From Mesostigma viride (lineage: Eukaryota > Streptophyta > Mesostigmatophyceae > Mesostigmatales > Mesostigmataceae), in contig RPFO01001483.1 of NCBI GenBank assembly GCA_009746045.1, forward strand, positions 22,501 to 86,500: DNA of 64,000 nucleotides. The letters are read 5' to 3'. The notes below the pieces were generated by a model, which did no database searches, had not been told where the DNA came from, and worked only from the letters and a program-made list of their open reading frames with translations. Below, in pieces: positions 1 through 64,000 of this stretch (positions within the stretch are counted from its first letter, which is position 1; each line of letters opens with the position of its first letter). The position numbers and the translations under genes are program-made.

Positions 1-381
1 TCGCCCAGGTTGGCCCCATCCCGTACCTGACCTGGCCTGGGTCAGCCCAGTACCAACGCACCATGCCCACGCGCGAGGCAACCGCAGGCGATGGCTGAGC
101 CCCCATGGATCGCCCCCCTTCAATGAAGCCCGACCATGATCAGCCCGCTGAATCCGCCCGCTGGATTAGCCTGCTGGACTAGACTGCTGGATTAGCCCGA
201 CTAGCCAGCCAGCCTATAGACTAGGCCTCGCGAGGGCGACCACACTGTTGCCTCGGTGTAGGATCCGCCCACTGTATCGGCCTGACGGGTCAGCCGAACT
301 GATCAGCCCAGACGTGCACCCACCCGGGACAAACGTCACCCCAGGCATCAGCCCCGACTTGCGCTGGCCTCGTACCGTGCA
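1..381. other. 3' flank of the WRC gene, no gene seen
   Basis: Non-coding sequence downstream of the minus-strand WRC gene, so its 3' UTR probably lies here. Around 145-205 there are loose repeats of a GCTGGATTAGCC-like motif. No open frame looks protein-like. Confidence 0.5.
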
Positions 382-3300
382 TTAGCCCAGGCTCACATCC
401 GGGGGAGGCATCGTCATCATCATGCCGGCCTTGCGCATCCACGACAGCTGGCGCGCGATCTCGTAGCCGAGGGCCGCCTCCATGACGGGGCCCGACGCAT
501 TCTCAGGGACATTCAGGTTGTGGATCAGGTCGTCCCAGCTCTTGACCTGGCGCTCAGGCCCCCTGGAGCGCATCATCTTGTGGCTGGGGGCCACCCCCGC
601 GTAGCTCTCCACCCCGATCAGCACATCGTCCATGTCTTCTGCGCCGTCCTCGTTGCGCCAGCGGAACCGGCCCAGGGAGGGCCACGCCGGCCCCCCTCCT
701 GCCGATGTATCCCCTCCTCCTGCTCCACCCATGCCCACCATGGGCGCGAGCCCGCCGCTGTTTCCTCCCTCCATGCCCGGTCCCCCCCGTAGGGACATGA
801 GCTGTTCTTGGCTCTCCGCTTGCGCGGCCAGCAGCGCTTGCTCCTCGCGCTCAAGCATGCGGTCGGCAGCATAATCCGACAGGAGCAGCCCCCGCCACTG
901 CTCCATGTTGGTCCGGCCGCGGCCGTGTGCCATGGATGAGAAGTCGCCCGCCGTGAGCCCCGCGGCGCCGTCAAACGCCGCGTTCATTAGCAAGCCGCCG
1001 TCTAGCACCTGGAAGCCTGGCTCAAGGTAGTGCGGGACGCCCGACTTGCTGGGCGCGACGACTGCGGTGCGCGACCCCTCGCGCGTGAGCATATAGCTGC
1101 TTCCGCCTGCCCCTTCCTGCGGGAACGGAGCGGCGCCCAGGAGCAACTCCTCGCCTCCATTCTCGGGGACCAACCGCAGCTTGCCACCGAGCGCATCGGC
1201 CGGGTGCTGCGGGTTGAAGAACGTGCCTACGTTGCTTCCGCGGAGAGGGGACACAGGGAGGGGCCCGCGAATGACCGCGGCCGGGCTGGTCGGGCTGCCC
1301 TTGCCCCCCCCCACCAGGGACGTGAACTGGTTGCCTATCCCACCGGGGGGGACCCCCCCGACAACATTCGTGAGCGTGGCCACGCCCCCCGGCCGGTTGC
1401 CGCCGGCGTCAGCCCCGAAACAGCCCATCTTGAGTATGTCGCCGATCGACGCGCTGCGTCCGCCAGCTGTCACTTTCCAGAGGCTACCCGAGGACATCTG
1501 GCGGTTGACGATGTTGGCGAGCGAGGCGTCGCGCGCGAGCGGGGCTTGGGAGGGTACCCCCATCCCCATGCCCCCCGGCTTCATCGCGGGGGGTCCCCCT
1601 ACAGGAGCATTGTTCATGCTGCTTCCGCATAGCGGGGGCTTGGCCATGGTGATCGTGCCGTTGGGCGCAAGTGCGTCGGCGCGCCAACCGCCGCGCTGGT
1701 ACAGCGTGCCCAAGTGCCCGTTCATTGCGGCCATGCTCTGCTCGTCGAACATCTGCGCGCCGGACCAGGCGGGCGACCAGAGTGGTTGCGCCACCTGGCC
1801 CGGCCCCTGCGCCACCATGGCCTCCAACAGCTCCGCCTCGCTGCGCAGGTTCTGGAAGAGGGCCGGCGTGTTCGCCAGAAGCGCAGGCGGCTTGTGCGAC
1901 AAGGAGGGCATCCCAGCGTCCAGTTGCTGTTGCGACGAGGACCCTGCAGGTTGCGCCAAGGGCGGGGGCGCACCGGGGGGCACACTATGCGCCATCATCA
2001 TCCCTTGCGGCTGCATCGAGGGGGGTGCTGGCTGGCCCTGCAGCTGGGCGGGCATTGGTGACGGCTGCTGGAGGGACATCGCGGGTTGCGCTGGGTTCCC
2101 CGGCATCCCTAGCGGCGTTTGCGCGGGAGACATGTTGGTCGGCGTCGACTGCTGCTGCTGCTGCTGCTGCTGCGCGGCCAGGGTCTGGGCCACTGGGGAT
2201 CCGCCAGGTGGCGCCGTCCGAGCCCAGACCGCCGGGTTCATCCCGCGCCCTCCCAGCCCCGGCATGGCCATGCCCATGGAGTGCGGGCGGCCGCTGTTGT
2301 TGTTGCTGCCCATCAGGTCCTTGAGGTTCACTGGGTTGAACACGGTGGGTTTCTGGCGCGAGAGCGCGCAGGCGCCGCCGCTGCTGGCCAGGTCGGCCAA
2401 GCCGCCGCCGCGGGAGAGTGACCCGTGGCCCATCCCGGCCCCTCCCCCGTTACCGATCACACTGGACAGGTCACCCAAGTCCTGCCCGTGGCCGCGCAAG
2501 CTGGCCTTTGTGCTGGCAGACGCAGCCACCAAAGGAGAGAACAATCCAAAGGAGAGAAGAGGAGAGGAAATGGATCAGATGCGACACCCCCCCTGTGAGA
2601 CCCCCCTGTGAGACAAGCCCCGAAACACCCCTCTAGGGAAAGGAAAAGCACAAGCAACCAGCCATCAGCAAGAGAGAAGTCTCTGCCAGCACGACCCAAA
2701 AGTTGTGTATGCCCATTATATGAATAGGGACGCAACAAGGCGGGAAAGGTGGGGGTGGGGGTGGGGGTGGGGGCGGCTCAGGGGCATGAGTCGCCTTGTG
2801 GCGGAGAGGAGCAACTGAATGACATAGGAAGGCGGATGCCAGGGGCACGCCACGGTATGACCATTGTGCGCTGCATACCACTATCGGGCGGAAGAGGAGA
2901 CATGCACGATGCCAACGGTGGATTGAGGAGACTAAAAAATTGAGTGATGTTTGCTGCCTGTAGAAAGCAAGGGATGGCTGTCGGCCCCTTGGCTCGGATG
3001 CCTTCCAGCTCGGCTCCGTCTAATCCGCTCCCCCTGCCTCTTCTCTCCCCCCCCCCCCTCCCCGCCCCCCCGCCCTTAAGTGAATACGATTCCGCTGGTC
3101 CCCTCTTCCTCATCCCCCCTTCCCCCAGGCCCGCTTTTCGCAGCAACGCAAGGCAGCAACACAAGGCAGCCACACAAGGCAGCAACACAAGGCAGCAATA
3201 CAAGGCAGCAACACAGGGCAGCAACACAAGGCAGCAACACAAGGCAGCAACACAAGGCAGCAACACAAGGCAGCAACACAAGGCAGCCACACAAGGGCAG

Positions 3301-4965
3301 CAACACAAGGCAGCCACACAGGGCAGCAACACAAGGCAGCAACACAAGGCAGCAACACAAGGCAGCAAAACAAGGCAGCAACACAAGGCAGCAACACAAG
3401 GGCAGCGACACAAGGCAGCCACACAAGGCAGCCACACAGGGCAGCAACACAAGGCAGCAACACAAGGCAGCAACACAAGGCAGCAACACAAGGGCAGCAA
3501 CACAAGGGCAGCAACACAAGGGCAGCAACACAAGGCAGCCACACAGGGCAGCAACACAAGGGCAGCAACACAGGGCAGCAACACAAGGCAGCAACACAGG
3601 GCAGCAACACAAGGCAGCCACACAGGGCAGCAACGCAAGGGTGGCAACGCAAGGCAGCAACACAAGGTAGCAACACAAGGCAGCAAAACAAGCGTACAAA
3701 CACGGCCACACACACAGTACTGGGAGGAACATGCCCCAGGGCCACATCTGCAGGTCCAGTCCAACCTCCCCCCATTCCAAATATGCCAGCCTGGGGAAGG
3801 TTGGGTGGACGCACCCCTCGGCCGGCCCGCCCGGCACATAGGAAAACTCCTGCGAGGCGCTGTGCTTGATCCAGTCGCTGGCAAACAGCTCCCCGCCCTG
3901 GGAGAGCATCTCGTCCTCCAGGCCCAGTGAGTCCAAGAACCCAGGATCCGTCAGCTCCTGCGCCAGGGGGGCCAGGGACGCGACCCCATTGGGCCCCGCC
4001 CCCACCTCCCCCTCGTCCATCGCGAGGCCCCCCTGTGTGTCCGCCGTGACCATGTCCATCTCCCCAAGGAATGGACCCCCCAGACCAACCGTCTTCTTGT
4101 CCGATGACCAAGGGGTGGCTGCACTAAGCACCGCGGTGCCGCCCGTGGCAGCCCCCGGAAAAAGGACGTCCAAATCGGGCGGCATGCCAGAGACGTCGTC
4201 CTTGGGGGCGTTGAGATGAGGGCGTGGCGGCTTCTTCTCCGCTGATTCCCCTGCCTTGGAAGGGGCCTGTTTCTGCGCGGAGAGATCGCCCTTGGCAGCT
4301 TCTCGTGCAGCGTGGGACTCGTCCTTGCCCCGGCGCGCGTCCAGGCCACTCGTGGGCTTGAGGGGGGGCAGCCCCGCACTAGCATTCCCCGCGGGTGTTA
4401 CTGCGCCGTTGCTGGTCGCCTTAGCGGCCAAAGGGTTGCCCGTTGCGGTGTGTTCTGCTGAGAAATTCTGGGACGGTCTCGCGGGGACTTGGGCGGTTGC
4501 CTCCTGCCCGAGACTTATGCCGTCCTTCCCACCGGATCCGTCCTTGGAAAAAGAAGGAGTCTTGGCAGACCGTCCCCGCCCCCCCGGGCGGCCTCCTTGT
4601 GCCAGAGCGGCCGCGGCGGCAGCCATGGCTTTCTCCGTCGCGGCCTGCCCACTCGACGTACCCTGTCTGCCCCTGTGTAGATGCACCGAACAATACTTTT
4701 CGCCAGCGACAATTTTTTGGGAACATCTCCACCGCTTCCCGTCCGTCCGACGACATCGGTCGGAGCTTGTGTCCCTAGCGAGAATTTCCGCGGTCCGGCA
4801 TTGAGCGGGAGTCCCCTGGTCGACGCTATCCACATCCGACCCTAGCTCAGACGACGTTGCCGAATTGGTCGCGCTATTGCCAACGGAGAAAACTGGCGTC
4901 TTTATGCCTTCCATCCCACTAGCTAATACCGCAAAATTGAAATTTTCGACGCCAGAAAGCGCCAT
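382..4965 (-). CDS. WRC-domain nuclear protein, two exons
   Basis: I join exon 1 (4965-3815) to exon 2 (2512-382), predicting about 1093 residues. The donor is GTGCGT at 3814 and the acceptor is TGCCAG ending at 2513. Both sides are phase 2, so the frame is kept. A WRC zinc-binding domain lies at residues 70-100: Cys71, Cys81, Cys92 and His95 fit the C-x9-C-x10-C-x2-H spacing, flanked by the [12 protein letters not shown] core. In plants WRC domains bind DNA and direct nuclear import, as in growth-regulating factors, but no QLQ domain is visible, so this is not a standard GRF. The rest is low complexity: Ser/Lys/Ala-rich before the intron, then Gly/Met/Pro-rich with an 8-Gln tract coded by CTG/CAG repeats near 2150-2173. 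The C-terminus has a more ordered stretch ([12 protein letters not shown]). A transcription-regulator role is inferred. The intron is filled by a 13-bp minisatellite. Domain identity is firm; exact exon ends are less so. Confidence 0.8.
2747..2776. repeat. G-run tract in the WRC intron
   Basis: At least four runs of five G separated by single T, which could form a G-quadruplex on the plus strand. On the sense (minus) strand it is a C-run tract about 230 bp upstream of the 3' splice site. Confidence 0.6.
3142..3690. repeat. 13-bp minisatellite (GGCAGCAACACAA)n in intron
   Basis: About 40 copies of a 13-bp unit with small variants (CCACACAA, extra G). Because 13 is not a multiple of 3, all frames stay open on both strands and give spurious repetitive translations. 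The array lies wholly in the single intron of the WRC gene; the sense strand reads TTGTGTTGCTGCC. Confidence 0.9.
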
Positions 4966-7274
4966 CTTATGGGTAACGCTGTGCTCTCGTGACCCTAGAA
5001 GCTTTCCTCATGCGAGCTCCGCCAGCGGTGCCACCGCGCTCTAACGTAAGAGCTTCGCAAATCATGTTTCATCTTGCCGAGGCTGTGAATTTTACATAGC
5101 TAATTCGCATAATCTTGGGACGAGTGTAACGATATTTCGTTTATAGGTCGCATAAAGTAGTTGATAATGGCAGAATAAAATCTTCATAGGCCTTGTGTCC
5201 TCGTCTCGGATGCCACATGCGAGGATGCCTCTGGCGTTTGTGCAATAACGGGCTTGGCATTGTCAGGGGACTCGAATTGCTACATCAACCTGTGCTACCG
5301 CAGGCCGCCCTGCATGACTGACTGCGTAATGACTTCCCGATGCCGGCCTCCGCCATGTCAACTCCGTTTTTCTTGTTTCCCCCAACTGTGCTGAGCATGT
5401 TCGGTATCGAAGCGGACAACAAATCTAACCATCGTGTCAGCTCCAATTTCAGGCGTGGTCGTAATCAGATCCACAGATCTCTCAAGTAGCAAAGTTATTA
5501 GTGTAGTAGCGCTCGCTTACAGATCCTTAAATACGGGATCCCAAAAAGCGGTTGCTCCCCAACTTACATCTCTGTTGAACAACTGGATGATAAACATACC
5601 AACTTACCCGAAAAAAGCGTTTGCAAAGCAACCTACCAGTCAACTGACCGTCTAGTAATTGTCTAAAAGCGTTGGCGTCTTTGAGCGAATCTTATGGACG
5701 TGGCCGTATTCACTAGCCAGTAAATGTGGTAAACTGAAGTGGGCGGACAATGGGACAAGTCCTGTGCGTCCACCCAGACGTCCTGCTAGTGTACCCTGAA
5801 CAATGTTTCAGTTCAGTATATATTCCCACGCCGGCCGAGCCACACAGTCTCCGCGAACCGTCACATCGAACTGCTGGGCGTTGTGGCGTACAGTCAAGAA
5901 CTCAAGATCCCCAACCGTCGTGGCCAGTCACTTTGATTTTCTCGGACCGTTACGGTACAGTTGACAGTACCACCAAGTTGTCCACATGTTGCCATCTTCC
6001 AGGTAAATAGGTGTACGTTTATTCAAAATGTAACCAGTAGTTAATCACATGTTGCCATCTTACCGACAGCCTGTTGCCTCGTTGGCTGTTGTCGTCGCGT
6101 CTAGCAGGTTCATGGCTTCATCCCTGGCTCCTCTGGGCTCTGAGATCAGCATTCAGTGGTCCAGGGAAGACTGTTACGGTTACGGTTATATGTACAGAAA
6201 AAAATATCTCAAACTTTAGTAAACTTTAGGTAAATAATAAAACATGGAAAAATAAATATCTCACCACGAAGTCCCATTTGCGAATCTGAAGTTACCTAGC
6301 CCACGCCCCAACTAGATGGCAATGGTCATCATGGCCGGCGTGGGATCCAACGGACTGACTGTCTAACAGAAGATTGCGTTGTTGTTGTTGTTGCCCACGC
6401 CGCACATGGGCGTTCAGTTCAGTCGTTTCTCACGCACATGGGCGTTACATGGGCCGAAGATGGCGTAAAATTTATGTAAGATACTAAAAAGGTACTACAG
6501 TACAGTAAAAACCTGATCTGCATTCCTTGTGCATTCTGCAAATAATTATTTGACAAGGATGGCCACTGAAGACTGAACTAATAAATCTTTTTTCGGGGAA
6601 ATGCAGGGAAATGGGTATATTTTTATTAGCCAATTATGGACCAAAGAGGTTAGAGGGGAAAAGAGTATCAGCGAATCCTAATTGAAGGTGGGCACACACA
6701 CGTGTGTAGGTGACAGGTGAACTAATAAATCTCTCTGGCGCACCTGGGTCACCTTAACTGTTATATGGAAACAAACTAACACCCATTTCACCGGAAATCT
6801 AATAAATCTCTGCTACCCATGGGCCATGGCCGTGGCGTGGGCAACAACAACAACAACTGAACTAAAATAACTTGCAAAAGTTACAACAGGATGTCCGCAC
6901 TCCGCAGTCCGCAACAACAGGATCACCGCCAGCCGCGCAGCCGCGCACGTCCTTGAGTCCAGACCGGAAGTTCAATCGAGATTTGAGACACGAGCGTTGG
7001 TGGACCGGACTGCCATCGCCACTCTCTGGATCCTAACCAACGGGTTCGAGTGCACACCACGTCAATTCAACGCGTCTTTTCCTCGTTCTCAAGCATTATA
7101 ATGTATGACATAGATGTAGATTCGTGCGGTGGATCTGATTCACGCCGCTTACGACACATAGCAGAGTCGCCGTAGGGAAGTGAGATTAGTTACTGGGGCA
7201 GGACCGCAGGAGTGCTTTCATCGGCCCTGCGTTCCGCCTCTCTTCCTATCGTCACGTTTTCTGGAAGCCAACTG
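4966..7274. other. Intergenic region between the WRC and Rab-like genes
   Basis: The two genes are divergently transcribed from this 2.3 kb, so both promoters should lie here. The sequence is AT-richer than the exons. No protein-like frame, tRNA or clear core promoter motif was recognised. It contains the inverted-repeat element at 6378-6857. Confidence 0.5.
6378..6857. mobile_element. Candidate small inverted-repeat element
   Basis: A perfect 24-bp inverted repeat bounds this 480-bp stretch: (GTT)5 followed by GCCCACGCC at 6378-6401, and its reverse complement at 6834-6857. The inside is AT-rich and non-coding and repeats TGAACTAATAAATCT at about 6572 and 6718. No target duplication was found, so a MITE-like nature is a guess. 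Part of the inside (6634-6682) recurs at 35181-35228. Confidence 0.4.
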
Positions 7275-12205
<4,931 letters not shown>

Positions 12206-12591
12206 CATATTTTAAGTACGTGAGACAACTATTCCTGGACGCATGGCGATCCAACGCCGTGGAAGGACTAGGGTAGTTTTGGCTGCATCAACTATGTCAA
12301 TGATATCGACAGACCCACGAGAAATATAAGGCCATGTGCACATGAACAGGTCTTGTCACGAGTGCTGATGATGTGCCGGGGACATGCGAGTGGTAATCAG
12401 TGCATCGATCGATACGTGCTGATTGTGTTCGCAGCTGCAGACCAAAGGCCATTGATCACAAACCATGTATGGATCCACATACGCGGCTGTCACATCGCCC
12501 CAGCAGTTCGGTATGTAATGCATGCATGGGCGGCGCGATCTGTATCAAGGATACAACCAGCGCGGGCCAGAAATCTGGAGAATCCGGACCA

Positions 12592-12850
12592 TTAATTAAT
12601 TAATAAGCACGTGACTGCGTCACACGGGTGCCAATACAGAGTAAAGGAACCTTCAACCCTATATACACAGCGAGAAGGAGGGAGGGCGCCCTAGCTTCTC
12701 TTGAACTGCCGCAGGTGGGCAGGCCACAGAGCGCTCTCTCCACGGCATGGTGCATCATGCCGGGGCGCAACACTGTGGGTCCACGGTCGTACGTTTCCCG
12801 TCTAGAGGCCTCTCCTTCGAGACGGTACTTACGCGATAGAGAGCGGTGAT
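12592..12850 (-). repeat. Dispersed repeat with TTAA tail, copy 1
   Basis: Read on the minus strand it ends in CACGTGCTTA plus (TTAA)n at 12592-12603. The stretch 12615-12785 matches 54130-54320 in opposite orientation, including the shared words GGAACCTTCAACCCTATATA and GGGCGCCCT. Probably a non-autonomous retroelement; no coding capacity. Confidence 0.6.
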
Positions 12851-14320
12851 CCCCTTTTGCGAGGGCGTCTCTCTGCTTGTTCATACAGACACAAGACTTC
12901 CTGTCTATCGGATATGGCTGTCCAATAACAGGGCCTGAAGTGAGCATGTTTGGTTATTAGAAATAACTTCACATTATTGGGGGTATCCGCGTGATGGCTA
13001 TGGTGACAAACAGGCAAAGCTTATGTCCCCGCCGACACAGAGGAGTCCAACGCAATCCTACAGGTCTCAGCCAATCAGAACACAGACGAACCGGTTAGGT
13101 TCGAGATCTCTCTGTATGCTTTACACCCCTAACTTACGAAAGATACTAACTGACATCAGTCAGGTTACACATAGATTCCAAGGTACTGTCCCGTACCGTC
13201 CAGGGCCCAAGGACCATCAAAAGGGCACTCCGCAGATAAGTCCCAAAAAGTCAAGTCAGGCCAGGAATCATAACACTTTGGCCGTACAAAGGACTCAGCC
13301 ATATACACTGAACGCTGAACTACAAGTTCGCGTCCACTTGGATGTAACAGTATACACACTGTCAGAAAATACTGTTACGTGTACAGGGGGGTTATTGGCC
13401 TCTATGACCTGGGCCCACTTGGCCTTTGTCCACAATCTTTTACCAAATCACGGAGAGGCCTAGGCTCCCCATGTCCTCTACTATATAGCGCGTTTCTTTG
13501 ACTTGGTGCGGGCCTTGCGGCGTCTAACCTGGCTAGGCCCGGCCCACGTGAGGAGGTGCCGGCCCGGCTGGGCGGGGCGCAGCCCTGCAGAGGGGCCTCG
13601 TGAGGTATCCGTATCTGGTTGGTGCGAGCTAAGTGCCCTAAGTTAGCATCAGACGCCGCTGCTTGATGGTGCTGGTGATATACTTTTAAAGTGGCATGCC
13701 GAGATACAAGTCCTCCTTGCGGACATTCATGAGCAGCGTACACCGTCCGCATTGGTAGTTTGAATTCGGTTCAGCCGAAATTAAAGGCCCTTCGGAATTA
13801 GACAATCGGGCCTTCGGACTTAGACAATATTTAGCGTTTTATTGGTAACTTGTAAGTGCTACTGCATGTGCCCGCCCAATTAATTAATTATTGGCTTGTA
13901 TGTTTTATTACCGCACAACCGTTAATGAACTGGCTGCGCAATAATTTTATAATTCTTTGTTTGTTTTGTATAACCCAGCCGGATGCACTTCTTTTACGGC
14001 TAGTAAAAGCGCATTTTCCCGCAAGAGATTTAATATTTCTTTGTTTTTTACCGCAAAAGAAGAGCTCTTGGCAGTCAAAGAAGATTTATTTACACTTTCT
14101 TTGTTTGTTTGACCTAGCTAGAAAAACTACAGGGGAGTACACTCAGGAATTAGTTAGTTAATTGAAAATCTTTTGTTTTATTTATCGTTTGCAGGTGGCT
14201 GGCGCCCAGCCTCATAATTATTTAGTAAATCTACCAATGCGAACGGTGTATCCACGAAAAATTGTATACACGAAAAAAAATTATATACACGAAAAATTGA
14301 CCGCATGTTGTCTTCCCGCA

Positions 14321-14560
14321 TTAATTAATTAAAATCATAGCTCCGTGGGGAGCATATGTAACACATAGCCCTGAGAAAGGGGCATCTATGGTTTTGTGAT
14401 ACAATCAGGGCGACGTACAACCTGCAGGTGTAGGATGTACAACTATGATCACCGGCTCTGGGTGCACAAGGTGCACCCGCCATGATGGTTCATGCCTCCT
14501 AAACAAGCACAAGCACACAAGGCGGCTTGAGGAGAGGGCCTAGAAGGCCTGCATGACATA
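14321..14560 (-). repeat. (TTAA)n-tailed dispersed repeat fragment
   Basis: Minus-strand reading ends with the hairpin-like CTCCCCACGGAG then TTAATTAATTAA. The body shares GAGAAAGGGGCAT and ACAACCTGCA words with the copies near 32460 and 45198. Confidence 0.5.
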
Positions 14561-15169
14561 CATATGGGGTGGAAGGTATGTGGCTAGGCTATAGCTGGTG
14601 TACACATGGCCTCAGAGAATACACATGGCCTCTCAGCAGAGAGTAACTCCCTGGATGGGCAAAGCATGACTTTAAATTGCTACGGCTAGCTGTTGCAAGG
14701 GCTGGTGTGGGCCCATCACGTAGGCATATATGGCCACATAGCTATTAACACTCCGTCTGTGAACTTATAACGGGAGTGGCCCGTAATTTTTCGTAGAATG
14801 CAGAATCGCGCCAGATGCGGGTGCCGGAGCGTCGCGCCGAATCTGGAAAAACGGTTCGATGGGATATTGGGCTATTTGAATATATTTTAAATATTTTTTT
14901 TGGATAACAAATATTGGTGAATTGCACGTTGCCATATGAGGGGGTTTGGCTACAAATTTGTTAACAAAAAAGGGGTGATGAGATGGTTCTAAATTTGGGT
15001 ATGATGATAAAGTTGAGGGCACCAAAAACCTCCTAAACCCAAAAGTACACTACATAATGGACGCTTGGTGAGAAATTCAGCATCAATCATGCACAAGCTT
15101 CCAAATATCTAGGGACTCAAACCATTACGGGTGACACCCGTAATAACAACTAGAATGCTCCATTCTAGC

Positions 15170-15550
15170 CTTTGGGTGTGCCATTCATGTGGCATGGCCA
15201 TCTGTGGTACCATGGCACATCCTCTCATTAGAGGATGATATGGTGATGAAATCACCACATAGGACATGCTTTTGTACAAGAAATAATTTACTAAAGCTAT
15301 CCGTCAGATGTAGGGCACAATGAGGGTTCAACCCATAGGGCGCACCATGCTATGGGTCAAATGCGCCGTGCATGTGGCATGGCCGTCTATGGTGCCATGG
15401 CACATCCTCTCTATTTTGAAATGATATGGTGTTGAAATGGACACACACTAGGATGATGCTATTTCACAAGAAATATGATTACTAAAGATATCAAATATAG
15501 GGCACTTGTAATGAGGGTCCAGCTCATAGCATGCACCATGCTATATTCTG
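15170..15550. repeat. Two-copy tandem repeat, period about 190 bp
   Basis: Unit 1 (about 15170-15360) and unit 2 (about 15361-15550) share CATGTGGCATGGCC, CCATGGCACATCCTCTC, GATATGGTG and GCACCATGCTAT in the same order. Diverged; no open frame. Confidence 0.65.
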
Positions 15551-15800
15551 ATCAGGCACTCCGCAAAGGTGAAAACCATTTGCGTTCAGTGCCGGGCCGC
15601 GGAAAACGCGGAAAAACGCGATCTGCAAATGAATCCGACCGAAATCGAACTGGGGACCTCTCGCACCAACTTTCGCTGACTATAGGACGGACGTCTCCGG
15701 TTACCATGGCATCGCCATTACTTACACCTACAGTCATCCGCAAAAGTTCTCCTGTCCGGGGAGTGATGCAAGCCTGTCGGATTTGGTACTAGATAAATCA
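15551..15800 (-). repeat. tRNA-derived SINE-like repeat, copy 1
   Basis: About 240 bp nearly identical in reverse complement to 54415-54668. On the minus strand it has a pol III A-box-like TATAGTCAGCG and a B-box-like AGTTCGATTTC about 30 bp later, between arms that partly pair like an acceptor stem. The tRNA is degenerate with a shortened middle, so this is a tRNA-related repeat and not a functional tRNA gene. It lies just past the 3' end of retrotransposon copy A. Confidence 0.55.
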
Positions 15801-15852
15801 CTCGAGATCTGTGTGTAGGAGTACTACACACGTGTCTGTGCACCATGCTAGA

Positions 15853-17344
15853 TATTTAAAAATATAATTACTTACAGCAGAGTGAAATCACTCAAACCAA
15901 AGCAAACGCCCAGCTATAAACCTATGTACAGAGCCATGTCAAAGCTCTATACTACGATAAGACCAATGGAAACGCCGAACGGGAGGAACCTAGTAGCCCT
16001 GCTGCACCGCAAAATCGGCCCGCGTACGGCGGAGCATGATGTCAGCCATGGCCCGAGTCAGCGCCACCGACAAGCGCTGACGCCAATATGACGCGTCCAG
16101 GTCCGCGCCGACCATGGGGCCCGCTGGCCCTCCAGGTCCAGCCGGTCCTCCCGGAGCCGGCAACACTCCTTGAAGAAGGCGGAGGTCAGGGGCCCCATGG
16201 CCCCAAACTCCTCCAGGACAAAGGGCACCACACGATGGTGCCCGACGTCGCCGTAGGCCAGGAGCTTGGCCCGCTCCGCCCGGTCCGCCGTGTAACCTGC
16301 CGTGAGGGAGGCCCCAGCCACGTGGCTAAGAGCCAAGGGCCGCGCCACCGAAACGTCAATAAGCAGATGCCGGCCACCCCCCTCAAAGTCCAGCACCACG
16401 ATGTCAGGCCGGTGGTTGGGGGAATAGAAGGCAGCGCCATCCGCATCCTCGGACCGGATGTTCGCGTGGGGGAAAACCGACCGAATCATGGCGAGCACCA
16501 CCGTCAGGAGGACAGTGTGCAAATACAAATACCAATTCTGATTCTGTTGGCCCCCCATGCAGGAAAGGTAGTGAGTCCCCGTGGGATCCAGCGGCTGCCC
16601 ACAGCTACCACAAGGCCGCCCGGCCGGAACAAGAGGCTGCGGGGCAAATAGCTGGTGCCGGAGCGCCACCGAGTAGTGGCTGGGAGCCAAGGCGAATGGG
16701 GGGGCCATGGGAAGAGCACGAAGGTACGCCGAGCCCACACTCCGCAAGGAAAGCGAGAACAGCCACGCACGTCCCTGGGCGTTGAGGTCCGCGAAAAGAG
16801 CCATCCAATCAGCCGTGTGCAGAATACCCGCGTAGGTTTTCTGGTGTTTATCGATGACGCGAGCAGGGAATGCGGCGGGAGATTGAACGGAGGCGACCGA
16901 GGGAGTGCCGCGAGGGAGGTGGCGCTGTACCGCCTTCAGGAGCGGCACGGACGGGAGAACAGGCCTGCTGGATCTCAGCATAGGCCTCCTGGATGGCGGT
17001 GACGAAGGGCAAAGGGCTGCTGGGGTCCAGGAGGTCAGGCGCTGCCGTTGCCAAAAGGGGCAGGAGCCGGCAGCTTTCCGCCCACGACTGAGCGACGTAG
17101 CCCAAAAATGCTGCTGGGGCCAGCCGGGCGGCACGAGTCAGACCACAGCCACCCATCCGTGCAGGCAGGGAGGCAATGCGAATAGCATGTGGCGGGAGGT
17201 CGGGGCCCGGGACCAGCTGCGCCATGCAAGGCCGACTGGATGCGTTCGTCGTGGCCCTCGGCGGCCAGCCGGACCTGAGCCGGAAGAGCGCCCCGGAGCC
17301 AGTGAACGACGCGAGGGTGAGCGCAAAACCACAGAAGCAGACCC
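15853..17344 (-). pseudogene. Non-LTR retrotransposon copy A, 3' part
   Basis: C-terminal part of the polyprotein seen whole in copy B (50771-53690), read on the minus strand. It carries the CX2CX9HX3C zinc motif (CGSCGQPLDPTGTHYLSC) and the nuclease-like RPDIVVLDF...LLIDVSV, followed by the conserved terminal region. At least two frameshifts break it. The copy stops abruptly at 17344, where the CACTA terminus begins; the missing 5' part continues at 40672. The 3' end shares the AT-rich GTAATTATATTTTTAA terminus with copy B. Confidence 0.85.
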
Positions 17345-17400
17345 CACTATACTTTTCGTCCGAGGGTGGTAAAAAGCATCCGAGGCGTAAATTACGAGGT
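17345..17400 (+). repeat. Left terminal inverted repeat of the 23-kb element
   Basis: Matches the reverse complement of 40616-40671 at 55 of 56 positions; the mismatch is at the 42nd base from the tip. The inner part already contains the GTAAATTACGAGG subterminal motif. Confidence 0.95.
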
Positions 17401-17489
17401 GGTAAGTTACTCCGCTTTTACTCTTACCGTTTGCATACGAGTTCGGATCTTTCTCGTAAGCTACGAGTTAGATCCGAGGTAAGATCCGA

Positions 17490-17586
17490 CGTCGTAATTT
17501 ACGAGGTAGTAATTTACGAGGTAGTAATTTACGAGGTAGTAATTTACGAGGTAGTAATGTACGAGGTAGTAATGTACGAGGTAGTA
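17490..17586 (+). repeat. Subterminal 15-bp array, first half
   Basis: About six copies of GTAATTTACGAGGTA in tandem. In CACTA elements such arrays serve as binding sites for an element-coded DNA-binding protein; that role here is inferred. The array is cut by the insertion at 17587 and resumes at 18506. Confidence 0.85.
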
Positions 17587-18505
17587 CAGTCATTCCCGCG
17601 TTAAGTTGCGTTTCTTAAGGTTGCGTTCCCGCGTTAAGTTGCGGCGCCGAAGTTTGGGGGGCGACCGCAACTTAAGCATGGAGGCCATCGCAACTTAACG
17701 CGGTAATGACTCGATTTGTAGGTGTCAGGCCATTTTTGGCCGCACAAGAGGCCATTTTTTGCCAAGTCCGGACCCGCTACGTGATTTTAGGCGGCAAAAT
17801 ACGCAAGCCCCTCTGGCGCGCAAATTTCCCCGCCTGCTGGCTTAGGTGAAAAGCGCGAATGCAACCTTACAAACTCAGTTTTGCAGCCTGCGGGCTGCGG
17901 TACATAAGAATCCACGACCATGCAGGGTCTGTAATTGAGACATCTTGCCGGAAATTACCACCATCACGCCGAATGCACGGCACCACAGAAGGGCAAAGAC
18001 AAGGTCGTCATTGAGGCCACAGGCAGTCTCGCTCCATAATAACCTCCATAATAACAGCAGTGCTGTCATTATGATTCTTTACATGCAGGCCATTGACAGT
18101 AAATGAAGCTTCCCTCACGACTGTTCCCATGTTTTGCCGGTCACAGTCAAACGTGAAGCCGGCTCGGCAACTAAGTAACCCGCCAAAAAGAGAGCCGAAG
18201 TCCGATCAGAGGGTTAAAACACACCGATTTACATGGTATAAAATGCAGGCACTGCGTGGCTGCCCACGGCGTGTTTTGCAGCCCGCCTTTGTCCAAAATA
18301 CCATCTGGCCTGGAAAATGGACTTTGGCCGGCTTTGAAGCTGCAGATGGATCGGGCTTGACGAGAGGTGTCGAATGCCGCATAGAAGTCCGTCAGAGGAG
18401 GAGGTGGTGGGCTGCTAGCCTAATTCTACCGTTAAGTTGCGTTCCCGCGTTAAGTTGCGGCGCCAAATTTTAGGGGGCGATCGCAACTTAACGCGGGAAT
18501 GACTG
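17587..18505. mobile_element. TA-flanked 919-bp element (Tc1/mariner-like)
   Basis: Perfect 24-bp inverted repeats start CAGTCATTCCCGCGTTAAGT at 17587 and end at 18505. TA dinucleotides flank both sides (17585-17586, 18506-18507), as expected for Tc1/mariner target duplication. It interrupts the subterminal array, so it is younger than the 23-kb element. The left end carries a further inverted copy of the tip (17690-17713) and both ends share a TTGCGTTCCCGCGTTAAGTT block, so each end could fold back. No transposase is visible. Confidence 0.75.
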
Positions 18506-18595
18506 TAATGTACGAGGTAGTAATTTACGAGGTAGTAAGGTACGAGGTAGTAATTTGCGAGGTAGTAATTTACGAGTTGGTAATTTACGATCCCG
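18506..18595 (+). repeat. Subterminal 15-bp array, second half
   Basis: About five further variants of GTAATTTACGAGGTA (ACGAGG, GCGAGG, ACGAGTTG), continuing the array cut at 17586. Confidence 0.8.
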
Positions 18596-19314
18596 GTACT
18601 CGGTCCCGTAGGTTACGACGTCGTATGCTTCTCGCGTACACTACCGGTACTACAATCATGTCGCTATGTCGTTCTGAATTGCAGTACGCATGTCACTTAT
18701 CAGAATTTCACTTTGATTTCACTTATCATTTCGGTCAACCTAACCCCTAACACCCATTTACCCGGGGGAAAAAAATGAATGGCATTTGCAGCAAGGCTCA
18801 TGCAAGACGAGTTCCTATTTCATAAAAAATTTCATTATTAAATGCAGGATTACATGTCATGCACAAAAATCCAACGCCTTCACAGAAAATAGCATATCAA
18901 GTCTTCTGACGACAATATCAAGTCAATATCAAATTCGTGGCTTCTCTTCGTGGCTTGAAATACTGTTTCCATGCGGTGCTTAGGACAGCTCCGGGGATGT
19001 CGGCACCGCACAGAAGCTCCATCCGGGAGCAAGTGCGCCGGGGGAAGATGTTGTACATCCAGAGCTCGATATGTGCGGGAAGCCGTCGTGTTGGAAACCG
19101 AGGTGTCTGCACATAATTCCGCGCGCAGGCAGCTTGTGCCTTTACGGGGGAAGACCTGCGACACAAAAACCGTGTCCGGACAATGCAATACGGAGAAATG
19201 GCAACGGCAGATGGAGTCGGCTAAGGCCGCTTGTAAGGAAAGTGATTTTTAATGCACGAATAAATGTATAATGCATGCTACATCGCCATCGCTTGGGCGG
19301 TGAAAAGACAAGGA

Positions 19315-19545
19315 CCAACCACATGCCCCCACCTACCCTTCGTGCATCCCGCCCTTGACGAGGCACAACCATGTGCCCCCACCTACCCTTTGTGCGTCCC
19401 TCCCTTGACAAGAAACAAGCACGTGCACCTATCTAACCTTTGTGCATCCCTTCCTTGGCAAGGAACAAGCACACCCACCCACCTACTCCACATGCATCCC
19501 TCCCTTGACAAGGAACAAGCACGATCACCCAGCTACCCACTAGCA
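19315..19545 (+). repeat. Diverged minisatellite, unit about 45-55 bp
   Basis: Four units sharing CACCTACCCTT, TGCATCCC, CCCTTGACAAG and AACAAGCAC words, with length differences. Confidence 0.75.
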
Positions 19546-19784
19546 CGGCAGCAAGGCAGACCTTACAATGGCAAGTGATGTTTATCGGTAGAAACTGTTA
19601 GACAACTAGCAAACGAGCCAGCCGGTGAAGAGCAAGGCACGCATGCAAGGAATTTGTCGTTGCCTATGTCTACGCTTGTGTTTGTCACTGCAGTTGAAAT
19701 CTGCATTTGCATCAGCAGGCCCGATCGAACCCCATGTCGCCACCCGCATTTCCACTTATACTTCACGGCCCCTTATTCTTCTCT

Positions 19785-20165
19785 TGTGCCTGCCTTTGCC
19801 CTAACTGTTACCCTAGCATCTGCCCTTGCCCCTATCCTTTGATCCCCAGTGTTTGCCGTTGCCCTCATCCTTTCCCTAGTGCCTGCCCTTGTCTTCATCT
19901 TTTCCCTTGTGCCTGCCCTTGCCCTTGTCCGTTCCCTCGTGCTTGACTTGTCCTAATCTCTTTCCCTTGCGCCTGCCCTTGCCCTTATCCGCTTCCCTTG
20001 TGCCTGCCCCTGCCCTTGCCCTTGTCATTTCCCTTGAGCCTGCCCTTTTGGCAAGCACAAGTGCCTTTGTCCTTTCCTTGGCCTTGTGCTTGCTCTTCCA
20101 GTTTCCCTTTCCTTTGCTCGTGCGGTTGCCTTTGCTCTTACCCGGGTGCTTGCCCTTGCCGTTTG
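19785..20165 (+). repeat. CCCTTGTGCCTGCCCTTG minisatellite
   Basis: Repeated blocks of TGCCTGCCCTTGCCCTT with spacer variation, pyrimidine-rich on the plus strand. Confidence 0.75.
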
Positions 20166-20606
20166 CAAGCTGCATTATTGTCTTAGCAAGCTAGCAAGTG
20201 CAAACTGGCACTGAGCCAGAAATGCAAGCAAAGCAGCCAGTGTAAATAAGGATGGACGGGAACAGTAGAAAGCTAGGGGTGGCAACGGTGCTAGAGCTCA
20301 TGGCAACAAGGTGGTCCCATTCTTGCTGCATTGGGTGCGTTGCGTGGGTGGGATATTGCGAGAGGGGGACATTCTTGCCTTGGTTGTGTTTTCACATGCA
20401 CCCGGTGCTTGAATTTATGCGTGCAAGGGTGGCTGGTATCCCAACCAACAGCCTAAGAGGAAAAAGAGTGCTTAGAAAGCAAGAATGACTTAATGTTGGT
20501 AATAGCAGTGGCGGCAGCAAAAACTGTTGTTATAGATGCAAGCTACAACACTGCGGATGGTTTCTCACACTAATGTGGATAATGATAATGCATGCCACAC
20601 TAGGAA

Positions 20607-20950
20607 CTCAATTTCTGAGAAAATTCTCAAAACCCTCAATTTTCTCACCTTTTGTGAGAATTTTTTGAGAAAATTGAGAAAAATCTCAATTTTTTTCCGC
20701 AAACGCTAGGCAAAAAATCTCACCAGGGTGAGATTTTGGTGAGAAAAAGGGCGTTTTGGTGAGATTGGGGTGAGAAAAAACCCTAAAGTGAGAAAAAAGG
20801 TGAGAATGGGTGAGAAAAAGGCAGAAAGATTGAGAAAATTGAGAAAATTGAGAAGTTTCTCACCAACACGAGAAAAATCACTAACACGAGAAAAATCACA
20901 AGTCAACGTGGTGAGAAATTTCTCACCAAGAGTGTAACACGAGAAAAATC
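20607..20950 (+). repeat. Left subterminal GTGAGAAAA-type motif array
   Basis: Many copies of GAGAAA, GTGAGAAA and GAGAAAATT at irregular spacing, mirroring the right end. Presumed binding sites for an element protein, by analogy with CACTA subterminal repeats. Confidence 0.75.
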
Positions 20951-21103
20951 ATGAGCTTTATTTCATTAAGTCCTTAACGTGAAAAAAAAACTCAACACCA
21001 CTTTGATATGCATTGTAGGGTGCACAAAGGTGCAATATAGGGTTGTCATACAATATAAAACAGCACATCATTCCATAAACAATGCTGTCATGCCCAAATT
21101 AAA

Positions 21104-24100
21104 TCAAAAGTCATCTTCTTCAGAACTGCTGTCCGAGGGGTTGCTTGCATCAACATCATCTTCTGATGACATAGTGTCATCCCCACTAGTGTCGCAATAG
21201 TTCACAGCTTTACGCTGCCTTCCACTGGCCCTCTTTGCCATAGGGACCTCCTCAATTACAACGGTGGGCTGGCTAGGTCCAGCATCTGTGGGAGCACCAC
21301 GCTTGCGGCTGCGCCCTCGAGCAGGTGCCTTGCCAGCGCGGCGCACCACGTCGCCATCACCTACGTCTGCCGCTGCCACCTTCTTCTTCTTCTTGGACCC
21401 CTTCTTCTTGCCTTTCTTCTTGCCACTAGGCGGTGGCATCGGCTCACCCTCCTCAATCACTTCAAACTGCGGCATGGTGGGGAAATCTGCTGCCACGCTG
21501 TGATACACATGGTTACTGAGGGAAGATTGCGCCTGGTGTGCCATGCTCCATGGCAGTTTGGCAGGGATTACCACCATTTCGGGAGCATAGCATTCATCGA
21601 CGACATACCCAACTGAGCTCACTGCACCTGGCAACACAAGGCGCGACGACCTGGGGGCCTGTGCGCTGCTGATGACCACCAACCTCTCGTGGGGCAGGTG
21701 AGCGACATGAAGGCGATCAAAAAGCTCCACCTTCAACAACAGCTGCCATTCCCAGCCCCCTCGTGGGTACTCTAACCTGGCCTTCAGAATGTGTGTGATG
21801 AAACCAAAGTCTACACCGCCCGGGCCATGCACCGCAACTCCCGCATTCTTGTGCCGCTTTCCCAGGGATTGGTCCGCAGCCTCTGTGCGGTAGTTGAACC
21901 CGTGTATCCTGACTTTGTGGAAAGAATCCGCGTAGCGCTTCACGCCCCCACACGCCGCTACAATGCCTTGCGGCACAAGCGGCGTCAGGTTTAATGATGC
22001 CCATGCAATCACGTTGAACGTTGTGTCAGCACAGCGATCTCGCCTGCATTCAAACAAACGCACACCGATAACCCAGCAAAGAGTATTATTATTAACTCGT
22101 CGTCTGTCCCTGGTCCTAATTTTAGGACTGAGTTCAACTCAGTCCTAATTTTAGGACCTAATTTTGAGGTTTTGTAGAAAATTCGCCCCGGTCGGAATAT
22201 TTGGCAGAAAAATTTTCTCAAAATTTATTCAAATACTACTTGAAAAGATCTTTCTTGGACATATTTTTGGGATTTTTTTGGATTTGGTTTGGGCGGCTAA
22301 CCGTACGGTGAAAGTACAGGTGGTAAGGGTACATTTTCACGCGAAACGTGAGTTCCGGAAATGCACGACCTAGCCATGGCGGCTTGCGCCCATGCATGCA
22401 GTTTACGTTTTCGGACGATTTTGCGGGCCAAACCCAGGAAATAGATTTTTTATGTCCTAAAGATGATATAAGTGAATTTTAACCTCGCGGGGATGCGATT
22501 TACTGGGTGTCGGCACTGTTCTTGCTGGAAAAATCTGCGATTAGGCAGGTCGACGGAATGGATTACTACAATTGATTCCCGGATCAAATCGAAGGGTTTA
22601 TAGGTTTCTTTCTACCTTTTATCATGTATTGTCGTAGATTAAGTCTAGTGGCAGTAAAGATTTGATGATTTCGACCACTCTGTCACGTCATGGTTTGTGT
22701 GCCGCAAAGTGCCACTTTTGCAGGCACCGCCTGGGCCAAGGTAACGCCAGCCGTGCCAGGCAAAGCTGAAATATCGCTGCTTCATCGTTTCTTGGTATTC
22801 GTACATGAGTTTAAGCTTGCGATGCGCTGTCAGTTTTGAGTCTTGCTGCTCTTTCTTGACCGTTGCCTGCCCCTCTCTAAAACCATCTTTTTAGATGATC
22901 TTACCAGGCATTTGCCTTACCGTAGCGTGGCTGTACAAGGTTTTAGGTGCTGAATGGGTTAAAACACTTTCATAGATGTTAGTTATTCTCTTGCTATGTT
23001 CATACTGCATGATTGTGTGGTCATGGGCTGCGTCAAGGGTACTGTCAAGCTTATACGGGTGAGTGAAAAATCTTGGTGATAAACCACTGTGATCATGTGC
23101 CAGCAGGTATCTTGGCCATGTCATGGCAAGGTAATACAGTTTTATCCATGTCCATTCTTGTAAAGAACAATTAAATGTGACTAACCTACCCATTATATCG
23201 GTGGTTATTACTTATAATACATCCCTTTGTAGCTACGTATCCATACGCATTCCTTATATGTATGCATAGGCTTTCACACATACTAAGGTACAATATAACT
23301 GCAATATGATGATGCAAGTATGTTTTCCTATTATGCCTGAAGGGAAATGGGCTGATTGACATGGTTTGTGGCCACGCTACTATGTAGTATGACCGCACTT
23401 ACATGCTTGCAAATTGCTAGCATGGCCCAGTCCTATGTATAGGACTGGCAGTATTTGGCGTGTTTCAGGCAGTGCCAGTGGCCAAATTGAGTCCAGTTTT
23501 TTGCCACAGGTCAAGAACTATATTGTTTACATGCCTGTATTTTTTTAACATGCATATGGAATTTATTCAATTTTTGCCACTCATACTTCCACACAAAAAT
23601 GCAAATTCGCCGACGGTGCCATACATCCATGTAATTTTTAGGAGTTTGGGTCAAGTTTTCACTGATGTAGTATTTTTGCCAGCAAGAGGACATCAAATAC
23701 TCCATAGACTCACATCTAAGCATCTTGGATGGACCACCCACCTAGTCACTACACACGGTTGAAAAAGGTCAACTCAGTCCTATTATTAGGACTGAGTTGG
23801 GACAGACGACGAGTTAAGTATTGGTTATTAAAAAAAATAGAACGGATACAACACAGGACGCTTTTACTGGCGGCAAGATCATGGCACCCGGATGGGTAAA
23901 ACCAAACAAACTAGATATTAATTACTAGGGCTGGCTTTGTGACAGTAAAACATGATTGCATGGCTAATCCCAAGGCGCCTTTCAATAGGACTGAATTAAA
24001 ATAACCAAAGCAGACGGCGTAAGTAGCATTTGCAAAAAACAAGGCTCACCAGTAGGCCTCGTCGCCATTCGCAGGGTCGCTGTAATCAGCCTTGGGAAGG

Positions 24101-24155
24101 GCATCTTCTCCCAGCAAATCCCTTGCGGCGCGTTGTGTCAGCACAGCGATCCCCC
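21104..24155 (-). CDS. CACTA transposase-like gene, two 3' exons (5' part not found)
   Basis: Exon 24155-24050 and terminal exon 22043-21104 join across an intron with acceptor TGCAG at 22044 and donor GTGAGC at 24049. The phase is consistent and forms a Trp codon at the junction. The terminal exon gives about 313 residues. Its first 150 residues run FHKVRIHGFNYRTEA, then KNAGVAVHGPG, VDFGFI and LFDRL. This spacing resembles the DUF4216-type domain that follows the catalytic part in plant En/Spm (tnp2) proteins; this is my reading, unchecked by search. The rest is Lys-rich, then Arg/Lys-rich, and ends in an acidic Ser/Asp tail, suggesting a nuclear protein. The catalytic DDE region was not located upstream, so the gene may be truncated. 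The intron holds a TTAA-flanked insertion. Confidence 0.55.
22096..23813. mobile_element. TTAA-flanked 1.7-kb element (piggyBac-like target)
   Basis: CTCGTCGTCTGTCCC at 22096 and its reverse complement ending 23813 are each flanked outside by TTAA (22092-22095 and 23814-23817). Just inside are inverted copies of CAGTCCTAATTTTAGGACTG-type palindromes. TTAA duplication is the hallmark of piggyBac elements, but the tip does not start with the usual CCC and no transposase is seen, so it is a non-autonomous candidate. It sits in an intron of the transposase-like gene; without it the intron would be about 0.3 kb. Confidence 0.6.
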
Positions 24156-24200
24156 CTGCATCCAAACAAAGGCACACCGATAACCAAGCAAAGAGTATGC

Positions 24201-25146
24201 AAATGTGTAGCCTTGTTCATTGAAATTATGGCTGGCTTACGCAAAGAGCGACTGTAAGATGACCTATACAGTGGGGCCGGAAACAGCTTGCTTGATCAGG
24301 GCGTGTTTTTCGAGCTTCACTGGCCGGGAGTGTCTAGTGGTGAGAACCATTGCTGCGATCGCTTTCCCACCATTTACGAGGAAATACCCGCAAATGAAAA
24401 ACCACTGAAACGGTCTAGCTAGTCAGTCATTACATTAGCCACATGCCATCATGCATGTTTCCAAACGTCCAGGAACTGCACACGGTGCAAATGCCATTTG
24501 CAGTGCAAAAATCCAGAGGACACGACCTCATTGCTTCATATTTGTATGCAGAAGACTAAAAAAGTAACATGCATTAATGGCCCGCATGCATAAAGGGCCT
24601 GAATTCTGATGCGGGCCCAACGGCAGCACCGCCAAAGCAGATAAGGGCCCGCAGTCTGATGCGGGCCCCACGGCACCACCGCCATAGCAGAGCTCGAAGG
24701 TCGTGGTGCGCGTGAAACGTACGTATGCCCTTTGTCGGTAGGTGCCGTTGGGGTCAAATTGGGTGCCGCCAAAATCGGGCCGACGCGTCAATAGACTGAG
24801 GCCGTCGATGAGAGCCATCATGCGGCTTGGGGAACTTCAGCTAAGTTAACTTAACGCAAACCACTGGTCGCCCGCGTCGGGAACCGGCCCAACGGCTCTC
24901 CCGCAACAGAAAATAACGCGGCATACTGCATACGTCGTCGGATTGTTACATTTCGACGGTCAAGATTTCATGATGAGGTTTGCGTTCAATTTGCCGCAGT
25001 TTGCCGCCCAGAGAAAGTAGTTGTTGGACTCGTTGCCCACGATGAAACACAATCAAGCAAGCCGTTTCCGGACCCACCGAGTAGGTCATGTAGTCGCTCT
25101 TCACGTCAGCCAGCCGTAATTTCAATGCACAAGGCTACACATTTCC
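24201..25146. repeat. Inverted repeat pair with about 100-bp arms
   Basis: 24201-24298 matches the reverse complement of 25049-25146 with scattered differences. Both arms keep an open frame with the shared words KSD, GPETACLI and LKL. The right arm runs on to a stop at 24946 (62 codons on the minus strand). A third, decayed copy of the arm is at about 31843-31925. It may be a composite insertion or a duplicated exon. Confidence 0.5.
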
Positions 25147-25262
25147 ATCTCCATTCATATTCATAATCCTGCACGACTCGAAAACGCGGACAAGATAACG
25201 GCAGGCTCGAGCTACCATGGTCCGGATTCTCCCGATTTCTGGCCTGCGCTGGTTGTCTCCTT
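25049..25262. repeat. Dispersed repeat, copy shared with 31843-32046
   Basis: Direct repeat of about 205 bp: both copies contain CCATTCATNTTCAT, GACTCGAAAACGCGGA, GATAACGGCAGGCTCGAGCT and CCCGATTTCTGGCCTGCGCT. A short inverted remnant is at 12556-12592. This suggests the end of another transposon family. Confidence 0.7.
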
Positions 25263-26139
25263 GATATTGGCAACTCTCTCCGGTAAGAGATTTTCCGCAG
25301 TTTGGCTGTTTCGAAACGTTCATTACGTGAGATGCCTTCGGATCAGGAGACTCACACAGCCGCGAAATCATGCCAAAGGTCATATGTTCGATCCCTTGCT
25401 GGTAGCTTCTGAGCTTTCTTATTTTCTGTGTTCCGCGGAATCTCAGATTTGGGCCGCTAGCGTTTTCACGCTTGTTGCTTTCTGATCCGACGACAACGTT
25501 GTGCCTTGCTCGTGTGACATCTGGCGCATGGTGTGATTCATGTGTATGGTGCTGCCTTGCCACATGGGGCTGCTTTGCCATAAGAGTGAGTGTTGGGTTC
25601 TACACATTTGCTGCATGGACCGTTAGGTGCTGGTGAGCTCTTCCTTGTAGAACGCTTACATCTATGTCAAGGATCTGATTTCTTTTCCTCTTGCGTATAT
25701 TGTGTCGGTTTGCTTTATTTCTTGCAGGGACCACGAGAGTAAAATGCAAGCGGTTCCACTTTCAAGTCAGCATGTGACGCCCTGTCGACCGGCCCGCTTT
25801 GTTAGCTAGCTACCATATAGTATTTGATGATAGGCATTGAATGCGGAAGATGTCATAACGCCATAACAGACTGTGTTGAACAGGCATTGAATGCCGAAGA
25901 TGTCATAACGCCATAACAGACTGTGTTGAAAAGGCATATTTGAATGCCGAAGATGTACATAACGCCATAACAGTGTTGAATAGTTGAATCAATGGGTTCT
26001 TGCAGCTGTAAACATTAAAATTATTCAAACATTTAATGAAAAAATCATTATTGTTCGTGCTGTTTTGAACAGCGGTTGTTACTGGCACTGCATGCATGTG
26101 TCTGCTGCCAGCATATTGCATTATGGGTGTGTTTTTCAG

Positions 26140-26476
26140 CGCTGTGTTTTCTCACTTTTCTCACTTTTCTCACGTCCTGTTTTTCTCACTTTTCTCACTT
26201 TTCTCACGTCCTGATTTTCTCACTTTTCTCACGTTTCACACCTCCCGTTTTTCTCACTTATCTCACGTCCTGTTTTTTGAGATTTTTCTCACGTTTTTCC
26301 CCTTTTTTCACCTTTTTGGGGCAATCTCACCCGTGTGAGAAACGTGTTTTCTCACCCATTCTCACCCCATTCTCACCCTTTTTTCTCACCTTTCTCACCC
26401 ATTCTCACCCATTTCTCACCCTTTTTCTCACCTTTCTCACCCTTTTTCTCACCATTTCTCACCCATTCTCAAAGCC
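26140..26476 (-). repeat. Right subterminal TTTCTCAC motif array
   Basis: Dense TTTTCTCAC repeats, the mirror of the left subterminal array, ending at the inverted terminus of the 5.9-kb CACTA element. Confidence 0.8.
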
Positions 26477-26488
26477 GAGTTCCTAGTG

Positions 26489-27904
<1,416 letters not shown>

Positions 27905-28355
27905 GCCATGGAGGGTGGTGGTACACAAATACCGTACAGGTGGTACACAACTGCAGCCAGGACAACAGCCGGGCGCTGCGTACCTGCCGTGGGAAGGAGG
28001 GGGTGGTACACAAGTACCGTACAGGTGGTACACAACTGCAGCCAGCACAACAGCGAGTCGCTGCGTACCCGTGGGAAGGAGGGAGGTGGTGGTACACAAA
28101 AACCGTACAGGTGGTACACAACTGCAGCCAGCACAACAGCGAGTCGCTGCGTACCTGCCGTGGGAAGGAGGGGGTGGTACACAAATACCGTACAGGTGGT
28201 ACACAACTGCAGCCAGCACAACAGCGAGTCGCTGCGTACCTGCCGTGGGAAGGAGGGAGGTGGTACACAAAAACCGTACAGGTGGTACACAACTGCAGCC
28301 AGCACAACAGCGAGTCGCTGCGTACCTGCCGTGGGAAGGAGGGGGGTGCTACACA
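27905..28355 (+). repeat. Tandem repeat, five units of about 80-90 bp
   Basis: Each unit has GGTGGTACACAA, ACCGTACAGGTGGTACACAA, CTGCAGCCAGCACAACAGCG and CGTGGGAAGGAGGG. Units differ mainly by small indels, so the array is recent. Frames stay open by chance across it. Confidence 0.9.
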
Positions 28356-28359
28356 AATA

Positions 28360-29060
28360 TCCGACCTATATATTAGCGATAGCCGCCGCCTATTAAACAG
28401 GTCCTATTCATCACGAGCGTCAACGCCCCGTCATCGCCCCGTCATCGCCCGGCCGAGGGCCTTAACCTGTTAACTGTTTATTCGGAGTGATAGTCAACGA
28501 CCTATACTACCAATAGCTGCCGCATATCAAACATCGGTTTTTCATCGGGCCCGTCGAGGGCGATGACGGTGACGGTCGTCACCGTCATCGCCCTCGACGG
28601 GCCAACATCTAAACTCTTCTCTTAATCAACAATCTATATTACCAATAGCCGCCGCCTATCAAACAGATCCTATTCATCACGCGCGTCAACGCCCCGTCAT
28701 CGCCCCGTCATCGCCCCGTGATCGCCATGCCGAGCCAGCCGAGGGCCAACCTCTTAACTCTTTACATTTGTATTCGGAGTAGTAGTCAACGACCTATATT
28801 ACCAATAGCCGCCGCATATCAAAAAGGTCGTATTCATGACGCCCGTCGAGGGCGATGACGGTGACGCCGTCACCGTCATCGCCCACGGGCCAACATCTAA
28901 ACTCTTCTCTTAATCAACAATCTATATTACCAATAGCCGCCGCCTGTCAAACAGATCCTATTCATCACGCGCGTCAACGCCCCGTCATCGCCCCGTCATC
29001 GCCCCGTCATCGCTCCGTGATCGCCATGCCGACTGCCGAGGGCCAACCTCTTAACTCTTT
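28360..29060 (+). repeat. Alternating A/B tandem array with large hairpins
   Basis: Five segments of roughly 130-150 bp in A-B-A-B-A order. All begin CTATATTACCAATAGCCGCC (or a variant). A units contain repeated CCCCGTCATCG; B units contain a palindrome. The first B palindrome has a perfect 26-bp stem (28548-28573 with 28578-28603) and a 4-base loop. The second has a 15-bp stem (28851-28865 with 28869-28883). Confidence 0.85.
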
Positions 29061-30083
29061 ATTCGGAGTAATAGTTAACTGCCGGCATTGCCATACAAGA
29101 AGAAGCTCTCGATCCTAGGTATAGACTACCTCGGGTATCATCATCGTAATTGCTAGCATCGAGATCATTCATACCTACCGACGATGGCCAGCTTCAAAAG
29201 AAAAATGTCGACCAACAGACAGGACCTATCGCCGGGAACCCTCAAGGCAATAAGGGCGAGACAGGCTTTCACCGTTAAGTAAAGTTGTCCACATCGTGCT
29301 AAGGAATTTGTGCTAATCTATGAGTACCTATATGGACACTTTGTCGCATTTTTTACATGGCAAATAAGCGATGTATGTGTCATGTAGGCTGCCATTGGTG
29401 CATGCATGCATGGGCCAGCAATGATGGTCAGAGGTACATTGTGCCTATGAGATAACCATCGATTTGTTGATCAGCAAGTGATTCATTACGTGAGACAACA
29501 ATATGTTTGGGGGCTAAGCTTCTTACATTGGTCACATGGTCCGCCATAATTGTTTTCTTATGTGTTTAAGGTTAGGGCTCTGTTCATGACTGAACGTCAT
29601 GAACGCGCTCTATTCATGACATTGATTAATTGATTTTAATTAGTCTCATGTCCATGTTGGGGGACCGGGATCTCTGAATTCCCCAAAGAAGATATAGTGG
29701 AAGTCCCCCAAGACGTCAATATCCGTCAAGACGTCAATAACTACATGTATGTCCAGAGCTCAGCTAGTAGTCTAAAATATGGGCCTCGAGCTAATCTTGC
29801 ACGCAAGCAATGCCTATCATCAAGGATGAATTAATGCCTATCAACAAGGAGACAATCATGCTTGTTAAATTTCCTAGGACCCACAACTGGGGGGTCGTAG
29901 TCTTTGACAATGTCCGCCTGGGCAACGCTACTAATCCTACATATCCGAGGTCCCATGTATGAATAAGAGGGGTTGAGCGGATGACGCCAACAGTGTCTGT
30001 GCTCTGCATGTCAGCTAAAATCATATCGCGGAGACAAACATATGGCGGTATGTCCAATGTTGGCCACTGCGTCGCCTAACAGG
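29061..30083. other. Unannotated interior of the 23-kb element
   Basis: No convincing gene. A short frame from ATG 29184 is only 32 codons. A TTAA-family tail lies near 29625-29670, and direct repeats of CAAGACGTCAATA are at about 29709-29741. Confidence 0.4.
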
Positions 30084-30120
30084 TTCTTACATGGTCGGCA
30101 AGGGCCTGACCATGTAAGAA
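30084..30120. repeat. 13-bp perfect hairpin
   Basis: TTCTTACATGGTC at 30084-30096 pairs with GACCATGTAAGAA at 30108-30120 around an 11-base loop that can add three GC pairs. Function unknown; possibly a transposon end. Confidence 0.6.
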
Positions 30121-30258
30121 GATATCTCCCTGGCTGGCCAGTCCACAAGGAACCAGCACAGACCTCATCTGAATCAACCTGATTAATTAACTAACTACTT
30201 AATTCATTTATTAAACTCATGCCCCCATTAGGGAGTCAAGGAGCATTAGCTAACCCCG

Positions 30259-30553
30259 ATTAATTAATTAATTAATTAATTAAACACGTGCTCCTGTTGG
30301 GGAGTCACGGAGCACCGAAGTGCTTTTAATCCCTGTGTGTGCACAACAGGAGAAAGGGCAGAGACCCCCAGTCTCCTTCATGCCTAAGGCATGCCACAGC
30401 TGCATTCGGGAACGCTAGCTAAACGGACACGCTAACGATCCGGCAATCTGTGGGTGCAATAAGACCCATGTGAGCATGGCATAACACTAGGAGCGTGGGC
30501 AAGTAATCTCATCATAGCCAGGACGTAGCATGGCTGTACTAGGACTATACCCC
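30259..30553 (-). mobile_element. SINE-like element with (TTAA)n tail, copy 1
   Basis: About 295 bp matching 50003-50308 in opposite orientation. Shared words include CCGGATCGTTAGCGTGTCCG, GAATGCAGCTGTGGCATGCC and GGGATTAAAAGCACTTCGGT. The 3' end reads GGAGCACGTG then about six TTAA units. Non-coding, with a variable simple tail, as in SINEs copied by a LINE. Its 5' end abuts the (TGGA)n array. Confidence 0.65.
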
Positions 30554-30558
30554 GATCA

Positions 30559-31553
30559 ATGGATGGATGGATGGATGGATGGATGGATGGATGGATGGAT
30601 GGATGGATGGATGGATGGATGGATGGATGGATGGATGGATGGATGGATGGATGGATGGATGGATGGATGGATGGATGGATGGATGGATGGATGGATGGAT
30701 GGATGGATGGATGGATGGATGGATGGATGGATGGATGGATGGATGGATGGATGGATGGATGGATGGATGGATGGATGGATGGATGGATGGATGGATGGAT
30801 GGATGGATGGATGGATGGATGGATGGATGGATGGATGGATGGATGGATGGATGGATGGATGGATGGATGGATGGATGGATGGATGGATGGATGGATGGAT
30901 GGATGGATGGATGGATGGATGGATGGATGGATGGATGGATGGATGGATGGATGGATGGATGGATGGATGGATGGATGGATGGATGGATGGATGGATGGAT
31001 GGATGGATGGATGGATGGATGGATGGATGGATGGATGGATGGATGGATGGATGGATGGATGGATGGATGGATGGATGGATGGATGGATGGATGGATGGAT
31101 GGATGGATGGATGGATGGATGGATGGATGGATGGATGGATGGATGGATGGATGGATGGATGGATGGATGGATGGATGGATGGATGGATGGATGGATGGAT
31201 GGATGGATGGATGGATGGATGGATGGATGGATGGATGGATGGATGGATGGATGGATGGATGGATGGATGGATGGATGGATGGATGGATGGATGGATGGAT
31301 GGATGGATGGATGGATGGATGGATGGATGGATGGATGGATGGATGGATGGATGGATGGATGGATGGATGGATGGATGGATGGATGGATGGATGGATGGAT
31401 GGATGGATGGATGGATGGATGGATGGATGGATGGATGGATGGATGGATGGATGGATGGATGGATGGATGGATGGATGGATGGATGGATGGATGGATGGAT
31501 GGATGGATGGATGGATGGATGGATGGATGGATGGATGGATGGATGGATGGATG
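30559..31553 (+). repeat. (TGGA)n tetranucleotide array, 995 bp, uninterrupted
   Basis: About 249 perfect copies with no interruption visible. Long frames through it (repeating Met-Asp-Gly-Trp on plus, His-Pro-Ser-Ile on minus) are artefacts of period 4. Confidence 0.98.
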
Positions 31554-32222
31554 TCAGGCTTGTCTTACATGATGCAGTGGAACTTTGGTGCTGGAGGGTT
31601 AATTGTGGCCCGGTCTGGTTTAGCTTCAGTGCTCTCATGGCGGCCTTCATTTGTAATTATTTGAATGCATGCCCATTGGGCCATGCATAGTGTATATTTT
31701 TTACGCATGCACGCCCATTATGTATCGCTGGGTCCATCCCATCAATGCTTGTTTATTGCCAGGTCTGGTGTAAGTAAGTTAGTACTTGCGTGTCATGCGC
31801 ATGGGCATGTTTAGAGTACTATGCTAATCTCTTTAGAAACATGCTGTTTCCGGCCCCACCGTCTAGGTCATCTAGTCGCTCCACACGTAAGCCAGCCATA
31901 ATTTCAATGCACAAGGATACACATTTCCATCACCATTCATCTTCATCATCCTGAACGACTCGAAAACGCGGAAAAGATAACGGCAGGCTCGAGCTACCAT
32001 GGTCCGGATTCTCCCGATTTCTGGCCTGCGCTGGTTGTCTCTTTGATAATTACACGGAAGTTACAAATCTCATCTGCATCATGCCCCAAGACACTACATT
32101 AAAGAATCAAATAAAATTATAACATGCCTCCGTTGGGAGATCATGCAGCACATGCATATTCCTTGCTGAATGGGTAGAGGTGGGTCAAGCCGCGACATCG
32201 AAATAAGCTAACTCTAAGCTAT

Positions 32223-32435
32223 CTAGTCTACAAAATCCTCACTACACTTCTCCCCAAAGCGCCCCTTCCGCTTTGGGGGAGGGGGCTTACCCACATGGGC
32301 TGGCGTGTGAGCCGGGACATTGGTCTTCCACCTCTTCTTGTTCTGCATAGGAACAGAGAGCGAAGAAATGCGGTGTGGGGACCCCTTCTCGTGGTAATGC
32401 GTTACATGTACTCCCCACCGGGCTTTGCTCTTCAT
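32223..32435 (-). CDS. Possible terminal exon, basic protein
   Basis: Unrecognised. The minus-strand frame ends in a Lys/Arg/Pro-rich stretch (GKPPPPKRKGRFGEKC) and an acidic SEDFVD terminus. TATGCAG at about 32353 could be a 3' splice site, giving a short last exon 32352-32223. Composition looks coding, but no upstream partner exon was found. Confidence 0.22.
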   Translation of the reverse strand: MKSKARWGVHVTHYHEKGSPHRISSLSVPMQNKKRWKTNVPAHTPAHVGKPPPPKRKGRFGEKCSEDFVD

Positions 32436-33370
32436 GGGTTCATAAAGACAACAATTATTCAGTAAGAATTTAATAAATTAGGAACATATATCCGTTGGGA
32501 GTCACTGTTACACATATACCTGAAAAGGGGCATATGATTTTAAATACATTCTGAGCTACAACCTGCACGTGCATGGGTTTAGTTAACTGGCACCTATACT
32601 AGAGGCCTGACATGGGGTGGAGCTTCAGTGCTTCCCCGCCTTCTCCTTCTCCCACACTGGGTGCTCCGCGTCCTTCTTCTCCGGCCCTGCCCATGGGTGC
32701 ACCGGCCCCGCCTCCTCCTTCTCCTCTCGGGACGATTCGCGCTCCACGCATGGCTGCAGCATCAGTTAGCACGGGCAAGACATAGCAGTAACCGCGCTAT
32801 GGCTGTTCTAGCACCAGCCTAGCAAACTGCCATGATCACTCAGCAAACCCACGACAGCTAAACCCTTGGCTGTCACAACCAGTCCATGCATCATTAAGTA
32901 TGGGTACAGGGAAAGCTTCCCGCATATCCATGGCCATATGGATGGCAGCAACACAACGACTTGCCCCCTAGCCCCCGTGCACACACAAAAACGTGGGTCG
33001 TGGCTTCCACGCCCCATCCGCCATGCATGACAGCGCGTACCTTACTCGCATTCACACCGGGCTGCATCCCAGCGCCGTTGCTGTCCCCATGTGACACGTC
33101 GGCTGATTAAGCAGATACACAGCAGAGTCTGATGTAAACCGCTAAACCCCAAACCCATGCAGACCACAGTCAAGGACGCGTGCATGTCAAGCCATGCCAA
33201 TTGTGAACCGTACAGCAATTTACTTTTCAAGCCTGAAGAGGTGGATAGCAGATACTAGCCTGGAAGAGGTTACAGGGGCACATGTCCAGTAGCGAGCGGA
33301 ACAACACAGCATACACCCTACAAGCGTACCGCACAATGTCCTCCTGCAATTGTCTGCAGATCTCCCAATG

Positions 33371-33462
33371 CCGCAGACATCTCCACTGCTCTCATGGCGA
33401 TTGCAAATGCTTCATGCCGCTGACATCTCCACTGCTCTCATGGCGATTGCAAATGCTTGATG
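33371..33462. repeat. Two-copy direct repeat, about 45 bp
   Basis: GACATCTCCACTGCTCTCAT plus GGCGATTGCAAATGCTT occurs twice with one substitution near the join. Confidence 0.9.
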
Positions 33463-33540
33463 CCGCACCTCTGCTTACAGCAGAAAAGCTTCCTCCGGGC
33501 GAGGCACCTGACTGGAACCAACACCCATTCCTTGGCTTCA

Positions 33541-34647
33541 CAACGTGGCCATGACAGCATCGTGAATCTGCTTCGCCAACGCCCACACTTCAGGACCCGC
33601 GCCCTGCACCGCCATGGCCACAGGCTGCACCGCTGCAATCGATGCAGCATTCACTGCCTGCGCCGCACCATGTACTGCATGCACGAAAGCCAATCCTGGC
33701 TCGGTTATCATGGTCTTGCCCGATTCCTGCTGCTTCTTCTTCTTCGATGCGGTCATGCGCACTTTATACCCCTTCCTCTCCAAGCACGCCTTCAGCACCT
33801 GGCTCGTGCGGTGCTGAATATGCTTCTGAAGGCGCGCCTTCTAAACACGAAGTGTTGGCAATGTATGATTCCCAAACGGCATGATAGGCACATAATCAGT
33901 CCCATTAATTGCTTTGCGGCAGTCAATGCACCAGAACACCTGTTGAAAAAAGAAGGTTATGCACGCTAGCGATTACCCGCGGCAAGAAGCAATCAACACG
34001 CCTCGCTAACAACTGCAACCACAATGTAATTCATGACGGGCCACTCACCGCTACCCTGCTCTCCTGCTTCAATGTCTCCCCATTCTCAAGGCCTCCATTG
34101 TAAACCTCTCCGTCTTCACCATCGTCATCGTCTTCCTCTTCCTCCACTCCGACGTATCCGTGTTTCCTTTTCCTAAGATACCTAGGGTTGTTCAAGTCGT
34201 ATGTGCGGCGTTGGCACACTTCCAACAAAATTTTGGCCGCCTCTACCCATTACCATTTATTCGTACTATCATAACATATCCAGGCGTTTGAAAAATCATT
34301 CCCTCGTTCGAACTTCTACCCCTGGGCGTCCATGACGAGGCAGTCACGACGGGACGCAGATGCACAAAAATAAAACAAGGCGACATCCCTTCAATCATTG
34401 ACCAAAAAACAGAATACGCGCAGAACTTGGATTTCAACACCACGCACCCATTACCAGCGAGCACGGCTGGCCTGCAACCGCCATCATTTCATAACCAGAA
34501 GCCAGGGCCCACACTCCATCCCGTTACCTCATCTTCCACGCACGGCTTCCGCTGCTTCCCTCTGCTCTTTCGCATTCTCCGCCAGCAACCTCGCCTTCTC
34601 CTCGTCCAACAATCCACTAAGAATAAAATCCCCTCTATTGGACGCCA
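33541..34647 (-). CDS. Unrecognised three-exon gene in the 23-kb element
   Basis: My model is exon 1 from ATG 34647, exon 2 ending at a strong GTGAGT donor near 34048, and exon 3 after TTTCAACAG from about 33938 to a stop at 33541. Exon 1 reads MASNRGDFILSGLLDEEKAR and continues as a likely coiled coil. Exon 2 has a run of Glu/Asp after YLRKRKHGYVGV. Exon 3 begins VFWCIDCRKAINGTDY with a C-x2-C pair and continues through KARLQKHIQHRTSQVLKAC to an Ala-rich helix. One TAG interrupts exon 3; it could be a dead codon or the end of an unmodelled intron (GTTTAG). The small zinc-binding and coiled-coil make-up would suit an element-coded DNA-binding or regulatory protein, but I do not recognise the family. 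Confidence 0.4.
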
Positions 34648-36156
34648 TTCAGACGAACTTTGCTAGCGTCTTTTCACCGGCCCCAGCACACATAATCTAT
34701 AGCCGCTTAATGACAACGGCCGACAACGACAACTGCTGAATAGGCGAAAAAGGCTGATAACTACATTTTTATATTTCGCTGCATTTGCTAGTCGGGGTAA
34801 AATTGGCTCTTTTTTAGCAAATTTAGCAAATTAGCAAATTAGCGGAAGGCGGGGGCCGAGATTAATTAAGAGGTACCTTGAAATTAAATAAGACGCATAC
34901 CTCTATCGAGATATATGTTCGGAGGCGAATTTCTATTGGCGTTAATTTGTACTATTGTACGACAGCTGTCAAGGGTGACGGCATGTACTGAAATCGCGGA
35001 TACTTTCTAGATCGATTGCGCATTCGACGGTTAAAAGGCAGAGCTGCGGTTGAAAGTACAGTACGTGGGGGGGGACGGTGTTACAACGGCCGGGGGGGGA
35101 CGCAGTTATGGGGGGGGGGGACGGTGTTACAACGGGGGGGGAACGCACTTATGGGGGGGGGGAACGGTGTTATCGGGGAAATGGACCAAAGAGGTGAGAG
35201 GGGAAATGAGTATCAGCGAATCGTTAATGGGGGGAACGGTGTTACACCGGGGGGAGTCGCAGTTGTCAGTTTCAAACCGAATATCTATTGGACCGTAGTT
35301 CTAGGAAATTGTAGATGGCGATTAGTTCGGCACTTCCGGGCGTCAGGCCCAGTAAGGTCCAGGTGGAAGTTTAGACACCTTGCAATCACAGAATAGCGGT
35401 TACAGGGATATTATTTAATGGAAATGGCCGACACGTTGGAAACTGATTGCGGTTACAAACCTTACGTCGTGTGTGATTGGCTGGATACTAACGGGGCACG
35501 AAGACCAAAGGCAGAAGGAGCGGCCACGCGTCACGATTCGTGTGATTGACAGGATACACGCGAATATAGGTGTGTGAACGAAGGGTCAAAAAGAAAACGA
35601 AAGGCCGACACCATGGCGGCGATGAACACAACGGTACGAGCCGCGCCAAAATCTGCCCTCGTAAGCGGTACCCGAAAAGTGGCGCCAAATGCGATTTTTG
35701 GTGTGCGCGTGCACGAAAGTGACCGAATTTCGGGCGACAGGCATGGCGGTCTGGCAGGCGATGCTGAGCGTGTATAAAGGCACTATCAAGGCTGAAATTT
35801 TACGATTATCCTCCTAAGGTGTTATTCGATCCACCACTGTTTTTTTTTAGCCATAAAATGTGCGGAATCGAACAGCATGTTGCGTCATTCATAGGTGGGT
35901 GCCTGAATGGTCGCAGATTTTCTCTCGACCCCACCTGACCGCAGCAAAAAATTTTCCCGATGAAGTGCGCCCTAAGATCGGGGTTTCCATCATAAACGAT
36001 GCATTTTTTAATTCTAAAGACTTTGACCGAACGACTTTCTTCATTACCGCTGCAATTTTTTTTCCCTGAGCTACCGCATATTTCCGACCAATTTCAAGGC
36101 TGCGTCAGGCTTGGCAGACCCATACTTCGTATATATCTGCGTTTGCCCCGAACGTC
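34648..36156. other. Non-coding stretch with G-run repeats
   Basis: At 35048-35250 runs of 7-12 G alternate with ACGGTGTTACAACGG-like spacers. 35181-35228 matches 6634-6682. 35615-35660 (GGCGGCGATGAACACAACGG) resembles the complement of about 49850-49905. No gene recognised. Confidence 0.5.
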
Positions 36157-36742
36157 ATGTTTAATGCAGGCTTTGTGGACTCTAAAGACGCCCACGATGT
36201 TGGGGCTTTTATCAGCCTCTGGACATGCACAAACTGCGGTCAGCAGGTGAATGCCGGAACGAGTTTCTGCGGCGGGGTGTGCGAAACAGACATCAAGCGC
36301 ACGGCAGACATGGATACCTCCGAGCGGTATGTTCCCTTATTCAAATCTACGGGCCAATTCACTCCTTGTTGAATCCCTGACCTTGTCACGGATGAATATG
36401 TTACCAGTTCCCCATCTCCGGAGTTTCTCTTTTGGTCATCTTCTTATCTTACGGGAGGTGCGTCATGAATCGTATAGCGAGCTACGGTTTCATGGCGAGC
36501 CTTTTCTTCACATCAGCGACGTACAGGTTACCTTAGAGGCTAGGGATGTCAAGGAATTCTTCACACGGATATTAGGGAGGGTGCATGACGGATTGCGGGC
36601 AAGATACGGGCTGGCTGGCAGCCTTGCAGCGCTATTGCCGCCGATGGCAATGATTTGCAGGCAGGGCTATGGATCACAAAGCTGTTGCTTTGCTCTAGTT
36701 GTACATGCTGCAATTTATTGGCATTGTGCTCACGGCAAGTAA
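36157..36742 (+). CDS. Unrecognised two-exon gene with a zinc ribbon
   Basis: Exon 36157-36326 ends at a strong GTATGT donor (phase 2). Exon 36424-36742 follows CTCCGGAG and restores the frame. The first exon contains WTCTNCGQQVNAGTSFCGG, with paired cysteines (C-x2-C and C-x3-C) spaced like a zinc ribbon. The second contains REVRHESYSELRFHGEPF and LEARDVKEFFTRILGRV, which look like folded protein. The last 40 codons are less convincing, so the true end may be an earlier donor. It lies inside the 23-kb element and could be the start of an element-coded nuclear protein; no family identified. Confidence 0.35.
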
Positions 36743-37893
36743 TGTTGCATGACATGGTTGACCACGAAGATTGATGGAAAACCCAGAAGCAATTGGTGGC
36801 TTTCTTGGATGCTCGATGGCTTCACATGCTTGTGAGTCCATAAAACCCACTGCATACGTGCCCACCGTCTCTAAGCTGAAAGCATCTGCCTTCAACAAGC
36901 ATCTTAAGACATGCATGCACATGAGAACTGTCATGGTTTGTGGAGAGGGTGGCATATTGCGTGAGAGCGGAGAGAGGACAGTGGCCGGGCTAGGCCAGCT
37001 ACCTGTGCTGCCACAGGACCGGGCGGCAAACACCGATGCACAAGCTGCCTTACACACCAGCACCCAAGCTGCCTTCATACCCCTGAATGATGAGCAGAGG
37101 GCATCCTGGACGGCCGCATCCATGCAGTTCATGCAGTTCAGGCTGTGCGTGCTGGCCAAGGGCACGGGTAAATGAGCCAATGGCGGGCTATTATTACGCA
37201 CGCTGCAACCAGCGCCAATGAAGCAACCCAAGCCTGCCCTCCTGACAGGTATGTGTGTTTTGTTTTCTCATGTCGTGTGCACAACCAGCAATCCTTTATT
37301 TCCCTATGATGCATGTTTGCGGAATTCTGGCAACCTGGCACATGGCCAAACTCCTCAATGTCAGGGCTGGGAGGGGTTGTTTGTCAAGTGGATAGACACA
37401 CGCACATGCTCAACACCTCTTGCTCCAATGCCACTGCCACTCACCCAGAAACTCAGGCACAACCACGCACGATCGCTAAGCTGCTAGCCAGAATCGCAGT
37501 CCTCACCAAAGTGAGGGATGGGGCACCAGCTAGTTTGACAGTCTGGCTGAGGACGTGCAGGAGTTGAATGACATATCTGAAGCAAGTAGTCACGGATGGC
37601 TTGGAGAAACATGGTGAAGCATGCATGGGCATGCATCTCATGTTGACAAGGGCCAGAGCAAGAGCATGAGCACGATGCATGTGCCTATGTAGAGGCCATT
37701 GGGCTTGCACTATCTGTTGAAGACAACTGCGGTATGGTGGCCAAGCGGCTCACCGGGGATGTGCAGTGGCTTCTTCATGCTAGGTATGATGGCGGCCAAG
37801 TGCAGTCCTTTGGTGGCACATTTCAAGCCGGCAACCTCGAGGTAGCAACTGAGCAGTGTATGAGCTGTCTGGCTATGCACCACAGCGCTGGCT
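36743..37893 (+). pseudogene. Decayed coding-like region
   Basis: A 134-codon frame (36771-37175, first ATG at 36774), then a broken frame from about 37450 to a TGA near 37893. The best part is VEAIGLALSVEDNC...VAKRLTGDVQWLLHARYDGG, open for about 80 codons with biased codon use but no start. Frames switch at about 37565 and 37650. I read it as remains of a gene carried by the element; family unknown. Confidence 0.3.
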
Positions 37894-39232
37894 GAGGAGA
37901 TCTAGTCCAACTTGGAAGCTGCGTTGCCAGCAACGTGGGCCCCTATAACAGAGACAGGGACATGGGGACATCCATGGTGATGCAGAGGACCATGTGTGGC
38001 AACCTTGGTCAGGCGGGCCGGTTGCCAAGGGATGTGCTGCTACCGAATCAAGGCGCACAAAACACATCGCAACCATGCCGACGGCCGAGATGCCTGGCAT
38101 GATTAGATTATTACATTGCCAAGCTGAGTTTGCGACTACCGTGCATGCTGTGGGTTTGAACTGATCATGCTAGCCAACGTGACAGCTGGCAGTTCTTATG
38201 TCTAACAAGCCCCTACTTGAAAATTGCCTTAGCATGGCCGTATGCACATATATACATACAACCATGTCTAGCCACTGTTCATGTTCATATATCTTTGTCT
38301 ATGTGTCACAAAAGTTGTGTTATATTATCTGTGCAAGGTCTGAACAGTTAGCAACACAGTTGGTGGGAGTTGGCCATACCGTTACAAAGAACTTTGCATC
38401 CAAGGTTGAGTGATTAGCTGGAAACTGGCAGGTGTTGCATGGACCAGTGAACCCAATGACACTTGATGGACCTGAAGTTTTGTGCAATGTCTGAAATGAC
38501 ATGATGATTAACATGGGCGCTTGTTTTCAGCCTCACCTGAGCACATCTTGCATGGGAAACTGCAAGAAATGTGGCGGAAATGCAAAAAACGCACATTTTT
38601 GCTCACATTTGCTAGCGAGCTGTCAATGAATGAAGTACAACAGACCTGGATTTTTGTGCAATGTCTACAATGATGATATTTAATATGCTTGCAAGTTTCC
38701 AGCCCCAACTGAGCACATCTTGTATGAAAACTGTCATGAAATGTGTTAAAAAAACGCGAAAAACGCGCATTTTTGCTAGCATTTGGTGGCATTTTGTTAC
38801 CAAATACAGTACGATGGACCTGATTTTTTGTGCCATGTCTACATTTATGATGTGTAACGTGATTGCAAATTTCCAGCCTCGACTGAACACATCTTCCATG
38901 GAAACTGCTATGAGATGTGGTGAAACGGTGCGTTTTTGCTAGCATTTGGTGGCAGTTTGTCACCAAATGAGGTCAGATGACCATGGGACCTGGTGCACAG
39001 TTGGTAGACATGAGCATAAGCCTACATGCAAACAGCCAGGTCAGGAGCTCTTTATTTGCATATCAAATGGTATTTGTTTGTATTAAAATCTGGAAAGTTG
39101 CTAAAAATAGACATGCCAAAAATAGACCAACCGATGTCGGAAAATTCTGGAAAGTCAAATTCCTTTTACTGGTGTCATGGACATGCTGCCTACCAATATC
39201 TAGCATGTTTGGACTCAATTTGCTCCTTGTAG
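37894..39232. other. Non-coding, includes a 170-bp repeat
   Basis: Between the decayed region and the coiled-coil gene. Apart from the tandem repeat at 38466-38985 nothing was recognised. Confidence 0.5.
38466..38985 (+). repeat. Satellite-like tandem repeat, three units of about 170 bp
   Basis: Units start near 38466, 38645 and 38815 with GATGGACCTG..TTTTGTGC. They share TTCCAGCC, ACTGAGCACATCTT, GGAAACTG and TTTTTGCTAGCATTTGGTGG. Diverged; a fourth partial start is near 38983. Confidence 0.75.
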
Positions 39233-40287
39233 GGCTTATAAGGGCATTTTTTGGCACTTTCATACCGTTGTGAAAAATCTGGTGCAACAAGACCTCTTCA
39301 AGGACCTCGTTGGAAAAGTAAACAAGCAGCGAGTCGACTTAACTAACGCCATCAGGGACAAAAAGCTTAATCTGGACCGTGCCAACGAAGGAGTACAAGT
39401 ACAAACAAAGAATGTAAATGCGGCTAAGGCAAGGTATCATGAACTCAAGACAAGGGAGGAAAAGCTCTGCGAGGAGAAAGTGAAAAAGGCGTACGAGACA
39501 ACCGTAGAACCCCAACTCAAGACGCTAGAGCGGCTGAAAGTCGCGTTATGCAAAAAGGAACAACTGTGGGAGGGGGTGGTCAAACATGCAACAAATGAGG
39601 TGCTGTCGACACTTGAGACAATAGGGCCCCTTCTCTCCAACGCAATCAATAAAGGGGCAGCGGTGGATAGCGTGGATCTGACGGGGTCCCAGGCGGACGA
39701 GGATGAATTATTGAACTCCGTTTTGTCTGCTGCCGGCAAGCTTGCTGGGGGGTCATCTGTAACCCCATCATCATCAACACAAACGTCCACAAAACAACAT
39801 GGCCAAGACCAAAACGCCGGCAAGTCGCCCTGGCCCGGCAAGGGGACTAAACGATCCCTCGATTTTGACGAACGCAATGAGGAAACGCCTGCTTTTGAGC
39901 CGTCGCCAGATGACGACCCCGTCCATGACGACCACGCCGGCCCAGCACCCGCCAACGACGCCGGACCACCTAGTTCATCCCAAAGAACGGGACTCGATGG
40001 ATCCAGCACATGCGAACCTCCAGATTCTTGAGGACGACGTTGTGCCTGAGTTAAACTGTGAAACAAGGCACCGGCGGCGCGGGCGGCATGCTATTTTAGA
40101 CGATACCTCCGAGGATGACGATGAAAACAATGTCGACAAGGAAGACGAACCAGAAGCAGAGCAAGAAGAGGATGAAGAAGTGGCAGAAGAGGAGGAAGGG
40201 GATATGTTGCTTTCTTGTGATTTGGGGTTTTTGTTAATTTTGGTAATTTTGTTAATTTTGATAATTTGTAAACTGGGGACAACCTAG
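39233..40287 (+). pseudogene. Coiled-coil protein with acidic tail, frameshifted
   Basis: Open from a likely acceptor (TTGTAG, 39227-39232): the frame begins AYKGIFWHFHTVVKNLVQQD, then a long charged coiled coil (KVNKQRVDLTNAIRDKK through KVALCKKEQLW). A Ser/Thr/Pro-rich region follows and the frame stops at 40031. An overlapping frame (39799-40287) then carries a strongly acidic tail (DDTSEDDDENN, EAEQEEDEE), so I infer one frameshift near 39990 separating body from tail. Position close to the right terminus and the coiled-coil/acidic make-up suit an element-coded accessory protein; family unknown. An upstream first exon is not identified; the 36.2-kb exons are candidates. Confidence 0.4.
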
Positions 40288-40439
40288 TCAGTAAAAAAAA
40301 AAATAATAGACACGCACGTTCTCCCACTTCTCCATTACAATATAATTATCCGTCTGGCCGTGTACAGGCAAAGATCCCCGAAGTAGCTTACTGAAACGTA
40401 TCTTACAGCATCGGATCACTGGCACCTAATCTACAGGTG

Positions 40440-40671
40440 GTAGATTACCAACCAAGACCCGTCGCGGTAATTTACTCTGTCGGTAATGTACTACCAAAGA
40501 TGTGCAGTCGTAACGTTACTCTTACTTACGGCTAGTAAAATTACTACCCTATCATCCTACGTAGTTATGATTACGGCGTTGGATCTCACGCCTCGGATCT
40601 AGGTAGTAAGATAAGACCTCGTAATTTACTCCTCGGATGCTTTTTACCACCCTCGGACGAAAAGTATAGTG
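40440..40671 (-). repeat. Right terminal inverted repeat and subterminal region
   Basis: 40616-40671 is the 56-bp terminal repeat. Inside it, variants of GTAATTTACTC, GTAATGTACTACC and CCTCGGATCT recur in both orientations, less regular than on the left. Confidence 0.85.
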
Positions 40672-42668
40672 CCTTGGTCTGCGAATCATGAAGGCGCGCA
40701 ATCAAGGGCAGTACCTCAGTGCGTGCCTCGAGGGCGGCCCGCAGAGCATCGATGACAAACGCGGGGTCGCCAACCGGAACGCCGAGGACATCCAACCCAT
40801 GGAGGCGCTCGTCCCGGCCCAAGAGCTGGGGCGGAAAGCCGGAGCAATCACCTTGGGGCGAGTACACCGCGCACTTGGACAGGGTCAACTGGAGGTTGAT
40901 GTCGGCCACCGCGGTCTGCAGTGCCAGCAGAGCCGCGGTGGTGTCCGGCACAGGGCCCAGAAGGTAGATATCATCCAAGTAGGCCTGAATAGCGACCGCC
41001 GGGTGGGCAGCATGGACCGCTTGGAGGCAACCCTGGAGGGGGGCGGCAAAGTACAGGGGTCCCAGGGGGTCCCCTTGCTGGGTGCCCGACCGCGACAGCA
41101 GGCCGCCGCGAGTGCCGTCCTCCATGATGTGAACCAGTTGGCCGGGCTGGCCGCCGTAGCACACGGCTGTCCAAGCGTACAAGTCCTCGAAGGACTCCAT
41201 GACGGCCGCAAACATGCTGGCGCGGGACAGACTGTTGAACGCGTTGTGGCAGTCGACCTTGACGACAGCGTGGGTGGGGTGGGCCTCGAGGTAGGCCTGC
41301 ACCGAATGGATGAGGATATATCCGCCCCGCCTGGAGTCGTCACCCCCAGCTCCAGGGGCCGCCACCGAGGTCTCCGTCACCCGCTGCGAGGGGCGGGCAG
41401 AAAAAGGCACGGAGCTCGGGCGCCTTTTGGCGGCAGATCACTTTGCCCACGAGCTTGCGGAGCACCTCACCGCAGGCGATCGGGCGCACCTTGCCCTCGG
41501 GGGGGGGCAAGACACCCTTGAGCAGAGCGAGGAGGCGAGCGCCCGCGAACCACTCGCGCGCAGCGGGAGGAACGCGACCAGCCGCCAGGTCAATGAGGGT
41601 GTCAAAGAGAATGTCCTCGCCCCCATGCCCCACCAGGACCTCCAAGTGCTCGTAGCGCCAGCCCGACGGCCCGGTAGAGGAAGCCCGCGGGACCGCACGC
41701 ATCACCTCCAGGAAGCAGTCGCGGTCCAGCCGGAGGGGGGCCGGCAGGGGGTCCGGCACGGGCAGCTGGAAGCCGGGCTCCGCAGGGTGAAGAGCCTCCA
41801 AGGCCGCCAGGGTAGCCGCATTGGCGGGGGCCAGCTTGGCCATTTCCAAGCGGGTCATGGCCCGGCTGAGCTGCCCCTCGCGGACGAGGCGGATGACGTC
41901 GGCGGCCACCCGCTCGAAGTTGACCTCCCCCGACAGCCGGGCCGTGCGCGGGGGCGGCACGCCAAACAGCCCCTCCCAGTCCCCCTGCAGAAAGCGTCGG
42001 CAACGGGCAATAACCGCACCCTGGACGCCGCGCACACCACGCCCGAGAGGGGTGAGGAGCAGGCGGGGGGTCACCATGTGCAGTTTAAAGCCCAGCGGGT
42101 CGTCCGGAGCGGCGTGCATGCGCCGGAGAGAAACGATTGCACATTGCGCGAAAAGGCTACGCGCGCGGTGGGGGAGGTCGGTCAGGGTAGACGTCGGGTT
42201 GATCGATGGCGCATGCATCCCAGGGAACCGTGTCAAGCCAACGCCAACTGGCCGAGTAGTCGGGCGGCGGGGGCTGGGAGCCGGTGGGAGCCGAGGCGGG
42301 AGGGGGGGAGGGGGCCGGGACTGCTGGCCGGTTGAGGGGCCGTTGAGCAACACAGGCGCGCGCGTGCTGAGCGCGCCCGTGAATGGAGTACACCCGCTGG
42401 CAGTGAGCTTCCGGGCACCGGTAACAGCTCATGGCCTGCAGATCCGCCGCGCCGAGATCGGGGTGCACAGCGCGAAGGTGCTGGCAGAGGAGGTTACGGT
42501 TGTGGAACACACCAGCACACGGGGACCCCGTGGGAAGCAGCACGGCACACCGGTGAAGGCCGTCGGCGGGCGCTGAGTGGCGGGGAGCGGCGCCAGCAAA
42601 GGCAGGACGTGGGGCCGGCGGCGTCTCCCCAGCCGGGCAGGCAGGCGCGCGCACCACGACCCGACCAT
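40672..42668 (-). pseudogene. Non-LTR retrotransposon copy A, 5' part
   Basis: Continues the 15853-17344 fragment on the other side of the CACTA insertion. The minus-strand order is: N-terminal zinc-finger-like segments near 42400-42570 (H-x4-H in CQHLRAVH; CPEAHCQRVYSIHGRAQHARAC), a linker, then the reverse transcriptase core with GPSGWRYEHLEVL, VKVDCHNAFNSLSR, QQGDPLGPLYFA and the catalytic AYLDDIYLLG. Frameshifts divide it into at least three frames (42657-42157, 42353-41340, 41410-40675). It ends exactly at the 2-bp target duplication. Zinc fingers plus RT plus C-terminal nuclease without an APE domain is the layout of R2/NeSL-type LINEs; the clade is inferred. Confidence 0.82.
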
Positions 42669-44217
42669 GCTATATATTGCACCATGCTATATAAACAAAT
42701 GCATAGATAATAACCCACCGCACGTGGTGCAGCACAACTGTCAATGCATAAGACGGCAACACATGTAAATCCACGACGTGGTGCAAGTCCACATTCTGAA
42801 AATGTTGAAAAGAAAGGCATCGCCATATCATCATACTAATCATCTTGTGTGCCTGTCTGACAGGCAAACGCATACGAAGCAACAATACAGCCTGATTAAC
42901 TCATGGCTACGTGCATACCATGCATGATTGTCCGGGAACATCGGTTAACCGCAAATATCTTTCGGGCCAATTGCGAGGTTTGCCCGCGATACGGTTAGCA
43001 TGGCAAGGCACGGCATGCTCCCCAAGGGACCGCACACACACATGCACGGCTGGGGCTGTCGCAAAGCACTGCAGGCTGAGTCATAGCCTGCCATGGGTAT
43101 TGCATGTTACTACGAGGAATCCACAGCCTCTATTACAAACACGCAGAAGGTTCATGCATTATAATGACAGTTGTGAACTTCCAAGCGCTTAACTTCGCAA
43201 ACCAAGCCCAAATACCTATTCAATTATCAGAGTTTATGACAAGGTGCTGCCGTTAAGGTAGGACAAGAATAGCATCAGGCAAGATATGTATACAAGCATG
43301 AATGGACACCCATACCCAGTCCTCTAAACCTCTACCTCGCTTTGGGGGACCGTCTTGCAAGGTTTGCTTGTGACATGGGCAACGTAGCAGCCGGAACTGT
43401 CATGGATCTTAGAGAAAGCACCCACGTTTACGCAACGGGGCGCAGCCGCAGAGCGCAGCATTATGCAATAACCTGCCTTGAAGTCACACCGGCCATGTGC
43501 CGTGATCACATGTGATAAAAACTGGCAGAGTTACGAACCAAAAGTTGCCATAAACCTTCTCCCAGCCGGATGCAGGTAATCTTCACACGCCTCGACACCC
43601 GGAATCATGAAGCGCGCACTAGCTACTTAAGGTACGGTCCTCCACGGGCCACCTTTTCTTGAGCATGAAGTACATAACCTCAGCGACACTGCCTGGCCGA
43701 GCGAGGTCTTCAGTCTCCCACTACGTAAGGTTCGCTACCCATCGCCTCGAGTGAAATCTGAATTCCTTGCTGCTCCTTTCTCCTTCGACCAAGAAGGACC
43801 CTACGTGATAAAGGACGTGTCTTGATCAATCAATCGCCCAACACGGCCGCCAAAAATCCTCATGATTTAAAGCCGAGGCTCACCACAGCCCAACCATCAA
43901 GGACTGCGTACAGTTCATCGCCAGTGCCAAGATTAGGAGCACCCGAGGATACCTCGGCATACGACATCGCGACCGAAGCAGTCGTGACGAAAAGACAGTC
44001 TCCTTCTGCAGCCGACGTTGCTAGCATTTGCCTGCATCTGCACCGTTGTTGGCATTCGGCGGTCCGATTGAAAGCCCAAGAAAGTCCAAAAAAGCACCTT
44101 TTTCCATGGGGTGGCCACGGAGCATCCGACATGGGGTGGCCGTGAAAATTAGATATTCTTTTAGGCCTTGAAGTCAGCTTTCATCCTATCCAATAAAAAG
44201 CGCATTCTGACAAATAG
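42669..44217. other. Unannotated 1.5 kb
   Basis: No gene or clear repeat was recognised. Short frames present are not protein-like. Confidence 0.4.
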
Positions 44218-44790
44218 TTAATTAGTAACCACCAATAGAGTAACCATGCCTCCATTACGGGCCACGCCCGTAATACGGGCCACGCCTCGGGAAATTACAG
44301 ACGGAGTGTTAAGCTTTCTAGTCTCCCCTACTGCTACATTCGCTAGGCTGGGGTGGCTGGGGTGGCTGGCCGGGGCGGCAGGGGTCGCCTGCCAGGGCTT
44401 AACGACGTAGATGTCCGCCCCCTTCCAGTAGACCGGCTTCTGCCCCGCCGTCTGCCGGAGCTGGAGGTAGGTCGGCCATAGCTCCTGTCGCCGTTGTTGC
44501 TGCGTCAAGGTCAAGTCGTCGTCCAGCGTGTAGGAGGTCCCCCCAAGCCGCTTGCGACACTTGAGGAACTCCATCTTATCCCGGCCATGGTGTCAAAGGT
44601 GAGGAGCAAGGGGGAGGGGCCGGCCTTACCCCGCGAGCGGGGAAGGCGGGTCACCCCCCGCGGCTTGCCCTTACCAGTGAGAGCCATGGGGACAAGGATT
44701 TTGTTCTCAAACGCCAGGGCAAGGGTCTGGGAGGTCTCGTCCTGCAGCGGGTCGAAGTGCTTGAGTATGACGTTAAGGCTGCGCTTCACT
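44218..44790 (-). pseudogene. L1-type ORF1 fragment 1 (C-terminal)
   Basis: Two minus-strand frames join near 44575: SLNVILKHFDPLQDETSQTL, then EFLKCRKRLGGTSYTLDDDL, QQQRRQELWPTYLQLRQ and KPVYWKGADIYV. The string of a short beta core, DDDLT...RR.L.P and a YW.G ending matches the C-terminal domain of L1 ORF1p (RNA-binding chaperone of L1-like LINEs). Broken by a frameshift and lacking the N-terminal coiled coil. Confidence 0.65.
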
Positions 44791-45088
44791 CACAGGACAA
44801 GGCGGCTCCCCCACCAGTCCTGCTCACCTTCCCCTCCCGTTCACGAGGACAAGCAGCGGTTCCTCTCTCGTCGCAAGCGGTTGCACGACCTCACCTGGAC
44901 GCTGGACGACGACCTGACCCCCGCTCAGCAGCAGCAGCGTCTGTCTGCAGCGACGTGACCTGTGGCCTGAATACCTCCGCCACAAGCAGGACCCCCAGAA
45001 GCCCAAGGTGTACTGGAGGGGCGGGGACCTGATGATCAACCGCAAGATGTGGACGGCTGGACGCCCCCAGCGGGCTAGACTAGAATAG
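44791..45088 (+). pseudogene. L1-type ORF1 fragment 2, opposite strand
   Basis: Plus-strand remnant with EDKQRFLSRRKRLHDLTWTL, DDDLTPAQQQQ, a frameshift, then RDLWPEYLRHKQDPQKPKVY and WRGGDLM. A diverged homologue of fragment 1, head to head with it at about 44790, which suggests a 5' inversion or two independent insertions. Confidence 0.6.
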
Positions 45089-45109
45089 CCCTAGCTTCAC
45101 AACGGTCTG

Positions 45110-45187
45110 AAAGTGCCAAAAAACACCCATCTTATTCCTCCTAGCTGCAGTTATATGAATCAGATGATGGTCAAACTTGGTGGCAAG
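45110..45187 (+). repeat. Direct repeat with 46376-46453
   Basis: AAGTGCCAAAAAACACCCAT, TCCTCCTAGCTGCA and GATGATGGTCAAACTTGGTG occur at both sites. They flank the full-length ORF1 region (45633-46385) and the TTAA-tailed repeat. Confidence 0.75.
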
Positions 45188-45197
45188 CTTCCTTATG

Positions 45198-45560
45198 ATT
45201 AATTAATTAATTAATTAATTAATTAGAAACATAACTCCGTTGGGAGTACACTGTAGCACATATACCTGAGAAGGGGCATATGGCTTTTAATACATTCTGG
45301 GCTACTTCCTGCAAGGGTGGGAATGTAAGCGACCAGGGCACCTGCACCCTCATAATCTTCACACTATGCCCAGCTAAGGGGGAGTATGTTATGTGGGGGA
45401 AGATCATCATGGCTATACAAGAGCTAGGACATGGCTTCTCGACAGACAGCATCTCTCTGCATGGCATAGCATGGCTAAATTCTTAATGCAACATCCATGG
45501 GGGTCCCATTATAGGCATGGCTTGGCTAAATTCTGAAGGCAACATCCATGGGGGCCATTA
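45198..45560 (-). repeat. (TTAA)n-tailed repeat plus internal duplication
   Basis: Minus-strand 3' end CTCCCAACGGAG then about six TTAA units (45199-45224). The body shares CTCAGGTATATGTG with the copy near 32500. At 45462-45560 a 57-bp unit (GGCATGGCTAAATTCT...AACATCCATGGGGG) is duplicated. Confidence 0.6.
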
Positions 45561-45632
45561 TGGGCGCACATGCGCGTGGGCCACATGCTAGGCTAAGCCT
45601 TACTAACCTACGTGCTACTGGTATATATATTC

Positions 45633-46385
45633 CTAGTCTGAGGTGGCAGGAGGGGGCTGCCAGGGCTTGTGGTCAACGTGGATGACCGCCCCCCTCCAGT
45701 ATACCGGCTTCCCCCTTGCGCTCTGCCGGAGCTGAAGGTAGGTCGGCCATAGCTCGCGTCGTCGCTGTTGCTGGGCCAGGGTCAAGTCGTCGTCCAGCGT
45801 GAAGCGAGTCTCCGAGAGCTTCTTGCGGCATTTAAGGAACGCCAGCTTGTCCGCCATGTACTTAAAGTTGAGGAGCACGGGTGCCGGGCCAGCCTTCCCC
45901 CGGCCGCGCGCGGGGGAGGCGGACAGCCGACATGTCCAGCTCACCAGTGAGTAACATGGGGGCAAAAATGGCGCGCTTAAATGCCTCAAGAAGGCTCGTG
46001 GAGGTCTCACCTGCCGGCTGGTCGAAGTGCTTGACGATGACATTGTGGCTGCGCCGGGCGATGTCGGCTTCCTCGCGAAGGTCGAGGGCTTGTTGAGCAA
46101 CAAGCACTTGAGTTGTGCCGAGATGGTGGAGGTGGTGGAGGTGGTGTGCTGCTTAAGCAAGTCCGCCCAGGTGGAGGGAGCATCTCCGGCCGGGCCAGCA
46201 GGCGCCGGCTGGGCGGCGATGTCCTTCACCGCCTGGGCGGTGAGGCCGGCGGTGTCATGCAAGCTCTCAAGCCGGGCGTTGGCGGTGGCTTGAAGGCGTT
46301 GGTCGAGGTCGAGGAGCTGGGCTTTGATGTCGGCAGTGGAGGCGGAAATGGCAGTGGAGGTGGCGGTGAGGTGAGGAAGTGCCAA
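45633..46385 (-). pseudogene. L1-type ORF1 fragment 3, nearly full length
   Basis: About 250 codons. The N-terminal part (ATSTAISASTADIKAQLLDL, DQRLQATANARLESLHD) is a heptad-like coiled coil. The middle RNA-binding part (VIVKHFDQPAGETSTSLLEA) lies in another frame between about 46100 and 45890. The C-terminal domain (FLKCRKKLSETRFTLDDDLT, RELWPTYLQLRQ, PVYWRGAVI) returns to the first frame. Two frameshifts make it a pseudogene. Coiled coil plus RRM-like plus C-terminal domain is the L1 ORF1p plan. Confidence 0.68.
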
Positions 46386-49300
46386 AAAGCACCCATCTTA
46401 CTCCTCCTAGCTGCACTAATATTCGGATGATGGTCAAACTTGGTGGCTGGCTTCTCCATGGTACCCAGATTTACTGTGCCAAGTCACACCTTGGTTGGCC
46501 ACTTGGTGCTCACAGAATGGTGACGTCCAAAAGCATAAAAAACGCCGAAATTGCCAGTTTTATTCATAATTAATTCCACAAACAACACAATTAATGTCGT
46601 TTTGACCTGGAAATGGGCATGCAGACACATTAAATATAACATATGCAGCTCAAGTACTAAGTTGCACCCGAAATAGAGATGGGATGGCCAGAAATTATGC
46701 TGTCAACCGTCACAAATACGGTCATTTGGAGCATTTTATGGATCATTAAATGCACCCAACAGTGCAAATGAGCTCAGATTAAGCTGGAAGTAAGCAAACA
46801 CTTTACTTGCAACATCTGCAGGCTGGCTGCAAAGTTGCACCTTGATTGAACACCAACTAGTTACATGATTCTGCTGTCACGCGTCACTCTCGCGCAAAAT
46901 TTGGATATATAATGCACCACAGGTAGCGCAAATGAGTTCAGACAGAGCTGAAATTTTTAATGCAATTTAAATAGAGCATGCTGAACATGATTGCCAAGTA
47001 TTACCTCAGTCACACCACAGATGACGATGTGTCACAGTGACACGTGACAGCAGCCAACATCATATAATATTTCCTTACAAGTTCATACCCCATAACAGTA
47101 CGAGCTGAGGTAAGGTTGAACTCCAACTTGGTTATCTCCACCCATACATGTGGCATGCACTTCATCATGGAAATACATGAACAGTTGTCTCTTTGATACA
47201 TCAATAGTATTAACTACCAACATTCCAATGGTGGGGCGTGTTGAGAGAGAGCAACTAGTTGGCAAGTCAAATAGTGGTTCGAAGCAAACATGGCTGCACA
47301 CTACATTTGCTTGCAGTTGCTATCTAACATCTCTAGCACATTAACTAGCCAGCTAGCTCGCATGCCAAACAATCTTCTAAAGGTGCATGGGCATTTTTTT
47401 ATGTGTTGTTCATCGTGCACCCTGGACTACCAATCCTAGTGAAGCATGGGCTATGCACGGCAGATGGAGGATGTGGCCATGGGCATGCCATGAGCAGATG
47501 CCAGCGAAGGTGCTGGCAGCAGGCAGGTCAGGCAGCAGTAGTGGGATCTAGTGATGCAGAAGAGAGTGGCACATGTGGTAGAAAGTAATGCAGATGGCAG
47601 TAGTATGGCCAGTGGCACGAGGCAGCGATCATGAAGGCTATCGTTATGCAGATAGACGTTATGGTCTAGCCTTGAGGTTATGTTGCTACTGCTGCATGAT
47701 GGAAGGGAAATTTATGTGGCAGGTGGCACGGTACAGCCAACAGTGGTGTAGTGTGCAAACCAACTCATTGGGGTGGGCTTGTGGTGAAAGCTCTCCATTC
47801 AGATTTCCGTGGCAACACACCAGGTCATGATATTCTGTGGTGCTGGCAAGTGGTAGTGACAGATTGATCATGCCAGTGATTGATAGCAATGGTGAGCAGT
47901 AGGGTGCCTTCTTTGATACTACTGGCATTATCTGTTGTGCCAGGTGCCAGCTATGTCAGCTGCCGATGCTGCTAAATGTGGCCCCAGTTTCTGGTGCTAC
48001 GATAGAAGAGATGAAGAGGGCCGGCAGGAACTTGTGGCTGCAATCACGATCAAGGCTGCGATGGGCGAAGTCAATATGGCAGATTGTGGCAGCAATGGTG
48101 CAGGGCCTGGCGTTATCGTTAATGGCAGATTCCATACTGAGTTGTAGGGACACTGCCAGCAGTTACACCAACAGGCGAGACTCATGGTGGTGGACGTTGC
48201 TCCTGGTGGGAGTCTATAATATCTGTCACATGGGTATGCGCACACGATGCACCTGGTGGTCCTCCATGCTAACGACAGGAATGTTGGTATTGCTATGCAA
48301 TCGTGGCACTGCTAACAACGGCGTAACAGTGGTAGGTGTGTTGGGGTGGTGGGGAGTGATGTGGCAGTGGTGTGGCAGCAAGCACTTTGGTAATCGTTAT
48401 TGTGATGTTGTTGTGAGCCCGTAGAAGGTGTCCTGGTGAGATTCATGCCTCTTACGCAATGCTGTAAGCCCATTGTGCACTCTGTTGTGCCCGCAACAAT
48501 ATTCATCATCATAGGCAGCAACCATATCAAAGACAAATCAGCCCCCTTCCATGTATAGTACTTAATTCTCAGCCTGCTTCAACATATCTGAATGTAACAA
48601 GGGCAATGAATCCTGGGTTTCCCAAGGCAGCAACAACATCTGCGCACTTCACATACCTGGGCTCCCCCCTGGTTTCTTCGTGCCTCCCAGCCCCAGATCA
48701 GAACACGCCGCCCATCATTGATAAACATGGTGCATTATAATCTGGCCAAGGAAAGAGGTTGAAATACTTACCAACAGGTCCGCTAAAGTGGAGCCCCAGC
48801 AGCGTGTTGTATGGCCTGTGAAAGCTGGATAAGCTCCAGGGTTGCACATCAACACACCTATATGTGCTGACTGTTGAATACAGGACATGTACCTTCTGTT
48901 TGTTGCCTTCAGGCTCAGCTTCCTACGCCATGAATTACACTTGGAAGAATGAACAGGCGCACATCACGCTGTTTGGGGAGGCTGGCCATGGCTTACGTCT
49001 CCCTCTCGAGCAGCGATGCTTGACGAGGCGTCCGGCGTAACATGAACGAGGCGCTTTCACGAGCCTCGGGGAAAGAGACAGGCAGAAAATCTGGAAGGGG
49101 AACGGGGCTGGCTTCACCCTACCTTGGATCCGGATGCCGAAAAAGCAGGTTCCACTGTACAGCGTCGACTCAACCAGCGCAATGCGTATTCATGCTTCAT
49201 TTCGCAACGATCGCAGGCGATATTCAGTGATGAGCGCAGGTCTACACTACAGAGCCAGCAAAAAATCAGGCTGGGCTTCGCTCTAGAAGTTGTTGAAGCG

Positions 49301-49990
49301 CCCTGCGCAAATGGGATGACAAAAATGAAAGAAACGAGGGAGTGGCATATTTTTACGTGCGTTGCCATGATCAGCCCCGCACGCACCCTCCCGGCAGTTC
49401 CAACTGCTGCGGCAACGAGGCATTTACAATGGCAGTCGTTTTAACAAAAAGTTTTTCGGTCAAAATTTTTTGAATTAGTCATAGAACCGTGCGAGCGGCT
49501 TACCTTGAACTACACTGTCGCCGTTTTCGATAAGTTTCCGGTGTGACTTTTTGGGGGTCCACTGCAAAATGCAGCGGACCTGACCCGACCTCGCGAAAAT
49601 GCCCGCCCTTTTTCTGTTTTCCTGAAAAAATGGACCGATTTCTTTAGGATAAAAAAATATCTACGTGAAGTAGATGAGTTATGAAGGCTCAAAATCAATT
49701 CGCTGTCCGTAATGTGTTCTCAGGACGGTCGCTAGGATTTTCACGGCCGCCATGGGTGCTGCGTGACTTTTTGCCTCGTCGTCACCTTCCCGCCTACCAG
49801 ATTTTCGGGATCTCGCGCCAATTTGGTGACGGAGTAAGATGGTCGTTTTTGGCGGGGCTCGGACCGTTGTGTTGACTTCATTGGTAGTCACTGCCGCCAT
49901 GGCAGCCATGCTTAGAATGTTTGCATGCCTAGCTGTGCCACCATACCTAGTCACGTGCACCGCTCACGCACGGTACACAACCAGCCATAG
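46386..49990. other. Unannotated 3.6 kb
   Basis: At 46590-46960 there is a weak repeat of about 170-180 bp (TAAATGCACC...CAGTGCAAATGAG twice). 46960-49500 has only short, non-conserved frames. 49850-49905 resembles 35615-35660 inverted. No gene recognised. Confidence 0.4.
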
Positions 49991-50002
49991 CCTTAGCTTA
50001 TA

Positions 50003-50308
50003 GTCCTTGTACAGCCATGCTACGTCATGGCTTCGATCAGATTACTTGCCCACGCTCCTTGCTATGATATGCTCACATGGGTCTTATTACTTATATTGCA
50101 CCCACACATTGCCGGATCGTTAGCGTGTCCGTTTAGCTAGCTAGCGCGCCCGAATGCAGCTGTGGCATGCCTTTGGCATGAAGGAGACTGGTGGTCTCTG
50201 CCCTTTCTCCTGTTGTGCATACACAGGGATTAAAAGCACTTCGGTGCTCCGTGACTCGAGTATATATCCCCAACGGGAGCACGTGTTTAATTAATCAATT
50301 AATTAAGG
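50003..50308 (+). mobile_element. SINE-like element with (TTAA)n tail, copy 2
   Basis: Plus-strand copy of 30259-30553. The tail region GGAGCACGTGTTTAATTAAT ends where the ORF1 fragment begins, so it may have inserted into or beside that fragment. Confidence 0.65.
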
Positions 50309-50697
50309 CTGCGCTTGGCGAGCTCGGCCTCCTCGCGGAGGTCCAGCGTCTGCTGCTGGGCGGCGACGGCGGAGGTGGTGGAGGTGGCGTGCCGCTTAAT
50401 AAGCATGTCCGCCCAGGTCGGGATGGGAGGAGCATCGCGGGCAGGGCCAGCAGGGGCTGGCCGCGGGCGGCGATGTCCTTCACCCATGGCCTGGGCAGTG
50501 ATGCCTGCGGTGTTTTGCAAGCATTCGATGGCTATGGCATGGTCCTGCAGGCGCGTGTCGATGGCGAGGAGCTGGGCGGTGAGGGCGTCGGTGGTGGTGG
50601 GCTTCCCGCATGCCACAGGCATGCATGCCACAGGGTGGTCAATCGGACCCGTCAATCTAACTAAACGATCCCGCGAGCGTCCGGCCTGTGGACGCAA
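50303..50697 (-). pseudogene. L1-type ORF1 fragment 4 (N-terminal)
   Basis: Minus-strand frame with LTAQLLAIDTRLQDHAIAIE, AGITAQAM, PTWADMLIKR and QQTLDLREEAELAKRSLN, homologous to the coiled-coil half of fragment 3. Truncated at the TTAA tail. Confidence 0.6.
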
Positions 50698-50770
50698 TCA
50701 TTGCACACGCGTGATGTCCCGTGTGAGCACTGCATTGCGGTTGTCTGTTGAGTGTTGGCTATATATACCG

Positions 50771-53690
50771 CTCCGGACGACCCGCTTGGCTTTAAACTGC
50801 ACATGGTGACCCCCCGCCTGCTCCTCACCCCTCTCGGGCGTGGTGTGCGCGGCCTCCAGGGTGCGGTTATTGCCCGTTGCCGACGCTTTCTGCAGGGGGA
50901 CTGGGAGGGGCTGTTTGACGTGCCGCCCCCGCGCACGGCCCGGCTGTCGGGGGAGGTCAACTTCGAGCGGGTGGCCGCCGACGTCATCCGCCGAGGTCGT
51001 CCGCGAGGGGCAGCTCAGCCGGGCCATGACCCGCTTGGAAATGGCCAAGCTGGCCCCCGCCAATGCGGCTACCCTGGCGGCCTTGGAGGCTCTTCACCCT
51101 GCGGAGCCCGGCTTCCAGCTGCCCGTGCCGGACCCCCTGCCGGCCCCCTCCGGCTGGACCGCGACTGCTTCCTGGAGGTGATGCGTGCGGTCCCGCGGGC
51201 TTCCTCTACCGGGCCGTCGGGCTGGCGCTACGAGCACTTGGAGGTCCTGGTGGGGCATGGGGGCGAGGACATTCTCTTTGACACCCTCATTGACCTGGCG
51301 GCTGGCCGCGTTCCTCCCGCTGCGCGCGAGTGGTTAGCGGGCGCTCGCCTCCTCGCTCTGCTCAAGGGTGTCTTGCCCCCCCCCGAGGGCAAGGTGCGCC
51401 CGATCGCCTGCGGTGAGGTGCTCCGCAAGCTCGTGGGCAAAGTGATCTGCCGCCAAAAGGCGCCCGAGCTCCGTGCCTTTTTCTGCCCGCCCCTCGCAGC
51501 GGGTGAGACCTCGGTGGCGGCCCAGCTGGGGGTGACGACTCCAGGCGGGGCGGATATCCTCATCCATTCGGTGCAGGCCTACCTCGAGGCCCACCCCACC
51601 CACGTCCCACGCTGTCGTCAAGGTCGACTGCCACAACGCGTTCAACAGTCTGTCCCGCGCCAGCATGTTTGCGGCCGTCATGGAGTCCTTCGAGGACTTG
51701 TACGCTTGGACAGCCGTGTGCTACGGCCAGCCCGGCCAACTGGTTCACATCATGGAGGACGGCACTCGCGGCGGCCTGCTGTCGCGGACGGGCACCCAGC
51801 AAGGGGACCCCCTGGGACCCCTGTACTTTGCCGCCCCCCTCCAGGGTTGCCTCCAAGCGGTCCATGCTGCCCACCCGGCGGTCGCTATTCAGGCCTACTT
51901 GGATGATATCTACCTTCTGGGCCCTGTGCCGGACACCACCGCGGCTCTGCTGGCACTGCAGACCGCGGTGGCCGACATCAACCTCCAGTTGACCCTGTCC
52001 AAGTGCGCGGTGTACTCGCCCCAAGGTGATTGCTCCGGCTTTCCGCCCCAGCTCTTGGGCCGGGACGAGCGCCTCCATGGGTTGGATGTCCTCGGCGTTC
52101 CGGTTGGCGACCCCGCGTTTGTCATCGATGCTCTGCGGGCCGCCCTCGAGGCACGCACTGAGGTACTGCCCTTGATTGCGCGCCTTCATGATTCGCAGAC
52201 CAAGGGTCTGCTTCTGTGGTTTTGCGCTCACCCTCGCGTCGTTCACTGGCTCCGGGGCGCTCTTCCGGCTCAGGTCCGGCTGGCCGCCGAGGGCCACGAC
52301 GAACGCATCCAGTCGGCCTTGGCGCAGCTGGTCCCGGGCCCCGACCTCCCGCCACATGCTATTCGCATTGCCTCCCTGCCTGCACGGATGGGTGGCTGTG
52401 GTCTGACTCGTGCCGCCCGGCTGGCCCCAGCAGCATTTTTGGGCTCCGTCGCTCAGTCGTGGGCGGAAAGCTGCCGGCTAGCTCCTGCCCCTTTTGGCAA
52501 CGGCAGCGCCTGACCTCCTGGACCCCAGCAACCCCTTGCCCTTCGTCACTGCCATCCAGGAGGCCTATGCTGAGATCCAGCAGGCCTGTTCTCCCGTCCG
52601 TGCCGCTTAGGCGGTACAGCGCCACCTCCCTCGCGGCACTCCCTCGGTCGCCTCCGTTCAATCTCCCGCCGCATTCCCTGCTCGCGTCATCGATAAACAC
52701 CAGAAAACCTACGCGGGTATTCTGCACACGGCTGATTGGATTGCTCTTTTCGCGGACCTCAACGCCCAGGGACGTGCGTGGCTGTTCTCGCTTTCCTTGC
52801 GGAGTGTGGGCTCGGCGTACCTTCGTGCTCTTCCCATGGCCCCCCCATTCGCCTTGGCTCCCAGCCACTACTCGGTGGCGCTCCGGCACCAGCTATTTGC
52901 CCCGCAGCCTCTTGTTCCGGCCGGGCGGCCTTGTGGTAGCTGTGGGCAGCCGCTGGATCCCACGGGGACTCACTACCTTTCCTGCATGGGGGGCCAACAG
53001 AATCAGAATTGGTATTTGTATTTGCACACTGTCCTCCTGACGGTGGTGCTCGCCATGATTCGGTCGGTTTTCCCCCACGCGAACATCCGGTCCGAGGATG
53101 CGGATGGCGCTGCCTTCTATTCCCCCAACCACCGGCCTGACATCGTGGTGCTGGACTTTGAGGGGGGTGGCCGGCATCTGCTTATCGACGTTTCGGTGGC
53201 GCGGCCCTTGGCTCTTAGCCACGTGGCTGGGGCCTCCCTCACGGCAGGTTACACGGCGGACCGGGCGGAGCGGGCCAAGCTCCTGGCCTACGGCGACGTC
53301 GGGCACCATCGTGTGGTGCCCTTTGTCCTGGAGGAGTTTGGGGCCATGGGGCCCCTGACCTCCGCCTTCTTCAAGGAGTGTTGCCGGCTCCGGGAGGACC
53401 GGCTGGACCTGGAGGGCCAGCGGGCCTCATGGTCGGCGCGGACCTGGACGTCATATTGGCGTCAGCGCTTGTTGGTGGCGCTGACTCGGGCCATGGCTGA
53501 CATCATGCTCCGCCGTACGCGGGCTGATTTTGCGGTGCAGCAGGGCTATTAGGTTCCTCCCGTTAGGAGTTTCCATTGGTCTTATCGTAGTATAGAGATT
53601 TGACATGGCTCTGTATAGAGGTTTATAGCTGGGCGTTTGCTTTGGTTTGAGTGATTTCACTCTGCTGTAAGTAATTATATTTTTAATATA
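50771..53690 (+). pseudogene. Non-LTR retrotransposon copy B (RT + RLE), 5'-truncated
   Basis: Homologous to copy A throughout and uninterrupted at the CACTA site (52204). The order is: connector region, RT with GPSGWRYEHLEVL (about 51210), VKVDCHNAFNSLSR (51620), QQGDPLGPLYFA (51800) and catalytic AYLDDIYLLG (51893-51922), thumb, CX2CX9HX3C zinc motif (about 52932-52985), then RPDIVVLDF...LLIDVSV (from 53133), which fits the PD-(D/E)xK-like restriction-type endonuclease of R2-like LINEs. The frame ends at 53552. Compared with copy A it has small indels near 51000, 51145, 51605, 52490 and 52605 that shift the frame, so it is dead. The zinc-finger N-terminus is missing. The last RLE segment is intact for 250 codons. 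Transcript target-primed insertion would be expected of the family; the host target site is unknown. Confidence 0.85.
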
Positions 53691-54414
53691 TATAGGCATG
53701 CATGTGCACATGGGGGGAAACTTGTGGGTTAACCCTGGGAATGCCTGTAAAACCCATCAGGCTCCGGGAGAGGCCTTTATAGTCTCCCAAACCGGTTAGT
53801 CTCCCAAGCCGGCCGGCGCAGGCCTCTAAATAGTGTTCCAAGCCTATCTGTGGGCTCTGGACTGGTCATGGGGCAGCCTTCGTAGCTTACGTACTGCATC
53901 CGCTATCATCGGTCAGCCATGCTTTGCCCATGCATATGCAGAGAGCCGGGATATTAGACAACACTTGAAATGATATTAGCGAACAGCGTTTTAGTACCGT
54001 TAATTAAAGCTCTGGCAGGCCTTGTGGCCATCAGTAATTGCGCCTTAGCCGACGTCTTGAGCCCACCTCACCTTTGTAGCATGTAAGCTATGCGTCAGCC
54101 TACCTTTAATGTTATTGCATTCATGGTTGCCGGTATTGCACCCACAGTGTTGCGCCCCGGCACCATGCTGCGGAGAGAGCGCGCTGTGGCCTGCCCACTA
54201 GCGGCAGTGAGAGCAGCTAGGGCGCCCTCCCTCCTTAATTCTCGTTGTGTATTCTGATTTGTTGTGTATATAGGGTTGAAGGTTCCTTTTCTCTGTACTG
54301 GCACCCACGTGACGCAGTCGGGTTGAGCACCGGGCCGGGTCCGATTGAGCACCCTGTGGCATGAGGGAAGGGGTCCGAGGCCGTTCTCTGCCCCCCTACA
54401 TACCCGACGGTTGT
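53691..54414. other. Retroelement remnants, no gene
   Basis: 54115-54330 is the opposite-strand counterpart of the repeat at 12604-12790. 53750-53830 has short repeats of GTCTCCCAA. No coding potential. Confidence 0.5.
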
Positions 54415-54668
54415 AATTTATCTAGTACCAAATCCGAAAGGCTTGCATCACTCCCCGGAAAGGAGAACTTTTGCGGATGACTGTAGGTGTAAGTTGGTGA
54501 TGCCCTAGGATCCGGAGACGTCCGTCCTATAGTCAGTGAAAGTTGGCGCGAGAGGTCCCCAGTTCGATTCCGGTCGGATTCATTTGCAGATCGCGTTTTT
54601 CCGCGTTTTCCGCGGACCGGCACTGAACGCAAATGGTTTTCACCTTTGCGGCGTGCCAAATCAGAATA
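54415..54668 (+). repeat. tRNA-derived SINE-like repeat, copy 2
   Basis: Near-identical in reverse to 15551-15800. A-box-like CCTATAGTCAGTG, B-box-like AGTTCGATTCC and a partly pairing GTCCGTCC / GGTCGGAT arm point to a decayed tRNA head. The shared tail ends GCACTGAACGCAAATGGTTT...CAGAATA, after which the two copies diverge. Confidence 0.55.
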
Positions 54669-55174
54669 CCCGTTGTGCACGCTCAGGGATTAAAATCACT
54701 GTAATTGACAGTGCTCCGTGACTCCCCAGCAGTCCTGAGTACGTGTTTAATTAATTAATTAAGTTTAATTAATGCACACGTACTTGTATGCAACATTGGC
54801 ACGCCACACATGCGTCCAAGAAGAGCTGTCTCACATGTGTTTAGCTGTGCACAGCCAAAAATCTTGGATATGCCTACATACCAAGTACGTGCCACATGTG
54901 CAAGATATGTCTGTTTGTTTCGTGTAATTATTTTTCAATCACAGGCATGCCTTCATGGTCATTGTATTTACAATATATTGCGCAACCGTATTTACAGCAT
55001 TGGTCCTGCGTGCAGCATGCACATGGAACGGTTAAGACCACTGATCACAAACACCTTTTTCAACCATGGCCGGAATCACCTGGCCAGAGCTTCCTTCTGC
55101 AGCCGTAACAGCAAACCCTGCTCCGCCAATGCCGAGCCATAGTCCAACCTATTCACATGTGGATGTCACCCGCA
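54669..55174. other. (TTAA)n tail fragment and 3' flank of the exchanger gene
   Basis: GGGATTAAAATCACT...GTGCTCCGTGACTCC then ACGTGTTTAATTAATTAATT (54719-54765) is another 3' end of the TTAA family, plus orientation. The remainder up to the exchanger stop codon is non-coding. Confidence 0.5.
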
Positions 55175-58100
55175 TCAATCCATCTGGTGCCACGCCCCCA
55201 CGGCCATGAAGACCAGGTAGAGCGCCACCTGGCAGCACCCCACGGCACGCGTGATCCTCCCCCCACTGAGCGGGATGGCAACTGCCGCCAGCACCAAACT
55301 TGCCAGCAAGAAGCCGAGTGTGATAACCACCGAGGCATCCGAGGGGAGCACGAACGGTTGTGGGTAGCTCGCCGAGGTCGCCAGCATTAACGACAACCCG
55401 AGGCCGACCAGCATGTTGAACATGGGGCCCGCATACGACCCCGTGATGGCCATCTCGGCCTCCCCCCCCTTTGCGATGGTGATGTTGGAGACCAGGTCGC
55501 CGATCGAGTTTCCCCACGCGAGCACGGTGAGGCCCAGCAGCGCGGGGCGGATGCCCAGGATGACCCCGAGCGCGACAAGTGTCGCGACCAGCTCGTTCGC
55601 AATCAGATAGATCCACACCACGCTCATCACAAAGCCCCACAGGACCCACACGAGCGAGACCAGCCGGCCGCTCGGCGGGCGCTCCTTGGACAGCACCGCA
55701 AGGCTCACCGCGCCGACCGTGCCCCCCAGGATCAGCACCATGGCCCACAGGGGGAGTCCCTGGAGCGGCTCGTCCCTGGGGTGCCCCCAGAGCACCGCCA
55801 GTAGCAGCGGGCTCATCGCCGCCGCGAGCGATGTGCGCATGCGGCTCCACCCGGCCTCTCTTATGCTAGGCACCGTGAGCTGTCTCGGGAGCACCAGCAG
55901 GACGTGGTAGGCAAGCCACGCCGCCTTGCGCGGGTGCCACGGTGGCAGACCCGCCAGGTCATCTTCTTGCTCATCCGACCAACCCCAGAGCGGGCGCACG
56001 GCGGAACCGCGGCCACCGTCTGCCTCTCTACCGTCCCTTATACTGGCATCGGACGCGAAAATGGACACGTGGGCGTTCCACATCCACTGTGGGAGCGTGT
56101 GGCCGTGAAGCGCGTATTGACCCAGGTGGTGGACGCCCAGGAATTGGAGCTGTTCGTCCCAAGCGGCACCACCACCTCCGCCACTGATGGCATCCGGCAC
56201 GCCCTCGGGTCCTGAGGCGCCACCACCTGGCGCAGATGCCAGCGGGACGAGAAGCAGGTTTGCGTCGCGCTTGCCTCGTTCCTGGGAGGCGCGTCGCCGC
56301 TCCAGGGTGATCACGTAGGCAACGTAGGCGGCGTAGAGGGAGGTGAAGGCGAGCGCGTGGTAGAAATGGACAATGCCACTGCGTGCGAGGATGAGCGCCA
56401 GGAGCGCCTGTGGGTGGAAGAATCCGATTGGTGGGTTGAAAAAGATGGGGACGGAACGCGGTGGTTACCATCAAGGATGTACATAAAAAAGCTTCTTCTC
56501 CCATGAAGTATGTGGTGTTGCTAAAAGTCGCTTGTAATGCTGTTTCTCACCGGTGTTGATGTTCCACGGTGTTGACCACGAGGACAACAGCGCGGCTGTC
56601 GTGGGTGCTGGGACGGACGGGGCGGGAGATAGCCATTGTAAGCGTGGGCCCAGGAGAGCAAGCGGGGAGGAGGGGAGGAGGGGAGGAGGGGAGGAGGGAG
56701 GAGGGGAGGAGGGGAGGAGGGGAGGAGGGGAGGAGGGGAGGAGGGGAGGAGGGAGGAGGGGAGGAGGGGAGGAGGGGAGGAGGGGAGGAGGGGAGGAGGG
56801 AGGAGGGGAGGAGGGGAGGAGGGGAGGAGGGGAGGAGGGGAGGAGGGGAGGAGGAGGAGGGGAGGAGGGAGGAGGGGAGGAGGGGAGGAGGGGAGGAGGG
56901 GAGGAGGGGAGGAGGGGAGGAGGGGAGGAGGGGAGGAGGGGAGGAGGGGAGGAGGGGAGGGGAGGAGGGGAGGAGGGGAGGAGGGAGGAGGGGAGGAGGG
57001 GAGGGGAGGAGGGGAGGGGAGGAGGGGAGGAGGGGAGGAGGGGAGGAGGGAGGAGGGGAGGAGGGGAGGGGGGAGGAGGGGAGGAGGGGAGGAGGGGAGG
57101 AGGGGAGGAGGGGAGGAGGGGAGGAGGGGAGGGGAGGAGGAGGGGGGAGGAGGGGAGGAGGGGGAGGGAGGAGGGAGGAGGGGAGGAGGGGAGGAGGGGA
57201 GGAGGGGAGGAGGAGGGGAGAAGTCCATGAATGCCTGCGATGGCGTGGTGTAAGAGAAGGCGCCAGCTGCAAAGGCCATTTCCGCCTTAACAACCTATGC
57301 CATGCAAACAACCAGCACCGCAACTGCCCTCTTCCCGAAGTGGACACCAACACGCGCCCATTGTGATCTGTTTGCTTCCCACCCAAAGACAGCGGAGAGC
57401 GAGCTGAACACATCCGAGTGACCACGTCAGGCATGTGGCAAACACCCCCAGCACGACCAGCTGTCTAAAGACCAGCTGAAAAAAGTGTGAACCAAGCATG
57501 AGAAGTTTCCTACATGGGAGCGGTTGCCTTAGGGGAAATGGGTACCCAATCGAGAAATCAGCACCCTGGGACCATGGGCATCACATGACGTGCGCGTGGT
57601 TCGTAATACTCGGTGGTGCACTGGGGCTCCACCAACGCTCAACAAGGATACAGGAATCAACCAATCCATCACTCCAATGCAGTAAGGAGGAGCATAGGCC
57701 CAGGGAAACAAGACATCCATGCCCGCACAGATCCCAGCCAGAGGGGCTATCGGCTGTACGACTGGCCTAAGGTGCAAGCCACACTATCGCAGCCTGCCTG
57801 CACACAGACCAGCTTGTCGAGAATGAAGCAGCCGTTTGCAGCAAGGTGTGTGGGCGCGCATGCACACCGGTGTGACGAGCTCTAACTTGTACGACAAGCT
57901 TACAGTACCAACCACAACAGCGCTGCCTGCACATACCAGCGTGACGAGAATGAAGCAGCCAACGTTGGACAGGAACGCGCGCTGGTTCAGCTCAATCTCC
58001 CTTCCGCTGATGGCGACTGCCCCGCACACGATGAGTGTGACAAAGACGGCCGCACCCAGCACGCTGTTTAGCCCCACGTCCCCCGCGCCCGCACCCATGA

Positions 58101-59725
58101 AGGAGGCCACGGAGGCAAACACGTCCGGCGCGCCGTTCCCAAGTGGCAGCAGCGTGACGCCCGCTAGAATAGGGGACAGCTGGAGCAGGTCTGAGAGGGG
58201 GGGGTGGGGGTTGCCGGGGGGGGGGGGAGGAGCGTCCATGTGGGTTGGGGTGTCGGTCGGCATGTATGCTGTTAAGTGTGCATACAGGTCATGGAGCAAT
58301 TCATCCTAAACATTTATTTAATTATTTATTTATTATGAAGAACACATCAAAATTGAGTTTATTTAGAAGTTGGAATGAGCACGCATGATGATGTCATGCA
58401 CAGCACGGGTGATGATGTCATGCACAGCACGACCGCAATCCCATCTTGCAGGCTGTGCAGCACTGTGAATCACCTCCGTCAACCGCAAAGTTCCAACCTC
58501 CAGCCTCCCACCACCTGACTCCAACCGGCAACGGGCCCATCGGGTACGACACATTGACGACATGCGACCCAGGGGGAGGCAGACGTGTGCGTACAAGGGA
58601 GGGGGAGGCACCCAAGCGCATCAAAAGGATTGGACGATTCAAGGGTGGATGTATGCACTTAAGGATGAATTAATGGACCAAAGGATAGGTTAAATGGACT
58701 TAGGGATGGACTTCTCGACTAGTGGAGTAAGATAGATAGAGCCGCTGCAAGCGAGGCCTGGTGCACAAGACGCTTTAGCAAGACGGAAGGCCTTGAAAAG
58801 CGACAGGGTTCTACCCGCCATCCTCCCGGGCAAATACCCTCAGGGCAAGTTGGAACGGCCTCTCCTGGACCAAACATTTCATGTCCCGCGTGCCTTCGCT
58901 TGCTTCGCACTCATCAACCCTCGGTCCGATTCCTCTTCTCCTTATGAAAACACTGCACTTTAGCAACAGCTGCAACTTCTCTCCTGCCCTTCCTCTATCG
59001 TGACGTAACCAACCCCGACGTTTCCACCGTTTCCATCCTTTCCTTCGTTATAACGAGATACATGCCGACGAGGAGTTGACGGACGGGCAAGAACAGACAG
59101 TCTACCACGCCTGGGACGCGTCTTGTAACCTTGGGTCTCGAAAGGGCCAACAGCCGCTTGTCCATGATGAACTACCATCCCATTCGTGCCCTGAACACGC
59201 CTGTGCAGTTACCCCACGTCAATCGCAACCAATCCGATGTCATTGAACAAAGACTGGGTAGTACGTGTTTAGACAACAGGGAGGCTCACCTGCCAGTTGC
59301 TCAAGAGACGGGCAGAAGTGGTCGGCCGCCGTGTTCCCCAAAAGGAAGAACAGTATCAGAAGCCACGAGGTGATGCATACAAGCGACAGCCTGGGCCAGT
59401 TGCGTAGGGTGCAGTAACGAAGGGATAGGTACTCGATGTACGTGCCCGAACGGCATGCAGGGGTGGTGAGAACGAAACTGCATGACCCGGCTTTCCCATT
59501 ATGCTTGCTTATGTCTGAGCAAGGGATGTCGTCGCTGTCTGGAGTAGGGCCAGTTGAATTATTCTCTACAGCTTGCAGCAGTTGCCTTGCCCCAGAGCTC
59601 CCTGATAATTCCTCTAGAAACTCACCACCTCTTCCGATTCCATAAATCTGGCTGTAAAATAAAACGAACAAAGGAATAGCGCACAAAAGATACGGCGTCC
59701 CTTTTCTCGACCGTTTCACCGTCAT
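55175..59725 (-). CDS. Cation/calcium exchanger, CCX/NCLX type, three exons
   Basis: Exons 59725-59290, 58190-57937 and 56407-55175 join in phase (1, then 0) to about 640 residues, a usual length for the family. CCX/NCLX proteins are membrane antiporters exchanging Ca2+ for Na+, K+ or H+. Exon 1 has an N-terminal hydrophobic segment, a Cys-containing lumenal loop and the family block FFLLGNTAADHFCPSLEQLA. Exon 2 carries the alpha-1 repeat, GVTLLPLGNGAPDVFAS (GNGAPD at about 163-168). Exon 3 has a membrane helix pair, a long hydrophilic loop with a Gly run, then the alpha-2 repeat GLTVLAWGNSIGDLVSN (GNSIGD at about 529-534). The C-terminal helices end ALYLVFMAVGAWHQMD. Key Asn/Asp residues of both repeats are present, so it should be functional. 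GNSIGD (not GTSIPD) points to CCX/NCLX over NCKX. Membrane location is not decidable. Intron 2 holds a long polypurine array. Confidence 0.92.
56673..57220 (-). repeat. GGGGAGGA-type array in exchanger intron 2
   Basis: About 550 bp of GGGGAGGA with shorter variants, polypurine on plus and therefore CCTCCCCT polypyrimidine on the sense strand. It lies about 265 bp upstream of the exon 3 acceptor at 56408. Confidence 0.95.
57786..57963 (-). repeat. Duplicated exon 2 donor region of the exchanger
   Basis: 57786-57832 (GCCTGCCTGCACACAGACCA, GAGAATGAAGCAGCC) repeats 57918-57964, which spans the true end of exon 2 and its GTATGT donor. The copy lies in intron 2 and lacks a good donor. Confidence 0.7.
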
Positions 59726-60528
59726 TTCGTATAATTAACTGTTAAGAAGTGACGCGAAAGAGTGACTCGATGTCCGCATGCCCGCAAATTTGCCACATCG
59801 TCATCCCCCGAACCCGTAGACGTTGCTGCTACTATTTACAAAATCCCAACATGAACCAGAAACAGCCCTTAAATTGGGGTGCATGCTGGCGATCAAGATA
59901 TCAACGAGACCGTGGCAGCCATCACTTTTTGATGACGGGACTGCTCTGCTTGCATCGTTTTGCCAAGACGAAGGTGATGCGCGAACCGTCCGGCCACTGG
60001 CGCGTTTGGGCCTGCCACTTGGCTCGTACCGCGCCCACCGTATCTCGCCCAGGGACGTTTCTAAAAGTTCGATCCCGGGTGTGTTCCGGACCACCAGGTG
60101 GATTAAGTTAACTGCGAGAAATGTACACAGTGGAGACGGCTATGGCCAGATGCCAGCCATCAAACGCGACCGGCAGCTCTGTGGACAGTTACGTACCAAT
60201 ATCGTCGCCGCACTGCAAAAAGGGTCGGCTGTCTATTGCCTTTTTCGCCACTGACGCCAGTGTGCATTACAAGGGGATTACGAAAGCGTTGGACAGTAAT
60301 ATTTCCCTGCTTTCTTGGGTTCCTGTTGGAGTTTAAAAAGCCGCTTACTTAGTCGAGTCTCCCGTTTGCGAACAGAAAGATCGAGGCAGAGTTAAGCGGG
60401 CGCTTGGTAAACACTGACATACTAATATTTTCCTGGGTCGACCTGTTAGATATGGCTAGTTTAGAATGTTCTATACCTCTGTAGGAACTAAGCTGTAAAT
60501 AGCAGACGCACGAAATTCATTTTCGACC
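59726..60528. promoter_or_regulatory. Divergent intergenic region, exchanger / eIF3J
   Basis: About 0.8 kb separates the two start codons, which point away from each other, so both promoters must lie here. No TATA box or shared motif stands out. 59750-60120 has moderately GC-rich, non-coding sequence. Confidence 0.5.
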
Positions 60529-63485
60529 ATGGACGAGTGGGGTGAGTCCTCTTGTTCCATTCAGCTAGAGAGCAGCGCTAGCAGTTTTCCCTTGGGGGGA
60601 TATTCTGTTTCAGCGAGCCTCAGTCGCGTCCAGCATGTCTGGGTATACTTTCCGCTGACTTTAGCGAGCCTCAATCGCGTCCAGTATGTGTGGGTATACT
60701 TTCCGCTGATTTGCCGAGTGACGCTGTGACGCCTTTCATGGACGTGTTTTTTTCCCGAGCAGACGCTGAGGATTTCGAGCCCGTGCTCCCGGCGGTGCCC
60801 GCCGCGGCTGCCACCAAGCAAAGCAAATGGGAAGGGGAGGACGAAGAAGAGGAGCCCGTGAAGGAGGAGAACACGGAGTCTAAGCCCGTGGTGGGTATCA
60901 GAACGATGTAATCCCCTTGTGACGATAGTCCGAAATATCTTTAGCACGCTTTGTAAGCCGGAAAAAAAAGTGCAGCCTTTTTTCTTTCGGCATGATAGTT
61001 TCTTGGCTCCTCACTGGTGCATACTTGCCTTGTTACCTTGTGTTCTCCTAGCGTCACCAGTCCCCACCTGGTACAGCCAGCGGTCATGGGTCATGGGGCG
61101 TGTGTGCGAGAGGCAGGGGTTGGGGGCCGGGGGCCATCGATTGAACCCCTACAGTTGTATGTGCATAATAGCGACTCATCCTCCCCCTAACGAGGGCTGC
61201 TGTGGTGCTGTTAAACTGAGCGCCGCGGTACCCACAGGGTGGGCATCATAAGGACACTAGCGTTGATGGTGAGGCCTGGTTAGCAGTCTGCCCCGCATGT
61301 ACGTGCGGAGTTAAGGTTGGGGGGCGTATGACCTACTCCAAATTTGTACCTTCTTCCCTGTAAGAGGGGGGCCAATGTGACTTTCGTAGCAGTAAGAGGG
61401 GCACAGGATACTAGCAATGGATACCAGCATCTCCATCCTTAGCGGCTTGCATCGCTGCTCCGTTCATTGGTGGCTATCCAAGTCCCCCCCCCAGAGCACA
61501 TCGCTTTTTGGCCTTGGCGTGTGTTGCGCTGTTTGTAGACAAGCAGTGGTGCTCACAGTTGCGCTGTGTGTTTGACGGAGTGGTCCAGCTGTCCGACAAA
61601 TGGGAGGTGAGCATGAGGTGGCTGGTAGAACGTGAGAGCGCTGTCGCTGCCTCCGTGCATGTGTGGTGTTCCTAGTTATGGATCGTATCTGTCTCTCATT
61701 GGCCGTTCCTCGGCACTGCCCCTCACAATGTGCTTGCTCCGCGGTTGCTCCGTGGTCGCCATGTGTCCTTGACCAGGAGAAGAAGGAGAAGAAGAAGAAG
61801 AAGGACAAGGCGGCGGTGGTGCTCGACCCTGAGAATGCACTGCTGGACCCTGTGGAGGAGAAGCTGCGGCAGCAGAGGTGCGCGACGCACGCACACACAC
61901 ACACACACACACACAGCCGCTGTTGTGAATGGAAGCTACCCCGTGTAGCCGCTAGTGGTTGAGGACCAGCCCTGGGTTGCTTTATTCACCACCCTGGTGT
62001 TTGTGGTGTTTCCATGTTAAGATGTTTTTAGCAGACTGCAACGCGTTTCGCATTTTCGTTTCCAGTTCCCAGCGCGGTGTTGTGTTAGGCGTGTCTGGTC
62101 ACTGCCGCCGTCTGAACCGTGGGCAATCGCGGACATGCCGACCAGGCAACCCTGTTGGTAGCAACTCGGGGACAGTCGGGTAGCACTCTGTGGCTCAGTG
62201 TCGAAGCGGCTCTGTCACGTGTCGTTTCTGGCATGCGGCCGCTCAGGATTGGCAGCATGGCGATGTGTTATGTCGTCATTCGTGGTTTTCGTCTGATGTA
62301 CCTGTCCAGCGATCGTAAATCAGGAGAACCCCCCTTTTTAAGCTGGTCAGGCTTATCCACTGCCATAGTGCAATTTTTGTGTGCCATGTGCGTGTGCGAA
62401 TGGGTTGTCCATGCTCACATGCGTGGGTGTACGTGTCTGGGCGACCACCCCCCAGGCTGGTGGAGGAGGCAGACTACAAAGCCACACAGGAGCTGTTCAA
62501 GGGGACCAGCGGCGCGGCCAAGAGCATCGACGACTTCATCCCGAAGACGCTGGCCGACTTCCAAGCGCTCGGCGAGTTGGTGGCCGCCAAGGTCACGCCC
62601 TTTGAGGTGGGTGGTGGTGAAAAGGCTGCGCCCTTTGAGGTGGTGGGGGGGGAAATGGTCACGCCCTTTCAGGTGGGTGTGGGGAAAAGGTCACGCCCTT
62701 TCAGGTGGGTGTGGGGAAAAGGTCACGCCCTTTCAGGTGGGTGTGGGGAAAAGGTCACGCCCTTTCAGGTGGGTGTGGGGAAAAGGTCACGCCCTATGAG
62801 GTGGGTGTGGGGAAAAGGTCACGCACTTTCAGGTGGGTGGGTGGGTGGGTGGGTGGGTGGGTGGGTGGGTGGGTGGGTGGGTGGGTGGGTGGGCGGGCCG
62901 GCGGGCGGGCGGGCGGGCGGGCGTGGGCGGGCGGGCGGGCGGGCGCGCGGGCTCGTTCTTTCCTCCTCTTCACGCTTTCAACCCCCCTATGGGCCACTGC
63001 GTGCGTTCTGTCACCCGGTGCTGGCATGCCCTGTCCCTTCGCCTTCGCCTCTGCGCAGAAAGAGCCTCCAGCCCTCCACTAGCTGGGGTAGGGACCAAGG
63101 GCCCCCTTCATGGCACTCCACCATTGCTGTCACCCTCCTCGCACTGGCATCCCCTCTTTATCACTATATGCATGCTCTCTTGAGCGTGCGCGGAAGAGCC
63201 TCCACCACATGGAGCTGCCTTCACGCTCCGCTTGTCCCCCGGGTGCGTGCAATCCCACCGTGGCTAACAAATGCATGGCCCGCCACGCCCCCACGGTCCC
63301 CTCTGTGCGCGCGCAGAAGAGCCTCCACTACCTGGAGCTGCTCAAGGCGCTCGTGCGCGCGGCCACGGCGGGCATCAACTCGGAGAAGGTCAAGGAGCTG
63401 GGCGCGTCGGTCACGGTGATCGCCAACAACAAGCTCAAGGATGAGAAGGCCGCGCACGGGGAGGGCAAGAAGAAGAAGACGGCAG
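60529..63485 (+). CDS. EIF3J: Translation initiation factor eIF3 subunit J, 3' truncated by window
   Basis: Exons 60529-60541, 60763-60890, 61777-61877, 62456-62606 and 63317-63485 have GT-AG borders and phases 1, 0, 2, 0 and 1 that agree, covering about 187 residues. eIF3j is a loosely bound eIF3 subunit at the 40S decoding site, acting in mRNA recruitment and start-site selection. The start MDEWDAEDFEPVLP has the family's acidic Trp-containing N-terminus. SKWEGEDEEEEPVK, a Lys-rich helix (EKKEKKKKKDK), DPVEEKLRQQRLVEEADYK, the core helix block (DDFIPKTLADFQALGELVAA) and KSLHYLELLKALVRAA follow in the expected order. The reading ends in ELGASVTVIANNKLKDEKAA and KKKKTA. The final exon with the acidic C-terminus should lie beyond 64000 or was not recognised. 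Intron 4 contains repeats copied from the exon 4 donor. Confidence 0.92.
60613..60709 (+). repeat. Two-copy 48-bp direct repeat in eIF3J intron 1
   Basis: AGCGAGCCTCAGTCGCGTCC...GGGTATACTTTCCGCTGA occurs twice in tandem with a few substitutions. Confidence 0.9.
61882..61916 (+). repeat. (CA)n tract in eIF3J intron 3
   Basis: Short CA dinucleotide run just after the exon 3 donor. Confidence 0.9.
62589..62832 (+). repeat. Minisatellite copied from the eIF3J exon 4 donor
   Basis: About seven units of roughly 32 bp (GGTCACGCCCTTTCAGGTGG plus GTGTGGGGAAAA). The first unit spans the real end of exon 4, coding VTPFE followed by GTGGGT. Later units have CAG or GAG before GTGGGT, so each repeats a possible 5' splice site. 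Confidence 0.9.
62832..62950 (+). repeat. (GGGT)n then (GGGC)n arrays in eIF3J intron 4
   Basis: About 60 bp of GGGT grading into about 55 bp of GGGC/GGCG. G-rich on the sense strand and able to form G-quadruplexes. Confidence 0.95.
63049..63222 (+). repeat. Two decayed copies of the eIF3J exon 5 acceptor
   Basis: GCGCAGAAAGAGCCTCCA at about 63053 and GTGCGCGGAAGAGCCTCCAC at about 63186 copy the true junction GCGCAGAAGAGCCTCCAC at 63311, including early exon 5 coding sequence. The second copy lost the AG (CGG). Confidence 0.75.
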
Positions 63486-64000
63486 GTGAGGATGGCAGCG
63501 ATGGCAGGCATCTCAAGGCAGCCGCTAGAATATGATGGTCTTGTATGCGTGAGGGGCAGTTTCTCAGTAGAAGACTGTGGGTGAGATGTAGCAATGGCTT
63601 GGCAAGGAGGCAAGCACTTGTAACTTCTATGAACGCGCGGGGGTGTGGCAGCGGTATCTGTGGCAAGGGGGGTTGTCACAGGGGGCTTATGCTGGCCGCA
63701 GCATTGTGCATGTATAGCCTAAGAGGGAACCTCTCAGAGGATCTGCATCCCTTGCTGCCTTCTGATTGCTTGGGGAATGTTCCTGCTGCAAGTCTTGTTC
63801 TTCTTTTCATTGATCAGGTGATCGGTGGCTGTGGCGGTTTTTCTTTCTCATTGTGCCCTCGCGTACTTGTGTTCAGATTTTTGCGGCCGCCCAGTTGTCG
63901 CACGCGCTTGGTGGTGTGGATTGTTGGAGTGGTTGGTGGGAATCGGGGGTCTATAGGATGGCGCCATTGGCAAGCTTGCCTGCCTGACAGATGTTACGTG
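63486..64000 (+). other. Probable eIF3J intron 5
   Basis: Follows the GTGAGG donor at 63486. No acidic C-terminal exon was recognised before the window ends. Confidence 0.5.

Follow-up and report, generated by a model that had tools for sequence, protein, structure and literature searches.

A 23.3-kb CACTA-type insertion in Mesostigma viride is probably a non-autonomous unit of about 10.4 kb enlarged by nested insertions

The window analyzed here (the whole 64,000-nucleotide stretch of Mesostigma viride contig RPFO01001483.1, positions 22,501 to 86,500) contains a CACTA-type insertion of 23,327 bp, and the question raised by this locus is whether the insertion represents a giant or cargo-carrying element, as the original prediction proposed, or a smaller unit that became larger after it arrived. 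The features that define the insertion are listed below by window position.

15837-17344, minus strand: target retroelement copy A, left part, 97.6% identical to 53710-52204
17343-17344: CC target-site duplication, left copy
17345-40671: CACTA-type insertion (the window copy)
17345-17400, plus strand: left terminal inverted repeat, beginning CACTATACTTTTCGTCC, 55/56 identical to the right end
40616-40671, minus strand: right terminal inverted repeat, compared with the left end as the reverse complement ending at 40671
40672-40673: CC target-site duplication, right copy
40672-42112, minus strand: target retroelement copy A, right part, 97.9% identical to 52205-50768
50768-53710, plus strand: target retroelement copy B, uninterrupted at 52204/52205 (empty site), with RVT_1 in 51665-52513

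The window copy has CACTA...TAGTG termini in inverted repeats that differ only at position 42 among the first 56 positions, and BLAST aligned its two ends over 67 bp at 92.5% identity. The left flank reads ...GACCC and the right flank CCTTGG..., and the empty copy reads GACCCTTGG on the minus strand at 52204/52205; therefore, CC was duplicated when the element inserted in the window. The matches of both parts of copy A are contiguous in copy B, whose RVT_1 domain scored above the Pfam cut-off. The inverted termini, the CC duplication and the uninterrupted copy B bear out the predicted CACTA-type insertion and its preserved empty site, and positions 17345-40671 are confirmed as a genuine transposon insertion. 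Rfam and ARAGORN searches of the whole window found nothing.

The terminus proved to be common in the genome, not unique, the latter being the outcome named beforehand as evidence against the prediction. Searches with 32 nt of the terminus and at most two mismatches gave 285 and 284 matches (569 in all), and the reversed-pattern control gave none. Nineteen complete copies were compared (the window copy and 18 others), none of those read being longer than the window copy. A 2-bp target-site duplication was present in 18 of the 19 (chance P about 4e-21), copy E08 being the exception, and 3 bp matched at the flanks in only one. Further full-length copies with 2-bp duplications, which had been anticipated, were thus found at 17 other loci among the copies fetched. 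All 19 had inverted CACTA...TAGTG termini, by which they had been picked. A mid-core probe matched 228 places in the genome, and the family comprises about 230-285 copies.

Among 272 termini listed, pairing by adjacency, which could join the ends of different elements, gave 92 exact-terminus pairs of 10,012-61,903 bp (median 14.8 kb), and 88 termini were unpaired. CACTA families normally shed short deleted copies, and internally deleted copies had been expected here as well, yet none of the 92 exact-terminus pairs among the termini listed was shorter than 10.0 kb; a MITE-like deletion series was rejected for these exact pairs. The listing of mid-core probe places took in 46 exact pairs, 41 of which had an exact probe match, and 59 of its 100 places fell outside exact pairs. 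Together with the unpaired termini, these places indicate that altered or truncated copies exist and, therefore, that the 10-kb floor holds only for exact pairs. A 61-nt left-end pattern (at most three mismatches, a limit that main-type right ends also satisfy) matched only 343 of the 569 termini; therefore, up to 226 termini differ in their subterminal sequence, and an autonomous partner could be among them.

Comparison of the complete copies showed that the core common to all 19 is about 10.4 kb. Copies E01-E04 (10,143-10,429 bp) have no large insert against each other, and the window copy aligned colinearly as this core interrupted by three gaps, each bounded by 2-bp duplications. Three later insertions, two of them with inverted termini, account for the additional 12.3 kb in the window copy, which also has a further piece of about 204 bp. 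The parts of the window copy are as follows.

17345-17586, 18506-20597, 32046-34790 and 40304-40671: core segments
17494-17586, plus strand: subterminal 15-bp tandem repeats GTAATTTACGAGGTA, split by insert 1 and resuming at about 18506-18590
17587-18505: nested insert 1, 919 bp, with 24-bp perfect inverted termini CAGTCATTCCCGCGTTAAGTTGCG and a TA duplication
20598-26488: nested insert 2, 5,891 bp, a second CACTA family, with 12-bp perfect inverted termini CACTAGGAACTC and a CA duplication
21107-22063, minus strand: unrecognized ORF in nested insert 2
26489-31842: core segment common to the other copies
30559-31553, plus strand: (ATGG)n array within the core, with a perfect run of up to 992 bp
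31843-32045 (approximate limits): extra MITE-like piece of about 204 bp, missing in E05 and E06 and similar to 25055-25266
34791-40303, plus strand: nested insert 3, 5,513 bp, starting GTCGGGG and ending in an A-tract, with TA duplicated
39270-40028, plus strand: unrecognized ORF in nested insert 3

Nested insert 1 we take, from its termini, to be Tc1/mariner-like. The left end of insert 2 and the 3' end of insert 3 had 135 and 129 genomic matches, respectively, each count including the window's own, and both inserts were missing at those positions from all 18 other complete copies. No solved structure gave a convincing match to either of the two larger ORFs (best E 0.072 and 0.044). These ORFs lie within nested inserts that each have separate boundaries, and no gene for a function other than transposition was found to belong to the mobile unit.

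The core itself is uniform, its divergence from the majority base being 0.24-0.63% in 15 of the 19 complete copies. Eight to 13 TACGAGGTAGTA units were present in 15 of the 19 and none in E02, E04 and E18, which have a different motif, or in E13, where an insert displaces the left end. The words GTAATTTA and GGTAGTAA occur near both ends of E01 and are absent from its middle, with 15-bp tandem units on the left. The longest perfect (ATGG)n run ranged from 224 to 1,344 bp among the 18 other complete copies. The terminal inverted repeats of the family are about 56 bp long and have repeated motifs close to them, and no transposase was recognizable in the scanned frames.

Pfam scans detected no CACTA transposase in the scanned frames of the element, which covered it apart from 242 bp at the left end and 367 bases at the right end, insert 1, the ATGG array, a single plus frame of insert 2 and the majority of the minus frames of insert 3. 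The main core segments, read in six frames, gave only weak matches below the cut-offs, and tblastn with three transposase fragments taken from this genome had a best E of 4.2. No core ORF of at least 70 codons was under clear purifying selection between subfamilies; the lowest ratio, 0.39, was based on only eight changes with three related copies pooled. Genome-wide, Transposase_21 (PF02992) gave 150 scored matches above the cut-off, of which 141, by our own count, contain no stop. One of the 150 lay inside an exact pair vs. 0.62 expected by chance, the 285 of 569 termini with one or two mismatches being outside the listing used for this test of nearby transposases. As a positive control, nine of the 150 matches lay within 12 kb of 100 listed insert-2 ends vs. 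0.8 by chance, and this proximity test links the family of nested insert 2 to Transposase_21. The insert-2 group of Transposase_21 was 51-54% identical to two other groups sampled, which were 52% identical to each other over fragments. One 49-kb pair (C113:5605911-5655273) contains a Transposase_21 match and has no exact mid-core probe. The KDZ transposase profile (PF18758) had no match in the genome, but its control likewise matched in none of 14 genomes, which deprives this negative of weight.

The best explanation, to which we assign a probability of roughly 0.85, is that the window copy belongs to a young, high-copy, non-autonomous CACTA-like family with a unit of about 10.4 kb and 2-bp duplications, and that it was enlarged by nested insertions. 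A resident transposase would bind the terminal inverted repeats and subterminal repeats of the unit, which would be excised and then inserted with a 2-bp stagger by cut-and-paste in trans. The window copy entered a repeat bearing reverse transcriptase; it was later enlarged to 23.3 kb by a 0.9-kb element with terminal inverted repeats, a second CACTA element of 5.9 kb and an A-tailed element of 5.5 kb, all of which landed in it. We infer mobilization in trans, since no autonomous partner was found, as well as which transposase acts and that it binds the subterminal repeats. There is an outside chance that mobility depends on the interior of about 10 kb, which is apparently non-coding and has many tandem repeats, or that this interior encodes an unrecognized multi-exon transposase; either would explain the lack of short exact-terminus pairs.

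That the core is autonomous, with its transposase in short exons or too divergent for Pfam, would fit a large, uniform, recently multiplied unit seen without shorter exact-terminus pairs, and long introns are reported for Mesostigma in PMC6947507. The subthreshold Pfam matches and the selection ratios of the core ORFs make this improbable, as do the 150 scored Transposase_21 matches in the same genome. A giant or cargo-carrying element, in which 23.3 kb would be the full unit and the unrecognized ORFs its own genes, is suggested by the single pair of inverted repeats that encloses the whole and by other exact pairs of up to 61.9 kb, the copies read being no longer than the window copy; giant CACTA elements with 4-5 ORFs are also cited for Chondrus crispus in PMC6431247. 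The stretches that bear the ORFs, however, do not occur at those positions in any of the 18 other complete copies and are set off by boundaries and 2-bp duplications of their own, and the ends of inserts 2 and 3 recur elsewhere in the genome. The cargo proposal was rejected for the window copy because of the junctions of the three inserts, and we regard it as very improbable. An assembly join or tandem misassembly in place of an insertion has a negligible probability, given the empty site in the same window and the same structure with 2-bp duplications at 17 further loci among those fetched.

The enlarged non-autonomous unit resembles non-autonomous plant En/Spm (CACTA, EnSpm) elements in its CACTA...TAGTG termini, terminal inverted repeats, short duplication and subterminal motifs, which are present at both ends. 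It differs in duplicating 2 bp rather than 3 bp, in having no detected transposase or ORF2, and in its unit of about 10 kb without shorter exact-terminus pairs. The plant CACTA duplication is stated to be 3 bp in PMC4158355. A DDE transposase of the Transposase_21 type was not found, and hence we call the family CACTA-like and non-autonomous rather than a full member of CACTA (En/Spm). The CMCT clade, as described in PMC12730594, has termini of the form CA..TG with target duplications of 2-5 bp; the Mesostigma family shares these termini and its duplication falls within that range, but elements are placed in the clade by the sequence of their transposase, and the family yielded none. Enlarged En/Spm families of 16-20 kb in Chondrus crispus (Kojima et al., 2013, as cited in PMC6431247) are likewise large CACTA elements in an alga; they are reported to have 4-5 ORFs of their own, whereas the window copy owes its size to nested insertions. 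Large retrotransposon derivatives (LARDs), described in PMC6431247 as long, conserved, non-autonomous units moved in trans, are retrotransposons with long terminal repeats, and their likeness to a DNA transposon with terminal inverted repeats is by analogy only. A literature search by words, not by sequence, found no paper naming the Mesostigma family.

What looks like a large transposon can thus have begun at an ordinary size and grown through insertions that came later, and neither its size nor its terminal repeats suffice to demonstrate cargo. The family is useful to study as a unit of about 10 kb that multiplied recently, has no recognized transposase and is kept at full length in its exact-terminus copies. 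The same genome also holds a Transposase_21-linked CACTA family that makes a 2-bp duplication, and the identity of the transposase that moves the 10-kb unit is a directly testable question.

Several fragments sit at the same AATTTAC motif. Retrotransposons site-specific for the subterminal repeats were considered and rejected: both 3'-end families that were traced also occur at a second target, and therefore a loose A/T-rich preference suffices.

The insertion structure originally predicted, with inverted termini, a 2-bp duplication and an uninterrupted copy of the target, is present in the sequence. The element is 23,327 bp long (17345-40671) and begins with CACTATACTTTTCGTCC; comparison of its two ends over the first 56 positions shows 55 identities and a sole mismatch, at position 42. 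Its left flank ends in GACCC and its right flank begins with CCTTGG. The uninterrupted retroelement (copy B) reads GACCCTTGG on the minus strand at 52204/52205, so CC was duplicated at the target. Of the two target halves, 15837-17344 is 97.6% and 40672-42112 is 97.9% identical to copy B (50768-53710), in which they adjoin each other. Pfam places a reverse transcriptase domain in the target, with a score above the cut-off.

The genome searched comprises 439.9 Mb in 2,243 contigs; the published account of Mesostigma viride NIES-296 reports 441.8 Mb, 2,363 scaffolds and 66% repeats (PMC6947507). The original prediction had called for a genome search with the terminus, and its first 32 nt proved far from unique, with 285 forward and 284 reverse matches (569 in all) at two or fewer mismatches; the reversed-pattern control had no match genome-wide. 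Without mismatches there were 284 matches, of which the 272 listed were paired head-to-head at distances up to 70 kb. This gave 92 exact pairs (facing termini, both perfect over 32 nt) spanning 10,012-61,903 bp (median, 14.8 kb), with 31 at 10-12 kb, 29 at 12-20 kb and 32 at 20 kb or more, and left 88 of the 272 listed termini without a partner. Internally deleted copies had been expected, and none of the 92 exact pairs was shorter than 10 kb. A 61-nt left-end pattern, within 3 mismatches of which main-type right ends also fall, had 343 genomic matches; the subterminal sequence is therefore different in up to 226 of the 569 termini.

Nineteen copies outside the window (E01-E19) were taken from a listing that gave 34 pairs; the shortest were included and none exceeded 22 kb. 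Eighteen were complete, which supplies the further full-length copies anticipated earlier; E12, whose right end is missing, was dropped. A 2-bp duplication flanked 18 of the 19 complete copies (18 fetched plus the window copy), the exception being E08, and 3 bp matched at the flanks of just one.

The window copy has the same order as E01 throughout, apart from three large gaps. These correspond to three nested inserts, listed with two further features of the element.

17587-18505, insert 1, 919 bp, perfect 24-bp inverted termini, TA duplication
20598-26488, insert 2, 5,891 bp, start CACTAGGAACTC and end its inverse, CA duplication
34791-40303, insert 3, 5,513 bp, A tract at the end, TA duplicated
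30559-31553, perfect (ATGG)n array inside the core
about 31843-32045, extra piece of about 204 bp

Removal of the three inserts (12.3 kb) reduces the element to 10,998 bp, so the window copy owes its size to later nested insertions and the proposed giant element is not supported. Some of the excess over E01 that then remains comes from the extra piece and from a longer ATGG array. None of the 18 other complete copies has insert 2 or insert 3 at the corresponding position. Genome-wide, the left end of insert 2 has 135 matches; for insert 3, the 3' end has 129. Five occurrences of this 3' end are spaced exactly 675 bp apart (G000:C258:103491-106219), an unusual arrangement for an A-tailed element that is dispersed.

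Insertions with termini of their own are also present in most of the larger copies fetched. E13 contains a 5.1-kb reverse-transcriptase element, and an insert of 11.1 kb in E11 has CACTA termini (CACTAGGAGTTAATTT); it is a further large CACTA-type element, and none of 150 scored matches to Transposase_21 (PF02992) fell in it. In E16, an insert holds a 1,576-aa open frame with a reverse transcriptase and, below threshold, an endonuclease match; the ends of this insert are similar to those of a 644-bp insert in E18, and the arrangement looks like a retroelement inside a TIR element inside a CACTA element.

The core was defined with E01 (10,388 bp) as reference; E02, E03 and E04 are 10,143-10,429 bp long. 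With tandem arrays excluded, divergence from the majority base is 0.24-0.63% in 15 of 19 copies and 1.16% in E16, while E02, E04 and E18 (2.78-2.95%) form a second subfamily. A conserved mid-core 60-mer had 228 genomic matches at three or fewer mismatches. The first 100 places listed for it were all exact matches, 41 inside and 59 outside exact pairs. This listing covered 46 exact pairs, of which 41 contained the 60-mer; the five lacking a listed exact match were 28.9-49.4 kb long. The longest perfect (ATGG)n run ranged from 224 to 1,344 bp over the 19 copies (E15 has a run of N in this region). Because these copies are otherwise mostly near-identical, the array seems to change length very rapidly. 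Near-identical cores also carry differing subterminal sequences, with two main left-end types and a third in E02, E04 and E18, suggesting that ends were exchanged between family members.

Pfam scans covered the main core segments in all six frames, insert 2 in five of its six and insert 3 in its plus frames; they detected no transposase, and the few matches were weak and below cut-off. Core open reading frames gave no clear purifying selection between subfamilies, a comparison that pooled three related copies and thus counted changes more than once. Genome-wide, 150 of 239 Transposase_21 candidates were scored, all above cut-off. One lay inside the 92 exact pairs (0.62 expected), and two lay within 12 kb of one of the 272 listed exact termini, against about 2.2 expected (150 x 272 x 24 kb / 439.9 Mb). 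For insert 2, with 100 ends listed, nine of the 150 lay no more than 12 kb from an end (0.8 expected), and six of these nine were 4.0-5.7 kb away. The insert-2 family, unlike the exact pairs of the main family, is thus linked to Transposase_21. Three resident transposase fragments (51-54% mutual identity) matched nothing in the fetched loci or the window (best E, 4.2).

The main family is best read as young, non-autonomous and CACTA-like. Its CACTA termini, its TIR of about 56 bp, its subterminal repeats and its 2-bp duplication point to a cut-and-paste transposase of the CMC type, which would act in trans. Duplications are given as 3 bp for plant CACTA elements (PMC4158355) and 2 to 5 bp for the wider CMCT clade (PMC12730594); on these statements, the main family shares its termini with the former and its duplication length with the latter. 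Two base pairs are not foreign to CACTA elements here, since insert 2, of the Transposase_21-linked family, also made a 2-bp duplication. A red alga is cited as having giant En/Spm elements of 16-20 kb that hold 4-5 ORFs (PMC6431247); the main family resembles these in apparent size only. A pattern keeping the first 13 nt of the terminus with the next four altered occurred at just 3 genomic places, which argues that the partner would either share the full TIR, perhaps as a copy among the termini with one or two mismatches, or be an element with a different-looking end. The only oddity is that no exact pair falls below 10 kb, which youth alone may explain.

Retroelement-like fragments were inserted repeatedly at one AATTTAC motif of the subterminal regions in six copies: 49 bp from the right end in E05, E07 and E17, near core position 10187 in E09 and E15, and near the left end in E13. 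At least two families of 3' ends are represented, and each occurs once elsewhere too, at a different target (window 5999-6013, minus strand; inside E13). The inserts of E15 and E13 at this motif carry a reverse transcriptase.

Outside the element, Pfam domains mark three host gene exons.

3076-4965, minus strand, WRC domain
55175-56314, minus strand, sodium/calcium exchanger
62379-63419, plus strand, eIF3 subunit

WRC is a plant domain, and the three are consistent with a green-lineage nuclear genome.
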